Source: Polycladidibacter hongkongensis (GTDB lineage: Bacteria; Pseudomonadota; Alphaproteobacteria; Rhizobiales; Stappiaceae). Taken from it: DNA of 64,000 bases. Made by a program: the position numbers and the translations under genes. The DNA lies in assembly GCF_001561995.1 (NCBI RefSeq), contig NZ_LLWC01000022.1:248001-312000 (forward strand), in the 5' to 3' direction. The notes beneath the pieces were generated by a model. That model was given only the letters and a program-made list of their open reading frames with translations, was not told the origin of the DNA and did no database searches. Each line of letters begins with the position of its first letter. Position 1 is the stretch's first letter. Of the stretch, positions 1-64,000 are shown one piece after another.

Positions 1-1
1 A

Positions 2-892
2 AACGGGCCCAGACGCTTGTCCCCCTTCATCGTCCCCTCGTTTCTTGCCAATCTGGCAGCGGGCCAAGTTTCCATCACCCACGGCTTCAAAGGCCCTCTT
101 GGCACACCGGTGACCGCTTGCGCCGCCAGCGTCCAAGCACTCGGAGATGCAGCCCGCCTGATTAGAGCCGACGAAGCCGACGTTGCCGTCGCAGGCGGTG
201 CTGAAGCCAGCATCGATCCGGTTTCCTTTGCCGGTTTTTCCGCCGCGCGAGCGCTTTCCAGCAGCTATAATGATACACCATCAGCTGCATCCCGCCCGTT
301 TGACAAAGCTCGCGATGGCTTCGTTATGGGGGAAGGTGCCGCCATTTTGCTGCTTGAAGAACGCCAACACGCCATCGAGCGCGGCGCCGAGATTATCTGT
401 GAGCTTAGCGGATATGGCACCAGTGCAGATGCCCATCACGTTACAGCCGGTCCAGAAGATGGCAGCGGCGCACTGCAAGCAATGCAACTCGCACTCGCTC
501 AATCCTCACTATCACCTGAGGCGATTGGCTATGTTAACGCACACAGCACATCAACACCGCTGGGTGATTTGGCGGAGCTGGCAGCACTAACCCGCCTGTT
601 TCCAACCCGTGGTAAAACACTTGCGGTATCTTCAACGAAGTCTGCCACAGGGCATCTGCTGGGAGCCACCGGTGCTCTAGAAGCAATCGCAGCAATCAAA
701 GCACTAACAACCGGGACACTCCCCCCCACACTCAACCTTCAAGATCCAGAAGTATCCGCAGGCAATATGCCTATAGAGTTCGATCTGGTGCCAGAAAGTG
801 CCGTCAAGCGCGAGCTTTCCCATGTCATGAGCAATGGCTTTGGCTTCGGAGGCGTGAACGCGGCTATTGTGTTCTCTTCCACCCATCCATAA
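2..892 (+). CDS. fabF: beta-ketoacyl-ACP synthase II (FabF family), 5'-truncated by window start
   Basis: This is the C-terminal roughly 296 residues of a KAS I/II condensing enzyme, which elongates acyl-ACP with malonyl-ACP in fatty acid synthesis. The frame is open to the window edge, and the residues before the first possible start codon (NGPRR, then SPF) belong to the family, so the true start lies outside the window. The catalytic triad is visible: Cys at about fragment residue 40 (VTACAAS), then His in NAHSTSTPLGD and His in KSATGHLLGA, followed by the GFGFGGVNA tail. Family members usually have NAHGTST and KSMTGH, so two residues next to the catalytic histidines differ. It could be the main FabF or the second copy found in very-long-chain acyl (AcpXL, lipid A) clusters; the missing upstream genes would decide. 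Confidence 0.9.
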   Translation, partial: NGPRRLSPFIVPSFLANLAAGQVSITHGFKGPLGTPVTACAASVQALGDAARLIRADEADVAVAGGAEASIDPVSFAGFSAARALSSSYNDTPSAASRPFDKARDGFVMGEGAAILLLEERQHAIERGAEIICELSGYGTSADAHHVTAGPEDGSGALQAMQLALAQSSLSPEAIGYVNAHSTSTPLGDLAELAALTRLFPTRGKTLAVSSTKSATGHLLGATGALEAIAAIKALTTGTLPPTLNLQDPEVSAGNMPIEFDLVPESAVKRELSHVMSNGFGFGGVNAAIVFSSTHP

Positions 893-950
893 CATGAAAG
901 CACTTGCGGTAGCGCAAACCCCTACCTGCCTCTGCTCCAATCTCTTGTAT

Positions 951-1517
951 TTAACTGGCCTTGCCCGCAATCCCGATAGCCAGATAGCTCCAGCCATTTA
1001 TGATGATAGAGATGCCGGCAAGTGTGCCAAGAACCCAATCCGCGGACAAGGGAAAACCATAGAAAATGCAAATTCCGGCACCAAGAGAAACAAGCCCGGC
1101 AAATAAGACCCACCCCCAGCCATCACGGGGTCGCAAAGCAAACGAAAGCATCAATTGCGAAACACCCTGCGCCACAAAAATCGAGGCAACAACAAGCGTC
1201 AACGCGACCGTACCGATAACCGGGTGGTAGAAAATCAGCGCACCGCCCACGATGGCGATCAGTCCCAGCAAGACCTGCCAAACAACACCCTTCCATCCCT
1301 TAACTGAAAAGGCGTGCCAAAGCTGAACAACGCCCACGGCAATCAAACAACTTGCAATGACAAAGGTTACCGCAAAAGTTGAAGCCAAAGGCATCGCAAC
1401 GACAAACATACCGCCAATAATCATCAAAATCCCGAGCAGCAGGAATTTGCCCCATCCCTGTTGCACTTGGCTTGAAACCTTGATGTGTTCTTCTGATCCG
1501 GCACTGGATGCGGTCAT
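951..1517 (-). CDS. HdeD-like (DUF308) multispanning membrane protein
   Basis: The product is 188 residues with six hydrophobic segments arranged as short TM hairpins rich in Gly, Ala and Val. This is the usual make-up of the HdeD/DUF308 family of inner-membrane proteins, whose E. coli member is linked to acid resistance. I chose the start giving MTASSAGSEE because an AAGGGGA ribosome site sits 6 bases before it; an in-frame start 11 codons upstream lacks one. The gene converges on the fabF-type gene, with only about 58 bases between the stops, so it is a separate unit. The biochemical role of the family is not established, and nothing here narrows it. Confidence 0.75.
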   Translation of the reverse strand: MTASSAGSEEHIKVSSQVQQGWGKFLLLGILMIIGGMFVVAMPLASTFAVTFVIASCLIAVGVVQLWHAFSVKGWKGVVWQVLLGLIAIVGGALIFYHPVIGTVALTLVVASIFVAQGVSQLMLSFALRPRDGWGWVLFAGLVSLGAGICIFYGFPLSADWVLGTLAGISIIINGWSYLAIGIAGKAS

Positions 1518-1662
1518 CACATTTCCCCTTAAACGCAGCAGCTGAGACATTAGTTCTGGGACAACCTTAATCGCTTAAGCGCCAGCGCAGAATTCTCAAG
1601 TTCTGGGAACAAGAGGCAAACGGGTAAAATGCGCACCCCTTCTTTCAAGGGGTGCCTGTCAC

Positions 1663-2871
1663 CTAATCCGCACCATCGTGCTTTTCCATTGTTCTTTGTT
1701 TCTCTTGAGCAGCCGCCGCGCGCGCAGCCTCCCGAATTCTCTCGGCTGTTTCAGGCTTGCGGCGCAAAAAACTCCGGAGAACATTTAGGTCAAGCACCAG
1801 CAATCGGCACTGCTCTATCGCTGTAGCTTCACGCTTGCAAACCCCTTTGCCGCTAAGCTCTAAAGCACCAAAATGGTCGCCACTGCCAATCTCTAGCTCC
1901 CCTTCATCGTCGCTCAATCGAACGCGTCCGCTAGAAATAATATACATGCTATGCGCAGGGTCGCCGCGATGCACAATCCTCTCACCTTCGTAGGCCTCCT
2001 GCGAGCGTAGTATCTGGGAGATCTCCTTGATCTCATGGGCACTCAATTTCTGGAACATTGGGATTTCAGCAACCATTGACCAACTAACCACAAAATCCCG
2101 TGCGCCAATCTCACGCACAAAGGCCGTGCCAATAATGCCAACAGGCAAAGCAAAGAGACAATAACCGACCAACATCATTAAGCTAGCCAAAGCCTTGCCG
2201 ATCACGGACACCGGAACGACATCGCCGTAACCCACAGTCGTTAATGTCGCAAAGGCCCACCACATGGATCTTGGGATACTGCCAAATGCCTCTGGCTGAA
2301 CGTGCCGTTCTACGCTGAACATAAGTGTTGCAGCTAACAGGATACATCCCAAAATAATTACAAGGCTGGCAATGATAGCGTTTCTCTCGACAACCACAGC
2401 ATTGGTCAAGGATCTAAGCGCTGGTGAATAACGTACGATTTTTAAAAACCGCAATAATCGGAGGAATAGGATCGCAGTAAAATCACTACTTGGTAGGAGA
2501 GGCAACAAAACCAAAGGAAGCGCCGCCAGCAGATCGACTAGAGCAAGTGGCTGAAGCACAAAAAACAACCGAGACTTAAGCGGCCCATGGCGTGCGCTTT
2601 GAGGATGTAAATTACACACCCAAACACGGCAAACATACTCGACAAGAAAAACCCAGCCGGAGGCAAAATTTACCAGCAGTAAAAGAAAACCACTTTCTGC
2701 CCTAATCTTCGGGTCACTTTGCAAGATAGCGGCAGTTACATTTAACAGGATTAACACCACAAGGACACGCCCCGTTACCCTTGCTGTTCGGCTCCTCGCA
2801 GGATCTGCTTCAAGTGATGCAAATACAGTTTGCTTTATCTTTTGATAGAGTCGCATAAGCTTGCCCGTCAT
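1663..2871 (-). CDS. six-TM potassium channel with C-terminal cyclic-nucleotide-binding domain
   Basis: This 402-residue protein looks like a bacterial voltage-gated/CNG-type K+ channel of the MlotiK1 group. Hydrophobic segments S1-S3 lie between about residues 33 and 130. An S4-like helix with regularly spaced arginines (FLRLLRFLKIVRYSPALR) is at about 136-154. S5, the pore helix and the K+ selectivity filter TTVGYGD follow at 211-217, then S6. Residues about 265-370 form a cNMP-binding fold (GERIVHRGDPAHSMYIISSGRV, then FGALEL). A charged Arg/Ala/Glu tail closes it. By family, cyclic nucleotide binding would modulate K+ flux across the inner membrane; the ligand cannot be read from sequence. 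It lies downstream of alaS on the same strand but beyond a strong terminator. Confidence 0.88.
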   Translation of the reverse strand: MTGKLMRLYQKIKQTVFASLEADPARSRTARVTGRVLVVLILLNVTAAILQSDPKIRAESGFLLLLVNFASGWVFLVEYVCRVWVCNLHPQSARHGPLKSRLFFVLQPLALVDLLAALPLVLLPLLPSSDFTAILFLRLLRFLKIVRYSPALRSLTNAVVVERNAIIASLVIILGCILLAATLMFSVERHVQPEAFGSIPRSMWWAFATLTTVGYGDVVPVSVIGKALASLMMLVGYCLFALPVGIIGTAFVREIGARDFVVSWSMVAEIPMFQKLSAHEIKEISQILRSQEAYEGERIVHRGDPAHSMYIISSGRVRLSDDEGELEIGSGDHFGALELSGKGVCKREATAIEQCRLLVLDLNVLRSFLRRKPETAERIREAARAAAAQEKQRTMEKHDGAD

Positions 2872-2900
2872 ATTCGAGCCAACTCTACATCATCAGATAC

Positions 2901-2937
2901 AAACAAAACAAAAAAGGGAGAGCAACGCTCTCCCTTT
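2901..2937 (-). terminator. rho-independent terminator of alaS
   Basis: An 11-bp perfect stem (2913-2923 with 2927-2937, AAAGGGAGAGC and its complement) has a 3-base loop and is followed on the minus strand by a T-rich run. It begins 4 bases after the alaS stop codon. Confidence 0.9.
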
Positions 2938-2941
2938 CTCA

Positions 2942-5593
2942 TCAGATATTATTCAGGTGATCACGGATGGCCGCAATTGCCTCATCTGCCTTAGAAGCGT
3001 CCGGGCCTCCTGCCTGCGCCATATCAGGGCGCCCGCCCCCGCCGCGTCCGCCAAGAGCCGCTGATCCGAGGCGTACCAGATCAACCGCGCTGACTTTATC
3101 ACTGCAATCTTTGGTCACACCAACAACAATCGCCGCTTTGCCATCATCCCCGCTGTTAATCAAAACCACGACGCCGTTCTCAAGATTTGCCTTTGCCTCA
3201 TCAGCCAAACCCTTAAGATCTTTCGGATTCAAACCATCAGTTACTTTGGCAAAAAAGTTAAATGTACCGAGTTCTTCCGCTTTCTGCTCACCAGAAGTTC
3301 CACCACCAAGCGCAAGCTGTTTTTTTGCATTTGCTAACTCTCGCTCCAGCTTGCGTCGCTCGTCCAACAGTGCAGCTATCCGTGCAGGCACATCCTCTGC
3401 AGCGACTTTTAGTACACCTGATGTCTGACGCATCAACGCGTCTTGCCGAGCCAAGTAGGTGCGCGCTGCATCCCCAGTCAACGCTTCTAGCCGCCGAATA
3501 CCAGCAGCAACAGCACCTTCATTCACAACCGTTACAAGACCAATATCGCCGGTTCGAGAAACATGGGTGCCCCCGCAAAGCTCCACGGAATAGGCTTTGC
3601 TTCCCCCATCCAGAGCCTGTCCCATGCTAACCACACGAACCTCATCGCCATATTTTTCGCCAAACAACGCAGTTGCCCCACTCTCAATGGCGTCATCAAC
3701 CGCCATCAACCGAGTTTCAACCTCCGCATTTTGAAGTACGACCTCGTTCGCCAATTCTTCTACACGCTTGACATCTTCGTCACTCAATGGCTTTGGATGT
3801 GAAAAGTCAAAGCGCAACCGCTCAGACATCACGAGAGATCCTTTCTGTGCGACATGGTCTCCAAGCGTCGAGCGCAGTGCTTCATGCAGCAAATGTGTCG
3901 CTGAATGGTTGGAACGTATTGCCGAACGACGAGAATGATCGATAGCCATCTCGATTGGATTGCCCAGATGAATTGACCCCTCGGTCACAGCCAGCGCATG
4001 CACAAACACACCCTCTGCCTTCTTCTGAGTGTTGGTTACAATCGCTTCAAAGCCTTCACCAGTAATCTTTCCGGTATCGCCCACCTGACCCCCGGATTCT
4101 CCGTAAAACGGAGTTTGATTCACCACTAGGAAACCTTCTTCTCCCTTACTCAGCGATGTAACCACGGCGCCATCCTTAACCAATGCTGAAACGACACCTT
4201 CTGCCTTCTCGGTTTCATAGCCAAGGAATTCGGTCACCCCGACTTTCTCCTTGATCCCAAACCAGATTGCGTCTGTAGCAGCATCGCCAGAACCTGTCCA
4301 AGCTGCACGAGCCTCGGCTTTCTGACGCTCCATCGCCCTATTAAAGGCATCAGTATCTACGTTGATGTTCTTCGCGCGCAGTGCATCCTGCGTCAGATCA
4401 AGTGGGAAACCGTAGGTGTCATACAGCTTGAAAGCAGTCTCCCCGTCTAATTGCTTGCTATCTCCAAGCTCCTCAACTGCGGTATCCAGCAATCCAAGGC
4501 CTCGCTCTAGCGTTTTAATAAAACGCTTTTCTTCAAGCAGAATTGTCTCTTCTATCAATTTTTCTGCTCGTACCAACTCTGGAAATGCGCGACCCATTTC
4601 CCGCACTAAAATGGGTAGCATTTTGTAAATAATCGGATCCCGTGCCCCAAGCAGATTCGCATGTCGCATCGCCCGACGCATGATACGGCGCAGCACATAA
4701 CCACGCCCCTCATTCGAAGGCAGTACACCATCTGCAATCAAGAAAGACATCGATCGCAAGTGATCAGCAATAACCCTGTGGCTTGACCCGGCTTTTCCGC
4801 CAGCCTCAACGCCGGTTAAGTTCTCGGAGGACGCTATCAGAGCTTTGAACAGGTCAATGTCATAGTTATCGTGCACACCTTGCATGAGGGCTGCAAATCG
4901 CTCCAACCCCATACCTGTATCAATCGAGGGCCGCGGCAGATCGAGACGCTCATTCGCAGTTTGCTCATACTGCATGAAGACGAGATTCCAAATCTCGATA
5001 AAGCGGTCCCCGTCTTCCTCAGGAGAGCCAGGAGGACCACCCCAGATGTGCTCACCATGATCGTAAAAAATTTCCGAACAAGGGCCACAAGGGCCTGTAT
5101 CTCCCATGGACCAAAAGTTATCAGAGGTCGGGATACGAATTATCTTTTCATCCGCAAAACCAGTCAGCTTTTTCCATATAGAAAAAGCCTCGTCATCCTC
5201 TGAATAAACTGTGACCAGCAGTTTGTCTTTTGGGAGGCAGTACTCTTTTGTAAGCAAATTCCAAGCAAGCTCGATAGCCTGTTCTTTAAAGTAATCGCCA
5301 AACGAGAAGTTGCCGAGCATTTCAAAGAATGTATGGTGACGGGCTGTATACCCCACATTGTCTAGATCATTGTGCTTGCCGCCAGCACGCACGCACTTCT
5401 GTGATGATGTAGCACGTACGTAGTCACGCTTTTCAACACCCGTAAACACATTCTTAAACGGAACCATGCCCGCGTTGGTAAACATCAACGTCGGATCGTT
5501 GCGCGGAACCAATGGGCTAGATGGCACAATTTCATGTCCATGCTTTGCAAAGTAGTCGAGGAACGCCGACCGAATCTCGTTTACACCACTCAT
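2942..5593 (-). CDS. alaS: alanyl-tRNA synthetase
   Basis: This full-length 883-residue AlaS charges tRNA-Ala in the cytoplasm and edits mischarged Ser and Gly. The class II aminoacylation core opens with the characteristic [20 protein letters not shown] and continues through [18 protein letters not shown]. The editing domain carries the zinc/tRNA-editing motifs HSATH (about residues 563-567) and CGGTH (about 672-676). A C-terminal oligomerisation/C-Ala domain ends in a Gly-rich [16 protein letters not shown] segment. It lies downstream of recA on the same strand with a 280-base gap, a gene order common in Alphaproteobacteria. It has its own terminator immediately after the stop. Confidence 0.99.
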
Positions 5594-5840
5594 AGATACT
5601 CGTTTCCAAATTACCGAAAGGAAGTTTTCTTCCTGTTCGCTTGTCCTGTAGTTGCTCTTGTCAGCGTTTTATCCTTTGAAAAATGCAGTGTCTATCTGCA
5701 AACGTCGATTTTCTTTGGTTCCAAGCGAAAACAAACACCTGCAACTCACACGTAACCTTAGAACACAGAGAAACCCCGCCTCGCCGCTTTGTGACCGGCA
5801 ATTGATCTAATTAGGACGCGTTCGTCTTTCTTTCAGATAA

Positions 5841-5870
5841 ATTAAAGGCGAGAGATACTCCCTCGCCCAT
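5841..5870 (-). terminator. probable recA terminator
   Basis: An inverted repeat GGCGAG/CTCGCC lies just after the recA stop, followed on the minus strand by TTTAATTTAT. The stem is short (6 bp) and the T-run is interrupted, so it is likely but not strong. Confidence 0.6.
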
Positions 5871-5873
5871 AGT

Positions 5874-6998
5874 CTACGCTAATGCTTTATTTGCTCCACG
5901 CCGCGTACGTGTTGCGGGAGCCGCTTCCGGCTTTGGTTCAGGCGCCGCCGCCGCTTCGGGATCATCAAGTGTTGCAGCTATCAGACCAGCACCTTGCCTA
6001 ATTGCTAACTCAATTTCATCTGCGATTTCAGTATTTTCTCTTAGAAACTGCTTAGAGTTTTCTCGCCCCTGTCCCAAGCGCTGAGAGTTGTAAGAGAACC
6101 ACGCTCCAGACTTCTCAACAATGCCACCTTTGACACCAAGGTCGAGCAGCTCCCCAAGTTTGGAAACACCTTCTCCATACAGAATGTCGAATTCCACCTG
6201 TTTAAACGGAGGCGCAAGCTTGTTCTTAACAACCTTTATTCGGGTCTGATTTCCGATCACTTCATCGCGATCCTTAATCGCACCAATTCGGCGGATGTCC
6301 AACCTAACACTGGCGTAAAATTTTAGTGCATTTCCGCCAGTTGTTGTCTCTGGCGAACCAAACATCACGCCAATCTTCATGCGAATCTGGTTGATGAAGA
6401 TAACCATAGTATTGGACTTGGAAATCGACGCAGTGAGTTTGCGTAGGGCCTGACTCATCAACCGCGCTTGCAGACCGGGCAAAGAGTCGCCCATCTCTCC
6501 CTCTAGTTCGGCTTTCGGTGTCAGCGCGGCTACAGAATCGATAACCAAAACATCAATTGCGCCCGAACGCACAAGCGTGTCTGCAATCTCAAGTGCCTGT
6601 TCACCTGCATCAGGTTGAGAAATCAGCAGATCATCAATGTTAACGCCAAGTTTGCGAGCATAAACTGGATCAAGCGCATGCTCTGCATCGACGAATGCGC
6701 ATATTCCGCCCTTCTTTTGGGCCTCGGCAACGGTGTGCAGAGCAAGCGTAGTTTTTCCCGACGATTCTGGACCGTAAATCTCGACAATTCTCCCCTTTGG
6801 CAATCCTCCAATGCCAAGTGCGATATCAAGCCCGAGACAACCGGTTGAAATCGATTGCACTTCAACAACTTGCCCCTGCCCCATGCGCATGACAGAGCCT
6901 TTACCAAAAGCGCGCTCAATCTGAGAGAGCGCGGCTTCCAATGCTTTTGTTTTATCCATATCTTTGCCCTCAACAAGGCGGAGTGAAGTTTGCGACAT
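5874..6998 (-). CDS. recA: recombinase RecA
   Basis: RecA (374 residues) forms filaments on single-stranded DNA, carries out strand exchange and activates LexA self-cleavage. Walker A is GPESSGKT at residues 76-83. Walker B (VLVIDSV), the [22 protein letters not shown] loop region and the DNA-binding core are all typical. The C-terminal tail is an alphaproteobacterial Pro/Ala/Glu-rich stretch ending in [11 protein letters not shown]. The start [16 protein letters not shown] matches the usual family N-terminus. The gene is transcribed towards alaS. A candidate SOS operator lies 60-80 bases upstream. Confidence 0.99.
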
Positions 6999-7414
6999 TG
7001 TTCCGCTTCCTTATTTCACGAAGGGCGAAAAAATTAAAGCTCACAATTCATGTACCTATTTTGTTCACATTTCGCAACCCTGTTTTCTTACGATCGACAA
7101 TTGAAGGGTTGTATACTTGATCTCCATTTGTTCCATTAAACAACGAAACGCAGACGGCCTCGGAACATGTTTTAGTAACAAACAGAAAACGCAGGGGGAT
7201 ATCAATGATGCATGACCACAGTAATGATTACCTATCGCGAATACGCGTTCACCGTCATTGGCTCGAATTTGCACTAGGCACTTCGCTGCAAGAGATTAGG
7301 TAAGGCAGGACGCATCCGTGCAAAGTAAGGGCAACACCTTTTTCAAACTCCAACAATAAGCCGCAGGAGGGCCTTAGCTGTGCCCATGCCTGCGAACAAA
7401 ACGTGTTTCAGCGA
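6999..7414. other. intergenic region between recA and the hydroxyproline operon
   Basis: Apart from the recA upstream region with its candidate SOS operator, I see no convincing gene, RNA or terminator here. Short open frames lack ribosome sites and family features. Confidence 0.6.
7052..7077 (-). promoter_or_regulatory. candidate LexA/SOS operator upstream of recA
   Basis: The sequence TTG-N11-CAA (7061-7077) matches the form described for the Rhizobium etli recA operator. It overlaps GTAC-N7-GTTC (7052-7066), one mismatch from the alphaproteobacterial LexA box GTTC-N7-GTTC. Its position, 54-80 bases before the recA start, suits an operator. A short degenerate motif can occur by chance, so confidence is moderate. 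Confidence 0.45.
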
Positions 7415-8332
7415 CTAGTCTTCAAAAGCCGCAACGATATGCGCTGCCACCATAAGATCAAGATGTGCCCCACCCCCGTTTTTAAACAGGGTGATCTCAT
7501 CGTCACTGCGCCGCTGCATCTGTGCAAGGGTATAGTAATCACCAAGCACGTCGCTTTTGCTAATCGCGCCAGAAGCCAGAGGTATTTTCAACTCACCAAT
7601 ATGCTCCAGCGTGGTGTCATAGCTATCCACGAATATGGAAGAGCGCCGCAATGCCGTATCATCCGCCTCGCGCATGTCCGGTCGATACGCCCCGATAAGA
7701 TCCACATGCTGTCCTGGCTTCAGCCATTCGCCGCGCAGCACCGGTTCCTGCACCATCAATGCACTGGTAATAATATCTGCCTGCCCAACGGCGCCAGCCA
7801 AATCGCTCACCGTCTGCGTGTGCGTGTATTTATCGGCAAATTGCTGCGCCCGAGCCTGAGTGCGATTCCACACCAAAAACTCAGCCTTAGGAAACAACGC
7901 CTCGTAGGCCTGCCGCAAATTGTGCGCCACCGCCCCAGCGCCCAAGATCAAAATGACACGGCTGTCCTTGCGCGCCAAACGGCTGGCCGCTAGCAAACTG
8001 TCTCCAGCTGTTTTCCACTTGGTCACCAAGTGAAAATCAATAAGCGCGCGCAGCTCGCCAGTACAGTCATCATAAAGCGACATAGCCCCGTTAATCGCGG
8101 GTTTGCCAAGCGCCGCATTTCCGGGGAAAATCGTCGCCGATTTCACCCCGATGCCGAGCCCATCAATCCACGCTTGCCGTTGCAGCAAAGTATCTTTGCC
8201 GCGATAAAGAAAGCTGTCGCTTATCGTCGCTTTTGGCAAGGCATGCCCACGCTCCAGCGCTGCAATAAGCTCCAGCCAATCCAGCTTCTCCTCACCCTCA
8301 GCAAAGCCAATCGTGCGAATAGAATTTGTCAT
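7415..8332 (-). CDS. ornithine cyclodeaminase/mu-crystallin family reductase, probable 1-pyrroline-2-carboxylate reductase
   Basis: This 305-residue protein belongs to the OCD/mu-crystallin family. A Rossmann NAD(P)-binding motif VILILGAGAVAHNL lies near residue 127, with family motifs GVKSATIFPGN and FHLVTKWKTAGDSLLAA before it. It is the last gene of the hydroxyproline operon, 28 bases after the trans-3-hydroxyproline dehydratase. That dehydratase yields 1-pyrroline-2-carboxylate, and members of this family (LhpI type) reduce it to L-proline with NAD(P)H. The assignment therefore rests on family plus partner. Ornithine cyclodeaminase or alanine dehydrogenase activity cannot be excluded from sequence alone. 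Confidence 0.82.
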   Translation of the reverse strand: MTNSIRTIGFAEGEEKLDWLELIAALERGHALPKATISDSFLYRGKDTLLQRQAWIDGLGIGVKSATIFPGNAALGKPAINGAMSLYDDCTGELRALIDFHLVTKWKTAGDSLLAASRLARKDSRVILILGAGAVAHNLRQAYEALFPKAEFLVWNRTQARAQQFADKYTHTQTVSDLAGAVGQADIITSALMVQEPVLRGEWLKPGQHVDLIGAYRPDMREADDTALRRSSIFVDSYDTTLEHIGELKIPLASGAISKSDVLGDYYTLAQMQRRSDDEITLFKNGGGAHLDLMVAAHIVAAFED

Positions 8333-8360
8333 TTCGTTTCCATCCCTAGGAAGGCAGCAA

Positions 8361-9386
8361 CTAACAGCCCCAAGTATCTTTTAGCTTATAGCCACCCGGC
8401 CACGGGTCGGAAGGATCAAGCATATGTTGATGCGTCCCGGTGATCCAGCCGCGCCCGCTAATCTGCGGAATGATCGCCGCACGATCACTTAGCGCCACTT
8501 CCTCGCAAATCTTGCCGCTAAACTGCGAACCAATGATAGAGCTGGCGGTAAACGTATCCCCCACCTGCATCATACCGCGCTTGTGCAGCAGCGCCATGCG
8601 CGCTGAAACGGCTGTGCCGGTTGGAGAGCGGTCCACCTTGCCCGGCTGGATAGCCACAGCTGATTTCGCAGTATACCCGCCCTTGATTTTCTGCAGAACG
8701 CCAGCAAACAAGCAAAAGGAAATATGCCGCCACTGCGAATTCTCAGGATGCTTGAAGCCAAGCTGTTCATTGGCCGCATTGGTAATACGAACGCCTAGCT
8801 GGGCAATATCCCTTGCCTCATGCTCGGCAATGTCAAAGCCAAGCGCCGCAGCATCCACCACCACAAAGCTGTCACCGCCATAAGCCGTATCAACTTGCAA
8901 GGAGCCAAGGCCTTCCACCTCCAGCTGGGCATCCAGTTGCCCTGCAAAACTTGGCACATTTTTCACGTTAATGCGCTCTGCCTTGCCATCTCGGCACTCC
9001 GCTTCCACATGCACCAGCCCACCCGGCGCTTCCAGCGTAAAGCGCGTCACCGGCTCTTGCATCGGCAAAATACCGCTATCCAGCAGCACAGTTGAAACGC
9101 ATATGGAGTTAGAACCAGACATAGGCGGCGTATCTTCAGGCTCCATAATTAAGAACGCGGCATCGGCTTCAGGCGATTTCGGCGGCACCAGCAAATTCAC
9201 ATGGCGAAACACCCCGCCCCTTGGCTCATTCAGCACAAAGTTGCGCAAGGTCTGGTCCTTGGCAAGGAAATCTCTCTGTTCCCACAAAGTCTTGCCAGGG
9301 GGTGGCAGCACACCACCCACAATCACATCACCTACTTCCCCCTCGGCATGACAAGAAACCACATGAACCGTTTTTGTTGAACGCAT
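8361..9386 (-). CDS. trans-3-hydroxy-L-proline dehydratase (proline racemase superfamily, Ser/Thr type)
   Basis: This 341-residue member of the proline racemase superfamily has both catalytic cysteine positions replaced. The first motif is PPMSGSN with Ser90 where racemases and epimerases have MCGH, and the second is DRSPTGT with Thr256 where they have DRSPCGT. Loss of the two-Cys arrangement fits the dehydratase subgroup that removes water from trans-3-hydroxy-L-proline to give 1-pyrroline-2-carboxylate. The next gene in the operon encodes the reductase that would turn this into proline. The other family member in the operon keeps both cysteines, so the pair looks specialised for the two hydroxyproline isomers. 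The start [17 protein letters not shown] is the family's usual N-terminus. Confidence 0.85.
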
Positions 9387-9404
9387 TACGAAACTCCCAA
9401 AATC

Positions 9405-10649
9405 CTAAAACCGATCTGCGCGAAACGCATCAATCGAAACCTTTGCCGGACGCTGCGCCACCAAATCCGCAACCAGCTCCGCCGTACCAGCGGATTGCGT
9501 CAGCCCCAAATGCCCGTGCCCGAAGGCATAGCAAACCCGCTTACTTGCTTTTGCATAGTCGATCACCGGCAAACTGTCGGGCAATGACGGGCGGAAGCCC
9601 ATCCACTCTTGCCCCTGCGAACAATCCAGCCCCGGCAAGAATTGCTTTGCTTTGTTCAAAAGCACCTTGGAGCGCTGGAAATTCGGCGGCAAGTCCAATC
9701 CACCAAGCTCAACCGCCCCGCCAACACGCACGCCGCCTCCAATTCGAGAAACCACAAATCCATGTCCGCCGAAAGTGAGCTGCGTTTTTACATCAAACGC
9801 CCCGGGAGGCAGAGTGGTATTGTAACCGCGCTCGGTTTCCAACGGAATTCGCTCACCCAGCATTCTGGCCACGTGATGCGACCAAGCCCCGCCAGCCACA
9901 ACCACCCGATCTGCAACCACCTGTTGCCCGGCACAAACAAGTTGCACCCCATTCTCTTGCAGTGCAACCTGCCGCATCTCATCTTGAATAAAGCGCGCTC
10001 CCAGCGCGACAGCAGCGCTATATATCCGCTCCGCCCACTTGGCAGGCTCACACACATTCATCCAAGCAGGCGTAAAACCAGCATGGGTAAAACGCGGATC
10101 AATGCCAGATTGAATTTCAGCAATGGCCTCAGGCGAAGAGAGCAGATGAAATGCAATGCCGTGTTGCCGCTTCAGCTCCCAAGCAGGCATGCTGGCGCGA
10201 AATTGTCTTTCGCCTTCAAACAACTGCAGCTGCCCCTCGCGCTGCATCATACCCTCGCCGTCCACCTGCGCGATTTGTCGCTCCAGCGCGGCTTGGCAAA
10301 AACCCATCATCGCGCTTTGTGCCGCCACAGCTGCGCCATAGCGATCTGGCAAGCTGGCCCGCCAAAAACGCAACAGCCAAGGCAGAATTTTAGGGAAATA
10401 ACGTGGAGGTAAAGAAAGCGGCCCCAGCGGGTCCAGCAGCCATTTCGGCGCTTTGCGCATAATGCCCGGCGTTGCCAGCGGCTCGATATCGGCAAAAGCA
10501 AATGCCCCGGCATTGCCTTTGCTGGCCCCTTGCGCCACTCCGCTGCGATCAATCAAAGTGACATGGTAGCCCTCGCGCAACAACTGCAACGCACAGCTTA
10601 CCCCAATGATGCCAGCCCCCAGCACCACCACATGCTCATCGCATTTCAC
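9405..10649 (-). CDS. FAD-dependent D-amino acid dehydrogenase/oxidase, probable D-hydroxyproline dehydrogenase
   Basis: This 414-residue DAO-family flavoprotein has a dinucleotide-binding motif at its N-terminus (VVVLGAGIIGVSCALQLLREGYHVTLIDR) and a C-terminal family motif (YAFGHGHLGLTQSAGTAELVADL). I place the start at a GTG because GGGAGGAG precedes it by about 8 bases, and the FAD motif then starts at residue 8; the frame stays open 15 codons further upstream without a better site. In context it would oxidise cis-4-hydroxy-D-proline, made by the upstream epimerase, to 1-pyrroline-4-hydroxy-2-carboxylate. It appears to be a single-subunit enzyme, since no LhpE/LhpF-like partners are encoded nearby. 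Whether electrons go to oxygen or to a respiratory carrier cannot be told. Confidence 0.85.
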   Translation of the reverse strand: MKCDEHVVVLGAGIIGVSCALQLLREGYHVTLIDRSGVAQGASKGNAGAFAFADIEPLATPGIMRKAPKWLLDPLGPLSLPPRYFPKILPWLLRFWRASLPDRYGAAVAAQSAMMGFCQAALERQIAQVDGEGMMQREGQLQLFEGERQFRASMPAWELKRQHGIAFHLLSSPEAIAEIQSGIDPRFTHAGFTPAWMNVCEPAKWAERIYSAAVALGARFIQDEMRQVALQENGVQLVCAGQQVVADRVVVAGGAWSHHVARMLGERIPLETERGYNTTLPPGAFDVKTQLTFGGHGFVVSRIGGGVRVGGAVELGGLDLPPNFQRSKVLLNKAKQFLPGLDCSQGQEWMGFRPSLPDSLPVIDYAKASKRVCYAFGHGHLGLTQSAGTAELVADLVAQRPAKVSIDAFRADRF

Positions 10650-10683
10650 CCGCGCTCTCCTCCCGAGAAATTCCAATAGATCC

Positions 10684-10710
10684 CGCGCGCGCACCCTTTA
10701 AGCGCGCGCG
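10684..10710 (-). other. intercistronic GC hairpin between epimerase and D-hydroxyproline dehydrogenase genes
   Basis: A perfect 9-bp alternating CG stem (10684-10692 with 10702-10710) has a 9-base loop. On the coding (minus) strand the T-run lies before the stem, not after it, so it is unlikely to terminate. An mRNA-stabilising or processing hairpin is more likely. Confidence 0.6.
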
Positions 10711-10721
10711 AAAAAACATTA

Positions 10722-11672
10722 TCAGCTGCCGCGAATGCCGCTTATGTAGGGGTCGTTTGCATCAAACAGCAGTTCGCTTTGTGCTGTCACATATGCAGAG
10801 CCCTTCACCGTCGGCAAAACAGCACCAGCCGGAGCACTCTCGCCCTCAGCTGGAACATAGAACAGCTCATAGGTGCTATCGATGATGCTCTCTTGGCGCC
10901 AAATCGTATGAGCTGCAAGCAGTCCATCTGCGGCAAGGCATGCCACCTTTGCCGATGTTCCCGTCCCGCAAGGTGAACGGTCATAGGCCCCGCCCGGACA
11001 CATAACAAAGTTCCGACCGTGATTATGCGCGGATTTCGCCGGGCCAATCAGCTCCACATGGTCTATCTCACCGCCATCCGCGCCGGTGATCCCATTGCTG
11101 GCCAATGCCCTGCGGATCTCTAACGACACATGCGCAAGCTCGGGAATCTTCTCGTATTCCAGCGGCACACCGCCATCTTTAGTCAGGAAAAACCAGTTCC
11201 CGCCCCATGCCACATCACCGCGCACGGGGCCGACACCCGGGACAACAACAACAATGTCTTTCAAATAGCGATAACTCGGCACATTCACCACAGAGACCGT
11301 ATTGGTATCATGCAGCTCAACGCTGACCACACCCACTGGCGTTTCAAACCGGTGCACGCCCGGGCCAATACGCCCCAAATGCGCCAAAGTCACCGCCAGA
11401 CCAATGGTCGCGTGGCCACACATGCCAAGATTTCCAGCGGGATTAAAATAGATTACACCGGTAACGCAATCAGGCGCGTTGGCAGGCACCAGCAGCGCCC
11501 CCACAATCGCATCGTGCCCGCGCGGCTCCAACAGCACAGCCTTACAAAAATCGCCATGCTCCTGCTCCAGGCGCAAGGCGCGCTCGGCCAGAGAGCCATC
11601 GCCAAGCGATGGCCCCCCTTCCAAAACCAGCCGGGTCGGTTCCCCGGCTGTATGGCTATCGATTACCCGCAT
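10722..11672 (-). CDS. 4-hydroxyproline 2-epimerase (proline racemase superfamily)
   Basis: This 316-residue enzyme has both catalytic cysteines of the two-base epimerases: Cys85 in GNLGMCGHATIG and Cys235 in YDRSPCGTGTSA. The N-terminus MRVIDSHTAGEPTR is typical of the 4-HypE/ProR group. It would interconvert trans-4-hydroxy-L-proline and cis-4-hydroxy-D-proline, the first step of the pathway. The start codon lies inside the end of the deaminase gene (10-base overlap), so the two are translationally coupled. Plain proline racemase is the alternative, but the surrounding pathway genes favour hydroxyproline. Confidence 0.92.
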   Translation of the reverse strand: MRVIDSHTAGEPTRLVLEGGPSLGDGSLAERALRLEQEHGDFCKAVLLEPRGHDAIVGALLVPANAPDCVTGVIYFNPAGNLGMCGHATIGLAVTLAHLGRIGPGVHRFETPVGVVSVELHDTNTVSVVNVPSYRYLKDIVVVVPGVGPVRGDVAWGGNWFFLTKDGGVPLEYEKIPELAHVSLEIRRALASNGITGADGGEIDHVELIGPAKSAHNHGRNFVMCPGGAYDRSPCGTGTSAKVACLAADGLLAAHTIWRQESIIDSTYELFYVPAEGESAPAGAVLPTVKGSAYVTAQSELLFDANDPYISGIRGS

Positions 11673-12622
11673 ACAGCTTTGGTATCCGCCTGCTCGCTCC
11701 AGTCAGCGTACCAGTTCTTAAACAGCTGGTACTGCTGCTCAATGTAGTTACGCTGCGCATCACTCAGCGCATCCGTTTCATTGAAGTGCAAAGTGTATTC
11801 ACGCTCGCCATTCAAAACCATCAGATGTTTGTAGAACAACACCAGATCAGGGCCCTCATCGAAGGAGGAAAGTACGCCAAGCGCCTCTTCCAGTTCCTTG
11901 GCCTTTACCCGTGCCAGCGCATTACCGGCAGCCGCCTTCTTGGAAAGATCAACCAGCCGCAACACTTCCTGTGGCAAGGCATTACCGATACCGGTAATCG
12001 CGCCAATGGCGCCGCAGTTCACATAGCCATGATAAACATTGGTATCAACACCGATCATCAGTGCAACACTGTCATCTTGCGAGGTGATGTTTTCAGAAGC
12101 GTAACGCAAATCCTCAGAGCCGCCAAACTCCTTAAAGCCAATCAGGTTAGGGAATTTTGCTTTCAGCGCGAAGAACAGATCAGCTCGTGTAGCAAAGCCA
12201 TAGTAAGGGCTATTATAAATAACCGCAGGCAGATCGGGAGCGGCTTCCAAAATAGCGGAGAAGTGGTGCTTTTGAGCAATCAAAGAGGAGCCACGAGACA
12301 GCACCCGCGGAATAACCATCAGGCCATGAGCACCAACTTTTTGTGCATGTGCGGCGTGCGCAACAGCCTGCTTAGTGTTCACTGCACCCGTACCAACAAT
12401 GGTCGGCACACCAGCTTTTACCAGAGCTTCAACCCCAGCCATCCGCTCTTCGTCGGTCAGCAGCGGCCAATCACCCATGGAACCACAATAAACAACGCCA
12501 GACATGCCAGCATCAATGAGCTCGCGGCCCTTACGCACCAACGCATCAATGTCAGGTGTGCGATCAGCTTTGCAAGGTGTCATCAAAGCCGGAATACAAC
12601 CGGCGAACAAAGTGAGATCCAT
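11663..12622 (-). CDS. DapA-family 1-pyrroline-4-hydroxy-2-carboxylate deaminase
   Basis: This 319-residue protein has the class I aldolase fold of the dihydrodipicolinate synthase family. The Schiff-base lysine is Lys164 (GFKEFGG) and the conserved tyrosine is Tyr136 (IYNSPYYG), 28 residues apart as in DapA. The substrate-loop motif YCGSMGDWPLL fits the deaminase branch rather than lysine biosynthesis. In the pathway it converts 1-pyrroline-4-hydroxy-2-carboxylate to 2-oxoglutarate semialdehyde with loss of ammonia. It is the first gene of a five-gene minus-strand operon and faces the divergent GntR gene across an intergenic region holding a 30-bp palindrome. Confidence 0.88.
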   Translation of the reverse strand: MDLTLFAGCIPALMTPCKADRTPDIDALVRKGRELIDAGMSGVVYCGSMGDWPLLTDEERMAGVEALVKAGVPTIVGTGAVNTKQAVAHAAHAQKVGAHGLMVIPRVLSRGSSLIAQKHHFSAILEAAPDLPAVIYNSPYYGFATRADLFFALKAKFPNLIGFKEFGGSEDLRYASENITSQDDSVALMIGVDTNVYHGYVNCGAIGAITGIGNALPQEVLRLVDLSKKAAAGNALARVKAKELEEALGVLSSFDEGPDLVLFYKHLMVLNGEREYTLHFNETDALSDAQRNYIEQQYQLFKNWYADWSEQADTKAVCG

Positions 12623-12721
12623 CTTATTCCCCCAAAACTTGGATTAGGACCAAGGCTCTCTCCCCTCGGCCCATATTAAGCTTCCCAGCAGGCCCGCTGA
12701 GATATCAAGCATGAATCACTT

Positions 12722-12751
12722 ATATTGCATATTGGATCCAATATGCAATAT
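12722..12751. promoter_or_regulatory. 30-bp perfect palindrome, probable GntR operator for the hydroxyproline operon
   Basis: The half ATATTGCATATTGGA (12722-12736) is followed directly by its exact complement (12737-12751). It sits in the divergent intergenic region, 100 bases from the deaminase start and 73 from the GntR start, so one bound dimer could control both. Its core ATATTG-G-ATCCAAT recurs with one change upstream of the TRAP genes. Confidence 0.75.
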
Positions 12752-12823
12752 GAAATCTCTTTGCTTTTTCGCCAATGAGTTGTATCCACCAAAAACATCT
12801 TGAATTGGGGAGAGGAATCACCG

Positions 12824-13483
12824 GTGAACATCGAAAAAGTCGATATTTCCAAATCTGCATCAGCCTCGCAAATTATCTTCGAAGCGCTGCGCAACGCCAT
12901 TATCGCTGGCGAAATGGAGGTCGGCACACCGTTGCGCCAAGATGAAATCGCCCGCATGTTCAACACCAGTCGAATTCCCGTGCGCGAGGCGATCTCGCGG
13001 CTGGAGGAGCACGGCTTGGTCAAATCACAGCGCTACAAAGGCGCAGTGGTCTCCGGGCTTTCCGTGGAAGAAGCAAAAGAGATCTTCCAGTTTCGCATCC
13101 TGCTAGAAACAGAGGTCATCCGCCTTTCTGTCCCGCGCATGACCCGCAAGGATGTCGACAACGCTGCCACCGCCTGCGAGGCTTTCGAAAAAGCTACAGA
13201 TCCGATGCTATGGGGGCCGCTCAACCGCGATTTCCACCTCTCGCTCTACCAAGCCAGCCAACTGGGCTATCATTTGGAAGCCATCACCAATGCCATGGAT
13301 AAGGTAGATCGCTACTTGCGCGCCCAGCTCATGATGAGTGACGGCATGGCACTGGCAGATAAAGAGCACAAGGCCATCCTCAAGGCCTGCTCCGACAATG
13401 ATGCCGAACGCGCCGCCCGCCTCACCAGTGAACACCTGCGCGATGCCATGGGCTCGCTACTTACCCACCTTGAAGCGCTCTAG
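12824..13483 (+). CDS. GntR-family (FadR/FCD subfamily) transcriptional regulator
   Basis: This 219-residue regulator has an N-terminal winged HTH (about residues 10-75: ALRNAIIAGEMEVGTPLRQDEIARMFNTSRIPVREAISRLEEHGLV) and a C-terminal FCD ligand-binding domain, with the acidic and histidine residues that bind metal and carboxylate ligands (NRDFHLSLY, then DKEHKAILKA). I take a GTG start because GGGGAGAGG lies about 9 bases before it. It is divergent from the five-gene operon and convergent with the TRAP genes. The likely role is sensing hydroxyproline or a pathway intermediate and repressing both units through the ATATTG(G/T)ATCCAAT sites. Confidence 0.88.
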   Translation: MNIEKVDISKSASASQIIFEALRNAIIAGEMEVGTPLRQDEIARMFNTSRIPVREAISRLEEHGLVKSQRYKGAVVSGLSVEEAKEIFQFRILLETEVIRLSVPRMTRKDVDNAATACEAFEKATDPMLWGPLNRDFHLSLYQASQLGYHLEAITNAMDKVDRYLRAQLMMSDGMALADKEHKAILKACSDNDAERAARLTSEHLRDAMGSLLTHLEAL

Positions 13484-13511
13484 CTCTTCCTGCATCCCGA
13501 ACAAGTAGAAA

Positions 13512-13547
13512 GGGCGCCGCCTTCATTGGCCGCGCCCATTTCTTTTT
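13512..13547 (+). terminator. terminator of the GntR gene
   Basis: An imperfect stem (GGGCGC-C-GCC paired with GGC-C-GCGCCC) is followed by ATTTCTTTTT. It lies between the converging GntR and dctM genes and may work weakly in both directions. Confidence 0.6.
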
Positions 13548-13570
13548 ACATAGGATCCCGTCTAACCGGC

Positions 13571-14860
13571 TTAACCAAGCAGCAGGTTTGGCACCCACAA
13601 AGCGAGCTGCGGGATAAAGGTGGTCAACATCAACGTTGGCAACCATGCGAAGACAATAAACAGCAAAGTCGGCTTTAAGATCTCATTCACCGGCACCTCT
13701 GTCACCCGCGCACCAAGATAAAGCAGCGGCGCAGTTGGCGGTGTAATGTTTGCCATGCCCAAATTCACCCCAAGCACCGCGGCGAAATGAATTGGGTCCA
13801 TCCCAACCGACTGCACAATCGGCAACAGCAATGGCGTACACAGCAACAGCCCGGAGATGTCATCCATCAGCATGCCAACAAGGATCATGACCAGATTGAC
13901 CATCAGCAGAATCACAATCGGATCATCAGAGACCGAATAGATCAACTCCTCGGCAATCGCTGGAATGTCTTCGAAAATCAGGAAGCGGCTAACGATCAAC
14001 ACCATGAAAATCATCGCCATAACCACTCCGATGGTTACGCCGGAATGCAGCATGGTTTCGCGAAACTGCTTCCATGTCATGCCGCGGTAAACGTAAATCG
14101 CGATCGGCACCGCATACAGCACGGCAACACCCGCCGCCTCTGTTGGTGTCATCACCCCGCCGTAGATACCACCAAGAATAATGGCGGGCATCATCATTGC
14201 CGGAAATGCTTTGATGGAGCGGGTTTTCAGCGCCAAGCCAAAGTTTTCCGGGCGCTTCATCAGTTTGATGTCTTTATGCTTGCGCAGGCAAATCTGGTTC
14301 ACAATGATCAGCAGTACCACCAAGATGATGCCCGGAATGATGGTGGAAAGGAACGCCCGCAACACCGATTGCTGTGCAACCCAAGCATAAAGAATGTGGG
14401 AGGTACTTGGCGGGATCAATAAGCCCAACGGGCTGGAGCACACAAGCAGTGCCGCTGACAATCCGCGCGGATAATTGGCTTTGCGCAGATGCGGCATCAT
14501 GATCGAGCCAATGCAGATCAAAGTCGCGTTTGCCGCCCCCGCAATAGAACCAAACACACCAGAGGCCAACACCGCTGCAATAGAGAGGCCACCCTTAATA
14601 TGCCCGATGAACAACTCCGCCATCGCAACCAGTGGCGCCGCGATCTTGCCGCGCTCCATGATGCCACCTGCAATGATAAACAGCGGAATAGCGAGCAGTA
14701 CAACAGAATCCATGCGCCAATGCCCGGTTGGCAAATAACCCGCCACATCATGACCGCCCATCACCGCCAAAAATGCCAGCACAGCGCCAAACGCCAAATG
14801 CACACTCACGCCCAGCAGCAACAAGGTGCAGATGATAAGAATACTACCGAAAATAATCAT
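13571..14860 (-). CDS. dctM: TRAP transporter large permease, DctM subunit
   Basis: This 429-residue integral membrane protein has about 12 hydrophobic segments and the DctM signature pattern (GSIAGAANATLICIGSIMMPHL, then TPTEAAGVAVLYA and NLGMANITPPTAP). It would form the Na+-driven translocation channel. Its start overlaps the dctQ stop (ATGA). With the dctP-type protein and the catabolic genes on either side, the substrate is most likely hydroxyproline; substrate cannot be read from the permease itself. Confidence 0.92.
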   Translation of the reverse strand: MIIFGSILIICTLLLLGVSVHLAFGAVLAFLAVMGGHDVAGYLPTGHWRMDSVVLLAIPLFIIAGGIMERGKIAAPLVAMAELFIGHIKGGLSIAAVLASGVFGSIAGAANATLICIGSIMMPHLRKANYPRGLSAALLVCSSPLGLLIPPSTSHILYAWVAQQSVLRAFLSTIIPGIILVVLLIIVNQICLRKHKDIKLMKRPENFGLALKTRSIKAFPAMMMPAIILGGIYGGVMTPTEAAGVAVLYAVPIAIYVYRGMTWKQFRETMLHSGVTIGVVMAMIFMVLIVSRFLIFEDIPAIAEELIYSVSDDPIVILLMVNLVMILVGMLMDDISGLLLCTPLLLPIVQSVGMDPIHFAAVLGVNLGMANITPPTAPLLYLGARVTEVPVNEILKPTLLFIVFAWLPTLMLTTFIPQLALWVPNLLLG

Positions 14861-15453
14861 TTGCCCTTGCCCTCATCTATCAGTGCAATGTCTTCAACTG
14901 GCGGATGCTCCAGCTCTTCATGATGATCCGCCCAGCCCGGCCCCTTCCTGATGAGCAGATAGAAATGCAAAATGGCAAAAGCAGTCATGCAGATGTAGCC
15001 AACGAAAATACCAAGGCGCGGCACGAGAAACGGAATTTTCAGAGCATTGGTAGTTTGCCAAAGGGGATAGGTGCCAATCTCTTCGGCAATCATCAGATAC
15101 GCCCAGTAGCACACCAGCAGCAGCACAAGAATCTCGATGGTCTCAACCACCAGCTCACGCCACCAGATCACACGCGGATTTGTTATGAGAAAGCCCAGAA
15201 TGTCAGCGTTAATATGCGCTTTTTGCGCCGACGCCAAAGCCGCACCGATAAAGAACACCCAGAACGAGGCAGCCATGAGCCACTCTTCATAGGCGAACAA
15301 GTTGGCATTAAAGCCATAACGAAACACCACCACAAAGGAAAATGTCAGCGCCATAACTACACCGCCAGCAATCACCAGCGCCTGCATCAGTTTCAGCACC
15401 CGTTCCAGCGGCCCCGCGGCTCCGCCCGGCAACTCGTCAGTTAGATTAGTCAT
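14857..15453 (-). CDS. dctQ: TRAP transporter small permease, DctQ subunit
   Basis: This 198-residue protein has four predicted TM segments (about residues 25-45, 60-80, 105-125 and 150-170) and the family features FAYEEWLMAASFWVFFIGAALASAQKAHINAD. I chose the start MTNLTDELPGG because GGGGTAGGGGAC precedes it; the frame runs 20 codons upstream into the intercistronic hairpin, which argues against the longer form. It overlaps dctM by 4 bases. Confidence 0.9.
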   Translation of the reverse strand: MTNLTDELPGGAAGPLERVLKLMQALVIAGGVVMALTFSFVVVFRYGFNANLFAYEEWLMAASFWVFFIGAALASAQKAHINADILGFLITNPRVIWWRELVVETIEILVLLLVCYWAYLMIAEEIGTYPLWQTTNALKIPFLVPRLGIFVGYICMTAFAILHFYLLIRKGPGWADHHEELEHPPVEDIALIDEGKGK

Positions 15454-15469
15454 TTGTCCCCTACCCCCA

Positions 15470-15511
15470 AAAGCAAAAGGGGCCAGTCCTTTTATGCATA
15501 AGGACTGGCCC
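15470..15511 (-). terminator. intercistronic attenuator between dctP and dctQM
   Basis: A 12-bp perfect stem (15480-15491 with 15500-15511, GGGCCAGTCCTT and its complement) has an 8-base loop and is followed on the minus strand by TTTTGCTTTT. It sits between the binding protein and permease genes, where partial termination would give excess binding protein. Confidence 0.85.
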
Positions 15512-15527
15512 ACAAGGTTTTCGCTGA

Positions 15528-16538
15528 TTAGTTGGCAGCGGTGATGCGGTCCATCAAGTCCTTGCCAACAGTCTCTGACATTTCAGGCCAGACGTTCTTC
15601 TTGACGTGATCAACAATCATCTTGTTCTGCTCTGGGGTATAGCGCAGGATTTCGTAGCCAGCGTCGACCAGCTTCTGTTCAAACTTCGCATCGTTTGCTT
15701 TGTTGTAAGCAAAGAAGTCGTCGGAAGCGCGCTGGAAAGCAGCCTTTACAACTTTCTTCTGTTCATCATTCAACTTGTTCCAAGTCTTTTTGGAAGCGTA
15801 GTAGAAAGTCTGCTCAGGAATCGCGTTGATCTCGATGTAGTACTTGCCAACATTGGACTTGGCGAAGATGGTGTAGGTTGCTTCTTTGGTGCAGCAAATC
15901 GCGCCATCAACGATACCAGACTGCAGCGCAGGGAAGATGTCGCCCCATGCCATGGTGGTTGCCTGATAACCGATGCTTTCAACCATGGACTTCAGCACAG
16001 AAGAAGACCAAACGCGGATGTTCATGCCTTTGTCGCCAAGACCGGCAAAATCCTCAGGCTTCTTGTTGGAAACGATACCGGTGAAGCCCTCAGGGTTTGC
16101 ATTCAGCAGCACAAGACCAAGCTTATCCATGCGCTCGGTAAGCACCTTGATGACTTCTGAATTAGGATCGCGCAGCACGCTCTGCATCTCGTCATAGCTG
16201 GAAACGAGGAACGGCGTGGATAGAATGTCAAGCTTCGGGTCCTTATGCGCGTAGATAAAGCCCATGGAAAAATCGATGTTCCCGCGAGCCGTATCTTCCA
16301 CGAGGCTCTCGCCAGAACCCAACTGGTTCGCAGGGAAAACGGAAACTTTCAAACCCACATCAGCAGCTTCGATCTCTTTTTCGATCTGCTTCATCATGCG
16401 GGTGCCTTCATGGTCAACAGGCGCCACACCGGCAAACTTCAAGCGCAAATCAGCTGCAGAAACCGAAGTTGCAAAACCAGCGGCAACAACGCCAAGAACT
16501 GCCGCCTGACACACGCGGCCCAAGAACGTAGACTTCAT
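15528..16538 (-). CDS. dctP: TRAP transporter substrate-binding protein, DctP family
   Basis: This 336-residue periplasmic protein begins with a signal peptide (MKSTFLGRVCQAAVLGVVAAGFATSVSA, cleavage near residue 28). The DctP fold is shown by WSSSVLKSMVESIGYQATTMAWGDIFPALQSGIVDGA. In this family the arginine before it (NIRVW) clamps the substrate carboxylate. The start follows GGGAGG by about 7 bases; the frame is open upstream but without a signal-peptide-like start. It would capture hydroxyproline or a related compound for DctQM. A copy of the GntR-site core lies about 190 bases upstream. Confidence 0.92.
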   Translation of the reverse strand: MKSTFLGRVCQAAVLGVVAAGFATSVSAADLRLKFAGVAPVDHEGTRMMKQIEKEIEAADVGLKVSVFPANQLGSGESLVEDTARGNIDFSMGFIYAHKDPKLDILSTPFLVSSYDEMQSVLRDPNSEVIKVLTERMDKLGLVLLNANPEGFTGIVSNKKPEDFAGLGDKGMNIRVWSSSVLKSMVESIGYQATTMAWGDIFPALQSGIVDGAICCTKEATYTIFAKSNVGKYYIEINAIPEQTFYYASKKTWNKLNDEQKKVVKAAFQRASDDFFAYNKANDAKFEQKLVDAGYEILRYTPEQNKMIVDHVKKNVWPEMSETVGKDLMDRITAAN

Positions 16539-16955
16539 TAGATATCCTCCCAATCTCAAGCGCAGGTCCCCCTTGCAATACTTGAGAAAATTTGAGCTGC
16601 ACCAAGTCAGATGCGCCCATTCCAAATAACTTGCCTTACGGCAAGCCCCCAAAAGACACCCCCAAAAGCCCCTCCCTTTAAGGACTTTTTCAGCAAATGG
16701 CATATCAAACACCATCATTAGTAAATGGATATTGTATCCAATTTAACGGGTATTACTTAGGTACATAAACTCATTCCAAATCGAAGACAATGATAATATC
16801 ACCCCATCCCACACAAAGTGGAAAACAATACTCTCATTGCATCCAGAACGAGCGGAATTAGCACACAGAAGCACCTCCTGCGCACAAAATTCCTAGAGCA
16901 AGGCCCACCGCGGGAAATTGCTCCCCGCAGCAGACGGTAAATTGCAGATAAGTGA
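16539..16955. other. intergenic region upstream of dctP and downstream of the semialdehyde dehydrogenase
   Basis: It contains the operator core at 16729-16744. A GC-rich inverted repeat near 16910-16930 (GCGGG/CCCGC) lies just past the dehydrogenase stop but has no T-run. I see no gene here. Confidence 0.55.
16729..16744. promoter_or_regulatory. second copy of the GntR-type operator core, upstream of dctP
   Basis: ATATTGTATCCAATTT here matches ATATTGGATCCAATAT in the middle of the 30-bp palindrome at 14 of 16 positions. It lies in the dctP upstream region, consistent with shared control of uptake and catabolism. Confidence 0.65.
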
Positions 16956-18545
16956 CTAGCTCAGCTTCTTGTCGCTCAACACCCCGTCAACAAGCCGCAT
17001 AAGGCCAAGGGGATTATCATCGCGCAGCTCAGCTGGCAGCAACGCCTGCGGTGCCCCTTGGTAGCAAATAGGGCGGACGAAACGATCAATCGCCCGCTCA
17101 CCCACAGAAGTGGATTGAACACTCGTGCTAGATGGGTACGGCCCACCGTGAGACATGCTGGCACACACCTCAACACCGGTACCAAAGCCATTGTAAATCA
17201 AGCGACCAACCTTATCCTGCAACACATTTGCAAGCTCGCCAGCAACCGCCGCATCAGCATCCTCCATGAAGATCGAAGCCGTCAAATGTCCGTGGAAGCT
17301 AGCGGCAATTTTGCTCACCTCTGCCTCGTCACGGCACAGCACAACCAATGTTGATGGGCCAAAGATTTCCTCTTGCAGCTCCGCATTAGCTAGGTAATCC
17401 GCAGCGGAAACCTGCATCAACATCGGCTGCGCAAAATTGCCAGAAACATCTTGCCCTCTTGCCAGCACTTGAACATCACCCACATCAGCGCGTGCAGCAT
17501 TCCCCTTATTAAAGCTGCTACAGATATTGCGCGTCAGCATGGCTTGCCCCTGCTGCGCCTCAACACCCTTAACAACTTCGGCTAGGAATGCTTGCCCTGC
17601 CACATCGTCCTTCAACACCAGCATGCCCGGATTGGTGCAGAACTGACCCGCGCCAAGCACCATAGCCCCAACGAAGCCCGCAGCGATACTCGCTCCCTTA
17701 TCTTGCAACGCATGATCACACAGGAAAACAGGGTTGGTAGAGCCAAGCTCGCCAAAGAATGGGATCGGCTCCGGTCGCTGCTGCGCCAAATCATAAAGAG
17801 CACGCCCACCAACAACAGAACCGGTGAAACCACCTGCCTTGATTTTCGGGTGCCTCACAAGCGCCGCACCAATTGTCTGCCCTGGCCCGTGCAATAGGCC
17901 AAAAGTTCCCGCGGGCACATCACACGCGGCAATCGCCTTCGCAATGCACGCAGCCACCAGCTCAGAAGTTCCCGGATGCGCGGAATGCGCTTTCACAATA
18001 ACCGGGCACCCAGCTGCCAAAGCCGAAGCCGTATCGCCACCAGCAGTAGAGAACGCCAGCGGGAAGTTGCTGGCTGCAAACACCACGACAGGGCCAAGCG
18101 CAATCTGCGTTAGCCTTGTGTCCGGCTTGGGCACCGGCTGCCTCGCCAGATCTGCCTGATCGATAACCGGGCGGCGCCAGTCACCACGACGCAACAAGTT
18201 GGAGAACAGACGCAACTGGCCACAGGTGCGACCCAGCTCACCCTTAAGCCGCATTTCCGGCAAACCCGTTTCCTGTTGCCCACGCAGCACAATGTCGTCA
18301 GCAGCACCCTCAATTTGTACCGCAATCTCATCAAGAAATGCGGCGCGCTCTACATCACTTAGGCGCGAGTAGGGCAAGAAAGCTATATCAGCAGCCGCGA
18401 CTGCGCGCTCTACCTCGTCAAGCGAAGCCTCGAAGAACGTACCTGATAGCTCCAAATCGGCCACTGGATCAATAGCCAAAATTTCAGGCGCCCCGGCAGC
18501 TGCGACCCACTCTCCCGCGATGAGTTGCTTTCCTGTAAGCTGCAT
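16956..18545 (-). CDS. 2-oxoglutarate semialdehyde (2,5-dioxovalerate) dehydrogenase
   Basis: This 529-residue aldehyde dehydrogenase has catalytic Cys303 (GAGQFCTNPG) and general-base Glu266 (FFGELGSTNP), with the cofactor motif AASNFPLAFSTAGGDTASALAAGCPVIVKAH. The length and the GQFCTNPG motif fit the KGSADH branch used in hydroxyproline, arabinose and glucarate breakdown. Here it would oxidise the semialdehyde made by the DapA-like deaminase to 2-oxoglutarate, the last step to the TCA cycle. It is transcribed apart from the five-gene operon and faces a LysR gene. Confidence 0.92.
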   Translation of the reverse strand: MQLTGKQLIAGEWVAAAGAPEILAIDPVADLELSGTFFEASLDEVERAVAAADIAFLPYSRLSDVERAAFLDEIAVQIEGAADDIVLRGQQETGLPEMRLKGELGRTCGQLRLFSNLLRRGDWRRPVIDQADLARQPVPKPDTRLTQIALGPVVVFAASNFPLAFSTAGGDTASALAAGCPVIVKAHSAHPGTSELVAACIAKAIAACDVPAGTFGLLHGPGQTIGAALVRHPKIKAGGFTGSVVGGRALYDLAQQRPEPIPFFGELGSTNPVFLCDHALQDKGASIAAGFVGAMVLGAGQFCTNPGMLVLKDDVAGQAFLAEVVKGVEAQQGQAMLTRNICSSFNKGNAARADVGDVQVLARGQDVSGNFAQPMLMQVSAADYLANAELQEEIFGPSTLVVLCRDEAEVSKIAASFHGHLTASIFMEDADAAVAGELANVLQDKVGRLIYNGFGTGVEVCASMSHGGPYPSSTSVQSTSVGERAIDRFVRPICYQGAPQALLPAELRDDNPLGLMRLVDGVLSDKKLS

Positions 18546-18665
18546 AACTCACTCCCATGTTATCGTTGATATTACGTAACCCATACTCGGAAACACAAGC
18601 GCAGACAAAAGAGATTTTTCAGTTTATAGATGAATAAAAGCTCATCTATAGGCGATTCTAGAACA

Positions 18666-19538
18666 ATGCAACTTCCCTCCCTAAACACCTTGCGCACCTT
18701 CGAAGCTGCCGCCCGCCACCAGAGCTTTCTACTTGCGGCAGAAGAGCTTAACATTACCCCATCCGCTGTCAGCCATCAGATCCGCCAGCTTGAAAACACA
18801 CTCACAGTCAAGCTTTTCGAACGCAGCGCGCGTCAAGTAAGCCTAAGCCGAAAAGGCGACCAGTATTACACGCAGGTACAACAGGCTCTGCAAATCCTGT
18901 CTCGCGCCACCAGCAGCCTCGCCGGACCAAGCCGTGACCGGCAAATCCGCATGTCCGTTGTCCCGTTTTTCGCCACGCGCTGGCTCATGCCGCGCATAGA
19001 CAGGTTTCAAGCAGCACACTCAGGCTGGGAGCTCGCTATTCAAACCAGCACACAGCGCTCAGATTTCGACAGGGAGGATCTGGATTTGGTAATCCGCCGC
19101 GGTGGAGGCACTTGGCGGGGCCTCTCCAGCACCCTTCTTCTGGAAGAAGAGCTTATCGCCGTCGCGGCCCCGTCCATAGCGAATGGGGCCAACAACCTCA
19201 CGCAGCTAAAAACCCTCCCGCTGCTATACAATTCGCAGGTGCCAAGCGAATGGCGTGAATGGTTCGCCGCCCTTGGCCAAGAGTTCACCCCCTCAGGAAC
19301 CCGACTTGAACTGCAGAACAACTCGCAAATACTCGAGGCGTGCGTCACTGGCATCGGCGTCGCCCTGATAGACCGCCAGCTAATTGGTGAAGAGCTTACC
19401 CAAGGACGGATTCAGCCAGTTACCCCGCTTAGCGTACGCGGCATGCGCAACTACTTTTTGGCGTACCCCAAAGAGCACGCCAAACGCCCCGCCGTAAAAC
19501 TCTTTCAATCATGGCTCCAAAACGAGCTTAAGTTATAA
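18666..19538 (+). CDS. LysR-family (GcvA-like) transcriptional regulator
   Basis: This 290-residue regulator has an N-terminal HTH (LPSLNTLRTFEAAARHQSFLLAAEELNITPSAVSHQIRQLENTL) and a periplasmic-binding-like effector domain. I prefer the start MQLPSLNTLRTFE, as in GcvA-type proteins; a start 12 codons upstream is also possible and neither has a strong ribosome site. It is divergent from the semialdehyde dehydrogenase, the usual LysR arrangement, so that gene is the likeliest target. It may be a second input besides GntR. Confidence 0.85.
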   Translation: MQLPSLNTLRTFEAAARHQSFLLAAEELNITPSAVSHQIRQLENTLTVKLFERSARQVSLSRKGDQYYTQVQQALQILSRATSSLAGPSRDRQIRMSVVPFFATRWLMPRIDRFQAAHSGWELAIQTSTQRSDFDREDLDLVIRRGGGTWRGLSSTLLLEEELIAVAAPSIANGANNLTQLKTLPLLYNSQVPSEWREWFAALGQEFTPSGTRLELQNNSQILEACVTGIGVALIDRQLIGEELTQGRIQPVTPLSVRGMRNYFLAYPKEHAKRPAVKLFQSWLQNELKL

Positions 19539-20044
19539 CGCCCGCGCACCCGGATGACATTCTTGATTCGTGTTTTCCCGCATAGCACCTTGGATTTTCA
19601 GGGTTAAGTAGCTTAAAATTAGAAAATTTTTTACATAAATTTCCCCACCACACAGACTCTCAAATAGAATTTCCATGAAATATCAGGGATATAACCCCCT
19701 TTTTATTGGTGATAGACTTTGACTATTCACGGTTTACAAATACGAAAATTCATACCATATTTAATTACGGAGTAAGTAAACTAGTTGTTGTGGGGTGATT
19801 AGTTTTTTTCAGTAATGAATGAAGTTTATATACTTCGATTGATGGAATTTATATAATTACAACAATAGACTAATCCATCAGCCAACAATCATTTCACTAC
19901 TGAAACCTACAACAATATCGATTAAATGGCATGTAGCTCGACTTGCAACTCGAAACGCATCGATACAGAAAATGTAAATTATTTTCTATATACGTTTCTC
20001 TTGCAGGGCATTCTTGGCGAAGGGCAACATGCTTTGGGGGACAA
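19539..20044. other. AT-rich 500-bp intergenic region before the ABC-transporter operon
   Basis: This stretch is markedly richer in A and T than its neighbours. It holds short A/T tracts and an ATTTC-CAT-GAAAT inverted repeat near 19670-19683. I see no open frame with a ribosome site until the oxidoreductase start at 20045. It is probably a regulatory region, possibly with bent or nucleoid-protein-bound DNA. Confidence 0.5.
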
Positions 20045-21211
20045 ATGAAAGTTGGAATTATTGGCCTCGGGGCCCGCATTGCCCATGTCGCGCACGAGTT
20101 TTACAAAACCGCGCCTGATCTGGAGTTTGTTGCCTACAGCGATCCTGCTCCGGCAGGGCAGAGTGTTTTGCAAAGTCAGCTAGGCAAGCCCCTACAGGGT
20201 TACGAAACCCCTCAGGAAATGTTTGCAGCTCACAAACTTGATCTTGTCCTGATCGGCTCTCCCAACTTCCTGCACTTAGAACATATAAAGGTGGCGCTGG
20301 AGTCCCCCACGCCCTACATCTTCACCGAAAAGCCGGTGATCATCTCCAAGGAAGAAACCTTCAAGCTCTTGGAGCTGATGGCAAAGCACAACGGCCTGAA
20401 ACGCCTGTTGATTGGATTGGTGCTTCGCTATTCGCCGCTATTCCGCCAAATTCGTGAGAGCCAAAACTCCGGTCAAATTGGCGACATTATCTCCATTGAG
20501 GCCGCCGAGCATATCGCACCCTATCATGGCTCGTTCTTCATGAAGGACTGGCGCCGCCACAGCAAGTATTCCGGCGGCTTCATGCTGGAAAAATGCTGCC
20601 ACGACCTCGACCTTTATCAAGGCATCATTGGCGCCCGCCCAATCAAATTGGCCAGCTTTGGTGGCAGGAAATTCTTCACGCCGCAGAACAAACCCGAAAA
20701 ACCACATCGCTTCCCAGCACCGGAATACCCTGATCGCGTTGATCCATTCACCCCGCGTTGGAATGGCAGCGAGGCCGACTTCGACAGCGATGGCGACCTG
20801 ATCGATTATCAAACCGCGCTTATCGAATATGAAGGCGGCGCGAACCTGTGCTTTCACACCAACATGGCAGTCGCCGACGAGTATCGCCGCTTTGCCATCA
20901 TTGGCACAAACGGCATGGCGGAAGGCGATTTCGTGCGCAACTACTATCGCGTGCATGACGCAATGACCTCTGAAGAGCTGGTTCATCTGGATGACTTGGG
21001 TGGCAATCGCAGCGGCCACTATGGCGCCGACAGCATGATGAGCGCCGATATTATCGCTTACATACGCGGCGAAGCAGATCTACCCGTCGGCATCATCGAT
21101 GCGCTGCAAGCAGGCCTCACCGCTCTCATGCTGGATGAAGCGAGGCACAGCAGCAGCGTCATCGATATGGCGCCAATCTGGCAGCAGTTCGACAGCTATA
21201 AACTGAGCTAA
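20045..21211 (+). CDS. Gfo/Idh/MocA-family NAD(P)-dependent oxidoreductase
   Basis: This 388-residue protein starts with a Rossmann motif (MKVGIIGLGARIAHVA). It carries the family's EKP (FTEKPVIISKEE, Lys for cofactor and substrate) and the catalytic region EKCCHDLDLYQGI with its Asp and His. The start at 20045 follows GGGGGA by 5 bases; an in-frame start 34 codons upstream would add a non-family leader. It is the first gene of a plus-strand operon, 14 bases before the first permease, so it probably acts on a sugar or polyol brought in by that transporter. The substrate is unknown. Confidence 0.85.
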   Translation: MKVGIIGLGARIAHVAHEFYKTAPDLEFVAYSDPAPAGQSVLQSQLGKPLQGYETPQEMFAAHKLDLVLIGSPNFLHLEHIKVALESPTPYIFTEKPVIISKEETFKLLELMAKHNGLKRLLIGLVLRYSPLFRQIRESQNSGQIGDIISIEAAEHIAPYHGSFFMKDWRRHSKYSGGFMLEKCCHDLDLYQGIIGARPIKLASFGGRKFFTPQNKPEKPHRFPAPEYPDRVDPFTPRWNGSEADFDSDGDLIDYQTALIEYEGGANLCFHTNMAVADEYRRFAIIGTNGMAEGDFVRNYYRVHDAMTSEELVHLDDLGGNRSGHYGADSMMSADIIAYIRGEADLPVGIIDALQAGLTALMLDEARHSSSVIDMAPIWQQFDSYKLS

Positions 21212-21225
21212 CCTACGGGGCCAAC

Positions 21226-22107
21226 ATGCCAAAGACGTTAAAACGCGACCTGTTTCCCTACCTCCTGTTGCTGCCAGCCATTGTGATCACGCTGGTTATT
21301 GTTGCATGGCCGCTGGTGGAAACCATTCGCCTCTCTTTCACCGACGCCTCGTTAAAGCCGACAGAAAACTACATTGGCTTTGCCAATTACGAGAAAATCT
21401 TTTCCCGGCGCTTTCCAGAGGTTATCGCCCGCACATTTTACTGGATGGCCCTCTCAGTCGCTCTGAAAATGCTGGTTGGAACCTTTGGCGCGGTGCTGTT
21501 AAACAGCGCAGTCCCCGGGCGCACGCTTGCCCGCATTCTTGTCATCCCGCCATGGGTCATTCCCATTGCAATTGGGGTGTTCATCTGGGGCTGGATGTAC
21601 AATGGCCAGTTCGGCATGATTTCCGGCCTGTTGCAGCGCTTTGAGATAATTGGCGGCCCACTGGAGTTTCTCGCCTACCGGGAAACAGCATTCCTTGCCA
21701 CCATCATCACCGATGTCTGGATCGGCACGCCCATGGTCACCATCTTCGTCCTTGCTGCCATGCAAGCGGTTCCGGGCGATCTTTATGAGGCTGCATGGGT
21801 AGATGGCGCAGGCCGGGGCTATCGCTTCCGTCGCATCACCTTGCCGCTCATCCTGCCAGCCATTGCCACCATGAGCTTGCTCTCGGCAATCTGGACGTTC
21901 AACTCCTTCGATATCATCTGGATTCTCACGGAAGGCGGCCCGCGCGGCGGCACCACCACTATGATTATCGACACCTACAAAACCGCAATCAGTCGCTTCA
22001 AATATGGCGAGGGCGCGGCCCGTGCGGTGATGATCGTCTGCATTTTGACGGCCTTCTCAGGTGCCTATTTCTATCTGATTTCCCGCTTCGCGAAAAAGGG
22101 AGCCTAA
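21226..22107 (+). CDS. ABC sugar-type transporter permease (MalF/UgpA-like)
   Basis: This 293-residue membrane protein has six TM segments. The EAA loop that contacts the ATPase is EAAWVDGAGRGYRFRRITLPLILPA (about residues 187-211). It belongs to carbohydrate uptake class 1 (CUT1) by its overall pattern (FPYLLLLPAIVITLVIVAWPLVETIRLSFTD). It pairs with the next gene to form the translocation pore. Confidence 0.92.
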   Translation: MPKTLKRDLFPYLLLLPAIVITLVIVAWPLVETIRLSFTDASLKPTENYIGFANYEKIFSRRFPEVIARTFYWMALSVALKMLVGTFGAVLLNSAVPGRTLARILVIPPWVIPIAIGVFIWGWMYNGQFGMISGLLQRFEIIGGPLEFLAYRETAFLATIITDVWIGTPMVTIFVLAAMQAVPGDLYEAAWVDGAGRGYRFRRITLPLILPAIATMSLLSAIWTFNSFDIIWILTEGGPRGGTTTMIIDTYKTAISRFKYGEGAARAVMIVCILTAFSGAYFYLISRFAKKGA

Positions 22108-22112
22108 ACGCT

Positions 22113-22955
22113 ATGATCAACAAGTATCGCTGGTGGGAATATGTTGCTATCTACGCAGGCCTTGCTGTTTTTCTGGGCTTTATTCTAGCCCCGTTCATCG
22201 AAGCCTTTGTCGTTTCGTTGCGTCCACTAAACGCGCTGTTCTCCATCCCCTATCAGTTCTTCACTGATGAGATGAGTTTCAGCGCCTACATCACCATGTG
22301 GCAGAACGTGCCGTTGCTCTGGCTCTATATGTTGAACTCGTTCTTCATCGCCGCCATGGTAACACTGTGCGGACTATGTGCCATCATTCCCGCCGCCTAT
22401 GCCTTCTCACGCTTTGAGTTTCGCGGCAAAAACACCCTGCTCGCTGCCTTTCTGGCCATTAATATGGTCTCCGGCGCCGTGCTTATTATCCCTCTTTTCA
22501 AAGTGATGCAGGAATTGGGCGTGCTCAACACCTACATCGCAATGATTGCTCCGGGCACAGCCTTTGTCATCCCCACCGGAATCTGGCTGCTGCGCTCCTA
22601 CCTGCTCAAAATCCCCAAGGAGTTGGAAGAGGCCGCTTGGGTAGATGGCGCTGGCCGCCTCTACACACTGCGCCGGGTTATTCTACCCATTGCCCTACCG
22701 GGCATCGTGGTGGTCTCCATTGCTACCTTTATTGCCGCCTATGCGCAGCAATTCATCTACGCATTGACGTTTAACAATAAAAACGAGCTGAACCCCCTCC
22801 CTGTCGGTTTGTTTCAGTTTTTTGGACGCCAAGAGGTCGTTTGGAACGAGCTCATGGCTGCCAGTTTGGTCGGCATCCTGCCGGTGCTGATCGTCTATGT
22901 CTTTCTGCAACGATACATTGTGGCTGGCCTGACAGCCGGTGCCGTTAAAGAATGA
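22113..22955 (+). CDS. ABC sugar-type transporter permease (MalG/UgpE-like)
   Basis: This 280-residue membrane protein has six TM segments and an EAA loop EEAAWVDGAGRLYTLRRVILPIALPG. I place the start at MINKYRWWEYV, 5 bases after the first permease's stop, so the two are coupled; the frame continues open upstream inside the first permease gene. It forms the second half of the CUT1 pore. Confidence 0.92.
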   Translation: MINKYRWWEYVAIYAGLAVFLGFILAPFIEAFVVSLRPLNALFSIPYQFFTDEMSFSAYITMWQNVPLLWLYMLNSFFIAAMVTLCGLCAIIPAAYAFSRFEFRGKNTLLAAFLAINMVSGAVLIIPLFKVMQELGVLNTYIAMIAPGTAFVIPTGIWLLRSYLLKIPKELEEAAWVDGAGRLYTLRRVILPIALPGIVVVSIATFIAAYAQQFIYALTFNNKNELNPLPVGLFQFFGRQEVVWNELMAASLVGILPVLIVYVFLQRYIVAGLTAGAVKE

Positions 22956-23003
22956 CCAAAAAAACAAAAAAACTTGAAAAATCACACTTCGGAGAACGTG
23001 AAC

Positions 23004-24209
23004 ATGCTTAAAAACATTCTATTGGGCACCGCGGTGCTCGCCGGTCTGTCCACTGCCGCTTTGGCTGAGGATACCCGAATTCACATGATTAACTGTGGCG
23101 ACAACAACGGCGATGGCATCAAGCTGCAAGACCAGCTCATCGCTGATTGGGAAAAAGCCAACCCCGGCTTCAAGGTCGATGTGGAGTTTGTGCCTTGGGG
23201 TCAGTGTCAAGAAAAGTCCACCACGCTCGCCTCTGCCGGTAGCCCTCCGGCAGTCGCCTACATGGGCTCCCGTACGCTAAAACAGCTTGCAGCCAACGAT
23301 CTCATCATTCCAGTGAGCATGAGCGATGCTGAAAAAGCCACCTACGCCGCGCCTATCCTTGCAACAGTGACCGCCAATGGCGAGCAATGGGGCCTACCGC
23401 GCGCCTTCTCGACCAAAGCCTACTACTGGAGCAAAGACCTGTTCAAAGCCGCAGGTCTGGACCCGGAAACTCCGCCTAAGACATGGGACGAGATGTACGA
23501 GGCCGCCAAGGCTATCAAGGAAAAAACCGATGCCGACGGCGTTGGCCTTGTGGCAGCTTCCTTTGACAACACCATGCACCAGTTTATGAACTACGTGTAC
23601 ACCAACGGCGGTGAAGTCATTAATGCTGATGGCGAGATTGTCTTTAACTCGCCAAACAACGTTGAAGCAATGGCGTTCTACGGTAAACTGGCAACAGTTT
23701 CCCAGCCCGGCCCAATTGCCTATGACCGCGGCAAGCTCTACCCGCTGTTCAACGAAGGCAAAATCGGCATGTTCATCTCAGGCCCATGGGAGCGTAAAAA
23801 GCTCACCGGCGATTGGGGCGTTGCTCCGATCCCTGTCGGTCCAAAAGGCACCCCGGGCACCCTGCTGATCACCGACTCTTTGGCCGTGTTTAAAGGCTCG
23901 GGCGTTGAGGCTCAGGCGCTTGATTTGGCAAAACTGCTCACCAACCCGGAAAACCAGATGGCCTTTGAGTTGGCAGAGGGTTACACCCCGCTGCGTGACA
24001 TGCCAGAAGTGAAAGGTTTGGTTGCCAAAGACGCCACCTGGTCTGCGTTCCTTGATGCGATCCCAACCGGTGGTCCAGAGCCATTTGTAACCGATTACGT
24101 CGCACTTCAGGACATCATCAACGAAGCAATTCAGGGCGTTGTTCTGGGTGAGGTCGATGCTGTCGCAGCTGTAGAAGAAGCTGCAGAGCGCCTCGAAGAC
24201 GCCAAGTAA
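23004..24209 (+). CDS. ABC transporter sugar-binding protein (family 1, MalE-like)
   Basis: This 401-residue periplasmic protein has a signal peptide (MLKNILLGTAVLAGLSTAALA, cleavage before EDTR). The mature part shows the family 1 fold (LIADWEKANPGFKVDVEFVPW, then GSPPAVAYMGSRTLKQLAANDLIIPV and FNEGKIGMFISGPWE). GGAGAA lies 7 bases before the chosen start. It decides the substrate range of the transporter. A disaccharide, amino-sugar or glycosylated compound fits the family, but specificity is not readable. Confidence 0.92.
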   Translation: MLKNILLGTAVLAGLSTAALAEDTRIHMINCGDNNGDGIKLQDQLIADWEKANPGFKVDVEFVPWGQCQEKSTTLASAGSPPAVAYMGSRTLKQLAANDLIIPVSMSDAEKATYAAPILATVTANGEQWGLPRAFSTKAYYWSKDLFKAAGLDPETPPKTWDEMYEAAKAIKEKTDADGVGLVAASFDNTMHQFMNYVYTNGGEVINADGEIVFNSPNNVEAMAFYGKLATVSQPGPIAYDRGKLYPLFNEGKIGMFISGPWERKKLTGDWGVAPIPVGPKGTPGTLLITDSLAVFKGSGVEAQALDLAKLLTNPENQMAFELAEGYTPLRDMPEVKGLVAKDATWSAFLDAIPTGGPEPFVTDYVALQDIINEAIQGVVLGEVDAVAAVEEAAERLEDAK

Positions 24210-24224
24210 GACGAACTGCAACAA

Positions 24225-24253
24225 GCCGGGTCCCATGTAGGGTGGGGCTCGGC
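24225..24253 (+). other. intercistronic hairpin between binding-protein and ATPase genes
   Basis: An 11-bp stem with two G-U pairs (24225-24235 with 24243-24253) lies just after the binding-protein stop and has no T-run. It probably stabilises the upstream message or lowers read-through into the ATPase gene. Confidence 0.5.
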
Positions 24254-24335
24254 ACATTTCCTGAATTAACAACATCAAGACGATAAGCACTCGCAATCCA
24301 CCAATTGCGGCCACCTGATACTTTAAGGGCACTCT

Positions 24336-25475
24336 ATGGGCAAGCTGCGCATTTCCAACCTTCACAAGAGCTTTGACAAGCTGGAAGTCATCAACAATGT
24401 CTCGCTGGAAGTAGAGCAAGGCGAGTTCATAGTCTTCGTTGGCCCCTCCGGCTGCGGCAAGTCCACGTTACTACGCATGATTGCCGGTCTGGAAGAGATC
24501 ACCAAGGGCGACATTGACATCGATGGCACCATAGTAAACGACCTGCCGCCAGTTAAGCGCAATATCTCCATGGTGTTTCAATCCTACGCGCTCTATCCGC
24601 ATATGAGCGTGTTCGAAAACATCGCTTTCCCATTGCGTGTCCAGAAACTCTCACAGGATGAAGTGACAAAGCGCGTCCACGCCGCCGCCGATATCCTGCA
24701 ACTGCACGAGCGCTTGCATCACAAGCCGGGCGAGCTTTCCGGCGGCCAACGTCAGCGCGTTGCCATTGGCCGCGCCATTGTACGCTCCCCTTCCGTTTTC
24801 CTGTTTGATGAGCCACTATCAAACCTTGATGCCGCACTGCGCGCCGAAATGCGCGTAGAACTGTCCAAGCTGCATGAGAAACTCGGCGCAACCATGATCT
24901 ACGTCACCCACGACCAGATTGAGGCCATGACCATGGCCGACAGGATCGTGGTTCTCAATGGCGGGGTAATCGCGCAAGTTGGCAGCCCGCTTGAGCTCTA
25001 TCACAAGCCCGCGAACGAATTCGTTGCCACCTTTATCGGCAATCCCAAAATGAACCTGATCCCGGTCACCTGTACCGAGGTTGGCGCGAACACCATCACC
25101 GTGAGCCTACCAGATGGCAACACAGCCACCCTCCCCATGCAAGGGGATGCCTCCCTCAAAGGCAGCACAATGAAACTGGGTATCCGCCCAGAGCACATGA
25201 GCCAAAGCGAGGGCGAAGTGGAAGTCTCGCTCACCCCTTATGTGGTTGAACGTCTGGGCATCCACACAGTCGCCTATGCCAGCCTCGCAGGTGTCGAAGG
25301 TTCGTTCTGCGCCCTTCTGCCCGGCGAAACCAGCGTTGCCAGCGGCAAAGCACAAACCCTCCGCTTTCAAGCCCAAAACTGTCACCTATTCACCAGCAAT
25401 GGAGAGGCCATTCCCCGCCAGATCCCGGATCACCTCATGTATCCGGTTGATCTGCCACAAATGGAGCCTGCATAA
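24336..25475 (+). CDS. ABC sugar transporter ATP-binding protein (UgpC/MsmK/MalK-like)
   Basis: This 379-residue ATPase has Walker A GPSGCGKST (36-44), the Q-loop FQSYALYPHMSV, signature LSGGQRQR and Walker B VFLFDEPLSNLD, then the H-loop VTHDQIEAMT. A C-terminal TOBE/regulatory domain (about residues 240-379, with GIRPEHM) is typical of MalK-type proteins. It energises the two permeases and ends the transport operon at a strong terminator. Confidence 0.95.
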   Translation: MGKLRISNLHKSFDKLEVINNVSLEVEQGEFIVFVGPSGCGKSTLLRMIAGLEEITKGDIDIDGTIVNDLPPVKRNISMVFQSYALYPHMSVFENIAFPLRVQKLSQDEVTKRVHAAADILQLHERLHHKPGELSGGQRQRVAIGRAIVRSPSVFLFDEPLSNLDAALRAEMRVELSKLHEKLGATMIYVTHDQIEAMTMADRIVVLNGGVIAQVGSPLELYHKPANEFVATFIGNPKMNLIPVTCTEVGANTITVSLPDGNTATLPMQGDASLKGSTMKLGIRPEHMSQSEGEVEVSLTPYVVERLGIHTVAYASLAGVEGSFCALLPGETSVASGKAQTLRFQAQNCHLFTSNGEAIPRQIPDHLMYPVDLPQMEPA

Positions 25476-25491
25476 ACACAGCAAACTAAAA

Positions 25492-25520
25492 AAGCCCGGG
25501 TCAAACCGGGCTTCTTTTTT
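25492..25520 (+). terminator. rho-independent terminator of the ABC operon
   Basis: An 8-bp stem (AAGCCCGG with CCGGGCTT) and a short loop are followed by CTTTTTT, 17 bases after the ATPase stop. Confidence 0.9.
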
Positions 25521-25567
25521 GCAGAACTCTTTAACACCGCAGCTTCATAGAGCGAAAATACACGCCG

Positions 25568-26638
25568 CTACCAGACCTTACCGCGCGCCGCCACCGGCTC
25601 CACAGCGCTCACTACACCTTCGCGGTGAAACACCATCTGATCAAACAAATTGGAAATAACGCAGGTATGGTTTGGGATAATCTCCAGCACATCGCCAATC
25701 TCTGGCCGCTGCGCGCACGCCCCCATATCAATCACGCCATGTTCTTCACTCAGACTATGCACGCGCGCGCCCTCGTAGCCAACCACAAGGCCATAATCCT
25801 CAAACCCCAAGAGGTCAGAGGTCAACGCCTTTGACCCCGCATCGATCACCACCCGCTCAGCCGTTGGCCGCGAAACCACGCGCGCCAAAACTCGCATCGC
25901 ACAATCCTTGATATCGGCGTGCCCCATCTCCACCATTTTGCGATCATTGTAGATATAGGTGCCTGCCCGGTGTTCTGTGGCGCAAGTAAGCTTGTGTGCC
26001 TCAAACAGGCTGGGTGTACCACCAACCGTCACCGGCACATTCTCAATCCCCTCTTGTCGCAACAATTCAAGGCATTCTAGGAAAAACGCATCGACAGACC
26101 CTTCGCTATAGGCGGGCGGATAAGTCATCAAGCCGCCAAAACGCAAGCCCGGCGCATTCTGTATCTGCTGCACAAGCTCCCGCGCCTCTTGAGGGCTTTG
26201 TACGCCTGCACGCGCACCGCCAGTATCACACTCCACCAGCACACATAACGACGCCTCTTGCTCGAAAGTCTGTTGTAGCCCTGCCAGCACCACAGCATTG
26301 TCACAGGTCACGCTAAGCCCGCTAATCTGCGCATTAAGCCGCACCAGATCCGCCAATGCTTCCGCGCCAAGCACATTATATGTCAGCAAAATATCGTCAA
26401 AGCCCGCATCGGCAAAAACCTGCGCCTCGCTCACTTTCTGGCAATTGATGCCAACCGCACCAGCTGCGATCTGCTTTGCCGCGACCGCCGGGATCTTGTG
26501 AGTTTTTATATGCGGCCGAAAACGTCGGCCGATACGGTCCATATAGCTTTGCACACGGGTGATGTTATTTTCCATCACTTCCGCATCGATTACCGCAATT
26601 GGCGTGCGCAGCTGCGCCAGTTTCTGCCCAATCATCAT
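25568..26638 (-). CDS. type III PLP enzyme, D-threonine aldolase/D-serine dehydratase-like
   Basis: This 356-residue protein has the alanine-racemase-like TIM barrel with the PLP lysine in RPHIKTHK (about residues 42-49), a phosphate-binding GGTPS and a C-terminal metal-site motif PNHTCVISNLFD. These features fit the DSD1/D-threonine aldolase group. Members cleave beta-hydroxy-D-amino acids to glycine plus an aldehyde, or dehydrate D-serine-type substrates. The start overlaps the stop of the M81 gene (ATGA), so the two are coupled. That link suggests it acts on an amino acid released by the peptidase. The exact reaction cannot be fixed. Confidence 0.8.
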   Translation of the reverse strand: MMIGQKLAQLRTPIAVIDAEVMENNITRVQSYMDRIGRRFRPHIKTHKIPAVAAKQIAAGAVGINCQKVSEAQVFADAGFDDILLTYNVLGAEALADLVRLNAQISGLSVTCDNAVVLAGLQQTFEQEASLCVLVECDTGGARAGVQSPQEARELVQQIQNAPGLRFGGLMTYPPAYSEGSVDAFFLECLELLRQEGIENVPVTVGGTPSLFEAHKLTCATEHRAGTYIYNDRKMVEMGHADIKDCAMRVLARVVSRPTAERVVIDAGSKALTSDLLGFEDYGLVVGYEGARVHSLSEEHGVIDMGACAQRPEIGDVLEIIPNHTCVISNLFDQMVFHREGVVSAVEPVAARGKVW

Positions 26639-28113
26639 ACCACCTTGGCAACCAGCCGGTTCAAATTACGCGGCCAGATATCTTCCCGCACTTTCTTATA
26701 GTCTGTCACTCTTGGGTTATGCGGATAAGGCTGCCCCGCCGAACAATACAGAATGACATCGGCAATCTGCGCAAAGCTATGGTAGAAGTGATTGGTAGAT
26801 TTCACGATCAACACCGACATCTCTTCCGGCCGCACGCCCATAATCTCAAACAGGGAGCGGTCAAAGCATTGCGCCCGCGTCGAGTTTAAGATTACGTAGA
26901 TATCGCCAATGCGGATAAGACTGGCATCGCCAATCGGCGCATATCCATCGCCAAACCTCTGCTCCGCCTGCACCACATTGCGTAGCACCTCCACTTCGCC
27001 GTCAATCGGATCGCCGGTCAAAGGCGCTGATTTTGCACCAAAACGAAGCGCCAGTCGCGCGCCTTCACCAGCCGCATGGCAAATCTGTACCGCAATCGGA
27101 TCCCAGATAGAACCAACAGCTACATTCTTAAGCCCACGCTCCAGCGCATGTTGCAGCAAAATCGTGCCGTCCCCTGCGGTTCCACCTCCGGGATTGTCCC
27201 AGATATCGGCGATCACCACCGGCTTCTCGCCCTGTGCCACAACTGCTCGATCCAGCGCCTCGACTACACTCACCTCCGGGCTGCGCACCTTGCCGCGCAT
27301 CTCCCAGACCCGTAGGCCCAATTGCTCTGCCAGTGCATCACCATATGGCCGGTTTCCATCGGTAATCACCAGCATCTTTGTGCCCATATCAGGCACATCG
27401 CCCGCCATAAACCCGTGGATCAGGCTTGCCGAGATTACTGTATCATCCACGCGCTCCAACTCATAAAGATCGTCAACGAACTGGCGCATAGGCTGCCGTG
27501 ATGTGGGGAACACATCAATCATTCTGCAATCGTAAACACTCATCACCGGCTTGACACCTCGGCACAACATGCCCTCCGCCAACCGCCAGATATCGGCCGC
27601 CCGCTCTACATAATCAACGTGTGGAAACTCCTTAAACGCAATCAAAGCATCCAGATTGGCAACCCGCTTTGCACTCAAATGACTGTGCGGGTCAGTTGTT
27701 GCGATCACCGGCACATCAGGTCCGACAATTGCGCGGACTTTTTCAAGGAAATCTCCCTCAGGATCATCATAACCTTCGGCAATCATCGCCCCATGCAGGC
27801 CCAGCACAACCATATCAAGTGGCCCGGCGCATTGCAGCTGCACCAGAATTTCATCCCTAAGCAACTCATAGGTTTCACGCGCCACCAAACCCGCCGGATC
27901 GGCCCATGCCGCCGTCCCTTCGATAAGGTCCCAGCCCAGCCGTCTGCACACGTCCCGCCCCACAGGGATAACCGCAGAGCACAAGGTAGGCGTGTCAGGG
28001 TGCTCCCCCGGCCGCGCCAGCAAGGAGGCCTCAAAGGCACGCAAATCGATGCGAATTGGCGAAAAACTGTTGGTCTCGGTCGCCAACACAGCACAGAAAA
28101 TGCGACGGGCCAT
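26635..28113 (-). CDS. M81-family (MlrC-like) metallopeptidase, copy A
   Basis: This 492-residue protein has the MlrC layout: an N-terminal DUF1485-type domain opening with ATETNSFSP (Glu13) and a C-terminal MlrC_C domain with ADIWDNPGGGTAGDGT. Candidate zinc ligands are Asp141 and His143 (TDPHSHLS) and His165 (EFPHVD). MlrC itself cleaves linearised microcystin peptides, but most relatives have unknown amide substrates. The gene sits between the PLP enzyme (4-base overlap) and an NTF2-like gene. It is only distantly similar to the second M81 protein of this island. Confidence 0.82.
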   Translation of the reverse strand: MARRIFCAVLATETNSFSPIRIDLRAFEASLLARPGEHPDTPTLCSAVIPVGRDVCRRLGWDLIEGTAAWADPAGLVARETYELLRDEILVQLQCAGPLDMVVLGLHGAMIAEGYDDPEGDFLEKVRAIVGPDVPVIATTDPHSHLSAKRVANLDALIAFKEFPHVDYVERAADIWRLAEGMLCRGVKPVMSVYDCRMIDVFPTSRQPMRQFVDDLYELERVDDTVISASLIHGFMAGDVPDMGTKMLVITDGNRPYGDALAEQLGLRVWEMRGKVRSPEVSVVEALDRAVVAQGEKPVVIADIWDNPGGGTAGDGTILLQHALERGLKNVAVGSIWDPIAVQICHAAGEGARLALRFGAKSAPLTGDPIDGEVEVLRNVVQAEQRFGDGYAPIGDASLIRIGDIYVILNSTRAQCFDRSLFEIMGVRPEEMSVLIVKSTNHFYHSFAQIADVILYCSAGQPYPHNPRVTDYKKVREDIWPRNLNRLVAKVV

Positions 28114-28138
28114 GCGCCCTCCCTATTGTTATTATTGC

Positions 28139-28636
28139 CTAGGCCATCGGGTTGGGCAGATAGCCGGTAAATCCGCTAATCTTCCAGCCTTGTGCGGTGC
28201 GCTTGCAGTAGTAAAGCGTTTGCCACAACAAGCGATCCTCGCTGCCATCCGCAAGGGCAATGGCGCCATTAAACTTTTTGCGCGCTATCGCCCGTTCTCC
28301 TTGGATATCAATATCCCGCAGCACGGTTGCGCGAAAAATCGCCAGCTTGGCATCCTCGGCAAAGCGTGTCCCTTGAAAGGCCCGGGCTTGCCTCAGCCAT
28401 TCATCGCGGTAGCTTGCGAGGTCTGGAAATGCCAACTGCCAATGATCGCTTTGGCCCGTCTTGCGCCCGTCGACTCCCATAAATTCATCGGGAACAAAAT
28501 CTCCCGCAACCATGGCCCAGTCGGCAGCAACAAATGCCTCTATGTCACGCGCAACAAGCATCTCCCAAATGCTATGGCGCGCCTCATCTAAAGGCGAAAA
28601 CGGATTATGTGCGTAAAGATCAACTGCGTCTGCCAT
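28139..28636 (-). CDS. hypothetical NTF2/SnoaL-like protein
   Basis: This 165-residue cytoplasmic protein has no signal peptide. Helix-rich N-terminal residues (EARHSIWEMLVARDIEAFVAADWAMVAGDFV) are followed by beta-strands and a C-terminal TAQGWKISGFTGYLP, a pattern typical of NTF2-like folds such as SnoaL-type cyclases, isomerases or binding proteins. It is the first gene of the minus-strand operon with M81 copy A and the PLP enzyme, 25 bases before the M81 start. I do not recognise its function. The start codon abuts an ATGAA-A-TTCAT repeat and lacks a clear ribosome site. Confidence 0.6.
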   Translation of the reverse strand: MADAVDLYAHNPFSPLDEARHSIWEMLVARDIEAFVAADWAMVAGDFVPDEFMGVDGRKTGQSDHWQLAFPDLASYRDEWLRQARAFQGTRFAEDAKLAIFRATVLRDIDIQGERAIARKKFNGAIALADGSEDRLLWQTLYYCKRTAQGWKISGFTGYLPNPMA

Positions 28637-28725
28637 ATGAAATTCATTTTCATTTTGCGTTGAAATCCATCAAAAACTATGTGTAAATAACGATAGTGTC
28701 AAACCAAAAAGAAATGAATTTTCAT
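28637..28725. promoter_or_regulatory. divergent promoter region with paired ATGAA/TTCAT inverted repeats
   Basis: ATGAA-A-TTCAT (28637-28647) abuts the minus-strand operon start, and ATGAA-TT-TTCAT (28714-28725) lies 21 bases before the RidA gene. They lie 77 bases apart (start to start), about seven helical turns. RpiR-family operators often have GAAA/TTTC half-sites, so these are candidate sites for the RpiR protein encoded in this island. Confidence 0.5.
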
Positions 28726-28745
28726 AATTCAAGGAAACCAAAATC

Positions 28746-29129
28746 ATGACAATTAAGCGATATGGTGTCGAAAAAGCAGGCGCGGGTGGCCAAAACCTGC
28801 CATTTGCTAGAGCGGTAGAGGCCGACGGCTGGCTGCACGTATCAGGGCAGGTCGCCATGAAGGACGGCGAAATTGTCGGTACAGGGATTGTTGAGCAAAC
28901 CCATCTCACCATCAAAAATATTATCGCGATTCTTGAAGAAGCAGGCTACGGTCTGGAAGATGTTGTGCGCATCGGTGTCTGGCTCGACGACCCGCGCGAT
29001 TTTTGGTCCTTTAATGGTGTATACAAAAGTTACTTTGGTGAGCATCCTCCGGCACGCGCCTGCGTCCAGTCTTCCATGATGGTGGATTGCAAAGTCGAGA
29101 TGGATTGCATCGCCTATAAAAAGAAATAG
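28746..29129 (+). CDS. RidA/YjgF-family enamine/imine deaminase
   Basis: This 127-residue protein has the RidA fold (LPFARAVEADGWLHVSGQVA, VEQTHLTIKNIIAILEEAGYGLEDVVRIGVWLDD, PPARACVQSSMMVDCKVEMDCIAYK). The arginine in ARACVQ is the family's substrate-carboxylate contact. RidA proteins hydrolyse reactive enamines and imines released by PLP enzymes. This one lies beside a PLP enzyme gene and probably clears its intermediates, or carries a pathway deamination. AAGGAA precedes the start, and the gene is 7 bases ahead of the RpiR gene. Confidence 0.9.
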   Translation: MTIKRYGVEKAGAGGQNLPFARAVEADGWLHVSGQVAMKDGEIVGTGIVEQTHLTIKNIIAILEEAGYGLEDVVRIGVWLDDPRDFWSFNGVYKSYFGEHPPARACVQSSMMVDCKVEMDCIAYKKK

Positions 29130-29136
29130 GCAGCGC

Positions 29137-30003
29137 ATGAAAGATATTTTTGCAGTCTTAAAAAAGGTAGAAACAGAGCTTTCCAAATCGGAACAGGCAA
29201 TCGCAAAGCTGCTCTATGACCACGCTGAATTTGCAGTAAGCGCGTCGATAACCGAGCTGGCCCAACGGGCCAACGTCTCTGCGCCAACAGTCACACGCTT
29301 TTGTCGGCGCCTTGGCTGTGACAGCTACTCTGATTTTAAGGTTCAGCTGGCAAGCGCGGTCTTTGCCGGTGAGCGTTTTCTGCGCTCTGAGAGCAAAAGT
29401 ATCGCCCCCGATGATATTGCGGACGATCTATTTTCCAAAGCCCGTGCGGCGATGAACCTCGCCCGCGAGCAACTTGATCTAAATATCCTAGATGAAGCCG
29501 CAAGAGCGATCGCCAGTGCGGGCACAGTCGCTGCCTTTGGCTCTGGCGGTGCCTCGAATTGGGTGACCGAAGAAATGCGCCTGCGGCTTTTCCGGCTGGG
29601 GATCAAGGCGGTTGCTGTGCACGACCATATATTGCAGGTCATGCACGCTGCAACTCTGGACATGAACGACGTGCTGATTGTCTCTTCCTTTTCGGGGGGC
29701 AACACCGAGCTGATCCGCGCCATGGAAGCAGCAAGGGACTATGGCGCAACAATCATCGCATTCACCCGCCCGAGCCGCCCTGTAGCCCGTGCGGCGGATC
29801 TTGTCATTGGCATCGACCTAGAAGAGGGTACCAACATTTTACGCCCCACTTCTGCCCGCTATGCCTATCTGCTCACCCTAGATATTCTCGCCACCCGCGT
29901 TGCTATGCTTAAAGAGGACAGCGCCCGCGAAGTTCTGCGCCGTATCAAATTGCAATTGGTCAACCGGCGCGGCAGCGATGATAAGGAGCCCCTTGGTGAC
30001 TAA
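29137..30003 (+). CDS. RpiR/MurR-family transcriptional regulator
   Basis: This 288-residue regulator has an N-terminal HTH_6 domain (about residues 1-77, with ASITELAQRANVSAPTVTRFCRRLGCDSYSDFKVQLA) and a C-terminal SIS sugar-phosphate-binding domain (about 120-255, with AFGSGGASNWVTEEMRLRLFRLG and ALTRPS-like region FTRPSRPVARAAD). Regulators of this kind sense phosphosugars or amino-sugar phosphates. It lies in the operon beginning with ridA and is the likely regulator of the whole island. Its stop overlaps the SDR gene start. Confidence 0.92.
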   Translation: MKDIFAVLKKVETELSKSEQAIAKLLYDHAEFAVSASITELAQRANVSAPTVTRFCRRLGCDSYSDFKVQLASAVFAGERFLRSESKSIAPDDIADDLFSKARAAMNLAREQLDLNILDEAARAIASAGTVAAFGSGGASNWVTEEMRLRLFRLGIKAVAVHDHILQVMHAATLDMNDVLIVSSFSGGNTELIRAMEAARDYGATIIAFTRPSRPVARAADLVIGIDLEEGTNILRPTSARYAYLLTLDILATRVAMLKEDSAREVLRRIKLQLVNRRGSDDKEPLGD

Positions 30004-30790
30004 CCCCAGCACAAATGCCATTGCCATCATCACTGGCGCAGCAGGCGATATTGGCCGCGCCATCGCCGCCGCCCTCACTTCTGACTATCACCTAGCTCTG
30101 GTTGATATTGATGCAGATGCCTTGGAAGGGGCTGGCAAAACCCTTGCCACGCAAGGGGCTAAGCTTTCGCTCCATCGCTGTGATCTCACCTGTCCTGCCG
30201 ATCTGACAGCGCTTAAAGAACAACTCGCCCCTCTAGGGCGCGTCTCGCTTCTTGTGAACAATGCCGGCGCTGCCGCTGCGCTATCCCTACAAGAACTTAC
30301 AGCAGAACAACTACGCCAAGATCTGGCACTAAATCTCGAAGCGGCCACCAACATCTTCAAAACCTTTGAGGATGATCTCAAACAAGGCGGCAACCTGATC
30401 AACATTGCCTCGGTCAATGGCATGGCCGTTTTTGGCCATCCGGCGTACTCCATGGCGAAGGCTGGCCTAATTCACTTCACCCGCCTTGTTGCCACCGAGT
30501 ATGGCAAATACGGGCTGCGCGCCAACACAGTCGCGCCGGGTACGGTGCGCACACAAGCATGGAATGCCCGCGCCGCCGCCAATCCGAAAGTCTTTGAAGA
30601 AGCCGCCTACTGGTACCCGCTTGGCCGGGTCGCAGAGCCAGAGGATGTCGCCAATGCAGTGGCATTCCTCGCCAGCCCGGCAGCAAATGCCATCACCGGC
30701 GTTTGCCTGCCCGTCGATTGCGGCTTAACCAGCGGCCCCAGCCCTTTGCCGCACACCTTTACCCAAAGTGCAGACTACGCACCACTTTAA
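29996..30790 (+). CDS. short-chain dehydrogenase/reductase
   Basis: This 264-residue classical SDR has a cofactor-binding TGAAGDIGRAIA near residues 13-24, NNAGA, and the catalytic Ser and Tyr-x3-Lys in INIASVNGMAVFGHPAYSMAKAG. I take a GTG start because AAGGAG lies 7 bases before it, which makes the gene overlap the RpiR stop by 8 bases. Its substrate is probably a sugar, polyol or hydroxy acid of the same pathway. The C-terminal family motif FLASPAANAITGVCLPVDCG is present. Confidence 0.88.
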   Translation: MTNPSTNAIAIITGAAGDIGRAIAAALTSDYHLALVDIDADALEGAGKTLATQGAKLSLHRCDLTCPADLTALKEQLAPLGRVSLLVNNAGAAAALSLQELTAEQLRQDLALNLEAATNIFKTFEDDLKQGGNLINIASVNGMAVFGHPAYSMAKAGLIHFTRLVATEYGKYGLRANTVAPGTVRTQAWNARAAANPKVFEEAAYWYPLGRVAEPEDVANAVAFLASPAANAITGVCLPVDCGLTSGPSPLPHTFTQSADYAPL

Positions 30791-30970
30791 CCCCCCGTTC
30801 GCGCAAAAACAAAAATGTTTTAGGCACGGCCATAACGATAAAAACACCTCGCCAAGCCCACACGAAACTAGGTCAGTGCCGGCCTGTAGCTGGCCTGCCC
30901 TCAATGGTCTTGCGGGGAAGAACAGCTGTCCCCGCCTTTTCGGGAGGCTCTGCATTTGCAGAGAAACAGC

Positions 30971-32899
30971 ATGTCATCATCTCAATTGCACCTGAGCGCT
31001 TATTTGGCGGCGAACACGCCCGCCCCGTGCCTAACACTCACATTGCACAACCACGGGCAAACCAGCATCACCTTTCGCGAGCTGGCCTTTACCTCCATTA
31101 TCATCATGGCAGCGGATGCCTCGCTCAGCTGCGGTGTACTGGCAGAAACTTTCGGCAGCTTTCACCGCATAGAGTTCCCGCAGGCGCAACACCTTGCCGC
31201 AGGTGATGCCTTGACCATCACCGCAACAGGGCTCTCAGTGCTTGCCCGCCACAAGCTGGATGGGCCACAAGGCGCCTACCTCTCCAGCCCCACCGGCCAG
31301 CGCATGCCTCTTATCTGCGCCGATTTGCAAAGCGATCTTGATAGCAATCAAGGCAGCCGCGGTACCGCCCCGCGCTCTTACCCGCAGGGCACGACATCAT
31401 CGCCCGCTGGCCTTTTACCTTGGCCAAACCATATCGAGATAACGGCATGGCACAAGGCCCCGCCCTCTCTGGCACTTGCCCAAACCGCGACACCTGCCCA
31501 GCGCGCGCAGATCGCCGCAATTAACGCCCTCGTACAGCGCCTCTATCCAGCAGCGCCGCAGCCATTTTCCACCAGCCAGCAGCAAGCAGCCATAGCGCTC
31601 GACTGCATGCAAGCCAACGATCTTGCCGCTGAAGCCTACCAGCTAAGTTTTGCAGCCAACGCTGTCACCTTGAGCTACGGCGCGGATCAAGGCTTGCGCC
31701 ATGGCCTCATGGCCCTTGCCCAGCTCAGCACCACCGCCTTTTTGGATAGCGCGCGCTTCGCCTTTCCCCAAACAGGCACAATTGCCGACAGTCCCCGCTT
31801 TGCATGGCGCGGCTGCCATCTGGATGTGGTGCGCCATTTCTGGCAGCTTGATGATGTCCTGCGCTTTATGGACATTCTCAGCTGGCACCGCATGAACATC
31901 CTCCACTTGCACTTGACGGAGGACGAAGGCTGGCGGATCGAGCTGAAATCCCTGCCCGAGTTGACAGAACAAGTTGCCTTCCGCGGCGCAGATTGTGCCC
32001 TGCCCCCGTTGTTTGGCTCGAGCCCGCAGCCCTATGGTGGATACTATACGCAAGCTGACATTGCTGCCATGAACGCCCACGCGCTAAGCCTTGGCATCAC
32101 CATTGTGCCGGAAGTCGACATCCCCGGCCACATGACAGCAGTGCTCGCCACCTATCCCCATTTGAAGGATCCAGATGAACCTGCTGATAGCTATCGCTCC
32201 ATCCAGAATTATCCCAATAATGCGCTAAACCCGGCAATGGACGAAACCTATGAGCTGCTGGAAACCGTGTTTAGCGAGTTGGCCGAACTGTTCCCCGGCC
32301 GCTATTTGCATCTTGGCGGCGATGAGGTCGATGCCAAGTCGTGGCATGCCTCGCCCAAAGCACAAGCGCTTGCCAAGCAACTCGGCAACACTGACACCAT
32401 GGGGTTGCAAGCGCACCTGCTGCGCAAAGCACAAGCCATAATCGAGGGATTAGGCCGCACAACCGCTGGCTGGGACGAAGCAGCACTTGGCGGTGGCATT
32501 AGCACAGACAACACCCTCTTGGTGGCATGGCGCAGCCCGCAAACGATCAACACTCTGCTCAAGCAAGGTTATGATGTGGTCGCCTCACCGGGACAAGCTT
32601 ACTATCTGGATATGGTGCAAAGCGACAACTGGCAGGAGCCGGGCATGAGCTGGGCAGGCGTGGCCACCATCGAAACTTGCTATACCTTCGAACCAAGCGC
32701 TGGACTAGACCCCGCGCATCTGCATAAACTCAAAGGCATTCAAGGGGGCATCTGGTGTGAACACATTCCAAACCAGCATCAGTTCAACTACATGGTCTTT
32801 CCCCGCCTGAGCGCCATCGCCGAAAGCGCATGGACGCAAAGCGAACACAAAGACCTGCAGCGCTTTTATGCCCTTAGCCGCCTCATGCCGCAATTGTAA
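30971..32899 (+). CDS. beta-N-acetylhexosaminidase (GH20 family)
   Basis: This GH20 enzyme has about 642 residues. After an N-terminal domain (to about residue 260) the TIM barrel begins at DSPRFAWRGCHLDVVRHFWQ. The catalytic Asp-Glu pair lies in YLHLGGDEVDAKSW near residue 450; GH20 uses the substrate N-acetyl group with this pair. Other family features are HLHLTEDEGWRIE, EVDIPGHMTA and GIQGGIWCEH. I see no signal peptide, so it should act in the cytoplasm on an imported, short GlcNAc- or GalNAc-terminated compound. A TTG start 5 codons upstream with GGGAGG before it is an alternative. It is 180 bases after the SDR. Confidence 0.9.
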   Translation: MSSSQLHLSAYLAANTPAPCLTLTLHNHGQTSITFRELAFTSIIIMAADASLSCGVLAETFGSFHRIEFPQAQHLAAGDALTITATGLSVLARHKLDGPQGAYLSSPTGQRMPLICADLQSDLDSNQGSRGTAPRSYPQGTTSSPAGLLPWPNHIEITAWHKAPPSLALAQTATPAQRAQIAAINALVQRLYPAAPQPFSTSQQQAAIALDCMQANDLAAEAYQLSFAANAVTLSYGADQGLRHGLMALAQLSTTAFLDSARFAFPQTGTIADSPRFAWRGCHLDVVRHFWQLDDVLRFMDILSWHRMNILHLHLTEDEGWRIELKSLPELTEQVAFRGADCALPPLFGSSPQPYGGYYTQADIAAMNAHALSLGITIVPEVDIPGHMTAVLATYPHLKDPDEPADSYRSIQNYPNNALNPAMDETYELLETVFSELAELFPGRYLHLGGDEVDAKSWHASPKAQALAKQLGNTDTMGLQAHLLRKAQAIIEGLGRTTAGWDEAALGGGISTDNTLLVAWRSPQTINTLLKQGYDVVASPGQAYYLDMVQSDNWQEPGMSWAGVATIETCYTFEPSAGLDPAHLHKLKGIQGGIWCEHIPNQHQFNYMVFPRLSAIAESAWTQSEHKDLQRFYALSRLMPQL

Positions 32900-32934
32900 T
32901 CGCGGCAGAGCAAATAAAACAAGGAAGCACAGCC

Positions 32935-34422
32935 ATGCGCATCGCCTTTGGCGGCCTGCATACAGAATGCAGCACGTACTCACAGCAAATCCAGCATTGG
33001 CAGGATTTCACCATCGCCGCAGGCGAAGCGCTGGCACACCAACACGCCCCCTTGTTTGCCGCGCATCCGCAGGCAGAGCCTGTGCCATTATTCCACGCCC
33101 GCTCCATACCCGGCGGGCCAGTGCATCGGCCCACCTATGAGGGCATGAAACACAAGTTCTTGAAAGCTCTGGGCGCCGCCACCCCCGTGGATGGTGTGTT
33201 GCTGCTTATGCATGGCGCCGTGGTCACCCCCGGTCTTGCAGATGCAGAAGGCGACTGGATCTCTGCTGTTCGTGCTGTGGTTGGCGATCACACCCCCATA
33301 GCGCTCGCCTACGATCTGCATGGCAATGTCACCCAGCAGGTGATTGACAATATCGACATATTCGCCGCCTACCGCACCGCCCCGCATATTGATACTGACA
33401 CAACCCGCGCCCGCGCGCTAGACATGCTGGTGCGCACCATCAAAGGCGATATCAAACCCTTTGTCGGCTGGGCCCCTGTGCCTGTCCTACTGCCCGGCGA
33501 GCGCACCTCCACCGAAGATGACCCCTGCGCCAGCCTCTACGCGACCTTGCCGAAAATAGACAAAACACCCGGCGTGGAAGACGCCAACCTGATGATTGGC
33601 TATGTCTGGGCAGATGAAGCCCGCGCCACCGCCTGCGCCGTGGTCACCGCCACCGACAACACCGCCTGCCGCACCGCTGTCAGCCAGATCGCACAAAGCT
33701 ATTGGCAAGCCCGAGAGGCTTGTTGCTTTCGCGTCACAACAGATACGCTAGACGCGCTTTTGCCGCAGATAAAAGCCGCACTTGCAGAAAACACAGGCCA
33801 AAGTGGCCCGCTCATTCTCGCAGATAGCGGCGACAACCCCACCGGCGGCGGCGTTGGCGATCGCTCAGATGTACTTGCCGCCTTCCTGCGCGAGGGGTTG
33901 CGCGGCGCCGTCTTTGCGGGGATTTCCTGTGCCACCGCACTGCCTAAGCTAATGGCTATGGAGACCGGCGCCACCTGCCAAATTGAGGTTGGTGCGGCCT
34001 TGGGAAGTTGCTCGCCTCTGCTGCGAGCATCTGCTACGCTTCTTGCCAAATCCGGCAACGCTGCAGCGGCAAAAGATCAAGCTGTCCTTGTTGAGATTGC
34101 AGGCAACCGGGTTATTCTGACAGCAGACCGGCGCCCCTTCCATAACCTGCGCGATTTTGAAGCCTTTGGCATCACCCCCGCAGATGAGCGCTGTTTGGTG
34201 GTCAAATCCGGTTATCTCTCGCCTCAGCTGGCCCCATTGGCAAGCCCCGCCCTCATGGCGCTCACCGACGGCGCGGTGAACCAGAGCATCACCACTCTGC
34301 CAAACACCAAACGAACCATGCCCGCCTACCCATTTGCCAAAGAATTCCAATGGGAGCCTGAGGCCAAGCTCTCCTCCAGAGCCTTTCAGATGGAGCTCGA
34401 TCTAGAGCTAGGCACTCCTTGA
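32935..34422 (+). CDS. M81-family (MlrC-like) metallopeptidase, copy B
   Basis: This 495-residue protein shares the M81 layout but is highly diverged from copy A. It opens with MRIAFGGLHTECSTYS (Glu11). Probable zinc ligands are the Asp and His of AYDLHGNVT and the His of YRTAPHIDTD. The C-terminal domain has LILADSGDNPTGGGVGDRSD. It follows the GH20 gene by 35 bases in the same operon. It probably hydrolyses an amide bond in the intermediate produced by the glycosidase, but its substrate is unknown. The differing motifs of the two copies suggest different substrates. Confidence 0.85.
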   Translation: MRIAFGGLHTECSTYSQQIQHWQDFTIAAGEALAHQHAPLFAAHPQAEPVPLFHARSIPGGPVHRPTYEGMKHKFLKALGAATPVDGVLLLMHGAVVTPGLADAEGDWISAVRAVVGDHTPIALAYDLHGNVTQQVIDNIDIFAAYRTAPHIDTDTTRARALDMLVRTIKGDIKPFVGWAPVPVLLPGERTSTEDDPCASLYATLPKIDKTPGVEDANLMIGYVWADEARATACAVVTATDNTACRTAVSQIAQSYWQAREACCFRVTTDTLDALLPQIKAALAENTGQSGPLILADSGDNPTGGGVGDRSDVLAAFLREGLRGAVFAGISCATALPKLMAMETGATCQIEVGAALGSCSPLLRASATLLAKSGNAAAAKDQAVLVEIAGNRVILTADRRPFHNLRDFEAFGITPADERCLVVKSGYLSPQLAPLASPALMALTDGAVNQSITTLPNTKRTMPAYPFAKEFQWEPEAKLSSRAFQMELDLELGTP

Positions 34423-34645
34423 GTTTTCTGGAAATCTAACCACTGCACCAACCGGTTCATCCACAACCAGCCTCACCACACGGCAGCTGCGGCAAAATAG
34501 CTTTTGACCATTTGGAAAAAATAGCGCATGTTTCGCAGCTCGTGAATGGCGCAGTAAACGCCAGTGGCACGAACCACTGATAACCTCAGCGGGCGGCCAC
34601 GGCCCCAGCTGTAGTTATCTCTCAGCCTCAAAAGCAGAGAGTGCC

Positions 34646-35611
34646 ATGCTTATAAACCAAAGCGCCCCGCCCGGGGCCAAAATCGCAGTTATCGGCGCAA
34701 TCCATCTGGATCGCATTGCCCATGCTGTTGTTCCAATACTACAAGATACCTCCACACCCGGCAGTATCGAGCCCAAGCCCGGTGGCGTTGCCACCAACAT
34801 CTCTCGGGCTCTTGCGCGCTTGCAACAAGCTCCGGCCTTAATCGGCTGCCTTGGAGCAGATGCAGATGGCCGCTTCCTGATGGAAAACCTTGCCCAATCC
34901 GGCGTAGATACCGCAGGTATCAATATGCTGGAGGACCAGCGCACCGGCTCCTATCTTGCTCTGCATCAGCCAGATGGCGAGCTCTTCGCCGCTATTGCTG
35001 ATAGCGAGATAACCGCAAGCATCCCGCTGCCTAGCCAGCATCACCTGCCGGCTAAATTGCAAGACGCGCAAATCTGGCTATGCGAAACCAATCTGGAGCC
35101 AAGCTACCTGCAGGCCCTTGCCGCGTGTAAGGGGAAACGCCTGTTGGCAGCTGATACGGTTTCCATCGCCAAAGCGCCTCGCTTGCGACCACTTCTGCCC
35201 TATCTGGATCTCCTGTTCACCAACAAGGCCGAGGCCGCAGCTCTACTTGATCTGCCGCAGGAAACAGGGACAGAAGAGCTCGCCAGCACGCTTGCCGCCA
35301 AAGGCTGTGGTACCGTTGCCATCACCAACAGCAGCAAACCGCTCACGCTTTATGCAGCTGGTCAATTGAGCAACTTACCGGTGCTGCCCGCAAATATCGT
35401 TGATGTAACAGGTGCGGGTGATGCGTTCATCGCCGGGTTTCTTGCCGCTTTTGCCAGCGATAACAAGGACCCGCACCGCGCCGCCTACCATGGCCTTACA
35501 GCCTCGGCCATTGCCGTGGAGGCCACAGGTGCCGCACCCACCAGCTTATCGCAGGACGCCATTCAAAAGCGCCTCGCCGACCACATCTCCACCTTGGAAC
35601 AATCCCTATAA
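34646..35611 (+). CDS. psuK: PfkB-family carbohydrate kinase, probable pseudouridine kinase
   Basis: This 321-residue ribokinase-family enzyme opens with IAVIGAIHLDRIAHA, has KPGGVATNISRALARL near residue 50, and the catalytic-Asp motif DVTGAGDAFIAGFLAAF near residue 253. It is 19 bases ahead of psuG, and the PsuK/PsuG pairing is well known: PsuK phosphorylates pseudouridine at the 5' position. The symbol rests on that neighbour; a kinase for another sugar cannot be excluded. A 223-base gap separates it from M81 copy B, so it may have its own promoter. Confidence 0.82.
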   Translation: MLINQSAPPGAKIAVIGAIHLDRIAHAVVPILQDTSTPGSIEPKPGGVATNISRALARLQQAPALIGCLGADADGRFLMENLAQSGVDTAGINMLEDQRTGSYLALHQPDGELFAAIADSEITASIPLPSQHHLPAKLQDAQIWLCETNLEPSYLQALAACKGKRLLAADTVSIAKAPRLRPLLPYLDLLFTNKAEAAALLDLPQETGTEELASTLAAKGCGTVAITNSSKPLTLYAAGQLSNLPVLPANIVDVTGAGDAFIAGFLAAFASDNKDPHRAAYHGLTASAIAVEATGAAPTSLSQDAIQKRLADHISTLEQSL

Positions 35612-35630
35612 AACGCCCCGGAGCAAAACA

Positions 35631-36533
35631 ATGAAAATCGAATACTCCAAAGAAGTCGCAGAAGCACTGGCCAGCGGTTCCCCTGTTGTCGCACTGGAAT
35701 CCACCATTATCACCCATGGCATGCCCTATCCGCAAAACGTAGAGACCGCTCGCGAGGTAGAGCAGCTCATCCGCGACAATGGCGCCGTACCTGCCACCAT
35801 CGCAGTACTAAAAGGCCAGCTGCATGTAGGCCTGGAAGATGCTGAACTTGAAGAGCTGGCACAGGCAAAAGACGTGATGAAATGCTCACGCGCTGATCTT
35901 ACCTTCGCCATCGCCATGGGCCGCTATGGCTCCACCACTGTTGCTGCAACCATGATGGCCGCTCATGCAGCCGGTATCCGTGTGTTTGCGACTGGTGGGA
36001 TCGGCGGCGTTCACCGCGACGCGGAAGAAAGCTTCGACATCTCTGCCGATCTGGATGAACTTAGCCGCACGCCGGTATGCGTTATCGCAGCAGGTGCCAA
36101 GGCGCTTCTGGACCTGCCAAAAACCATGGAGGTTTTGGAGACGCGCGGCGTGCCGGTCATCTCCTACGGTGTGGATGAGCTACCCGCATTCTGGTCCCGC
36201 ACAAGCGGAATCAAAGCACCGACCCGCCTCGATAGCGCGGCGGACATTGCCAAGCTTCTTAAAGCACGCGGCGAATTCGGTGGCCACGGCGGTGAGCTGA
36301 TCGCAAACCCGGTCCCGCAAGAAGACGAGATTCCAGCGGAAGAAATGATCGGCTTTATCGAAGCTTCCCTCAAGGCTGCAGAAGAAAAAGGCATCAAAGC
36401 AAAAGAGGTTACCCCGTTTATCCTCGGCCACATCTTCAAAATCACCAAAGGGCGTTCCCTTGTCACCAATATCGCACTGGTGAAAAATAATGCCCGTTTG
36501 GCCGCACAAATCGCAAGTGAGTACACCCGCTAG
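35631..36533 (+). CDS. psuG: pseudouridine-5'-phosphate glycosidase
   Basis: This 300-residue enzyme matches PsuG along its full length. The catalytic residues are present: Glu in VALESTIITHGMPYPQN, Lys in VMKCSRADL and the Schiff-base Lys in IAAGAKALLD. ATGGIGGVHR and FDISADLDEL are family-typical. It cleaves the C-C glycosidic bond of pseudouridine 5'-phosphate to uracil and ribose 5-phosphate. CGGAG lies 7 bases before the start chosen; the frame is open upstream inside the kinase gene. With the kinase it makes a complete pseudouridine salvage unit. Confidence 0.95.
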   Translation: MKIEYSKEVAEALASGSPVVALESTIITHGMPYPQNVETAREVEQLIRDNGAVPATIAVLKGQLHVGLEDAELEELAQAKDVMKCSRADLTFAIAMGRYGSTTVAATMMAAHAAGIRVFATGGIGGVHRDAEESFDISADLDELSRTPVCVIAAGAKALLDLPKTMEVLETRGVPVISYGVDELPAFWSRTSGIKAPTRLDSAADIAKLLKARGEFGGHGGELIANPVPQEDEIPAEEMIGFIEASLKAAEEKGIKAKEVTPFILGHIFKITKGRSLVTNIALVKNNARLAAQIASEYTR

Positions 36534-36580
36534 CAACAGACAGACACGCTAGGCAACGTCGACAAAGCCAATGCGATCAA

Positions 36581-36609
36581 AAAAATGCCAAGGGGCACAG
36601 TCCCTTGGC
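36581..36609. terminator. inverted repeat after psuG
   Basis: An 8-bp perfect stem (36587-36594 with 36602-36609) has a 7-base loop. The T-run lies only on the minus-strand side, where no gene reads into it, so it may be a weak or rho-assisted end of the psuK-psuG message. Confidence 0.5.
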
Positions 36610-36805
36610 TTACATCGCACAAGAAAACACCTAGGATTTTACTAAAGCAACTTAAAGCACTACTAAAACAATTGATCCCTAAAATACCTCTGGTACAATC
36701 TTTGGGTCGCCGCAATAAAGCAAGCAGCATTACCCGATGGCTTGCAGCTGGCGACAACACGATATATTACGAAAAACAATAACTACCGACTCAGGATACT
36801 GAATA

Positions 36806-37291
36806 ATGCGCAAACTGGTCGCCCTCGTGCTCCTTTTAGCTGTGGCAGCTTGCCAGTCTTCCACCAGCCGCCGTCCATCTGCAAACCTTGCGAGTGAGCG
36901 TCATCAGGAAGGCACGCAGTCCATCATAGTCGCAGCGTCACCTGAGCAGGTCCGCACAGCGCTCATCGCAAGCGCAGAGGAACGTGGCACCATTATCACC
37001 CGCGATGAAGCGAATATGGTCATCATGGAAAATGCGCTCTCTCGCAAAAACGATGTACTTGACGCGGAGTTTGGTCCTTCGGACAAGGGGGAGCGCGTGG
37101 TGCGGGTGCGTTTGCGTTTTTCTGGCAGCCCGTGTCGCACGCTTGTTGTTCAAGACCTTGCGCTGCTTAACAACGCCTACACCGACAAGGAGCAGTCCTT
37201 CCAGCTTCCAGGTGACGCGAACACGCAGTCCAGCCTTTTTGGTCTAAAAAGCAAAGCGGAAGCCACATCAACTTGCGCACCTGCCGTGTAA
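36806..37291 (+). CDS. small putative lipoprotein
   Basis: This 161-residue protein has a lipoprotein signal peptide (MRKLVALVLLLAVAAC; Cys16 is the probable lipidated residue). The rest is soluble, with an alpha/beta segment (SIIVAASPEQVRTALIASAEERGTIITRDEANMVIMENAL) and a final Cys near the C-terminus. Two more cysteines (FSGSPCRT and STCAPAV) could form a disulphide. I do not recognise a family with confidence. It stands alone, between psuG and cckA. Confidence 0.65.
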   Translation: MRKLVALVLLLAVAACQSSTSRRPSANLASERHQEGTQSIIVAASPEQVRTALIASAEERGTIITRDEANMVIMENALSRKNDVLDAEFGPSDKGERVVRVRLRFSGSPCRTLVVQDLALLNNAYTDKEQSFQLPGDANTQSSLFGLKSKAEATSTCAPAV

Positions 37292-37819
37292 AGGGGCGAA
37301 CCGCACAGCATTAATTCTTCAGATGGTGTGGAACGAGCCGCTTCCACACCCAATGCCTGCAAACGCAAACATCTTCGAACACTTTAAAAAGCGGCTAGCG
37401 CAATGCCGCAGCTTGTTTTGTGGCCCTCAGTTCCAAGCGGTTTCTAGTCCGACAGTGTTCACACCTATCTGGCAACTTGCCAAAAGCTATGATTACCAAA
37501 CCTGCAGAAGCACTTCCGCGCACTTTACAAGAAACGAATTACAGCACGAGTACGTTGACGAACCACCTGTAACGAGAATTTCGTCTCGCGAAATGTAGGA
37601 CAAAAACACGGCAAGGCTTTACGAGCAGGCCTCCTACAGCAATTGTATCTCGAGACTACAAATGTCGCTAGAGCTTCACTCAAAACGCGCATTGTCCTGC
37701 CTGCAAGCTTTAGACGCGGCGAAGACCTTGCACAGCTCCCAAGCAGACACGATCACAAAGCGTGAGTGCAATCGCATCTTACTCCATGAAGCGGAGCCCA
37801 CTCAAACAGCAGCAACCAC
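37292..37819. other. 528-bp intergenic region between the lipoprotein gene and cckA
   Basis: The inverted repeat at 37325-37350 is the only clear structure. Open frames here have no ribosome sites or recognisable products. Since cckA ends at 37820 on the minus strand, both flanking genes converge on this stretch. Confidence 0.5.
37325..37350. repeat. perfect inverted repeat after the lipoprotein gene
   Basis: A 9-bp perfect stem (GGTGTGGAA with TTCCACACC) has an 8-base loop, 34 bases past the stop. There is no T-run on either strand, so termination is possible but not supported. Confidence 0.45.
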
Positions 37820-40357
37820 TTACTCGGCAAGCACTTCCTTTACTGTGGTCGCCAACTGTTTCAACGTGAAAGGTTTTGGCAGGAAATTGAATGTCTCCTC
37901 GGCAGGAAGGTTTTTCTCGAAAGCCTCCTCCGCATAACCAGATACAAAAATGATTTTCAAATCCGGTTGCATTTTTCGCAGTTCAACAAGCAGGCTTGGA
38001 CCGTCCATTTCGGGCATCACGACGTCAGAAACCACCAGATCCATAGCCCCCCCCTCCTCTTCCATTACCTCAAGAGCTTCTGTACCACTGCCTGCCTCGA
38101 ATACCTCATAGCCACGTGAGCTTAGCGCCCGCGCTGCAAATGCGCGCACAGCTTCTTCATCTTCAACGAGCAAAATTCGCGCCGAACCGGTAAGATCCGC
38201 TACCTTTTGCGGCTCCGCCTTTTTCTCGGCTTCCAAATGTTTTTCAGGGGCAGCAAAGCGTGGCAACAGAATTCTGAAGCAAGTCCCCTCACCTTCCTTA
38301 CTTTCACAAAAGATGTATCCACCTGTCTGCTTCACAATACCGTAAACAGTCGATAGCCCCAATCCGGTACCCTTACCCACCTCTTTGGTCGAGAAGAATG
38401 GCTCGAAGATCTTTTCCCGCACCTGCGCGCTCATGCCATGGCCACTGTCTGACACCTCGATCATCACATAATCGCCCTTTGGCACAATCTGTGCCTGCTC
38501 CATGCCAGCAACGCCGCTTTCATCAACATTGGCAGTAAGGACACGAACCTCCCCCCCTTCCGGCATGGCATCGCGGGCATTCACAGCCAAGTTCATGATC
38601 ACCTGCTCAAGCTGGTTTACATCAGCCATCACCGGCCACAAGTCTCTCCCATGCACCACTTTGAGCTCGATTTTCTCACCAAGAAGACGATTGAGCAAAA
38701 TATCCAAATCTGCCAAAACATCACCAAGAACCAGTTCTTTAGGCCGCAAGGTCTGCCGCCGTGAGAAGGCCAGCAACTGGCGCACAAGCCCAGCCGCCCG
38801 GTTCGCATTCTGCTTGATGTTCATGATGTCAGGGAATGCCGGATCAGTGGGGCGGTGGCTGGCAAGTAGCAAATCGGAGAAGCCAATAATCGCAGTCAGT
38901 ACATTGTTAAAGTCATGCGCTACGCCGCCTGCCAGCTGGCCGATGGCTTGCATCTTTTGGCTCTGGGCAAATTGCTCCTCTAGCGCCCGCTGCTGTGTGG
39001 TTTCCAGCGCATAAACAACTGCTACTTCCTGGCCATCGTCCTGCTCATCAATCGCACACACATAACAGGTTGCCGAACGTTGCCGCCCCTCTACTTCCAT
39101 TGAAACTTCGACAGGTGGAATATCCCCTTGTCCTGCCTTGGCAGCTTCAAGAGCTGTCGAAAATCCCCTGCTTGCATCGCCACCAATGAGCGTAGCAAAG
39201 GGCTGCCCCTCGACCCCTTGCACATTGTCTTGCATAAGCTTCAAGAACCGCCCATTGTGACGCACAACCGCGCCAGAAGCAGACAGGGTTGCAATCGCAA
39301 TTGGGGAATTATTAAAGAAACGGGCAAACCGCACCTCCGCCGCGCGCAAGGCCTCCTCATCCTGACGCCCTTCAAGCCGCGTGAGTACCAAAGTACGGCT
39401 ATCCCCTGCCATACCATCGACACCAAACGGCACCTGATGCACCAAACGAACCGGAATGGTTTTGCCACCGCGCCCAACAAGGTCAAGATCAAAGCTTTGC
39501 GTTTTTACCTCGCCCTCTTCGCCGCTCATGGAGCTAAGCAACGCGGCGCCGTCTCCGTGCACCATCTGCGACAATGCAAGCGACCCATCACTGGAGCTGG
39601 CCAAGTCATGCCCAAGCCAAGTAGCCAATGTTGCGTTCAGATAAACAATTCGCCCCTGCCCATTCACCGAGAAAAAGCCGCCGGGCGCGTGATCTAAAAA
39701 ATTGATAACCTTCTGCAACTCTTGAAAGGAATTTTCTTGTGCATCCCTCTCACTGCTGATGTCGCGCAGCTGCCAAATGCTGTGCACCTCGCCCCGTGTT
39801 GCTACCCTTTGCATTGGCCGCACACCTACACGATACCAATGCGGCTGGCGCACCAAACCGCTAACGGCATAGGGTAAGCGTATTTCCTCTTCTGCTTGGC
39901 GCCCTTCCCGCTGTGCTTGAGCAAGTCGAAACATCGCATCTGCAGCATCCGGGTCAGCTGAAAACAGCCGTGCAACACTGCGCAACTCGCCGTGGGCGGG
40001 CTGACCACTCATCCGCGCGTAGGCAGGGTTGGTGTAGACGATACGTCCGTCGCTGTCGCACAGCACCACGCCATCCTCAAGGCTATTCAGATAAGCTTCC
40101 CCCCACTCAGGTGCGCTTACTTGCTCTCCAAACCGCAACAGGCCAACTGCATAGGCAAACAGCGCAGCAACGCCCACAAGCGCGAGCACGCCCAACAATC
40201 CGTAAAGATAAGGTTCTGCAACCTGCAGCCCCAGAAGCGCCAAAAGCGCCACAGCTCCGCCAAGCATAATGCAAAGTCCGGCCAGCATTACAAAACTCCC
40301 CGCACGTGGTGCAGTTGCCGCCAGATCTCCAATGCCGTCTTGCTGCGCGTTACCCAT
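37820..40357 (-). CDS. cckA: CckA-type hybrid histidine kinase
   Basis: This 845-residue membrane kinase has two N-terminal TM segments (about residues 20-70). PAS domains follow ([27 protein letters not shown] and two further units). The HisKA box is [24 protein letters not shown] with its phosphorylated His, then an HATPase domain ([20 protein letters not shown]) and a C-terminal receiver with [12 protein letters not shown]. This is the CckA arrangement. CckA feeds phosphate through ChpT to CtrA, controlling cell cycle and flagellar genes in Alphaproteobacteria. I chose MGNAQQDG as start (GAGGTG ahead); it is 65 bases after flhB on the same strand. Confidence 0.92.
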
Positions 40358-40422
40358 TGCCACCTCAGAATTACCTGTCTTTAACCACAGGTGATAAAAC
40401 CGCCCGAAAAGCAAGCGAAACC

Positions 40423-41499
40423 CTAAGGACGCTGCCCACCCTTATTCTTCAGCTGCATGACATAGCCAATCACCTTTGCCACCGCTTCAAAATGTTCTTC
40501 CGGAACCAACTCGTCCAAATCCATCGCCGCATGCAGTGTCCGCGCCAAAGGCGGGTTCTCCACCACTGGCACCTGCGCGTCTTCGGCAACCCGGCGGATA
40601 CGCAGCGCCAGCGCGTCAACACCCTTTGCCACACACTTAGGCGCGCCCATACCCTCTTCATAGTGCAATGCCACCGCGTAGTGCGTCGGGTTGGCAATTA
40701 CCACTGTCGCCTCAGGTACAGCGCTCATCATCCTATGGCGAGAGCGCATAACCCGCAATTCACGAATCTTCGCCTTAATTTGCGGATCACCTTCTGCCTG
40801 CTTGTATTCCTCTTTAATTTCCCGGCGCGTCATCCGTTGTTTTTTAAACCACTTTTGCCGCTGCCAAAGGTAGTCTACGCCCGCAATCACCGTCATCACC
40901 GCAAGGATGGCACCAATCAGCTGCAGCGACAATTCTTTAGTTTCCTCAAGCAAAAGTCGCAGGTCCCGAAAAACCAGAGTGTCCAACACCCGTCGCTGCG
41001 GCCACAACACCAGCCCCATCAATCCCGCAACCACGAGAATCTTGACAAGACCCTTGAGAAAGTTCGCCAAGCTTTCTTGAGAGAACAATCGCTTGAGGCC
41101 TTTTAAAGGTGAAACTTTCTCCAACTTTGGTTTCAGCCGCTCGCTAGACCAAATCGGCTTATGCTGGATCAGGTTGCCCGCCATCGCAAACAGCAACATC
41201 ACCGCCATTGGCGCGGCAATAATCGCCAATAGCGCCGGTCCAAGATCGCGCCAGAGCAACACCAAAGCAGGTCCATCAAGCCGCATTTGTCCTGCCTTAT
41301 CAAAAAAGTTCTCTAGCAGCCCAGAAAGCGATCCAGCGGTACGATCTGCCAGAAAAGTCATCGCCATCGCGGTGCCCAAAACGGCAAACCAAGTGCTCAC
41401 CTCTTGCGATTTGGGAACGTCCCCTTTCTCATGCGCGTCATCAAGGCGCTTTTGCGTGGGCTCCTCGGTCTTTTCTGAATCGTCACTATCTTCGGCCAT
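40423..41499 (-). CDS. flhB: flagellar export gate protein FlhB
   Basis: This 358-residue protein has four TM segments and the autocleavage motif NPTH (VVIANPTHYAVAL, about residue 270) that switches export from rod/hook to filament substrates. The N-terminus (DDSEKTEEPTQKRLDDAHEKGDVPKSQEV) is typical. It belongs to the flagellar type III export apparatus in the inner membrane and is 8 bases downstream of fliR. Confidence 0.97.
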   Translation of the reverse strand: MAEDSDDSEKTEEPTQKRLDDAHEKGDVPKSQEVSTWFAVLGTAMAMTFLADRTAGSLSGLLENFFDKAGQMRLDGPALVLLWRDLGPALLAIIAAPMAVMLLFAMAGNLIQHKPIWSSERLKPKLEKVSPLKGLKRLFSQESLANFLKGLVKILVVAGLMGLVLWPQRRVLDTLVFRDLRLLLEETKELSLQLIGAILAVMTVIAGVDYLWQRQKWFKKQRMTRREIKEEYKQAEGDPQIKAKIRELRVMRSRHRMMSAVPEATVVIANPTHYAVALHYEEGMGAPKCVAKGVDALALRIRRVAEDAQVPVVENPPLARTLHAAMDLDELVPEEHFEAVAKVIGYVMQLKNKGGQRP

Positions 41500-41507
41500 T
41501 TCCGCTC

Positions 41508-42281
41508 CTAGTTCGCCAAAAACGGCGAGAGCACCGCCTCATACTGCTGCAAGTACCACCCCATTAAGGTCGAGAGAAGCAACATTAGCAAGGTAAACCC
41601 GGCCAGAATAGCCACCGGCATCGCAACAAAGAAAATCTGCAACTGCGGCATCAGCTTGTTTAACAGCCCAAGCCCAAAGTAAAACACGAGCCCAAACAGG
41701 ATAAACGGCGCCCCGATATGCGCCGCAATCACAAAGACATGACTGACAGTATCCACCGCCATGTGTGCCATATCTCCCACCGGTAGAATTCGACCGGGAG
41801 GAAACAAGGTAAAGCTGTCATGAATACCGGCGATAATCACATAGTGGAGATTAGTCGCCAGTACTAGCGTTGTTCCCAGCATCGCCAGAAAACTGCCAAC
41901 CATAGCGCCTTGCTCGCCAAAGTTGGTCATATCACCACCCATCGCAAACGCCAGACCGCTCTGATTGGCGATAATGGCCCCCGCCGTTTGCAGGGCGTAC
42001 GCAATCAAGCGCATCCCCAGCCCGACAAAAAAACCCAGCACCAACTCTAAAAACAAATAGCGCAGCAACACCGGCAACTGTTGCAATTCGCCAAGCGGGT
42101 ACAGCGGCTGTACTAGTGGATACAGCACATAACACAGCATTAACGCCACAATCAGCCGGATACGCACGGGTATCGCCCGCTCGCCAAACACCGGCACCAA
42201 CATAATCATGGTGCCCACACGGGCAAAAACTAAAAAGAACACTGCAGTAAAAGCAGAAAGGAAGCTTAGGTCTATCTCCAC
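41508..42281 (-). CDS. fliR: flagellar export gate protein FliR
   Basis: This 257-residue membrane protein has about six hydrophobic segments and family features (FARVGTMIMLVPVFGERAIPVRIRL near the N-terminus, then FFVGLGMRLIAYALQTAGAIIANQ). It forms part of the FliPQR export channel. It lies between fliQ and flhB on the same strand. Confidence 0.95.
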   Translation of the reverse strand: MEIDLSFLSAFTAVFFLVFARVGTMIMLVPVFGERAIPVRIRLIVALMLCYVLYPLVQPLYPLGELQQLPVLLRYLFLELVLGFFVGLGMRLIAYALQTAGAIIANQSGLAFAMGGDMTNFGEQGAMVGSFLAMLGTTLVLATNLHYVIIAGIHDSFTLFPPGRILPVGDMAHMAVDTVSHVFVIAAHIGAPFILFGLVFYFGLGLLNKLMPQLQIFFVAMPVAILAGFTLLMLLLSTLMGWYLQQYEAVLSPFLAN

Positions 42282-42340
42282 TCAGCCTCCCTCACCTTGA
42301 TGCCGCCAGCCTCCACGTGCCTCAACCCGTCTACCATAGG

Positions 42341-42607
42341 CTAAAATCCGGAAACTATTAGCTGCGATATCTGCTCGGTGAAGGAACCAAGCACGGAACC
42401 CATAAATGGGAATGCTACCAAAAGTGCAAGAAAAATAGAGATAATTTTTGGAACAAACACCAAGGTCTGCTCCTGAATTTGGGTGAGCGCTTGGAACAGC
42501 GCTACAATCACCCCGACAACCAAACCGACCAGCAGCACCGGAACAGACAGCTTAATCAAAGTCCAGATGCCACTGGAGGCAATATCTAGAACTTCCGCGC
42601 CTGTCAT
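42341..42607 (-). CDS. fliQ: flagellar export gate protein FliQ
   Basis: This 88-residue protein has two TM helices (KLSVPVLLVGLVVGVIVALFQALTQIQEQTLVFVPKI, then IFLALLVAFPFMGSVLGSF), the normal FliQ size and motif. It assembles with FliP and FliR into the export channel. Confidence 0.96.
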   Translation of the reverse strand: MTGAEVLDIASSGIWTLIKLSVPVLLVGLVVGVIVALFQALTQIQEQTLVFVPKIISIFLALLVAFPFMGSVLGSFTEQISQLIVSGF

Positions 42608-42669
42608 TCACTTGTCCCGCTTGTTGCTCGCGCAGCCTCAAGCCCTACCTTCGCAGCAAGGCAAAACCG

Positions 42670-42990
42670 TTAGATCGGCATGCGCATAATCTCTTCATAA
42701 GCAGAGATCACCTTATCACGCACCGAAACCACAGTCTCCATGGCGACCTCGGTTTCTGCCACTGCAGTCACCACATCCACAACATTGGCGCGCCCTTCAA
42801 CCAGATTAAGCGCCTGCGCCTCTGTTGCTTGCCCACCCTCGCGCACTTCGGCAATAGCCGACTTCACAAGATTGTCAAAACCAGCGGAGCTTAAGCCCGT
42901 GGTGCCGGCAGCGCTTTGCCCTTCACCGCCCTTGTTAACCAATCCAGCAACCGCGCTATACGCATTTGCAGCAAGTGAGGCATTTGCCAT
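42670..42990 (-). CDS. fliE: flagellar hook-basal body protein FliE
   Basis: This 106-residue protein has the FliE pattern at its C-terminus (DNLVKSAIAEVREGGQATEAQALNLVEGRANVVDVVTAVAETEVAMETVVSVRDKVISAYEEIMRMPI). FliE joins the MS ring to the rod. It lies between flgC and fliQ on the same strand. Confidence 0.95.
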   Translation of the reverse strand: MANASLAANAYSAVAGLVNKGGEGQSAAGTTGLSSAGFDNLVKSAIAEVREGGQATEAQALNLVEGRANVVDVVTAVAETEVAMETVVSVRDKVISAYEEIMRMPI

Positions 42991-43056
42991 GTTATCTCTC
43001 CGTTAAAACCGCCAATGCGAGCTGGCACTTACATTTTTGATAGGCCACAGGGCCGC

Positions 43057-43467
43057 CTAACCCTTTAAGATATCCAATGTCCGCTGCACCATAGACCGGC
43101 TGGAGCGCACAACATTCAAATTGGCCTCATAAGAACGCTGCGCCTCGCGCATGTCCGCCAGCTCTATCATAGTGCTCACATTCGGTAGCTTGATGTAGCC
43201 CTTCGCATCAGCAGCAGGATGCGAGGGCTCATAGCGGGTCTCAAAATCGCTTTGATCACCCGCAACCTTGCCAAGTTTCACTAGCTCCGCCCCAACCTTG
43301 CGATCAAAATCACTTTCAAATGAAACCACCTTTCGCCGGTATGGCTCCGCCCCGGGCGTTGTCCCGGTGGAATCCGCATTAGCAATATTCTCAGCAATCA
43401 CCCGCATACGGCCCGTCTGCGCACGCAAACCAGAGGCAGCAATCTGAAGTGACTTCAAGAAATCCAT
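43057..43467 (-). CDS. flgC: flagellar proximal rod protein FlgC
   Basis: This 136-residue rod protein has the N-terminal flg_bb_rod motif (ASGLRAQTGRMRVIAENIANADSTGT) and a C-terminal helix (NLNVVRSSRSMVQRTLDILKG). It lies 66 bases ahead of fliE and 26 bases after flgB. Confidence 0.96.
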   Translation of the reverse strand: MDFLKSLQIAASGLRAQTGRMRVIAENIANADSTGTTPGAEPYRRKVVSFESDFDRKVGAELVKLGKVAGDQSDFETRYEPSHPAADAKGYIKLPNVSTMIELADMREAQRSYEANLNVVRSSRSMVQRTLDILKG

Positions 43468-43493
43468 TGGCTCTCTCCAAACCTACAAAAACC

Positions 43494-43946
43494 CTAGGCG
43501 CTACGGCGCAAAGCGGTCTTTAGTAATCCAAGTGAACGGGTGTAAAGGCTTGTTGCCATCTGATAATCCATTTGGTTCTGCGCCAGCTTCATCATCTGCT
43601 CTTCTAGAACCACGTCATTGCCGTCTGGTGTCACTTCAAGCCCGGCTTTTCGTGTCACGTCCTGCTGCATCTGTAACGCCCGGCGGGAAGAGACCTGCGC
43701 CAGTTGCGGACCAGAACCCAGATGGGCCTCATCAGTGCGAACCGGTTGCATTGTTGCCCCAGTTGTTCCGTTCTGCCCACGCGCGGCTTCCATCAGCCCC
43801 TCAAATTTATAGGCGCGCAAATCTTTGGCCTGATAGCCCGGCGTATCTGCATTGGCGATATTTTCCGCCAATACACCCTGACGGGTTTGATGCCACGCCA
43901 TCTTTTCTTTCAAGGCCTGAAACAGGGGCAAATCCGTAATAGCCAT
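43494..43946 (-). CDS. flgB: flagellar proximal rod protein FlgB
   Basis: This 150-residue rod protein has the motif LAENIANADTPGYQAKDLRAYKFEG near the N-terminus and a typical C-terminus (EEQMMKLAQNQMDYQMATSLYTRSLGLLKTALRR). I chose MAITDLPLF as start because GAAGAGGTG precedes it; the frame opens 15 codons earlier. It heads the minus-strand operon flgB-flgC-fliE-fliQ-fliR-flhB, possibly extending into cckA. Confidence 0.95.
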   Translation of the reverse strand: MAITDLPLFQALKEKMAWHQTRQGVLAENIANADTPGYQAKDLRAYKFEGLMEAARGQNGTTGATMQPVRTDEAHLGSGPQLAQVSSRRALQMQQDVTRKAGLEVTPDGNDVVLEEQMMKLAQNQMDYQMATSLYTRSLGLLKTALRRSA

Positions 43947-44418
43947 GTGCACACCTCTTCCAACCTGCGGTAAAGCGACTCTCATCCACACTCATCATAG
44001 GAAAATTTTGCCGCCCCCATGTGAGATAAATAGTTAATATTAACCATTATTAATCCAAGGAATCGCGGAAATACAAGCAATAGCTCCAATTTTCCCGCTT
44101 CCTCGTTAACCATTTTAGTGCCCGTGCCCAAAAGACCAGCTCAATGACACGGTAAAAACTACCCAGTCTTGACGGAACTCCCGTAGACGCCATTAATTAT
44201 CCATAATGTCGCGCCAGCTTCACTAAGTTTTCGTAATGTAAAATTGAAGGGTAAAATTTTAGAGATCTGCGCGCCACTCCTTTTGTTACGCTTGTCTTTG
44301 CCCCGCTGAAAGCCTAAAGAGAATACCTCTAGCTTATCGTTGGCCGGCGCCAAAACAGGCAGGGGCACCCGCGCCAACCAGCCACCGGCTAAACAACTTT
44401 TTGAGGACTAAACGATCC
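43947..44418. promoter_or_regulatory. 472-bp divergent flgB/fliO intergenic region with two TTAACCAT elements
   Basis: TTAACCAT occurs at 44040-44047 (within TTAA-CCATTAT-TAAT) and at 44106-44113. TTAA-N7-TTAA and TTAACCAT are the forms bound by the CtrA response regulator in Alphaproteobacteria. The region has no convincing gene: a 72-codon minus-strand frame at 44159-44377 has no family features. A sigma-54 site was not found here. Confidence 0.6.
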
Positions 44419-45669
44419 ATGGCAGATTGGTTAATGGAATTCATCGGGCTTTCAGAACCTGTAGCCAACATTCTAGGGGCAATCATTGGCCTTGCCCTTG
44501 TAATTGGCCTAATGGGCCTTTGCTACGCTGTGTTAAAGCCCTTCATCAAAACCAATTACAAAGGCTATCGCAACCGCCAGCCCCGCATCGCAATCATGGA
44601 TGTTACCGAGCTGGATGCCCGCCGTCGCCTTCTTCTTGTTCGCCGCGATAATGTAGAGCATCTGATTCTTGTGGGTGGCCAGAATGATCTGGTCGTTGAA
44701 CAAAATATCCTGCGTGCCATGCCCCAAGGCCAAACGCAGCGCAACCAAACCTTGCAGCAAGGCCAGCAAGCCACACAGGCCGCAGCCATTACGCAGCCGC
44801 AAGCCGTTGCCCAGTCCAATCAGGCGGTCGCCCAACCACAAGCTGCGCCAACAACCCAAGCTGCCCCAATGCAGCAAGAACACGCCCTGCACGCCAGTGC
44901 TCCGCAGCCAACAGCGACACAACCACAGCAACAAATCGCCCAACCCGCAGCCCAGCCGTCGACCCCTTCGGCGACCCGCCAGCAGCGTGCTTCGGCAGAT
45001 TATCAACGCCACCTAGCTGCCAGCCGAGAGCGTCTGCGCAAGGCAGAGGCAACCGTAAAAGCAAACGGCACCAATAGCAGCGTGGCTAATGGCGGCGTTC
45101 ATGTAACAGAAGCCCAACGTCAGGCACAGCAAGTTGCTGCGGCCCGTGCGCTGGCTGCTTCACGTGCCTCTGTGTCGCCCCCATCCGCAGGACCCGCTGC
45201 ACGTATTGTAGCTGCTCAGCAGGAAAAGCAACGACAGGATGAAGCCGCGCAAAGCGAAGTTGTGGCCGACACAGCAGCGCTTGCGAAAGACCAGACAAAG
45301 CCTGTTGAAGAAACCGTACCAACCTTGAAACTGGCAAGCTCACTTGAGGAAGCTTTGTCCCCGGAAGTGACAACGAGCACTCAGAGCCCAGAAGCCAAGG
45401 AACCAGATGCAACGCCAACCAACGCTGATAAAAAGCCTGAGAATGCCGAGAATGTGCATCAGCTTGATTTAGAAGCAGCCATTCAAGAGACCGTTGCCAA
45501 GGCATCCAACTCTGACGAAAATCCAACGCAAGAGGACAAGGTAGAGGCGCCTGCAGCAGCAGACGATGCAACTGCGGAAAGCAAGGGTGAAAAAAGTAAA
45601 AACCCAATTCCCGCTGAAGCCCTCGACAAAGAGATGGCTGACCTACTAAGTGAGTTAAAGCCAGCCTGA
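44419..45669 (+). CDS. fliO: FliO-like flagellar biosynthesis protein with long low-complexity tail
   Basis: This 416-residue protein starts MADWLMEFIG and has one TM segment at about residues 16-42 (NILGAIIGLALVIGLMGLCYAVL). A short cytoplasmic FliO-like beta domain follows (QPRIAIMDVTELDARRRLLLVRRDNVEHLILVGGQNDLVVEQNI). The remaining about 300 residues are a Gln/Ala/Pro-rich then Glu/Ala-rich tail (QPQAVAQSNQAVAQPQ). FliO helps assemble FliP. The tail is much longer than the family's usual 100-150 residues and is probably disordered. It lies 1 base ahead of fliP. Confidence 0.85.
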   Translation: MADWLMEFIGLSEPVANILGAIIGLALVIGLMGLCYAVLKPFIKTNYKGYRNRQPRIAIMDVTELDARRRLLLVRRDNVEHLILVGGQNDLVVEQNILRAMPQGQTQRNQTLQQGQQATQAAAITQPQAVAQSNQAVAQPQAAPTTQAAPMQQEHALHASAPQPTATQPQQQIAQPAAQPSTPSATRQQRASADYQRHLAASRERLRKAEATVKANGTNSSVANGGVHVTEAQRQAQQVAAARALAASRASVSPPSAGPAARIVAAQQEKQRQDEAAQSEVVADTAALAKDQTKPVEETVPTLKLASSLEEALSPEVTTSTQSPEAKEPDATPTNADKKPENAENVHQLDLEAAIQETVAKASNSDENPTQEDKVEAPAAADDATAESKGEKSKNPIPAEALDKEMADLLSELKPA

Positions 45670-45670
45670 T

Positions 45671-46498
45671 ATGCCGAGCCGCATCCTGAAGTCCCCGCGC
45701 AAGAACCTGTTGAAACCCTCTTGCGCGGGCGCACCCCAGCAGCCGAAACAACTCCTGCATACTGCCCTTAGGCAAATAGCCCTCCTGCTCTGCGCCTTCG
45801 CAGCCTTATGGGCAGCGCCAGCGCTAGCCCAATCTATCAGCATCAACTTTGGCGAAGGCGACACCGTCACCGAACGGGCCTTACAAATCGTCGCGCTGCT
45901 CACAGTGCTTTCGCTGGCCCCCAGCATACTCATAATGGTAACCAGCTTCACCCGCATTGTTGTGGTGCTCTCTTTGCTGCGCACAGCCATTGGGTTGCAA
46001 ACAGCACCGCCTAACGCAGTTATGATCGCCCTCGCATTGTTCCTCACGGCCTTTGTGATGGAACCCACCTTTACCAAAGCCTATGACGAAGCAGTCCGCC
46101 CCTTAATGGACGGCACCATTGAAGTGGAACAAGCTGCCGAACGCGGCGTAGAGCCATTTCATGAATTCATGCGCTCACAAGCGCGGGTTGAAGATGTCAC
46201 GATGTTCCAAAGCCTCTCCCGTAAGGAACCACCGGCAACGCCAGAAGAGCTCAGCCTGCGCGTGCTTGTTCCGGCATTCATGATTAGCGAGCTGCGCCGC
46301 GCCTTCGAAATCGGCTTCTTGCTTTACCTGCCGTTTCTTATCATTGATCTGGTTGTAGCCTCAGTCCTCATGTCCATGGGGATGATGATGTTGCCGCCGG
46401 TCGTAATTTCGCTGCCGTTCAAGCTAATCTTTTTTGTGCTTGTTGATGGCTGGCAGATGATCGCAGGATCACTCGTTCGCAGCTTTGGCGGCGGCTAA
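45671..46498 (+). CDS. fliP: flagellar export gate protein FliP
   Basis: This 275-residue protein has a basic N-terminal extension and signal-like segment (LLLCAFAALWAAPALAQ). The FliP core is clear (SFTRIVVVLSLLRTAIGLQTAPPNAVMIALALFLTAFVM, then AFMISELRRAFEIGFLLYLPFLIIDLVVASVLMSMGMMMLPP). It starts 1 base after the fliO stop and forms the export channel with FliQ and FliR. The N-terminal 30 residues before the signal segment are unusually basic, so translation may begin at a later start than shown. Confidence 0.94.
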   Translation: MPSRILKSPRKNLLKPSCAGAPQQPKQLLHTALRQIALLLCAFAALWAAPALAQSISINFGEGDTVTERALQIVALLTVLSLAPSILIMVTSFTRIVVVLSLLRTAIGLQTAPPNAVMIALALFLTAFVMEPTFTKAYDEAVRPLMDGTIEVEQAAERGVEPFHEFMRSQARVEDVTMFQSLSRKEPPATPEELSLRVLVPAFMISELRRAFEIGFLLYLPFLIIDLVVASVLMSMGMMMLPPVVISLPFKLIFFVLVDGWQMIAGSLVRSFGGG

Positions 46499-46520
46499 GC
46501 TGATAGTGTAAATCGATAGG

Positions 46521-46566
46521 AAAAGGGCGCGTCATCACAAGCAGTGAAGAACGCGCTCTTTTTTCT
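46521..46566. terminator. bidirectional terminator between fliP and the 1473-residue repeat protein
   Basis: A GGGCGCGT/ACGCGCTC stem is flanked by AAAA on the left and CTTTTTT on the right. It serves the convergent genes on either side. Confidence 0.8.
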
Positions 46567-46578
46567 TATCAGCTATCC

Positions 46579-49500
46579 TTAGCTTCCCGTATCGGCCTTG
46601 TTGCTGTTGCCCTCTGGTTCACCCAATTGCAAATCGGTCCCATCTGGATCAATCGGGGCGTCAGCGCTACTTTGCCAAGCTGTTTCCGCCAAGTACCGAC
46701 GTCTGTACTCTTGCAAGAAAGCATTCAGATTGCTTTCACCTGATACCTTGTTCACAACTTGCAGGAACTCCACGCCACGTTCTTCGATTGGCCGTGTAAC
46801 AACCTCGAAATCTTTCGCACGCTCCCCGCCCTGCATTTTTTCTGCATATTTTTGTTGTAAACGCCCCAGACTAAGCTGCTCGCCAGCCATTGTGTAGGCA
46901 ACCGCCGCACGCAGCACATCTATCTGTTCTTGATCAGAAAGCGGCGCTGCTTCCTGCCAGCGGGTGCCATGCATCGCTTCCAGCTGCTCGCCAGCTTCAC
47001 GCCAGGATTTCGCCTGCCAAAGGATATCGGCGCGCAGCCTGTCCACATCATCACCGCGCATGTTACGAACAAGTTCGATAGCAAGATCCGGCCGCCCACT
47101 TTCGGCCAGCGCACTCCCCTCAACGATATTCCGCTGGTGCAGCAGCACATCAGGCAGTTGCCCCTGTCGTGTTTGGCTAAGCACACGCAGCGCTTGCTCT
47201 GGCTTGCGGTTTAGCAAATGCACCACGGCAAGATCCGCAGCGATTTGCGCCTTGGCAGCGCCGCGCAAGCGATGATCAATTTGATGTTGCAAAATCGCCG
47301 CAGCCTGATCAAGCAGATCCATATCGACCAAGCGGTTGGCGAGCCGGCGAACCATCACATCGCCCTCACGCCCCGGCGGCACTAACTCCCGAAAATCATA
47401 GAACAAAGCCAAAGACGCCACCGGATCTAGCCCGGAATTCCCGCCCCGCAAGAAGATATCCGCAAACACCTTCTGCATCTTAGCCTGCAATTCGCGCGTG
47501 ATTTCAGAATCAGGGTCAGATTCCAGTGCCTGCCCCATGGCGTCAAAAGCTTGCCGGTAGTTCCCGCTGCTCACGTTCATTTGCGCCAGCGCATCTAGAG
47601 TTCGCAGCTCGGTGCGATCTCCACGCCAAGTCGCAGCCAGTCCTTCTAGCTCCGCAATCGTGTCAATCGCATTTGTACTGCCATCGCGAAAACGTAGCAA
47701 CGTCGCCCGTAGCTGAGATTCCGCCGCCAATGGCCCGTCGCTAGAGCGGACGATCTCTTCATAGCCGTCAAGAGCTTCAACCAGTTGGCCTGATGCCTCC
47801 GCCGTTCTTGCCCTAAGGTAGTCGTAGGTGCGCAGCTGGGCCAAAGAAAGGTTTTCAGGTTCAATCGCGCTCAGCCGTCCAATCGCCGCCCCGTAATTGC
47901 CAAGTTCCATCTGCGCCCCGGCAATAGCAAGCCAAACATCATTCCGAACCGCATCTGGGTAGCCCCGCACCCCTTCCTCAGCCAATGGAATTTCTTGATA
48001 CACCGCTGGCCAGTTTTCTTTTGCTCGTTGCGCCAACAACCGCCAAACAGCCGCTTCTGGGTGATCACCAAGCTCTTCTGCACGCAAATACCTCAGCGCT
48101 TCTTCCGGCCGGTCCGCCATATACTGTGCCGCGCCCATCATTAGCGCGTACTTTGGTTCCTTGCGAATGGCGCTATTTTGCTGCTCAATCAACTGCATCA
48201 TACCCAGAGCTTCATGCGCAAAGCCTTGAGAGAGGTAAAAATGTGCCAATTCCTGCCGCAAACCCTGTAACTGCGCCTCATCAGCTGCCGCGATCGCCCC
48301 CTCAAACTGTCGTAGCTTGCCAAGAAAATCCTTGTGGGTTTGCTCATCAAGCAGCGACAGGCCGACAGCGTCAGCGGCTTCTACACTTTCCTCTCCTTCC
48401 TGCGCAAGCAGGAAACCCGCCGACGTGGAAGACAAGGCCAATCCGCCAGCACGCCCGAGCACAACCTCGCTTTCACCAATTAACGGCTCAATGCCGTCAA
48501 CCTTGGGCAGCAGTGCGATCCCGTTTAGGGCTTTGAGGAATGAAACCTGCGCAAAATCCTGTGGCCGCGTCACTGCGCGCACGGGTGGATACGATGTAAT
48601 CATCATAACTTCATCGCCAACCACAGGATCAAGCAACTTGTGTACATGCCCGACTTTATCTAGACCAATTCGTAAACCGGTGCCCCCTTCCGGCAAGCCT
48701 ACCCGCTCAACTGGCAGCGCCTGCGAGGAAGCCAATACTCGCGAACTTACCGTCAAAACCCAGTTGTTTCCATTCGTCTCAAGGCTCGCAAGGGCAGTGT
48801 CCGACAGCTCCAGCAGCATCAATGCCAACTCGCCTTGACGGTCCATCACCGCACCTGTTGCATATTCATCCAGAATCCGCAGGCCAGTGCCTATATGCAG
48901 CTCCTTATCACTGTCAAAAGCCAACCACAAACGGTTACCGCGCTGGAAAACAGCCGAACTTACAGGTTCATCGAAGGTGAACTCCAGCCGCGCCACATCG
49001 TCAATCCGCCGCGCATCAACATGCACCAAACCACTGCCGATCACCGGCTGCGGCGGCATGGTTTCCGCCGAGATCCGTTTTGACGCGGCATCTTCAGGCA
49101 GGACCTCGCTTTCTGCAATTGTGGCAAGCGGCTCAACCCCATCGTTAACCTGCAACTCTTGATCTTCGCCAGTCAGCCCAGTTTGGCGGTTCAGATTCGC
49201 CACCAAGGCGCCAATTTCGTCGCCTTGCATCAGCGGTGCTTCCTGTAAAACCTCATGGACAGGATCATCACGCAATTCTGCACTCGCGTGCGGGGCTAGC
49301 ACTGGCTCTCCTGCTGGTTTTTGGTGTGGTACCACAGCGACAAATGGCGCCACAGCATCGCGCAGCTGCCCTTGTTCCTCTTCAGACATATGCCCATTAG
49401 CAGGCATTTGCTCATCGGTAGGCAAACGCGACTGATCGCGCTTTACTATTCTTTCACTTGGCAGCGCAGGAACATCACCCGCACCAGCTTCATCTGGGCC

Positions 49501-51000
49501 GCTCCGCCTCTCATTGGGTGCCAGCACAGAATCATTTGCCGTAGCGCGTCCCGCTTGAATTTGCAGCTGAGGTTCGCGCAAAATACGCGTCGTATTGTTT
49601 GGCTCCGGGGCCGGGCCTTGCTGGCGGCTGAGTGTCGGTCTGACGCTCGGTCTAGGTTCTGCAGCCTTTTGAGAGACAAGCACAGGTTCAGGCGAAGATG
49701 ATGCAGGAGTCCGCTGCGAGCTGACCTCTTCAGGCAACAACGACATCGGCGGCGCTTTGGCAACCTGAAGCGCAGCTGGAACAGCCGTCTTCTTAACAGG
49801 TCGCGCTTGTACGGGTAGCCCACCAATCGCATGCACCGGCGCCAGCGAAAGCTGTGGCTTTTCCGCCTTAGTCCGCTCTATCCTTTGAGCCTGCGCCCCT
49901 TTAACAGGCACCTCTGTTGGCGTCTTCGCCTGCGGCGCTGTATTTTGTGAAATTGTATTCGCTGGCGCAGGAGGCGGCGCTTGTTGCTGCACGTATAATG
50001 GGTCCGGTTGCAGTGCCGCTTGCGTTGCCGCTGGCAACTCCTCCCCCAAGGAAACGATAAGATCCTCGGCTCCTGCTGGCGGTGCGTTGCCAGAGGACAG
50101 CGCCTCTGCGAACTGTTCGTTAAGCGGATCGAGTTCGCCTTGTTGTGCAGGCGTGACGTCGACAACGTAGCTCGCCCCTTCCTTAAACGCACGAACCTGA
50201 GACTGTGGGTCCACACGCATACGGAAGAACAGCTCATCCCCCTCCACAAAGGAAGTCGCCCCGAGCACCCCTTTGGGCGGATCAACACTCAGCCGAGCCA
50301 CATCCAGCTCTGCAGCTCGATTGAAGATCACCTGTACAATATTGCCATTACGCACAAATGCACTCTCAAATGGCATATTCCAATCAAATACCAAGCGCGA
50401 AAAAGTCGGGTGTTGCCCAAGCCGTAGCAGGACTTCTGGTACCACCTGTTCGCTCTCGGCCTCCAGCTCCTGAACCCGGCGCAGCGCCGCATCAGCACGT
50501 CGCGATAGCTCCCGAACAACATCCTTCGGCAGGCTGGGCGGTAAACCTGTCCAGCTTTGCGGCAGCAGATCAACAAACAGCTTCTCTCCCGCCTCCATAG
50601 AGTTGATCGTCACAGCTTGCTTTAGCGCAAATCGCAAGGCTGTCCCGTCAGGATCGCGACGCGCAATAGAAATATAATCGGGCAGCGCTCCAGGAACGTC
50701 GTCCACGGAAACATTGACCCCTTGAGGAAATGTCAGACGCAGGACACCTGCTGTAATGGAGGCCTCATAGGCGGGCAGCAGCGTTTGTTCAGGAAAGCTG
50801 ATAATCAACCGGGCAAAACCGCGCTCTTCAGCAGCCACCAGCGCAGCGCGATCTGCCGCAAACGCATGACTGAAAGCAGTAGCCCCGAGCACAGCAATAA
50901 AAAGGCCAGAACGAAAAACCACATGCAACAAGAGCGCGAGCAGGCCACCTGCCTGTCTCCCGCGCTTCAAAGCAACACTTCTTTCCTTGCATGCACTCAC
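46579..51000 (-). CDS. large periplasmic repeat (TPR-like) protein of the flagellar cluster, 1473 residues
   Basis: The product has an N-terminal membrane segment or signal peptide (about residues 17-48, ending SHAFA), so it should act in the periplasm. Residues 50-310 hold two related beta-rich units (EERGFARLIISFPEQTLLPAYE, then LRLGQHPTFSRLVFDWNMPFESAFVRNGNIVQVIF), reminiscent of AMIN-like domains. About residues 320-640 are a Pro/Gln/Glu-rich low-complexity linker. A third beta unit follows (VARLEFTFDEPVSSAVFQRGNRLWLAFD), and the final 500 residues are helical hairpin repeats of TPR type. It lies in the order fliL-fliM-PflI-like-MotE-like-this gene, and is probably a motility or flagellar-placement factor. 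I know no characterised protein this large with this layout. Confidence 0.6.
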   Translation of the reverse strand: MSACKERSVALKRGRQAGGLLALLLHVVFRSGLFIAVLGATAFSHAFAADRAALVAAEERGFARLIISFPEQTLLPAYEASITAGVLRLTFPQGVNVSVDDVPGALPDYISIARRDPDGTALRFALKQAVTINSMEAGEKLFVDLLPQSWTGLPPSLPKDVVRELSRRADAALRRVQELEAESEQVVPEVLLRLGQHPTFSRLVFDWNMPFESAFVRNGNIVQVIFNRAAELDVARLSVDPPKGVLGATSFVEGDELFFRMRVDPQSQVRAFKEGASYVVDVTPAQQGELDPLNEQFAEALSSGNAPPAGAEDLIVSLGEELPAATQAALQPDPLYVQQQAPPPAPANTISQNTAPQAKTPTEVPVKGAQAQRIERTKAEKPQLSLAPVHAIGGLPVQARPVKKTAVPAALQVAKAPPMSLLPEEVSSQRTPASSSPEPVLVSQKAAEPRPSVRPTLSRQQGPAPEPNNTTRILREPQLQIQAGRATANDSVLAPNERRSGPDEAGAGDVPALPSERIVKRDQSRLPTDEQMPANGHMSEEEQGQLRDAVAPFVAVVPHQKPAGEPVLAPHASAELRDDPVHEVLQEAPLMQGDEIGALVANLNRQTGLTGEDQELQVNDGVEPLATIAESEVLPEDAASKRISAETMPPQPVIGSGLVHVDARRIDDVARLEFTFDEPVSSAVFQRGNRLWLAFDSDKELHIGTGLRILDEYATGAVMDRQGELALMLLELSDTALASLETNGNNWVLTVSSRVLASSQALPVERVGLPEGGTGLRIGLDKVGHVHKLLDPVVGDEVMMITSYPPVRAVTRPQDFAQVSFLKALNGIALLPKVDGIEPLIGESEVVLGRAGGLALSSTSAGFLLAQEGEESVEAADAVGLSLLDEQTHKDFLGKLRQFEGAIAAADEAQLQGLRQELAHFYLSQGFAHEALGMMQLIEQQNSAIRKEPKYALMMGAAQYMADRPEEALRYLRAEELGDHPEAAVWRLLAQRAKENWPAVYQEIPLAEEGVRGYPDAVRNDVWLAIAGAQMELGNYGAAIGRLSAIEPENLSLAQLRTYDYLRARTAEASGQLVEALDGYEEIVRSSDGPLAAESQLRATLLRFRDGSTNAIDTIAELEGLAATWRGDRTELRTLDALAQMNVSSGNYRQAFDAMGQALESDPDSEITRELQAKMQKVFADIFLRGGNSGLDPVASLALFYDFRELVPPGREGDVMVRRLANRLVDMDLLDQAAAILQHQIDHRLRGAAKAQIAADLAVVHLLNRKPEQALRVLSQTRQGQLPDVLLHQRNIVEGSALAESGRPDLAIELVRNMRGDDVDRLRADILWQAKSWREAGEQLEAMHGTRWQEAAPLSDQEQIDVLRAAVAYTMAGEQLSLGRLQQKYAEKMQGGERAKDFEVVTRPIEERGVEFLQVVNKVSGESNLNAFLQEYRRRYLAETAWQSSADAPIDPDGTDLQLGEPEGNSNKADTGS

Positions 51001-51048
51001 GTAATCCGCCCCATCACATCACCTTTTTGTACCACCCCAACAAAAACG

Positions 51049-51720
51049 CTAGTTGCCCTTTATTTTTGGCAGCATTTTCACACCACTTTTTGCCGTAGGA
51101 ACCTTTGCTTGTCCGCCAGATGCCAAAGCAATGGTGAGCCGCTCCGCTACCGCTGGATCCATCTCCGAAAGTACATCGGCCATTTTTCGAGGCTGCATTT
51201 GCTGTACAACCTTAATGAGCACGCTCATATCCAGCCGATCAAAGATCCGTGCCGCGTTTTTAGGCTTCATCGCCGAATAGATCTCAACCAGATCGGCGAT
51301 TTGTTGGCTGGCTTCCTCCTTCTGGCGAGTTTTCGCTGTACCAACATCCTTTTCCAGCTTTTGCAACTCTTCCATTCGCAGATTAATACGCTCTTCGGTG
51401 CTTTTTAGCATCTGCTCGCGCAGCTCAAGCGCATGCTCACGCGAGTTCAACTCATCACGCCGCTTGCCAAGGCTGGATAACACCGCACGCTCTGAAACAG
51501 ATGTCCCCAAGTCGGATAGCACATCGCGCGGCCCATCTTTATGCACCACTGGCGCTGCCGTTGAAGCATCCGCAGGTGTTACTTCAGTGCTGGATTGCTG
51601 CGCTTCAGCTTCCCCAAGCAGGCTCAGGTGGTACTTGTCCTCCAGCGTCAGGCTCAAAACCTTTAGCACCAGCAACGAGCTACCAGCAAATACAACAAGC
51701 GGCAGAAGTCTTAGTTTCAC
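51049..51720 (-). CDS. MotE-like protein with MgtE intracellular N domain
   Basis: This 223-residue protein has an N-terminal membrane segment or signal (LRLLPLVVFAGSSLLVLKVLSL), a Lys/Glu-rich coiled coil (about residues 85-140) and a C-terminal MgtE_N-type helical unit (EIYSAMKPKNAARIFDRLDMSVLIKVVQQMQPRKMADVLSEMDP). In Sinorhizobium, MotE is a periplasmic chaperone for the motility protein MotC. Its position beside the large periplasmic repeat protein suggests that protein as its client, which is inference. It overlaps the next gene upstream by 4 bases. Confidence 0.78.
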   Translation of the reverse strand: MKLRLLPLVVFAGSSLLVLKVLSLTLEDKYHLSLLGEAEAQQSSTEVTPADASTAAPVVHKDGPRDVLSDLGTSVSERAVLSSLGKRRDELNSREHALELREQMLKSTEERINLRMEELQKLEKDVGTAKTRQKEEASQQIADLVEIYSAMKPKNAARIFDRLDMSVLIKVVQQMQPRKMADVLSEMDPAVAERLTIALASGGQAKVPTAKSGVKMLPKIKGN

Positions 51721-52226
51721 GCAACCCTCCCCGATGTACGCCGCCGGAATTGTTCAAGCCGAGAAGCGGTTTCATTGGCCGCCCTACACAAATCTCCAGT
51801 AACCTTTTTACGCGCTGGCATCTCATCCACCGGCTGCACCGCTGCAGGTTCTGGAGCCTGAGTTGGTGCGGGCTGCGACACCCCCGCTTGCGGCGCCACC
51901 GCCTGCGCCGAGGCCGCCACGCTGCCGATACGTTCCAACACATCTTCGCCGCCTTGCAACTGATTAGATAGTTTGCGCGAGACCTCTTCAGCCTCCCCAA
52001 GGCGGGCACCTAAAGTCCGATCTGCATTCCCGGCCGTAGACTTCAAGCCCAAGATCGCCCGCTCGGCAATCTCCGTCGCCGTCACCAGTTCGGCAATCGT
52101 CGCCCGCAACGATGCCTCATCCGCCCGCAAGCATTTCAAGCGCTTATTCAGCACATAGCAATAACCAATGGTCACCACCAATAGCACCGCAACCACACAC
52201 TCAACAATCAGTCCCAAAGGCATCAC
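51717..52226 (-). CDS. DUF6468/PflI-like bitopic protein
   Basis: This 169-residue protein has one N-terminal TM segment (LIVECVVAVLLVVTIGYCYVL) and a cytoplasmic helical region (LRADEASLRATIAELVTATEIAERAILGLKSTAGNADRTLGARL) with coiled-coil character. A Pro/Gln-rich linker and basic C-terminus follow. This pattern and position next to fliM fit the DUF6468 group that I associate with the Caulobacter flagellar-positioning protein PflI; I am working from memory on that link. It overlaps fliM by 4 bases. Confidence 0.65.
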   Translation of the reverse strand: MMPLGLIVECVVAVLLVVTIGYCYVLNKRLKCLRADEASLRATIAELVTATEIAERAILGLKSTAGNADRTLGARLGEAEEVSRKLSNQLQGGEDVLERIGSVAASAQAVAPQAGVSQPAPTQAPEPAAVQPVDEMPARKKVTGDLCRAANETASRLEQFRRRTSGRVA

Positions 52227-53455
52227 GAGGACTCCACATCACTACGCATCGATTTTTCAAAGGCCGCCAACGACATTTTCGGCAGGCGCAACTGCTTTGA
52301 AATTTCGATAGAAATATTGTTACCCAAGCGCCCCATAACCCCCTCGGTCAATGGCACGCCACCGCATTTTATCTGCACCGGGTCCTTAGGCTCCGTGTCA
52401 AACACCAATGTTTGCCCCACCTCAAACCCAAGCACCCGTCGCAGCGAAATCTCGTTTTCATAAAGCACAGCATCAACCTGCACTTCCGAGCCGTAAACCT
52501 CCGTAGCCAAGTGTTCTTCCCACTTGGCATCCCGCCCCAGCTTCTCCCCCATGAACATCTGCAGCAGCAGCTCACGGATCGGCTCAAGCGTGGCATACGG
52601 CAGCAAGATCTCCACCTTGCCGCCCCTGTCATCCATATCGATACGCAGCTCGACAAGAATAGCCGCATTGGCAGGGCGCGAAATCGCGGCAAATCTCGGA
52701 TTGGTTTCAAGCCGTTCTAACGGCAACCGTACGGGAGACAATGGCGCGAACGCCTGCTCCGCATCTGCAAGGATGATATCAATCATCCGGCGCACCAGCG
52801 TGGTCTCAATGGTGGTATAGGGCCGCCCCTCAACGCGCACCGCGCTACTGCCGCGTCCACCGCCCAGCAGTACATCAATGATGGAGTAAATCAGCGAGGA
52901 TTCAACCGTGACCAAGCCAAACCCGTCCCACTCATGCGCTTTAAACACACCAAGGATCGCCGGCAGCGGGATCGAATTCAGATAATCACCAAAACGAACG
53001 GAGTTAATGGAATCAAGCGATACCTCCACATTGTCCGAAGTGAAATTGCGCAGCGAAGTCGTCGTCAACCGGACCAGCCGGTCAAACACGATCTCCAGCA
53101 TCGGCAGGCGCTCGTAAGAGACCATCGCCGAATTGATGAGCGCGCGAATACCGCTGTCATCTCCATCCAGAGAATCCTCAAGATTGAAGCCCAGAAGGTT
53201 ATCAATCTCTTCCTGATTGAGCACACGATCAGAGCCACGATTAGCCCCGTCCAGCTCCGCTTCCACATCTTCGGCAAGGGCAGTCCATTGCGCAGCAATA
53301 TCCTCTGCGTTTCCAGCGCCCTGCTCCTGCAAGGCAGCCCCCCACGCAGCGGCCAGATCGTCCTCATCTGCCACCATATCACCGGATTCTTTTAGCGCAT
53401 CCCCCCAGGCCTCATCGAGGTCCATGTCTTCAAGGGGGTCGTCAATGTCTGCCAC
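52223..53455 (-). CDS. fliM: flagellar motor switch protein FliM with extended N-terminus
   Basis: This 410-residue switch protein has the CheY-binding motif at about residues 82-90 (EEIDNLLGF), usually found at residues 1-15. The CheC-like middle domain and SpoA/FliN-like C-terminus (YGSEVQVDAVLYENEISLRRVLGFEVGQTLVFD) follow. Before the motif is an extension of about 80 residues with three Trp-centred units (DEAWGDALKESG, AAAWGAALQEQG, AAQWTALAED; Trp at 17, 38, 57). It lies 17 bases after fliL. Confidence 0.92.
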   Translation of the reverse strand: MADIDDPLEDMDLDEAWGDALKESGDMVADEDDLAAAWGAALQEQGAGNAEDIAAQWTALAEDVEAELDGANRGSDRVLNQEEIDNLLGFNLEDSLDGDDSGIRALINSAMVSYERLPMLEIVFDRLVRLTTTSLRNFTSDNVEVSLDSINSVRFGDYLNSIPLPAILGVFKAHEWDGFGLVTVESSLIYSIIDVLLGGGRGSSAVRVEGRPYTTIETTLVRRMIDIILADAEQAFAPLSPVRLPLERLETNPRFAAISRPANAAILVELRIDMDDRGGKVEILLPYATLEPIRELLLQMFMGEKLGRDAKWEEHLATEVYGSEVQVDAVLYENEISLRRVLGFEVGQTLVFDTEPKDPVQIKCGGVPLTEGVMGRLGNNISIEISKQLRLPKMSLAAFEKSMRSDVESS

Positions 53456-53472
53456 TACGCCTCCTTATAGGA

Positions 53473-53958
53473 CTACTGGATCAGGATTTCTTTGAAGAGC
53501 ACACCATCCACTTTCGCTGGATGAACCGCCACATTTATTCTACGCAGCAATTGCTCTTTCAAGCGAAACAAACCAGCCGACCCCTCAAGATCGCTTGGCC
53601 GCAATTCGCGCAAGTAGATCTGGAAGGCGTCCATAATGCGCGGAAGATATGGCTCGATCTGCTCAACCATCGCATCGCTTTCCACTTCCAGCGCGATCCG
53701 CACCTTTAAGTAGGTCGTCCGCCCCTCACTAGAGAGGTTCACCAGCATTTCTGGCAGATCAAAAAACACAACCGGCTTTTGCTCTTGCGCAGGTGCCGCG
53801 TCTTCCGTTTGCGGCTCAGCAGAGAAAACACCCATAACATAGGCAAGCCCAACCCCGGTTGTCAGCAGCGCCATCAGCACCGCAGCTACGATCATTGCCT
53901 TGCGCCGCCGGTCTAAAGCTGCACCGGTCTCTTCGTTTTGGGGTGTTTCTTCGCTCAT
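53473..53958 (-). CDS. fliL: flagellar basal body-associated protein FliL
   Basis: This 161-residue protein has one TM segment (AMIVAAVLMALLTTGVGLAYVMGVF) and a periplasmic FliL domain (FFDLPEMLVNLSSEGRTTYLKVRIALEVESDAMVEQI, ending VDGVLFKEILIQ). FliL associates with the stator around the basal body. It heads the minus-strand operon into fliM and beyond. Confidence 0.94.
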   Translation of the reverse strand: MSEETPQNEETGAALDRRRKAMIVAAVLMALLTTGVGLAYVMGVFSAEPQTEDAAPAQEQKPVVFFDLPEMLVNLSSEGRTTYLKVRIALEVESDAMVEQIEPYLPRIMDAFQIYLRELRPSDLEGSAGLFRLKEQLLRRINVAVHPAKVDGVLFKEILIQ

Positions 53959-54023
53959 GCTTTCAGACCCAGTTCTCGACTTGCGCTCCCCTTAATTGCT
54001 TTGGGTAATTATTAGGAAGCTGT

Positions 54024-54031
54024 TAACCATA
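54024..54031. promoter_or_regulatory. TTAACCAT CtrA-like element between fliL and flgF
   Basis: This is a third exact TTAACCAT, 66 bases upstream of the fliL start. It is the only promoter-like element I see for the fliL operon, and CtrA control would fit the neighbouring cckA gene. Confidence 0.5.
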
Positions 54032-54054
54032 GTTACCAAAGTTCCCGCCATTCC

Positions 54055-54101
54055 CTAGTAGGCAATATCTACCTATCAACAATTTCTAGTAGGCAATTTG
54101 C
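54055..54101 (+). promoter_or_regulatory. tandem GGCAA-containing enhancer-like sites upstream of the flgF promoter
   Basis: CTAGTAGGCAAT occurs twice (54055-54066 and 54086-54097), 31 bases apart or about three helical turns. The second overlaps a GGCAA-T-TTGCC palindrome. GGCAA/TTGCC symmetry resembles the FlbD (ftr) sites of Caulobacter, and the position 80-125 bases before the sigma-54 promoter is right for an enhancer. Confidence 0.6.
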
Positions 54102-54177
54102 CACTTTCTTTCCGCAGATTAACTAAAAACCTGCCGCAAGAGCAGCGCAATCACGCTTAAATCCCATTTCAGCTAGT

Positions 54178-54192
54178 TGGCACAATTTTTGC
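54178..54192 (+). promoter_or_regulatory. sigma-54 promoter of flgFGAH
   Basis: TGGCAC-N5-TTGC is an exact match to the sigma-54 (-24/-12) consensus, 83 bases upstream of the flgF start. With fliX in the same region, this fits the FliX/FlbD-controlled class of flagellar genes. Confidence 0.88.
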
Positions 54193-54274
54193 TTAGCTAG
54201 TTAGTGACTCGCGGCCACGCCTCTGGGGAGAGGCAAACAAGGCTTAAAGTCATTTTGCTGGGGAGCAAGACACT

Positions 54275-55012
54275 ATGGAAAACGCGCAACTCATCGGGTT
54301 GTCACGGCAAGCTGGATTACGACGCCAGCTGGATAACGTCGCGAACAACATTGCGAATATCAACACCACTGGCTTCAAACGCCAGCGGATGCACTTTGAA
54401 GAATACTTGATGCCGGTGGCTTCCGCCAACGCCTTCAAGCCGCAAGATAGCCTCTTGTCATATGCACATGACGTGGCGGTCTCGACAGATTTTACCGAGG
54501 GTGCCCTGCGCCAGACAGGCAACGCCCTTGACGTTGCTCTGCAAGGACCCGGCTTTTTAAGCGTGCAAAACGCCAATGGCACGTTTTATACCCGCGCAGG
54601 CGGGCTGCAATTGGGCCCACAAGGTGAACTCATGACACGCTCTGGCGATTTGATCTTAGTCGATGGTGCCACAATTGAAGTGCAAGAGCAGGACTTCCCG
54701 CTCACCATCGCCAAAGACGGCACCCTCGCCACCGCACAAGGCGTCCTCGGCCGCTTGGATATTGTTGAGTTTGATAATCCTCAGGAGCTGGAGCATGTCG
54801 GCAACAACCTGCTAAGTGGCAACCTCCCCCGACCAGCAACCTCGACCAAGGTTGAGCAGGGCATGCTGGAATCCTCGAATGTGCAAGGCGTTGAAGAAAT
54901 GGCCCGCATGATCGAGATCACCCGCATGTACCAAAACGTCACCAAGATGATGTCCAAGCGCGACGAACTGCGCTCTAAGGCCATTCGCGATCTTGGCCGC
55001 CTTGAAGCGTAA
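54275..55012 (+). CDS. flgF: flagellar proximal rod protein FlgF
   Basis: This 245-residue rod protein has the N-terminal motif LRRQLDNVANNIANINTTGFKRQRMHFEEY and a C-terminal rod helix (QGMLESSNVQGVEEMARMIEITRMYQNVTKMM). GGGGAG precedes the start. It is the first gene of flgF-flgG-flgA-flgH and is 18 bases ahead of flgG. Confidence 0.95.
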   Translation: MENAQLIGLSRQAGLRRQLDNVANNIANINTTGFKRQRMHFEEYLMPVASANAFKPQDSLLSYAHDVAVSTDFTEGALRQTGNALDVALQGPGFLSVQNANGTFYTRAGGLQLGPQGELMTRSGDLILVDGATIEVQEQDFPLTIAKDGTLATAQGVLGRLDIVEFDNPQELEHVGNNLLSGNLPRPATSTKVEQGMLESSNVQGVEEMARMIEITRMYQNVTKMMSKRDELRSKAIRDLGRLEA

Positions 55013-55030
55013 TCCGCAGGAGACACTCGC

Positions 55031-55813
55031 ATGAAAGCTCTTTATATCGCCGCAACCGGCATGAAAGCGCAGGAATTGAATGTGGAGGTTATCTCCAACA
55101 ACGTGGCCAACATGCGCACCACAGGCTACAAACGCCAGCGGGCAGATTTCCAAGACCTACTCTATGAAAACCAGCGGCGTATGGGCACGGAAACATCGGA
55201 CACCGGCACCCTTGTGCCCAACGGCATCCAGATTGGTTCCGGCGTTCGCACTGTTGCCACCGCCCGCATCATGACACAAGGCACAGCTAGCCGCACCGGC
55301 AAAGAACTGGATGTGGCTGTACGCGGTGAAGGCTTCTTTCAGATCACCACCCCCGATGGCACCACTGCCTACACCCGCGACGGCTCATTCGCCCGCGCTC
55401 AGGATGGCAGGCTGGTCACCAACGATGGCTATGCCGTCATGCCAGGCATCACCATCCCAGAAAACTCTCGGGACATTACGATAAATAAGCTTGGCGTCGT
55501 GCAAGTGGTCAACGCCGCCGGTCAGGTGCAAAACCTTGGCCAACTCCAACTCGCCTCCTTCATCAACAAAGAAGGACTAGAAGCAATAGGCGACAACCTG
55601 TTTCTGGAAACCGCAGCCAGCGGCCAACCTCAGGTCAACACCCCCGGCGCAGAAGGCTACGGGACGTTGCTGCAAGGCCACTTGGAGGCGTCAAATGTCG
55701 ACGCAGTCACCGAACTGTCGGATTTGATCGCAGCGCAGCGCGCATACGAAATGAATTCCAAAATCGTCAAGGCCGCCGACGAAATGTACGCAACCTCCAA
55801 CAACATGCGCTAG
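55031..55813 (+). CDS. flgG: flagellar distal rod protein FlgG
   Basis: This 260-residue distal rod protein has the family N-terminus (LYIAATGMKAQELNVEVISNNVANMRTTGYKR), the GxG strand DVAVRGEGFFQITTPDGT, and the C-terminal LEASNVDAVTELSDLIAAQRAYEMNSKIVKAADEMYATSNNMR. CAGGAGA lies a few bases before the start. Confidence 0.97.
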   Translation: MKALYIAATGMKAQELNVEVISNNVANMRTTGYKRQRADFQDLLYENQRRMGTETSDTGTLVPNGIQIGSGVRTVATARIMTQGTASRTGKELDVAVRGEGFFQITTPDGTTAYTRDGSFARAQDGRLVTNDGYAVMPGITIPENSRDITINKLGVVQVVNAAGQVQNLGQLQLASFINKEGLEAIGDNLFLETAASGQPQVNTPGAEGYGTLLQGHLEASNVDAVTELSDLIAAQRAYEMNSKIVKAADEMYATSNNMR

Positions 55814-55827
55814 GGAGGATAGCTAAA

Positions 55828-56793
55828 ATGCGTTTTTCCAACCCTAAGCTGCTGTTATTCGCCGCGCTTCTTTGCCTTGCCCCACAAGCAAAAGCCGAAC
55901 TGCGCGCCCGTGTTGAGGTTGCAGCCTCCACAGTAACCATTGGTGATTTTTACCGCGAAGCTGGCGAGCTGGCAGATACACCAATCTTTCGCAGCCCCGA
56001 TTACGGCACAGAAGGAAACGTTCCTGCTATTTTGATTGCCGAGCAAGCGCGCGCCGCAGGTTTCACCGGCGCCACCACTGACGGCCTGCAAAGCGTCACC
56101 GTCTACAGAAAAGCTGTCGCAGTGACACAGGAGCTCCTGCACAACACGCTGCAAGACGCACTCGCCGCCCGTATCCCTGCTGGCGAAAAGGCCAAAATTT
56201 CTTTCTATGGCACATTACCAAATGCGCTTTATGCCGACGCGCTCACGCCGCAACCGGTTCACATTCGGCAGCTGAATTTCAATGCAGACAATGGTGCCTT
56301 TGACGTAACATTCAACATCGCCAATGAAGGCAGTTGGCAACCGCTACGCCTTTCGGGCCGCGTGCAGTTAATGCGCGAGGTCGCCACGCTGGCGCGCCCC
56401 CTACGCCGGGGCGACATCATCACCAGTGCCGACATCAAGCACACGCTTATGCCAAAAGCACGCCTTGCCCGGCGCGAACCAATTGCCGCTGATGATCTTA
56501 TTGGCATGGCCGCAAGGCGCAACCTTCGCGCTGGCACCCTACCAAACAGCCGAGACATTGGCCGCCCGCTCATGGTGGAGCGAGGACAAAAACTGACACT
56601 CATCTATCACATTCCCGGTATGCAAATCACCACGCAAGGGCGCGCCCTTATGAATGGCGGCATGGGTGATATGGTAGAGGTTTCCAATCTACGCTCTGGC
56701 AAAAAGCTGTTTGCCACAATCACAGGCTCGGGCCGCGCTGTGGTCACCAATGCCGGCAACACACTGGCCAGCTTGCAGGAGCGCCCAAGATGA
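55828..56793 (+). CDS. flgA: flagellar P-ring assembly chaperone FlgA
   Basis: This 321-residue periplasmic protein has a signal peptide (MRFSNPKLLLFAALLCLAPQAKA). The SAF domain typical of FlgA is at about residues 190-255 (RPLRRGDIITSADIKHTLMPKARL, GMAARRNLRAGTLPNSRDIGRP), followed by the beta domain ending VTNAGNTLASLQERPR. It aids P-ring (FlgI) assembly. Its stop overlaps the flgH start. Confidence 0.92.
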   Translation: MRFSNPKLLLFAALLCLAPQAKAELRARVEVAASTVTIGDFYREAGELADTPIFRSPDYGTEGNVPAILIAEQARAAGFTGATTDGLQSVTVYRKAVAVTQELLHNTLQDALAARIPAGEKAKISFYGTLPNALYADALTPQPVHIRQLNFNADNGAFDVTFNIANEGSWQPLRLSGRVQLMREVATLARPLRRGDIITSADIKHTLMPKARLARREPIAADDLIGMAARRNLRAGTLPNSRDIGRPLMVERGQKLTLIYHIPGMQITTQGRALMNGGMGDMVEVSNLRSGKKLFATITGSGRAVVTNAGNTLASLQERPR

Positions 56794-57530
56794 ACATCAA
56801 GCACTTCATCCTCATTCCGGCCGTTTGCGCCTCTCTCGCAGCCTGCGCAACAGCAGATCAACTCGCCAACGTGGGTAAACAACCTCCCCTAACCGCAATC
56901 AAAGATCCAACCACCACCCCCGGCTATCGTCCTGTGCAGATGCCAATGCCCCCCAAAGAGACCCAGCAATCTAAAGCAAACTCTCTTTGGCGCTCAGGTA
57001 ATCGCGGGTTCTTTAAGGATCAACGCGCCAAGCGGGTTGGCGACATCGTCACTGTTACTGTGACCATCGCTGACAAAGCCGCCTTCAACAACACCTCCAA
57101 GCAATCCCGCGCCGATGCATCGAATGTGGGTGCCAGCGGCGCACTTGGCGCCGCGATCAACACAGTCGCCCTGCCGGCCAGCAGCAACGCCGGCGCCCTT
57201 GCAGGGATTGACAGCACCAAAACTTACACCGGCACCGGCTCGATCGACCGCAAGGAAACGCTGGAGACCACGGTCGCCGCCGTTGTCACGCAAGTTTTGC
57301 CAAACGGCAATCTCGTGATCGAAGGCCGACAGGAGGTGCGCGTCAACTATGAAGTGCGCGAATTGATTGTCGCCGGTGTGGTACGGCCACAAGACATCTC
57401 TGCCAAGAACACCGTGGACAGCAAGAAGATCGCCGAGGCTCGCATAGGCTATGGTGGCCGTGGCCAAATCACCGCCGTTCAGCAGCCTCGTTATGGCTCT
57501 CAAGTTCTGGACATCGTGCTGCCGTTCTAG
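56790..57530 (+). CDS. flgH: flagellar L-ring lipoprotein FlgH
   Basis: This 246-residue lipoprotein has a signal peptide with lipobox SLAAC (Cys19). The L-ring core has SLWRSGNRGFFKDQRAKRVGDIVTVTVTIADKAAF and the C-terminal GGRGQITAVQQPRYGSQVLDIVLPF. It forms the outer-membrane ring. It overlaps flgA by 4 bases and ends the operon at a strong terminator. Confidence 0.95.
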   Translation: MNIKHFILIPAVCASLAACATADQLANVGKQPPLTAIKDPTTTPGYRPVQMPMPPKETQQSKANSLWRSGNRGFFKDQRAKRVGDIVTVTVTIADKAAFNNTSKQSRADASNVGASGALGAAINTVALPASSNAGALAGIDSTKTYTGTGSIDRKETLETTVAAVVTQVLPNGNLVIEGRQEVRVNYEVRELIVAGVVRPQDISAKNTVDSKKIAEARIGYGGRGQITAVQQPRYGSQVLDIVLPF

Positions 57531-57574
57531 CGGCTCACACCATCCCCGCCGCCTCGCTCCCCAAGCAGACGGCA

Positions 57575-57622
57575 AAAACGGGTTCGATGCATTGCTCCCC
57601 AGCACATCGAACCCGTTTTTTT
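57575..57622. terminator. terminator after flgH, probably bidirectional with dksA
   Basis: A 15-bp near-perfect stem (57575-57589 with 57604-57618, core ACGGGTTCGATG) has a T-run on both strands. It sits between flgH and the convergent dksA gene. Confidence 0.88.
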
Positions 57623-57721
57623 ACGAGCTACATGCTCACCAACCGCACATTTCCCGCCAAACAAACAAAAAAAGGCAGGAGCTCACGCCCCCGCCGACAA
57701 AAGACAAAGAGACTATTCTTG

Positions 57722-58138
57722 TTAGTCGTCGCGGTAAATTTTCTCGCGACGCTCATGCGCTTCCTGCGCCTCAATCGACAAGGTGGCAATCGGCCGCGCA
57801 TCAAGGCGCTTCAAGCCAATAGGCTCCCCTGTATCCTCGCAATATCCGTAGGATCCATCCTCAATACGTGCAAGCGCTGCATCAATCTTGGAAATCAGCT
57901 TCCGTTGACGATCACGCGCACGTAGCTCGATCGCCCGGTCGGTTTCCGAGGATGCCCGATCCGCAAGATCTGGATGGTTTTGGCTTTCTTCCTGCAAGGC
58001 AGCAAGGGTTTCCTTGCTTTCCTTCAGGATATCCTCTTTCCATGCAAGCAGCTTAGCACGAAAATACTCTTTCTGCTTGTCATTCATAAAAGGCTCGTCA
58101 TCTGAAGGACGATAATCAATTGCGACATCAACCGCCAT
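57722..58138 (-). CDS. dksA: DksA-family RNA polymerase-binding regulator, single-cysteine type
   Basis: This 138-residue protein has the coiled coil (FRAKLLAWKEDILKESKETLAALQEE, then LADRASSETDRAIELRARDRQRKL) with the acidic tip region, and a degenerate zinc-finger (YGYCEDTGEPIGLKRLDARPIATLSIEAQE). Only one of four zinc cysteines remains, the other positions being Thr, Ser and Ala. Alphaproteobacterial DksA proteins are often like this. It acts at the RNA polymerase secondary channel with ppGpp. It is convergent with flgH and does not belong to the flagellar operon. Confidence 0.92.
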   Translation of the reverse strand: MAVDVAIDYRPSDDEPFMNDKQKEYFRAKLLAWKEDILKESKETLAALQEESQNHPDLADRASSETDRAIELRARDRQRKLISKIDAALARIEDGSYGYCEDTGEPIGLKRLDARPIATLSIEAQEAHERREKIYRDD

Positions 58139-58297
58139 TTGATACTCCGGCTACCTGTGTTGGCGGCTGGAATATAACGACTGTTGAGCAAAACAACAAC
58201 GCTCAAAATCTATGAAATATATTCAATTAAAAAACGCAGGGTTTCTCTTAGTATTTTGTGCAGACTTTCCATTTTCCTTACCCAAAGGAAAAACAGC

Positions 58298-58723
58298 TTA
58301 CTCGGCAAAAATACCTAGCTTGGCCAACTCGATTCTTGCACGCAGCTCAATTTCGTCAATAACCTTGTCCAACGCAGCAACACCGCTTGGTTGACGCATA
58401 TCAAGTCGCGCTTGAATGGCCTGCAAACGATCGACAGACACACGCCCCATCAACAAGTCCAGCTTCAACGCCTCAAGATTATCAAGAAGCAGGTTACCAT
58501 GCTGCAGCCCACGACGACGCTCTTGCGTTGCATCGCCCATCTGCTGAACAGAAAGCAACGCATCCACACCTTGCATACTCGCCACGCCAGCCTGCGCCTG
58601 CGTTGCAACACTCGCGCTGGCCTCGTCACTTACCTCAGGCGCAAACGCACGATGCGACGAACCCTTGGCCTTTACCTTGCCACTGGCAGCAACACCTGAA
58701 CTGGACAGACGACGAATTTGCAA
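58298..58723 (-). CDS. fliX: flagellar assembly/regulatory protein FliX
   Basis: This 141-residue protein matches FliX in its C-terminal half (GLQHGNLLLDNLEALKLDLLMGRVSVDRLQAIQARLDMR, DELDKVIDEIELRARIELAKLGI-like tail). In Caulobacter FliX couples early flagellar assembly to FlbD activity at sigma-54 promoters. I place the start at a TTG with GAGGG 8 bases before it; an in-frame TTG 5 codons upstream is the alternative. It is divergent from flgI, as in Caulobacter. Confidence 0.85.
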   Translation of the reverse strand: MQIRRLSSSGVAASGKVKAKGSSHRAFAPEVSDEASASVATQAQAGVASMQGVDALLSVQQMGDATQERRRGLQHGNLLLDNLEALKLDLLMGRVSVDRLQAIQARLDMRQPSGVAALDKVIDEIELRARIELAKLGIFAE

Positions 58724-59077
58724 AACACTTGCCCTCAAACAGCGGTTGCGCCGTCATAGCGCACCTTAACTCCAATGCACACCAGTAAAGAGACTCACTG
58801 CAGCGCAGGCAAAGAGTACCAACCGGGCAACTCTTGCCGCACGCAGTTTTTGCATGGCACATGGACTTTTCCACGTCGCGCTAAATTTTACCGCCCTAAA
58901 AGCGTCGCAACTAATAAATTTGGCACAAAACCTCTAAAACATAGGAAAGTTATCAACAGGCGAGATTTTTGGCATGTTTTTCGCTTATTTATAGAAATAC
59001 TGACGAAGGCGACATAGCCTCGGCTATCTACCTTCACATCAGACAGAATCTGTCGAGCGGCAAGGAACCTGAAAAAC
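58724..59077. other. divergent fliX/flgI intergenic region
   Basis: It must contain the promoters of both genes. I found no exact sigma-54 or TTAACCAT element; two TGGCAC hexamers lack a matching GC downstream. No gene is visible. Confidence 0.5.
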
Positions 59078-60205
59078 ATGCAATCCATCACTCGATTGCT
59101 AGAACGCACCTTCAAAGCGCTATTGTTGCTTTTGCTGCTACCTTACCTTATTCACCCGGCAAATTCTGCCTCCCGGATCAAGGATATCGCCGATTTTGAA
59201 GGCATCCGTGAAAACCAGCTCATTGGCTACGGGCTCGTTGTCGGGCTAAACGGCAGCGGTGACGGGCTCAACAATGCCCCATTCACCCGCCAATCTCTAC
59301 AAGCCATGCTGGAACGACTTGGCGTAAACACCAACGAGCTGGATCTGAACACCAAGAATGCCGCAGCGGTCATGGTGACAGCCAATCTACCGCCTTTTTC
59401 CACACAAGGCAGCCGCATTGATGTGGCGGTCTCCGCCCTTGGCGACGCGAGTTCTCTGCAAGGTGGCACTCTCCTCGTCACCCCGCTCATCGGCGCGAAT
59501 GGCGAGACCTATGCAATCGCCCAGGGCCCTGTCACTGTTGCGGGCTTTGAGGCCTCCGGCGATGCCGCATCCATCACCCGCGGCGTCCCCACTTCCGGGC
59601 GAGTCGCCAATGGTGGCCTTGTTGAGAAGGAAGTAGACTTCAAACTCGCCTCGCTGGACACTCTGCGCATCGCCTTGCGCAATCCGGATCTGACAACCAC
59701 GCGGCGCGTTGCGCTCGCCATCAACGAGCTTATCGGCCTGCCCACTGCCGAACCGCTAGACTCAGCCACGGTCCGCATCTCTCTCCCGCGGCTTTATGAC
59801 GGCAATATCGTCGATCTCCTCACAGATATCGAACAGCTGGTTATTGAGCCGGATATGCCCGCCCGCATAGTAATCGACGAAAGCTCCGGCATTATTGTCA
59901 TGGGTAAAGAGGTCAAAGTCTCCACCGTCGCTGTCGCGCAAGGGAATCTGACTGTCACCATCGCCGAAGCCCCGCAGGTAAGCCAGCCAGATCCGTTTTC
60001 ACTGGGAGAAACGACACAGGTGCCCCGTACAAATGTGTCGGTCGATGAAGACAACAGCCACCTCGCCATCGTCTCCGAAGCGGTCACCCTTCAACAGCTG
60101 GTTGATGGTCTTAACGCGCTTGGCATCAGCCCTCGCGACCTTATCGCGATCTTGCAGGCAATTAAAGCCGCAGGAGCGCTGCAAGCAGAAATTGAGGTAC
60201 TTTAA
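59078..60205 (+). CDS. flgI: flagellar P-ring protein FlgI
   Basis: This 375-residue periplasmic protein has a signal peptide (about residues 1-30) and the FlgI core (SRIKDIADFEGIRENQLIGYGLVVGLNGSGD, GGTLLVTPLIGANGETYAIAQGPV, ASSGIIVMG-like DESSGIIVMGKEV, LVDGLNALGISPRDLIAILQAIKAAGAL). It forms the peptidoglycan-level ring. The next gene starts directly after its stop. Confidence 0.97.
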   Translation: MQSITRLLERTFKALLLLLLLPYLIHPANSASRIKDIADFEGIRENQLIGYGLVVGLNGSGDGLNNAPFTRQSLQAMLERLGVNTNELDLNTKNAAAVMVTANLPPFSTQGSRIDVAVSALGDASSLQGGTLLVTPLIGANGETYAIAQGPVTVAGFEASGDAASITRGVPTSGRVANGGLVEKEVDFKLASLDTLRIALRNPDLTTTRRVALAINELIGLPTAEPLDSATVRISLPRLYDGNIVDLLTDIEQLVIEPDMPARIVIDESSGIIVMGKEVKVSTVAVAQGNLTVTIAEAPQVSQPDPFSLGETTQVPRTNVSVDEDNSHLAIVSEAVTLQQLVDGLNALGISPRDLIAILQAIKAAGALQAEIEVL

Positions 60206-60511
60206 ATGAACCTGATAGATCTGCAGGCGCAAGCACAAAACATCACTCACTCTAGCCTCAAGAGCGCACCGACAAACAACTTGGACAAGAAAGCCAAGGA
60301 ATTCGAGGCTGTGTACTTAAATCAGCTGATGCAGTCGATGTTTTCTGGCCTCCAGGAAGGTGGGACTTATGGCTCTGGCCCCGGCTCAGATGCTTGGCGC
60401 TCCATGCTGCTGGGTGAATACGCCAATCAACTCGCCCAGTCTGGCGGCATCGGCCTTGCCGAAACAATTAAAGCTCAAATGTTAGAAATTCAGGAAGCCA
60501 ACCAAGTATGA
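60206..60511 (+). CDS. flgJ: FlgJ-type rod-binding protein
   Basis: This 101-residue protein corresponds to the N-terminal rod-binding domain of FlgJ (KKAKEFEAVYLNQLMQSMFSGLQEGGTYGSGPGSDAWRSMLLGEYANQLAQSGGIGLAETIKAQML) without the muramidase domain, as is normal in Alphaproteobacteria. It starts directly after the flgI stop and overlaps the next gene. Confidence 0.88.
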   Translation: MNLIDLQAQAQNITHSSLKSAPTNNLDKKAKEFEAVYLNQLMQSMFSGLQEGGTYGSGPGSDAWRSMLLGEYANQLAQSGGIGLAETIKAQMLEIQEANQV

Positions 60512-60990
60512 CCGACATCGACGCGCCGCAGCTCGACATCAGCAAGCCGATCACCACAAAAGAGCAGGCCGAGGCTTTCTGCACCAATTTCCAAGACGCC
60601 ATGGCAGATCTGGTTACGGTGATAGAAAAAGAAACCGAACTCCTTCGCGAAGGCAAGCTTTCCAGCCTCCCGGAGGTTGGACCAGAAAAATCAGCTGCTG
60701 TAGAACGCTACATGGCCACCATTCAACACGCCAGCGACAACGCCGTTGCACTGGGCAACCTCGCCCCGGATCTAGTCGAGGACATGCGCCACCGCCATGG
60801 CCGCTTGCATCCGCTGCTACAAACAAATTTGCAGGTGGTCAGCACTGCGCGGGCTGTTACCGATACCGTCATCGATAGTGTCGCCTCTGCTGTTGGCGCT
60901 ACTTTAAAGCCAAAAACCTACGATGCCGGAGGTTCTCGCAGCGCCCCGCAACAAGCAGCGCGCGGCATTGCTGTAAACAAATCCCTGTAA
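60508..60990 (+). CDS. FlgN-like flagellar chaperone
   Basis: This 160-residue acidic, mainly helical protein has FQDAMADLVTVIEKETELLREGKLSSLPEVGPEKSAAVERY, the pattern of FlgN chaperones for hook-filament junction proteins. It overlaps flgJ by 4 bases. Identity is by helical pattern and context. Confidence 0.68.
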   Translation: MTDIDAPQLDISKPITTKEQAEAFCTNFQDAMADLVTVIEKETELLREGKLSSLPEVGPEKSAAVERYMATIQHASDNAVALGNLAPDLVEDMRHRHGRLHPLLQTNLQVVSTARAVTDTVIDSVASAVGATLKPKTYDAGGSRSAPQQAARGIAVNKSL

Positions 60991-61143
60991 TTCGTAGGGC
61001 AAACCTACGAGTTTACTCAATACTAGTTAAAATCACCTCCTTTTTAACTCCCAGATTCAGTTGGGTAATACTTAACAATACCCATAACAACTGCTATACT
61101 GCCTTAAGTTTAAAATTTGTTCGGGCACACCAAGAGGCATTCC

Positions 61144-61590
61144 ATGGAAATCACAGGGGTACGTTCACCCGCCGCTCCCGGCACACAATGGGCAGAAACA
61201 CAACAGCAGCAAGTGGCAAGCGGCACAGAACTTGCCGATGCCAAAGCCGTAACCGCAACAGCTGACGGCACCTCTTCAGGCGGAGCAGATGAGAAAAGCT
61301 TTGCATCTGACAGCCGTAAAGGCGCCGAGGCCGCGCTTGCTGCAAAAGACGCCGAGCAGGTCAAGATCGTACGCGAGCTTTCTTACGATAAGGAAATCCG
61401 CGAGATGGTCTACCGCTTGAAGTCCGATCCCGGCGATGAAGTCATTTTCGAGATCCCGTCGGAAGCCTCTCGCCGCATCCGTGGGTTCTTGGACCAATTG
61501 ATCACTCTGCAAGAAAAGGGCATGCTCGGCAACAAAGCAGAAGAATCTGCATCTGGCACAGATAAAGCCCAAAATTCAAAAGGCGCTTGA
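61144..61590 (+). CDS. hypothetical flagellar-cluster protein, possibly FlaG-like
   Basis: This 148-residue protein has a low-complexity Ala/Gln/Ser-rich N-terminus. A folded C-terminal part reads LSYDKEIREMVYRLKSDPGDEVIFEIPSEASRRIRGFLDQL. The pattern DKE...VYRLKS-DPGDEVIFEIPSE resembles the FlaG motif (D-E--GR-VV-V-D--TGEVIRQIPSE), and FlaG genes usually sit near flagellin genes, as here. The match is weak, so the call is tentative. It ends at a strong terminator. Confidence 0.5.
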   Translation: MEITGVRSPAAPGTQWAETQQQQVASGTELADAKAVTATADGTSSGGADEKSFASDSRKGAEAALAAKDAEQVKIVRELSYDKEIREMVYRLKSDPGDEVIFEIPSEASRRIRGFLDQLITLQEKGMLGNKAEESASGTDKAQNSKGA

Positions 61591-61611
61591 TTACACTAAT
61601 CAACACTGCAA

Positions 61612-61641
61612 AAACCCCGCACAAGGCGGGGTTTTTTATTT
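61612..61641 (+). terminator. rho-independent terminator after the FlaG-like gene
   Basis: A perfect CCCCGC/GCGGGG stem with a 5-base loop is followed by TTTTTTATTTT. Confidence 0.92.
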
Positions 61642-61696
61642 TGCAAAAGTGACAAGCCGCTAGATAATCAATGTATGGCCGCACACCCAAACAAGA

Positions 61697-61721
61697 AAAG
61701 GGCGCAGCAGCTACTGCGCCC
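61697..61721 (-). terminator. terminator of the first flagellin gene
   Basis: A perfect GGGCGCAG/CTGCGCCC stem with a 6-base loop is followed on the minus strand by TTTTCTT, 26 bases after the flagellin stop. Confidence 0.88.
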
Positions 61722-61746
61722 AATCTGCATCTGAATACTGAAGCAC

Positions 61747-62931
61747 TTAACGGATAAGCTGCAACACACTCTGGTTTGCACGCGCAGCAAGGGCCAGCGT
61801 GGAAGTAGCCAGCTGTTGCTGCGTCTGCAGCGCTGCAAGGTTCGCACCTTCGCGGTTGGTATCCGCAAGGGTCAGCTTACCAGCGCCAACTTCCAGTGTG
61901 TTGATCATGTCCGCAGTGAAGTTCTTGCGGTTCTTAACAACCGACAGGTTGGTACCAAAGGTAGAAGCTTGTGCACGCAGAGCATCCTGAGCTGCCTTGA
62001 TTTCCGTCAAGGAGCTGTCGATACCGCTGTCAGTATCCCACGCACCTGCCTTCACCCCTATGGTTGTAGCTGCAGTTAAATCGCTTCCGTCCGCCGAATC
62101 CCCACTGTCATTGTCAGTATAGGAAATAGCAAGCTTCGCTCCAACGGAACCGGTAATGGTTTTAGCTGTCGCATCCAATTTGAAGTCAGAACCACTTACT
62201 TCCTTCATTTTCGCAGTCAAATCATTGAGTGTGCTATCAGCGGTGATTTCAAGCTCTGCAGTTTTTGCATCATCGCCCTCACCAAAGGTAAGCTTAATCG
62301 AGTCACCGGCAGCGAGCTTGTCAAGACTAGCCAACTTGGTATCACCGTCGGTAATTGTACCCTCAAGTGTCGCAGAGAAATCGCCGTTCTTTGCAATTTC
62401 CAAACTACCCAACTTCAGGTCGCCGTCTTCCTTGCCAAGATCGGTAAAATCAACAGACTGAATCTCCAACTTAGACGTACCATCTTCGTTGAACTTAACA
62501 GTAAGGTCGTTGCCATCACCGCCAAGGAGGTTCTTGCCTTTGTATCCAGAGTCTTTAGCCAAGTCTTGGATCTGTGTCCGCAGATCGTTAAATTCTTTTG
62601 CGTATTTATTACGCTGGCTCACATCTTCTGTCTGAAGGGCCTGATTAGCCTTACCTTTGGCCGCATCAATCAACTTGGAGATCGCTTTGATGCCCTTGTC
62701 AGCTGCGGTCAGAGTAGAAACAGACTGGCCCATGTCATCCTGAAGATTAGACAGGTCAGAAGCGCGGTTATTCAAAGACGCTGCAGTGAAGTAGGAGTTT
62801 GGGTTGTCCAGCGCAGAGTTTACCTTCTTGCCGGTGGACAGGCGCTCTTGCGTTGAGCTAATCAGCGTAGCGGTCGACTGTAAAGTAGACAGGTTAGAGC
62901 GCACCGCAGCGGTAAGTGTAATATCAGCCAT
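61747..62931 (-). CDS. flagellin (copy 1)
   Basis: This 394-residue flagellin has the conserved D0/D1 N-terminus (ITLTAAVRSNLSTLQSTATLISSTQERLSTGKKVNSALDNPNSYFTA) and C-terminus (ALAARANQSVLQLIR). The middle (about residues 140-310) is variable, Asp/Lys/Thr-rich and surface-exposed. The C-terminal 85 residues are nearly identical to the second copy. Transcription is from the minus strand with a hairpin in its leader. Confidence 0.96.
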   Translation of the reverse strand: MADITLTAAVRSNLSTLQSTATLISSTQERLSTGKKVNSALDNPNSYFTAASLNNRASDLSNLQDDMGQSVSTLTAADKGIKAISKLIDAAKGKANQALQTEDVSQRNKYAKEFNDLRTQIQDLAKDSGYKGKNLLGGDGNDLTVKFNEDGTSKLEIQSVDFTDLGKEDGDLKLGSLEIAKNGDFSATLEGTITDGDTKLASLDKLAAGDSIKLTFGEGDDAKTAELEITADSTLNDLTAKMKEVSGSDFKLDATAKTITGSVGAKLAISYTDNDSGDSADGSDLTAATTIGVKAGAWDTDSGIDSSLTEIKAAQDALRAQASTFGTNLSVVKNRKNFTADMINTLEVGAGKLTLADTNREGANLAALQTQQQLATSTLALAARANQSVLQLIR

Positions 62932-62957
62932 AACATGGTCCTTTTCTAGGATTTTCA

Positions 62958-62975
62958 GTCAGCTTTCTAGCTGAC
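62958..62975 (-). promoter_or_regulatory. hairpin in the 5' leader of flagellin copy 1
   Basis: A GTCAGC/GCTGAC inverted repeat has a 6-base loop, 27-44 bases before the flagellin start, with a CCTAGAAAAGGA stretch between them that holds the ribosome site. In Alphaproteobacteria FlbT and FlaF act on flagellin mRNA leaders, so this is a candidate site. No FlbT or FlaF gene lies in the window. Confidence 0.55.
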
Positions 62976-63129
62976 CGCGCCTTTAACAAGGCTCCTTAAA
63001 AAGGTAATTCAATCAACCAGAATAATACAGCCACCACTTCATGTACAAATGCACTGGGGATTACCAAGTATAAGTATTTGTAAAATATATTAGATTAATT
63101 TGTTGTATTCAGCATACTATTTCTCAAGC

Positions 63130-63157
63130 GAAAAAGGGCGCAGCAAATGCCGCGCCC
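63130..63157 (-). terminator. terminator of the second flagellin gene
   Basis: A GGGCGC-GC/GC-GCGCCC stem with one mismatch is followed on the minus strand by TTTTTCG, 26 bases after the stop and similar to the copy-1 terminator. Confidence 0.85.
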
Positions 63158-63182
63158 TGAATTGCAGAAAATGCCGTTGAAC

Positions 63183-64000
63183 TTAACGGATAAGCTGCAA
63201 CACACTCTGGTTTGCACGAGCGGCAAGGGCCAGCGTGGATGTTGCCAGCTGCTGCTGGGTTTGCAGCGCTGCAAGGTTTGCACCTTCCTTGTTGGTATCT
63301 GCAAGGGTCAGCTTACCAGCACCAACTTCCAGAGTGTTGATCATGTCCGCAGTAAAATTCTTACGGTTTTGAACAACGGAAAGATTGGTACCAAAAGTAG
63401 ACGCCTGCGCACGCAAAGAATCCTGCGCAGTTTTCAAGGTTTCCAAAGAAGCCTCAATACCTGCGTCTTCACTCCAGCCATTTTTTACAAGACCAGTGGT
63501 TGTATCGCCAGTACTCAATTCACCGCCAGTTTCGCCACCACTACTTGCCTCATAGCTAAAGGTGAGATCGTCGGCGACCTTACCACTTAACGTTTTAGCG
63601 GTACCGTCAATCGTAAAGTCTTCACCCGTCACTTCTTTAATTGCAGCAGCCAGATCACCAACTGTATTGTCCGCAGTGATCTCCAGCTCTTTGGTTTTGG
63701 CATCATCACCACTACCATACTTGATGGTGATTTTGCCGCCCGCCGCGTAGTTATCTAAAGTATCGAGCTTTGTAGCGGCTTCAAAAGTGCCAGAACCTAA
63801 AGTCATCGCACCAGAAGTAAAGTCGCCCTTTTCGAGCTGCTGTACGGCGCCCAGTTTCAGGTCACTGTCAGCGGCTGAAAGATCCGTAAAGTCGACAGAT
63901 TTGATATCCAGCTTCGAAGTACCATCTTCGTTAAATTTTACTTTTAGGTCGTTACCATCCCCGCCGAGCAAGTTTTTGCCCTTGTAGCCGGAATCTTTCG
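63183..64000 (-). CDS. flagellin (copy 2), 5' part beyond the window
   Basis: This is the C-terminal roughly 270 residues of a second flagellin, open to the window edge (the codons at the edge read KDSGYKGKNLLGGDG as in copy 1). The conserved C-terminus is nearly identical to copy 1 (for example SVVQNRKNFTADMINTLEVGAGKLT), while the middle domain differs in sequence and length. Tandem flagellins with the same orientation suggest duplication, with surface-region divergence. Confidence 0.95.
   Translation of the reverse strand, partial: KDSGYKGKNLLGGDGNDLKVKFNEDGTSKLDIKSVDFTDLSAADSDLKLGAVQQLEKGDFTSGAMTLGSGTFEAATKLDTLDNYAAGGKITIKYGSGDDAKTKELEITADNTVGDLAAAIKEVTGEDFTIDGTAKTLSGKVADDLTFSYEASSGGETGGELSTGDTTTGLVKNGWSEDAGIEASLETLKTAQDSLRAQASTFGTNLSVVQNRKNFTADMINTLEVGAGKLTLADTNKEGANLAALQTQQQLATSTLALAARANQSVLQLIR

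Follow-up and report, generated by a model that had tools for sequence, protein, structure and literature searches.

What might a bacterium degrade with a sugar importer, a hexosaminidase, two M81-family hydrolases and a D-amino-acid enzyme encoded side by side? This combination occurs in Polycladidibacter hongkongensis, within a 64,000-nucleotide stretch of DNA (the window, to which all coordinates refer). A sequence-only reading had delimited an accessory island at 20045-36533 and proposed that its middle genes form one pathway, without a described counterpart, for an imported amino-sugar conjugate carrying an amide-linked beta-hydroxy-D-amino acid.

Layout, conservation and regulation

All genes named in that reading were present, with open frames at the positions claimed and with catalytic residues that are intact and invariant in aligned relatives. 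The importer block on the plus strand comprises a Gfo/Idh/MocA oxidoreductase (Gfo; 20045-21211; present in 64 of 69 named loci with full flanks), two CUT1 ABC permeases (21226-22107 and 22113-22955; 61/69 each), a solute-binding protein with an N-terminal signal peptide by eye (22974-24209; 61/69) and an MsmK/UgpC-type ATPase (24336-25475; 62/69). On the minus strand lie a D-threonine-aldolase-like fold-III PLP enzyme (DTA; 25568-26638; 60/69), the first M81 hydrolase (M81a; 26635-28113) and a conserved gene for an NTF2/cystatin-fold protein (28139-28636; 63/69), which had been overlooked. The divergent plus-strand operon begins with RidA (28746-29129; 63/69) and continues with a MurR/RpiR-family regulator (29137-30003; 67/69), an SDR dehydrogenase (29978-30790), a GH20 beta-N-acetylhexosaminidase (30956-32899; 64/69) and a second M81 hydrolase (M81b; 32935-34422; 36/69).

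The proposed island limits were not borne out. The pseudouridine genes psuK-psuG adjoin recA in all five same-genus genomes examined (psuK itself was called in four), so the insertion spans roughly 6999-34645 and psuKG belongs to the backbone. They accompanied the cluster in 0/80 named loci (the best 80 of 429 M81a matches), in line with the earlier suspicion that they are an independent neighbor.

We then defined six core partners of M81a: DTA, the NTF2-like protein, RidA, RpiR, SDR and GH20. At least five of them lay beside M81a in 63 of the 69 named loci with full flanks, and all six in 48, although the named loci are not independent in descent. At identical thresholds, none of 20 control M81 loci had any core partner, and 13 loci of M81 homologues at 32 to 47% identity had no partners either. 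Rare co-occurrence had been named beforehand as one outcome that would sink the single-pathway idea; the genes do co-occur (63/69 versus 0/20). About 13 alphaproteobacterial genes are thus conserved, intact, as one set. Gene order varies between Devosia-type loci and those of Roseibium and Rhizobium, with the joint set kept. In Sinorhizobium meliloti 2011 the locus is present, with DTA not found within 10 kb. Part of the relatives also carry N-acetylglucosamine (GlcNAc) genes beside the cluster (GntR in 17/69, NagB-II in 14/69, NagA in 12/69 and a ROK gene in 11/69).

The divergent NTF2/RidA promoter (28637-28725) contains two copies of the palindrome ATGAAAN5TTTCAT, at 28637-28653 (no mismatches) and 28709-28725 (one mismatch), which we predict to be RpiR operators. 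A weak copy with three mismatches lies upstream of Gfo (19972-19988). Across relatives, the palindrome was found in 45/49 divergent promoters and upstream of Gfo in 41/70 loci. Because it occurs in both promoters in 30/43 loci, the two blocks look like one regulon, and the cluster RpiR (nearest NCBIfam model HexR, with a score below the cut-off) may control both through these sites. The single-pathway idea is therefore strengthened by the co-occurrence and by the shared operator-like palindrome, with PsuK/PsuG set apart.

Catalytic sites of the M81 and PLP enzymes

The characterized M81 enzyme, MlrC, cuts the Adda-Glu amide (PMC12474180). Like MlrC (7ylq), both M81 proteins combine DUF1485 and MlrC_C domains and retain counterparts of all five zinc-site residues (MlrC Glu56/His150/Asp184/His186/His208; mapped by eye, with a chain offset of 17). 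These are E13, H107, D141, H143 and H165 in M81a (by eye, from the alignment to 7ylq; invariant in 95/95 rows) and E11, H93, D127, H129 and H151 in M81b (by eye, from the alignment; 37/37 rows). The Glu of the amide that MlrC cuts is of the D form. Both stay below the curated NCBI cut-off of 999 for microcystinase (NF041767), M81a with 370 bits and M81b with 111.

In three loci, M81a is replaced by an amidohydrolase/deacetylase. Two of the replacing proteins were scanned and matched NF006689 at 413 and 419 bits (cut-off 371); the third shares 53% and 73% identity with these two. M81a and the amidohydrolase occurred together in 0/86 distinct loci with DTA and RidA, and neither was found in three of the 86 (L210, L213, which is cut after GH20, and L218). 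Strict exclusion does not extend to M81 as a whole: in Octadecabacter, an amidohydrolase-family gene comes after an M81 gene (39%). Nine loci with TRAP importers carry M81a. In three of them (L137, near a contig end, L138 and L147) no DTA, RidA above 31% or kinase was found, which indicates that M81a can exist without DTA; L147 comes from the same genus as the kinase-bearing L145 and L146.

The label "D-threonine-aldolase-like" holds for the family and for the overall sequence of the PLP enzyme, but not for its metal site. The protein has the Ala_racemase_N and D-ser_dehydrat domains and the lysine motif H-I-K-T-H-K of the family that unites D-threonine aldolases, D-threo-3-hydroxyaspartate dehydratases and D-serine dehydratases, and its nearest solved relative is the D-threonine aldolase 4v15. 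Whether the metal pair is H-x-C or H-x-D distinguishes the eliminases of this family from its aldolases. The aligned aldolases (4v15, 7dib and 6qkb) have H-x-D, whereas our protein has H324-x-C326 (77/77 rows), the pair found in the D-threo-3-hydroxyaspartate dehydratase 3wqc, against which its dehydratase type was judged. By its metal site the enzyme would be a dehydratase, and we predict that it acts on D-glucosaminate.

A proposed route for oxidized chitin sugars

The view that no described pathway has this gene set needs some correction, as a near counterpart exists in the experimentally defined ong cluster for oxidative chitin utilization of Pseudoalteromonas prydzensis ACAM 620 (PMC9537276). 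It encodes a GH20, an RpiR regulator, RidA, a fold-III PLP deaminase acting on D-glucosaminate (GlcN1A), an amide hydrolase (the D-aminoacylase-like OngB) and a 2-keto-3-deoxygluconate (KDG) kinase (PMC9537276). By family, our locus shares the GH20, the MurR/RpiR regulator, RidA, the fold-III PLP enzyme (kin of D-serine deaminase and D-threonine aldolase) and an amide hydrolase. The latter is M81, and no amidohydrolase was present among the scanned locus proteins. The importers also differ (TonB receptors and SSS in ong, CUT1 ABC here), and our locus has Gfo, SDR, NTF2-like and M81b genes in addition and a GH20 without an apparent signal peptide.

We consider it moderately probable, by analogy with ong, that the regulon encoded here serves to catabolize a GlcNAc disaccharide from chitin, one that either carries N-acetyl-D-glucosaminate (GlcNAc1A) or is turned into it. 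Since GlcNAc1A is an N-acylated beta-hydroxy-D-amino acid, one molecule rather than two probably underlies the "amino sugar" and the "D-amino acid" of the earlier substrate guess, which was close in its chemistry. The CUT1 importer would take up the disaccharide, from which GH20 (D456-E457 pair invariant in 75/75 rows; closest solved relative Nag2, 6ezr) would release GlcNAc. The lack of an apparent signal peptide, judged by eye, suggests that this step is cytoplasmic. Freed GlcNAc could pass to GlcNAc kinase, NagA and NagB-II, which the genome encodes on contig C1 at about 530-534 kb. M81a would hydrolyze the acetamide of GlcNAc1A to give D-glucosaminate and acetate, the new step of the scheme. 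As proposed from OngC and OngD, the DTA-like enzyme may then remove water and RidA (R104 invariant in 80/80 rows) hydrolyze the enamine/imine, yielding KDG and ammonia. A KDG-kinase-like enzyme, whose gene lies outside the cluster in the same genome, would then phosphorylate KDG, and aldol cleavage would complete the route.

No KDG kinase was found at the locus itself or in 60/60 distinct CUT1-type loci; KDG-kinase-like genes of P. hongkongensis lie away from the cluster. The counterpart of the ong kinase appears in some TRAP-type relatives. Among the seven TRAP loci that have both DTA and RidA, four join such genes (two subfamilies; 172 to 300 bits, below curated cut-offs of 400) to the TRAP importer and M81a-DTA-RidA-RpiR; two of the four share a genus, and one is from Phaeobacter gallaeciensis P11. 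Gfo (whose sequence is closest, among solved structures, to the NAD+-dependent sulfoquinovosidase FlSqgA, 8qc2), SDR, M81b and the NTF2-like protein (no Pfam or NCBIfam match; NTF2/cystatin-like fold in the AlphaFold model, mean pLDDT 94.5) would serve the same substrate outside these five steps. The GlcNAc1A reading is favored by the match to ong, by the kinase-like genes of the TRAP relatives and by the amidohydrolase/deacetylase standing in for M81a in three loci; counting against it are the TRAP loci with M81a but no DTA, the 13 partnerless loci of M81 homologues, the CUT1-type loci without a KDG kinase and the conserved proteins outside the five steps.

Whereas ong is known with lpmo, LPMO_10 (AA10) was found in 0/25 genomes (21 with M81a-type loci, including our own, and 4 congeners without), so GlcNAc1A must come from other organisms or from internal oxidation. 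Possible, if rather doubtful, is a nonphosphorylative, LPMO-independent route that starts from neutral GlcNAc or chitobiose imported through CUT1. SDR (or Gfo) would oxidize the sugar intracellularly at C1, the NTF2-like protein or M81b would act as a lactonase to open the product to GlcNAc1A, M81a would deacetylate this, and dehydration would give KDG. On that view, aldonate/D-amino-acid deacylation would be the original activity of M81/MlrC enzymes, and microcystinase would have arisen from them. The distribution of SDR among loci with DTA and RidA (CUT1, 60/60; TRAP, 0/7; Dpp, 0/3), together with the missing LPMO, supports an oxidation step required only by sugar importers.

Alternative substrates and implications

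An N-acyl-D-amino-acid module, in which M81a, DTA and RidA break down N-acyl-D-serine, -D-threonine or -D-hydroxyaspartate and the sugar genes are merely linked, seems unlikely. It would accommodate the peptide substrate of MlrC, the acceptance of D-Ser and D-Thr by OngC (PMC9537276), the absence of DTA from some TRAP-M81a loci and the two loci (L128 and L129) that pair M81a-DTA-RidA-RpiR with Dpp-type peptide importers. The KDG-kinase-like genes of the TRAP loci would, however, be useless for converting D-serine to pyruvate, and GH20 (56/60 distinct CUT1 loci) and SDR bind the module to amino sugars.

Peptidoglycan salvage is quite improbable. Here GlcNAc-MurNAc or a small muropeptide would be imported, GH20 would remove GlcNAc, M81 would cut stem-peptide amides or the acetamide, and RpiR would act as MurR, which does belong among RpiR proteins. 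MurQ lies beside the cluster in 6/80 named loci (best 80 of 429) and in Qingshengfaniella, and MurQ, ROK kinase and CutC adjoin it in some Roseibium genomes and Qingshengfaniella. Yet MurQ had no match in our genome at an E value of 1e-15 and was absent from 10 of 18 genomes with an M81a-CUT1 cluster (24 genomes searched). Stem peptides are not normally known to offer a beta-hydroxy-D-amino acid to a DTA/DSD-type eliminase, and the KDG-kinase-like genes of TRAP loci are easier to reconcile with an aldonic acid than with a muropeptide.

Chance adjacency, or a selfish cluster, of two unrelated blocks, one for chitobiose import with GH20 and one for D-amino acids, is very improbable. Loci L124 and L127, from two further genomes in the class, do have CUT1, Gfo and GH20 homologues with NagB-II plus GntR or NagA, and without called matches to M81, DTA, RidA, RpiR or the NTF2-like protein, but the joint set survives re-ordering and its blocks have the palindrome in common.

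The proposed GlcNAc1A regulon appears to be a second route, assembled independently, for the use of chitin-derived oxidized amino sugars, in which M81 would carry out the key deacetylation. The ong cluster with lpmo has been reported from Gammaproteobacteria and one betaproteobacterium (PMC9537276). If our reading is true, oxidized-chitin catabolism would reach beyond Gammaproteobacteria to Alphaproteobacteria (Roseibium, Rhizobium, Devosia and Phaeobacter) with a nonhomologous deacetylase. A further study (PMC11653859) raises, for Aeromonas, a question left by the ong work, whether other deacetylases act on GlcNAc1A; this question would reduce to one protein, M81a. The M81/MlrC family, named mainly for microcystin breakdown, would gain an ordinary substrate.

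Gene content and boundaries of the locus

Every gene named in the sequence-only reading was found intact in the window. The genes form two blocks, the first of which (20045-25475, plus strand) encodes a Gfo/Idh/MocA oxidoreductase (Gfo), two CUT1 permeases, a binding protein, and an ATPase. The second is a divergent pair around 28.7 kb. Its minus arm carries genes for an NTF2-like protein, an M81 (MlrC-like) metallohydrolase (M81a), and a D-threonine-aldolase-like fold-III PLP enzyme (DTA), and its plus arm, which ends at 34422, carries RidA, RpiR, SDR, GH20, and a second M81 enzyme (M81b). The NTF2-like gene (28139-28636, minus strand) had been overlooked in the earlier gene list. Its product had no match in Pfam or NCBIfam; the predicted structure is confident (mean pLDDT, 94.5) and suggests an NTF2/ketosteroid-isomerase-like fold (best structural match 3d9r; E = 1.7e-6; TM-score of 0.53 by query length). 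Two M81 genes were found in the genome, both at this locus, and the metal site of M81b is intact. The closest solved relative of GH20 is the beta-N-acetylglucosaminidase Nag2.

The island had been proposed to span 20045-36533, with PsuK/PsuG as a possible independent neighbor. The second suggestion held, and the span did not. In five of five same-genus genomes (G001, G002, G008, G010, and G012), psuKG sits between recA and a lipoprotein gene (with psuK itself recognized in four of them). The window has recA and psuKG far apart, with the end of recA at 6998 and the start of psuK at 34646; the intervening segment of about 27.6 kb (6999-34645) is absent from the corresponding position in the five genomes. 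Because recA and psuKG are adjacent in the congeners but split in the window, the segment was either inserted in this genome or lost by the congeners. No M81a match was found in any of 15 same-genus genomes sampled. As backbone genes that occur in none of 69 full-flank loci of relatives, psuK and psuG were rejected as members of the system. No GC signature was visible for the island, and no tRNA was present at its ends or anywhere else in the 64-kb window.

Besides the locus under study, the segment holds a stretch (7415-19538) with two proline-racemase-like genes, an FAD oxidase, a DapA-like gene, a TRAP transporter, an aldehyde dehydrogenase, GntR, and LysR. By eye it looks like a 4-hydroxyproline catabolic locus within the same insertion (aldehyde dehydrogenase and LysR alone were profile scanned). 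Elsewhere in the window, two tandem flagellin genes (61747-63971) appear by eye to have near-identical C-terminal ends.

Conservation of the gene set and a shared palindrome

Searching 84,980 species genomes for M81a yielded 429 relatives, and the 80 best were retained. Neighbors, called with per-gene identity and coverage thresholds, were counted in the 69 loci that had both 10-kb flanks (11 of the 80 named loci were excluded for incomplete flanks). The core partners were RpiR (67 loci), SDR (66), GH20 (64), RidA (63), NTF2-like (63), and DTA (60). The importer block was similarly frequent (Gfo, 64; ATPase, 62; CUT1a, CUT1b, and binding protein, 61 each). Further neighbors were M81b (36), MFS (24), CutC (21), GntR (17), NagB-II (14), NagA (12), ROK (11), and MurQ (6). 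All six core partners were present in 48 of the 69 loci and at least five in 63, versus no partner gene in any of 20 control loci at the same thresholds, which bears out the co-occurrence noticed from the sequence. The controls were loci of distant M81 paralogues in related genomes (two were shorter than 10 kb); at a looser 60-bit threshold, their matches were limited to M81, Dpp proteins, and the ATPase (MsmK, via Dpp ATPases). A DppA-like match was seen in 20 of 20 of these loci and a DppB-like match in 19, which suggests a second, peptide-linked M81 branch.

Thirteen loci of M81 homologues with 32 to 47% identity (L131, L133 to L136, L139, and L148 to L154) had no partners at the thresholds; the association is thus confined to the M81a branch, at about 50% identity and above. 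Devosia-type loci retain the set with the gene order reshuffled. Genes in relatives were found by tblastn plus a codon-usage score, which overlooked some of them (the amidohydrolase of L212 and RidA of L223). Locus L223, on pSymB of Sinorhizobium meliloti 2011, has M81a, M81b, GH20, SDR, RpiR, RidA, and CUT1, with no DTA within 10 kb. At L201 (G035:C1:507000-526900), DTA adjoins NagB-II, NagA, and ROK, and the M81 match of that genome is a short remnant (E = 4e-5), so that the locus seems to be decaying there.

The NTF2/RidA intergenic region contained the palindrome ATGAAAN5TTTCAT with at most two mismatches in 45 of 49 loci, the window included, versus a mean of 1.25 and a maximum of 4 loci in 20 shuffles. 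The 200-base stretch preceding Gfo had it in 41 of 70 loci (shuffles: mean, 1.15; maximum, 3), and both promoters carried it in 30 of 43. The palindrome was chosen from the Gfo-upstream set and then scored on both sets, each including the window; shuffled two-base blocks and alternative gaps served as controls. In the divergent set, a gap of 4 also scored (33 of 49), and gaps of 3, 6, and 7 gave 0, 4, and 0. Just two sites in the 64-kb window have one mismatch or none, both of them inside the 109-base NTF2/RidA gap, and the copy upstream of Gfo is weak (three mismatches). In the nine Roseibium-type loci inspected (L023 to L032), the best Gfo-upstream site had three to five mismatches; several of them have CutC ahead of Gfo, which is therefore not the leading gene. 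Judged from these shared sites, the two blocks look like one regulon.

A candidate route from N-acetylglucosaminate

The part list resembles that of the oxidized-chitin (ong) cluster of Pseudoalteromonas. According to its description (PMC9537276), the GH20 OngA releases N-acetyl-D-glucosaminate (GlcNAc1A), the D-aminoacylase-like OngB removes the acetyl group, and the fold-III PLP enzyme OngC converts D-glucosaminate to 2-keto-3-deoxygluconate (KDG) and ammonia; KdgK is the KDG kinase, OngD is a RidA, and OngR is an RpiR. The same paper reports the cluster, with lpmo, from Gammaproteobacteria and one betaproteobacterium. Our locus differs in having M81a in place of OngB. By analogy, M81a would deacetylate GlcNAc1A, and the DTA-like enzyme, fed by this amide hydrolase, would dehydrate the product to KDG.

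Three lines of evidence point to an amide hydrolase that feeds a KDG-forming dehydratase. The first is the metal site of DTA, which is H-x-C, as in D-threo-3-hydroxyaspartate dehydratase (3wqc), instead of the H-x-D of the aligned aldolases (4v15, 7dib, and 6qkb); all 77 of 77 aligned rows have H324 and C326. The name D-threonine aldolase was therefore rejected, although the nearest solved relative overall is still an aldolase, 4v15.

The second line is a kinase. Four relatives (L132, L145, L146, and L224, with L145 and L146 from one genus) carry a PfkB kinase with M81a, DTA, RidA, and RpiR beside a TRAP importer. In L224, at 34 to 42 kb of the 110-kb Phaeobacter gallaeciensis plasmid pP11_c, they form a compact cassette (RpiR/TRAP-M81-DTA-sugar kinase-RidA). 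The best NCBIfam model for the four kinases is KDG kinase, in two subfamilies, with scores (174.8, 294, 300.4, and 172.3 bits) all below the cutoff of 400. Counting against this line, three of the nine TRAP loci with M81a (L137, near a contig end, L138, and L147) have no DTA, kinase, or clear RidA. The window genome has two KDG-kinase-like genes, on contigs C6 and C10, the former adjoining a fructuronate-reductase-like gene.

The third line is a swap of the putative deacetylase. Three loci found by an anchoring search on DTA (L212, L215, and L220) have DTA, RidA, and RpiR but lack M81a and carry an amidohydrolase/deacetylase family metallohydrolase (413 bits in L215 and 419 bits in L220, against a cutoff of 371; its L212 counterpart shares 53% and 73% identity with these two). 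An importer-type survey (132 loci; four duplicates with identical DTA DNA removed) gave 86 distinct loci with DTA and RidA: 80 had M81a, three had the amidohydrolase, none had both, and three had neither. Outside these 86, the gene after an M81 gene (39%) in Octadecabacter belongs to the amidohydrolase family, with a match that covers only 62 residues.

A possible oxidation step, amino sugars, and the probable substrate

Among the 86 loci, SDR was present in 60 of 60 CUT1, 0 of 7 TRAP, and 0 of 3 Dpp loci and in 13 of 16 with no recognized importer within reach; SDR-family genes of 26 to 34% identity lying some kilobases off in L128, L129, and L132 fell under the identity or coverage threshold and were not counted. 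KDG kinase showed the distribution 0 of 60, 4 of 7, 0 of 3, and 0 of 16, so that a kinase hidden in the main (CUT1) type was dismissed. Given SDR in CUT1 loci and the kinase in TRAP loci, SDR may oxidize an imported neutral sugar at C1, or it may stand in for the kinase and act on KDG. The version of the GlcNAc1A-to-KDG route with internal oxidation seems rather unlikely to us. Gfo is nearest by sequence to 8qc2, an NAD+-dependent glycosidase (PMC10755693). Because CUT1-GH20 loci without M81 (L124 and L127) also have it, Gfo is not confined to the acid route.

In part of the relatives, GntR, NagB-II, NagA, and a ROK kinase adjoin the cluster; in the window genome, a BadF-type kinase (by eye), GntR, NagB-II, and NagA lie together on contig C1 at about 530 to 534 kb. 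CutC, named for copper handling, sits beside the ROK kinase and Gfo in amino-sugar loci L025, L029, and L221. Peptidoglycan salvage, with the locus serving general MurNAc catabolism, was favored at first because of MurQ beside the locus. Of the 80 named loci, 6 have MurQ close to the cluster, and in Qingshengfaniella alkalisoli and three Roseibium-group genomes (G038, G058, and G042) the genes upstream of Gfo include MurQ, ROK, and CutC. However, MurQ had no match in the window genome and was not found in 10 of the 18 genomes with an M81a-CUT1 cluster (among the 24 genomes searched, the remaining 6 all had MurQ), and general MurNAc catabolism was rejected on these absences. For certain lineages, MurNAc could be an additional substrate. 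An LPMO as the source of GlcNAc1A was dropped, as none was found in 25 genomes searched.

The window genome gave a single GH18 match, which scored 59.4 bits and so passed the cutoff. Literature searches on the M81 gene set, on glucosaminate dehydratase or N-acetylglucosaminate, and on cog3964 deacetylases gave no lead among the papers listed, and the word M81 does not appear in the main text of PMC12017989. Co-conservation of the genes and the revised boundaries are established by the comparisons above; with the chemical steps assigned by likeness to the ong pathway, we lean modestly toward a locus that would catabolize GlcNAc1A to KDG.
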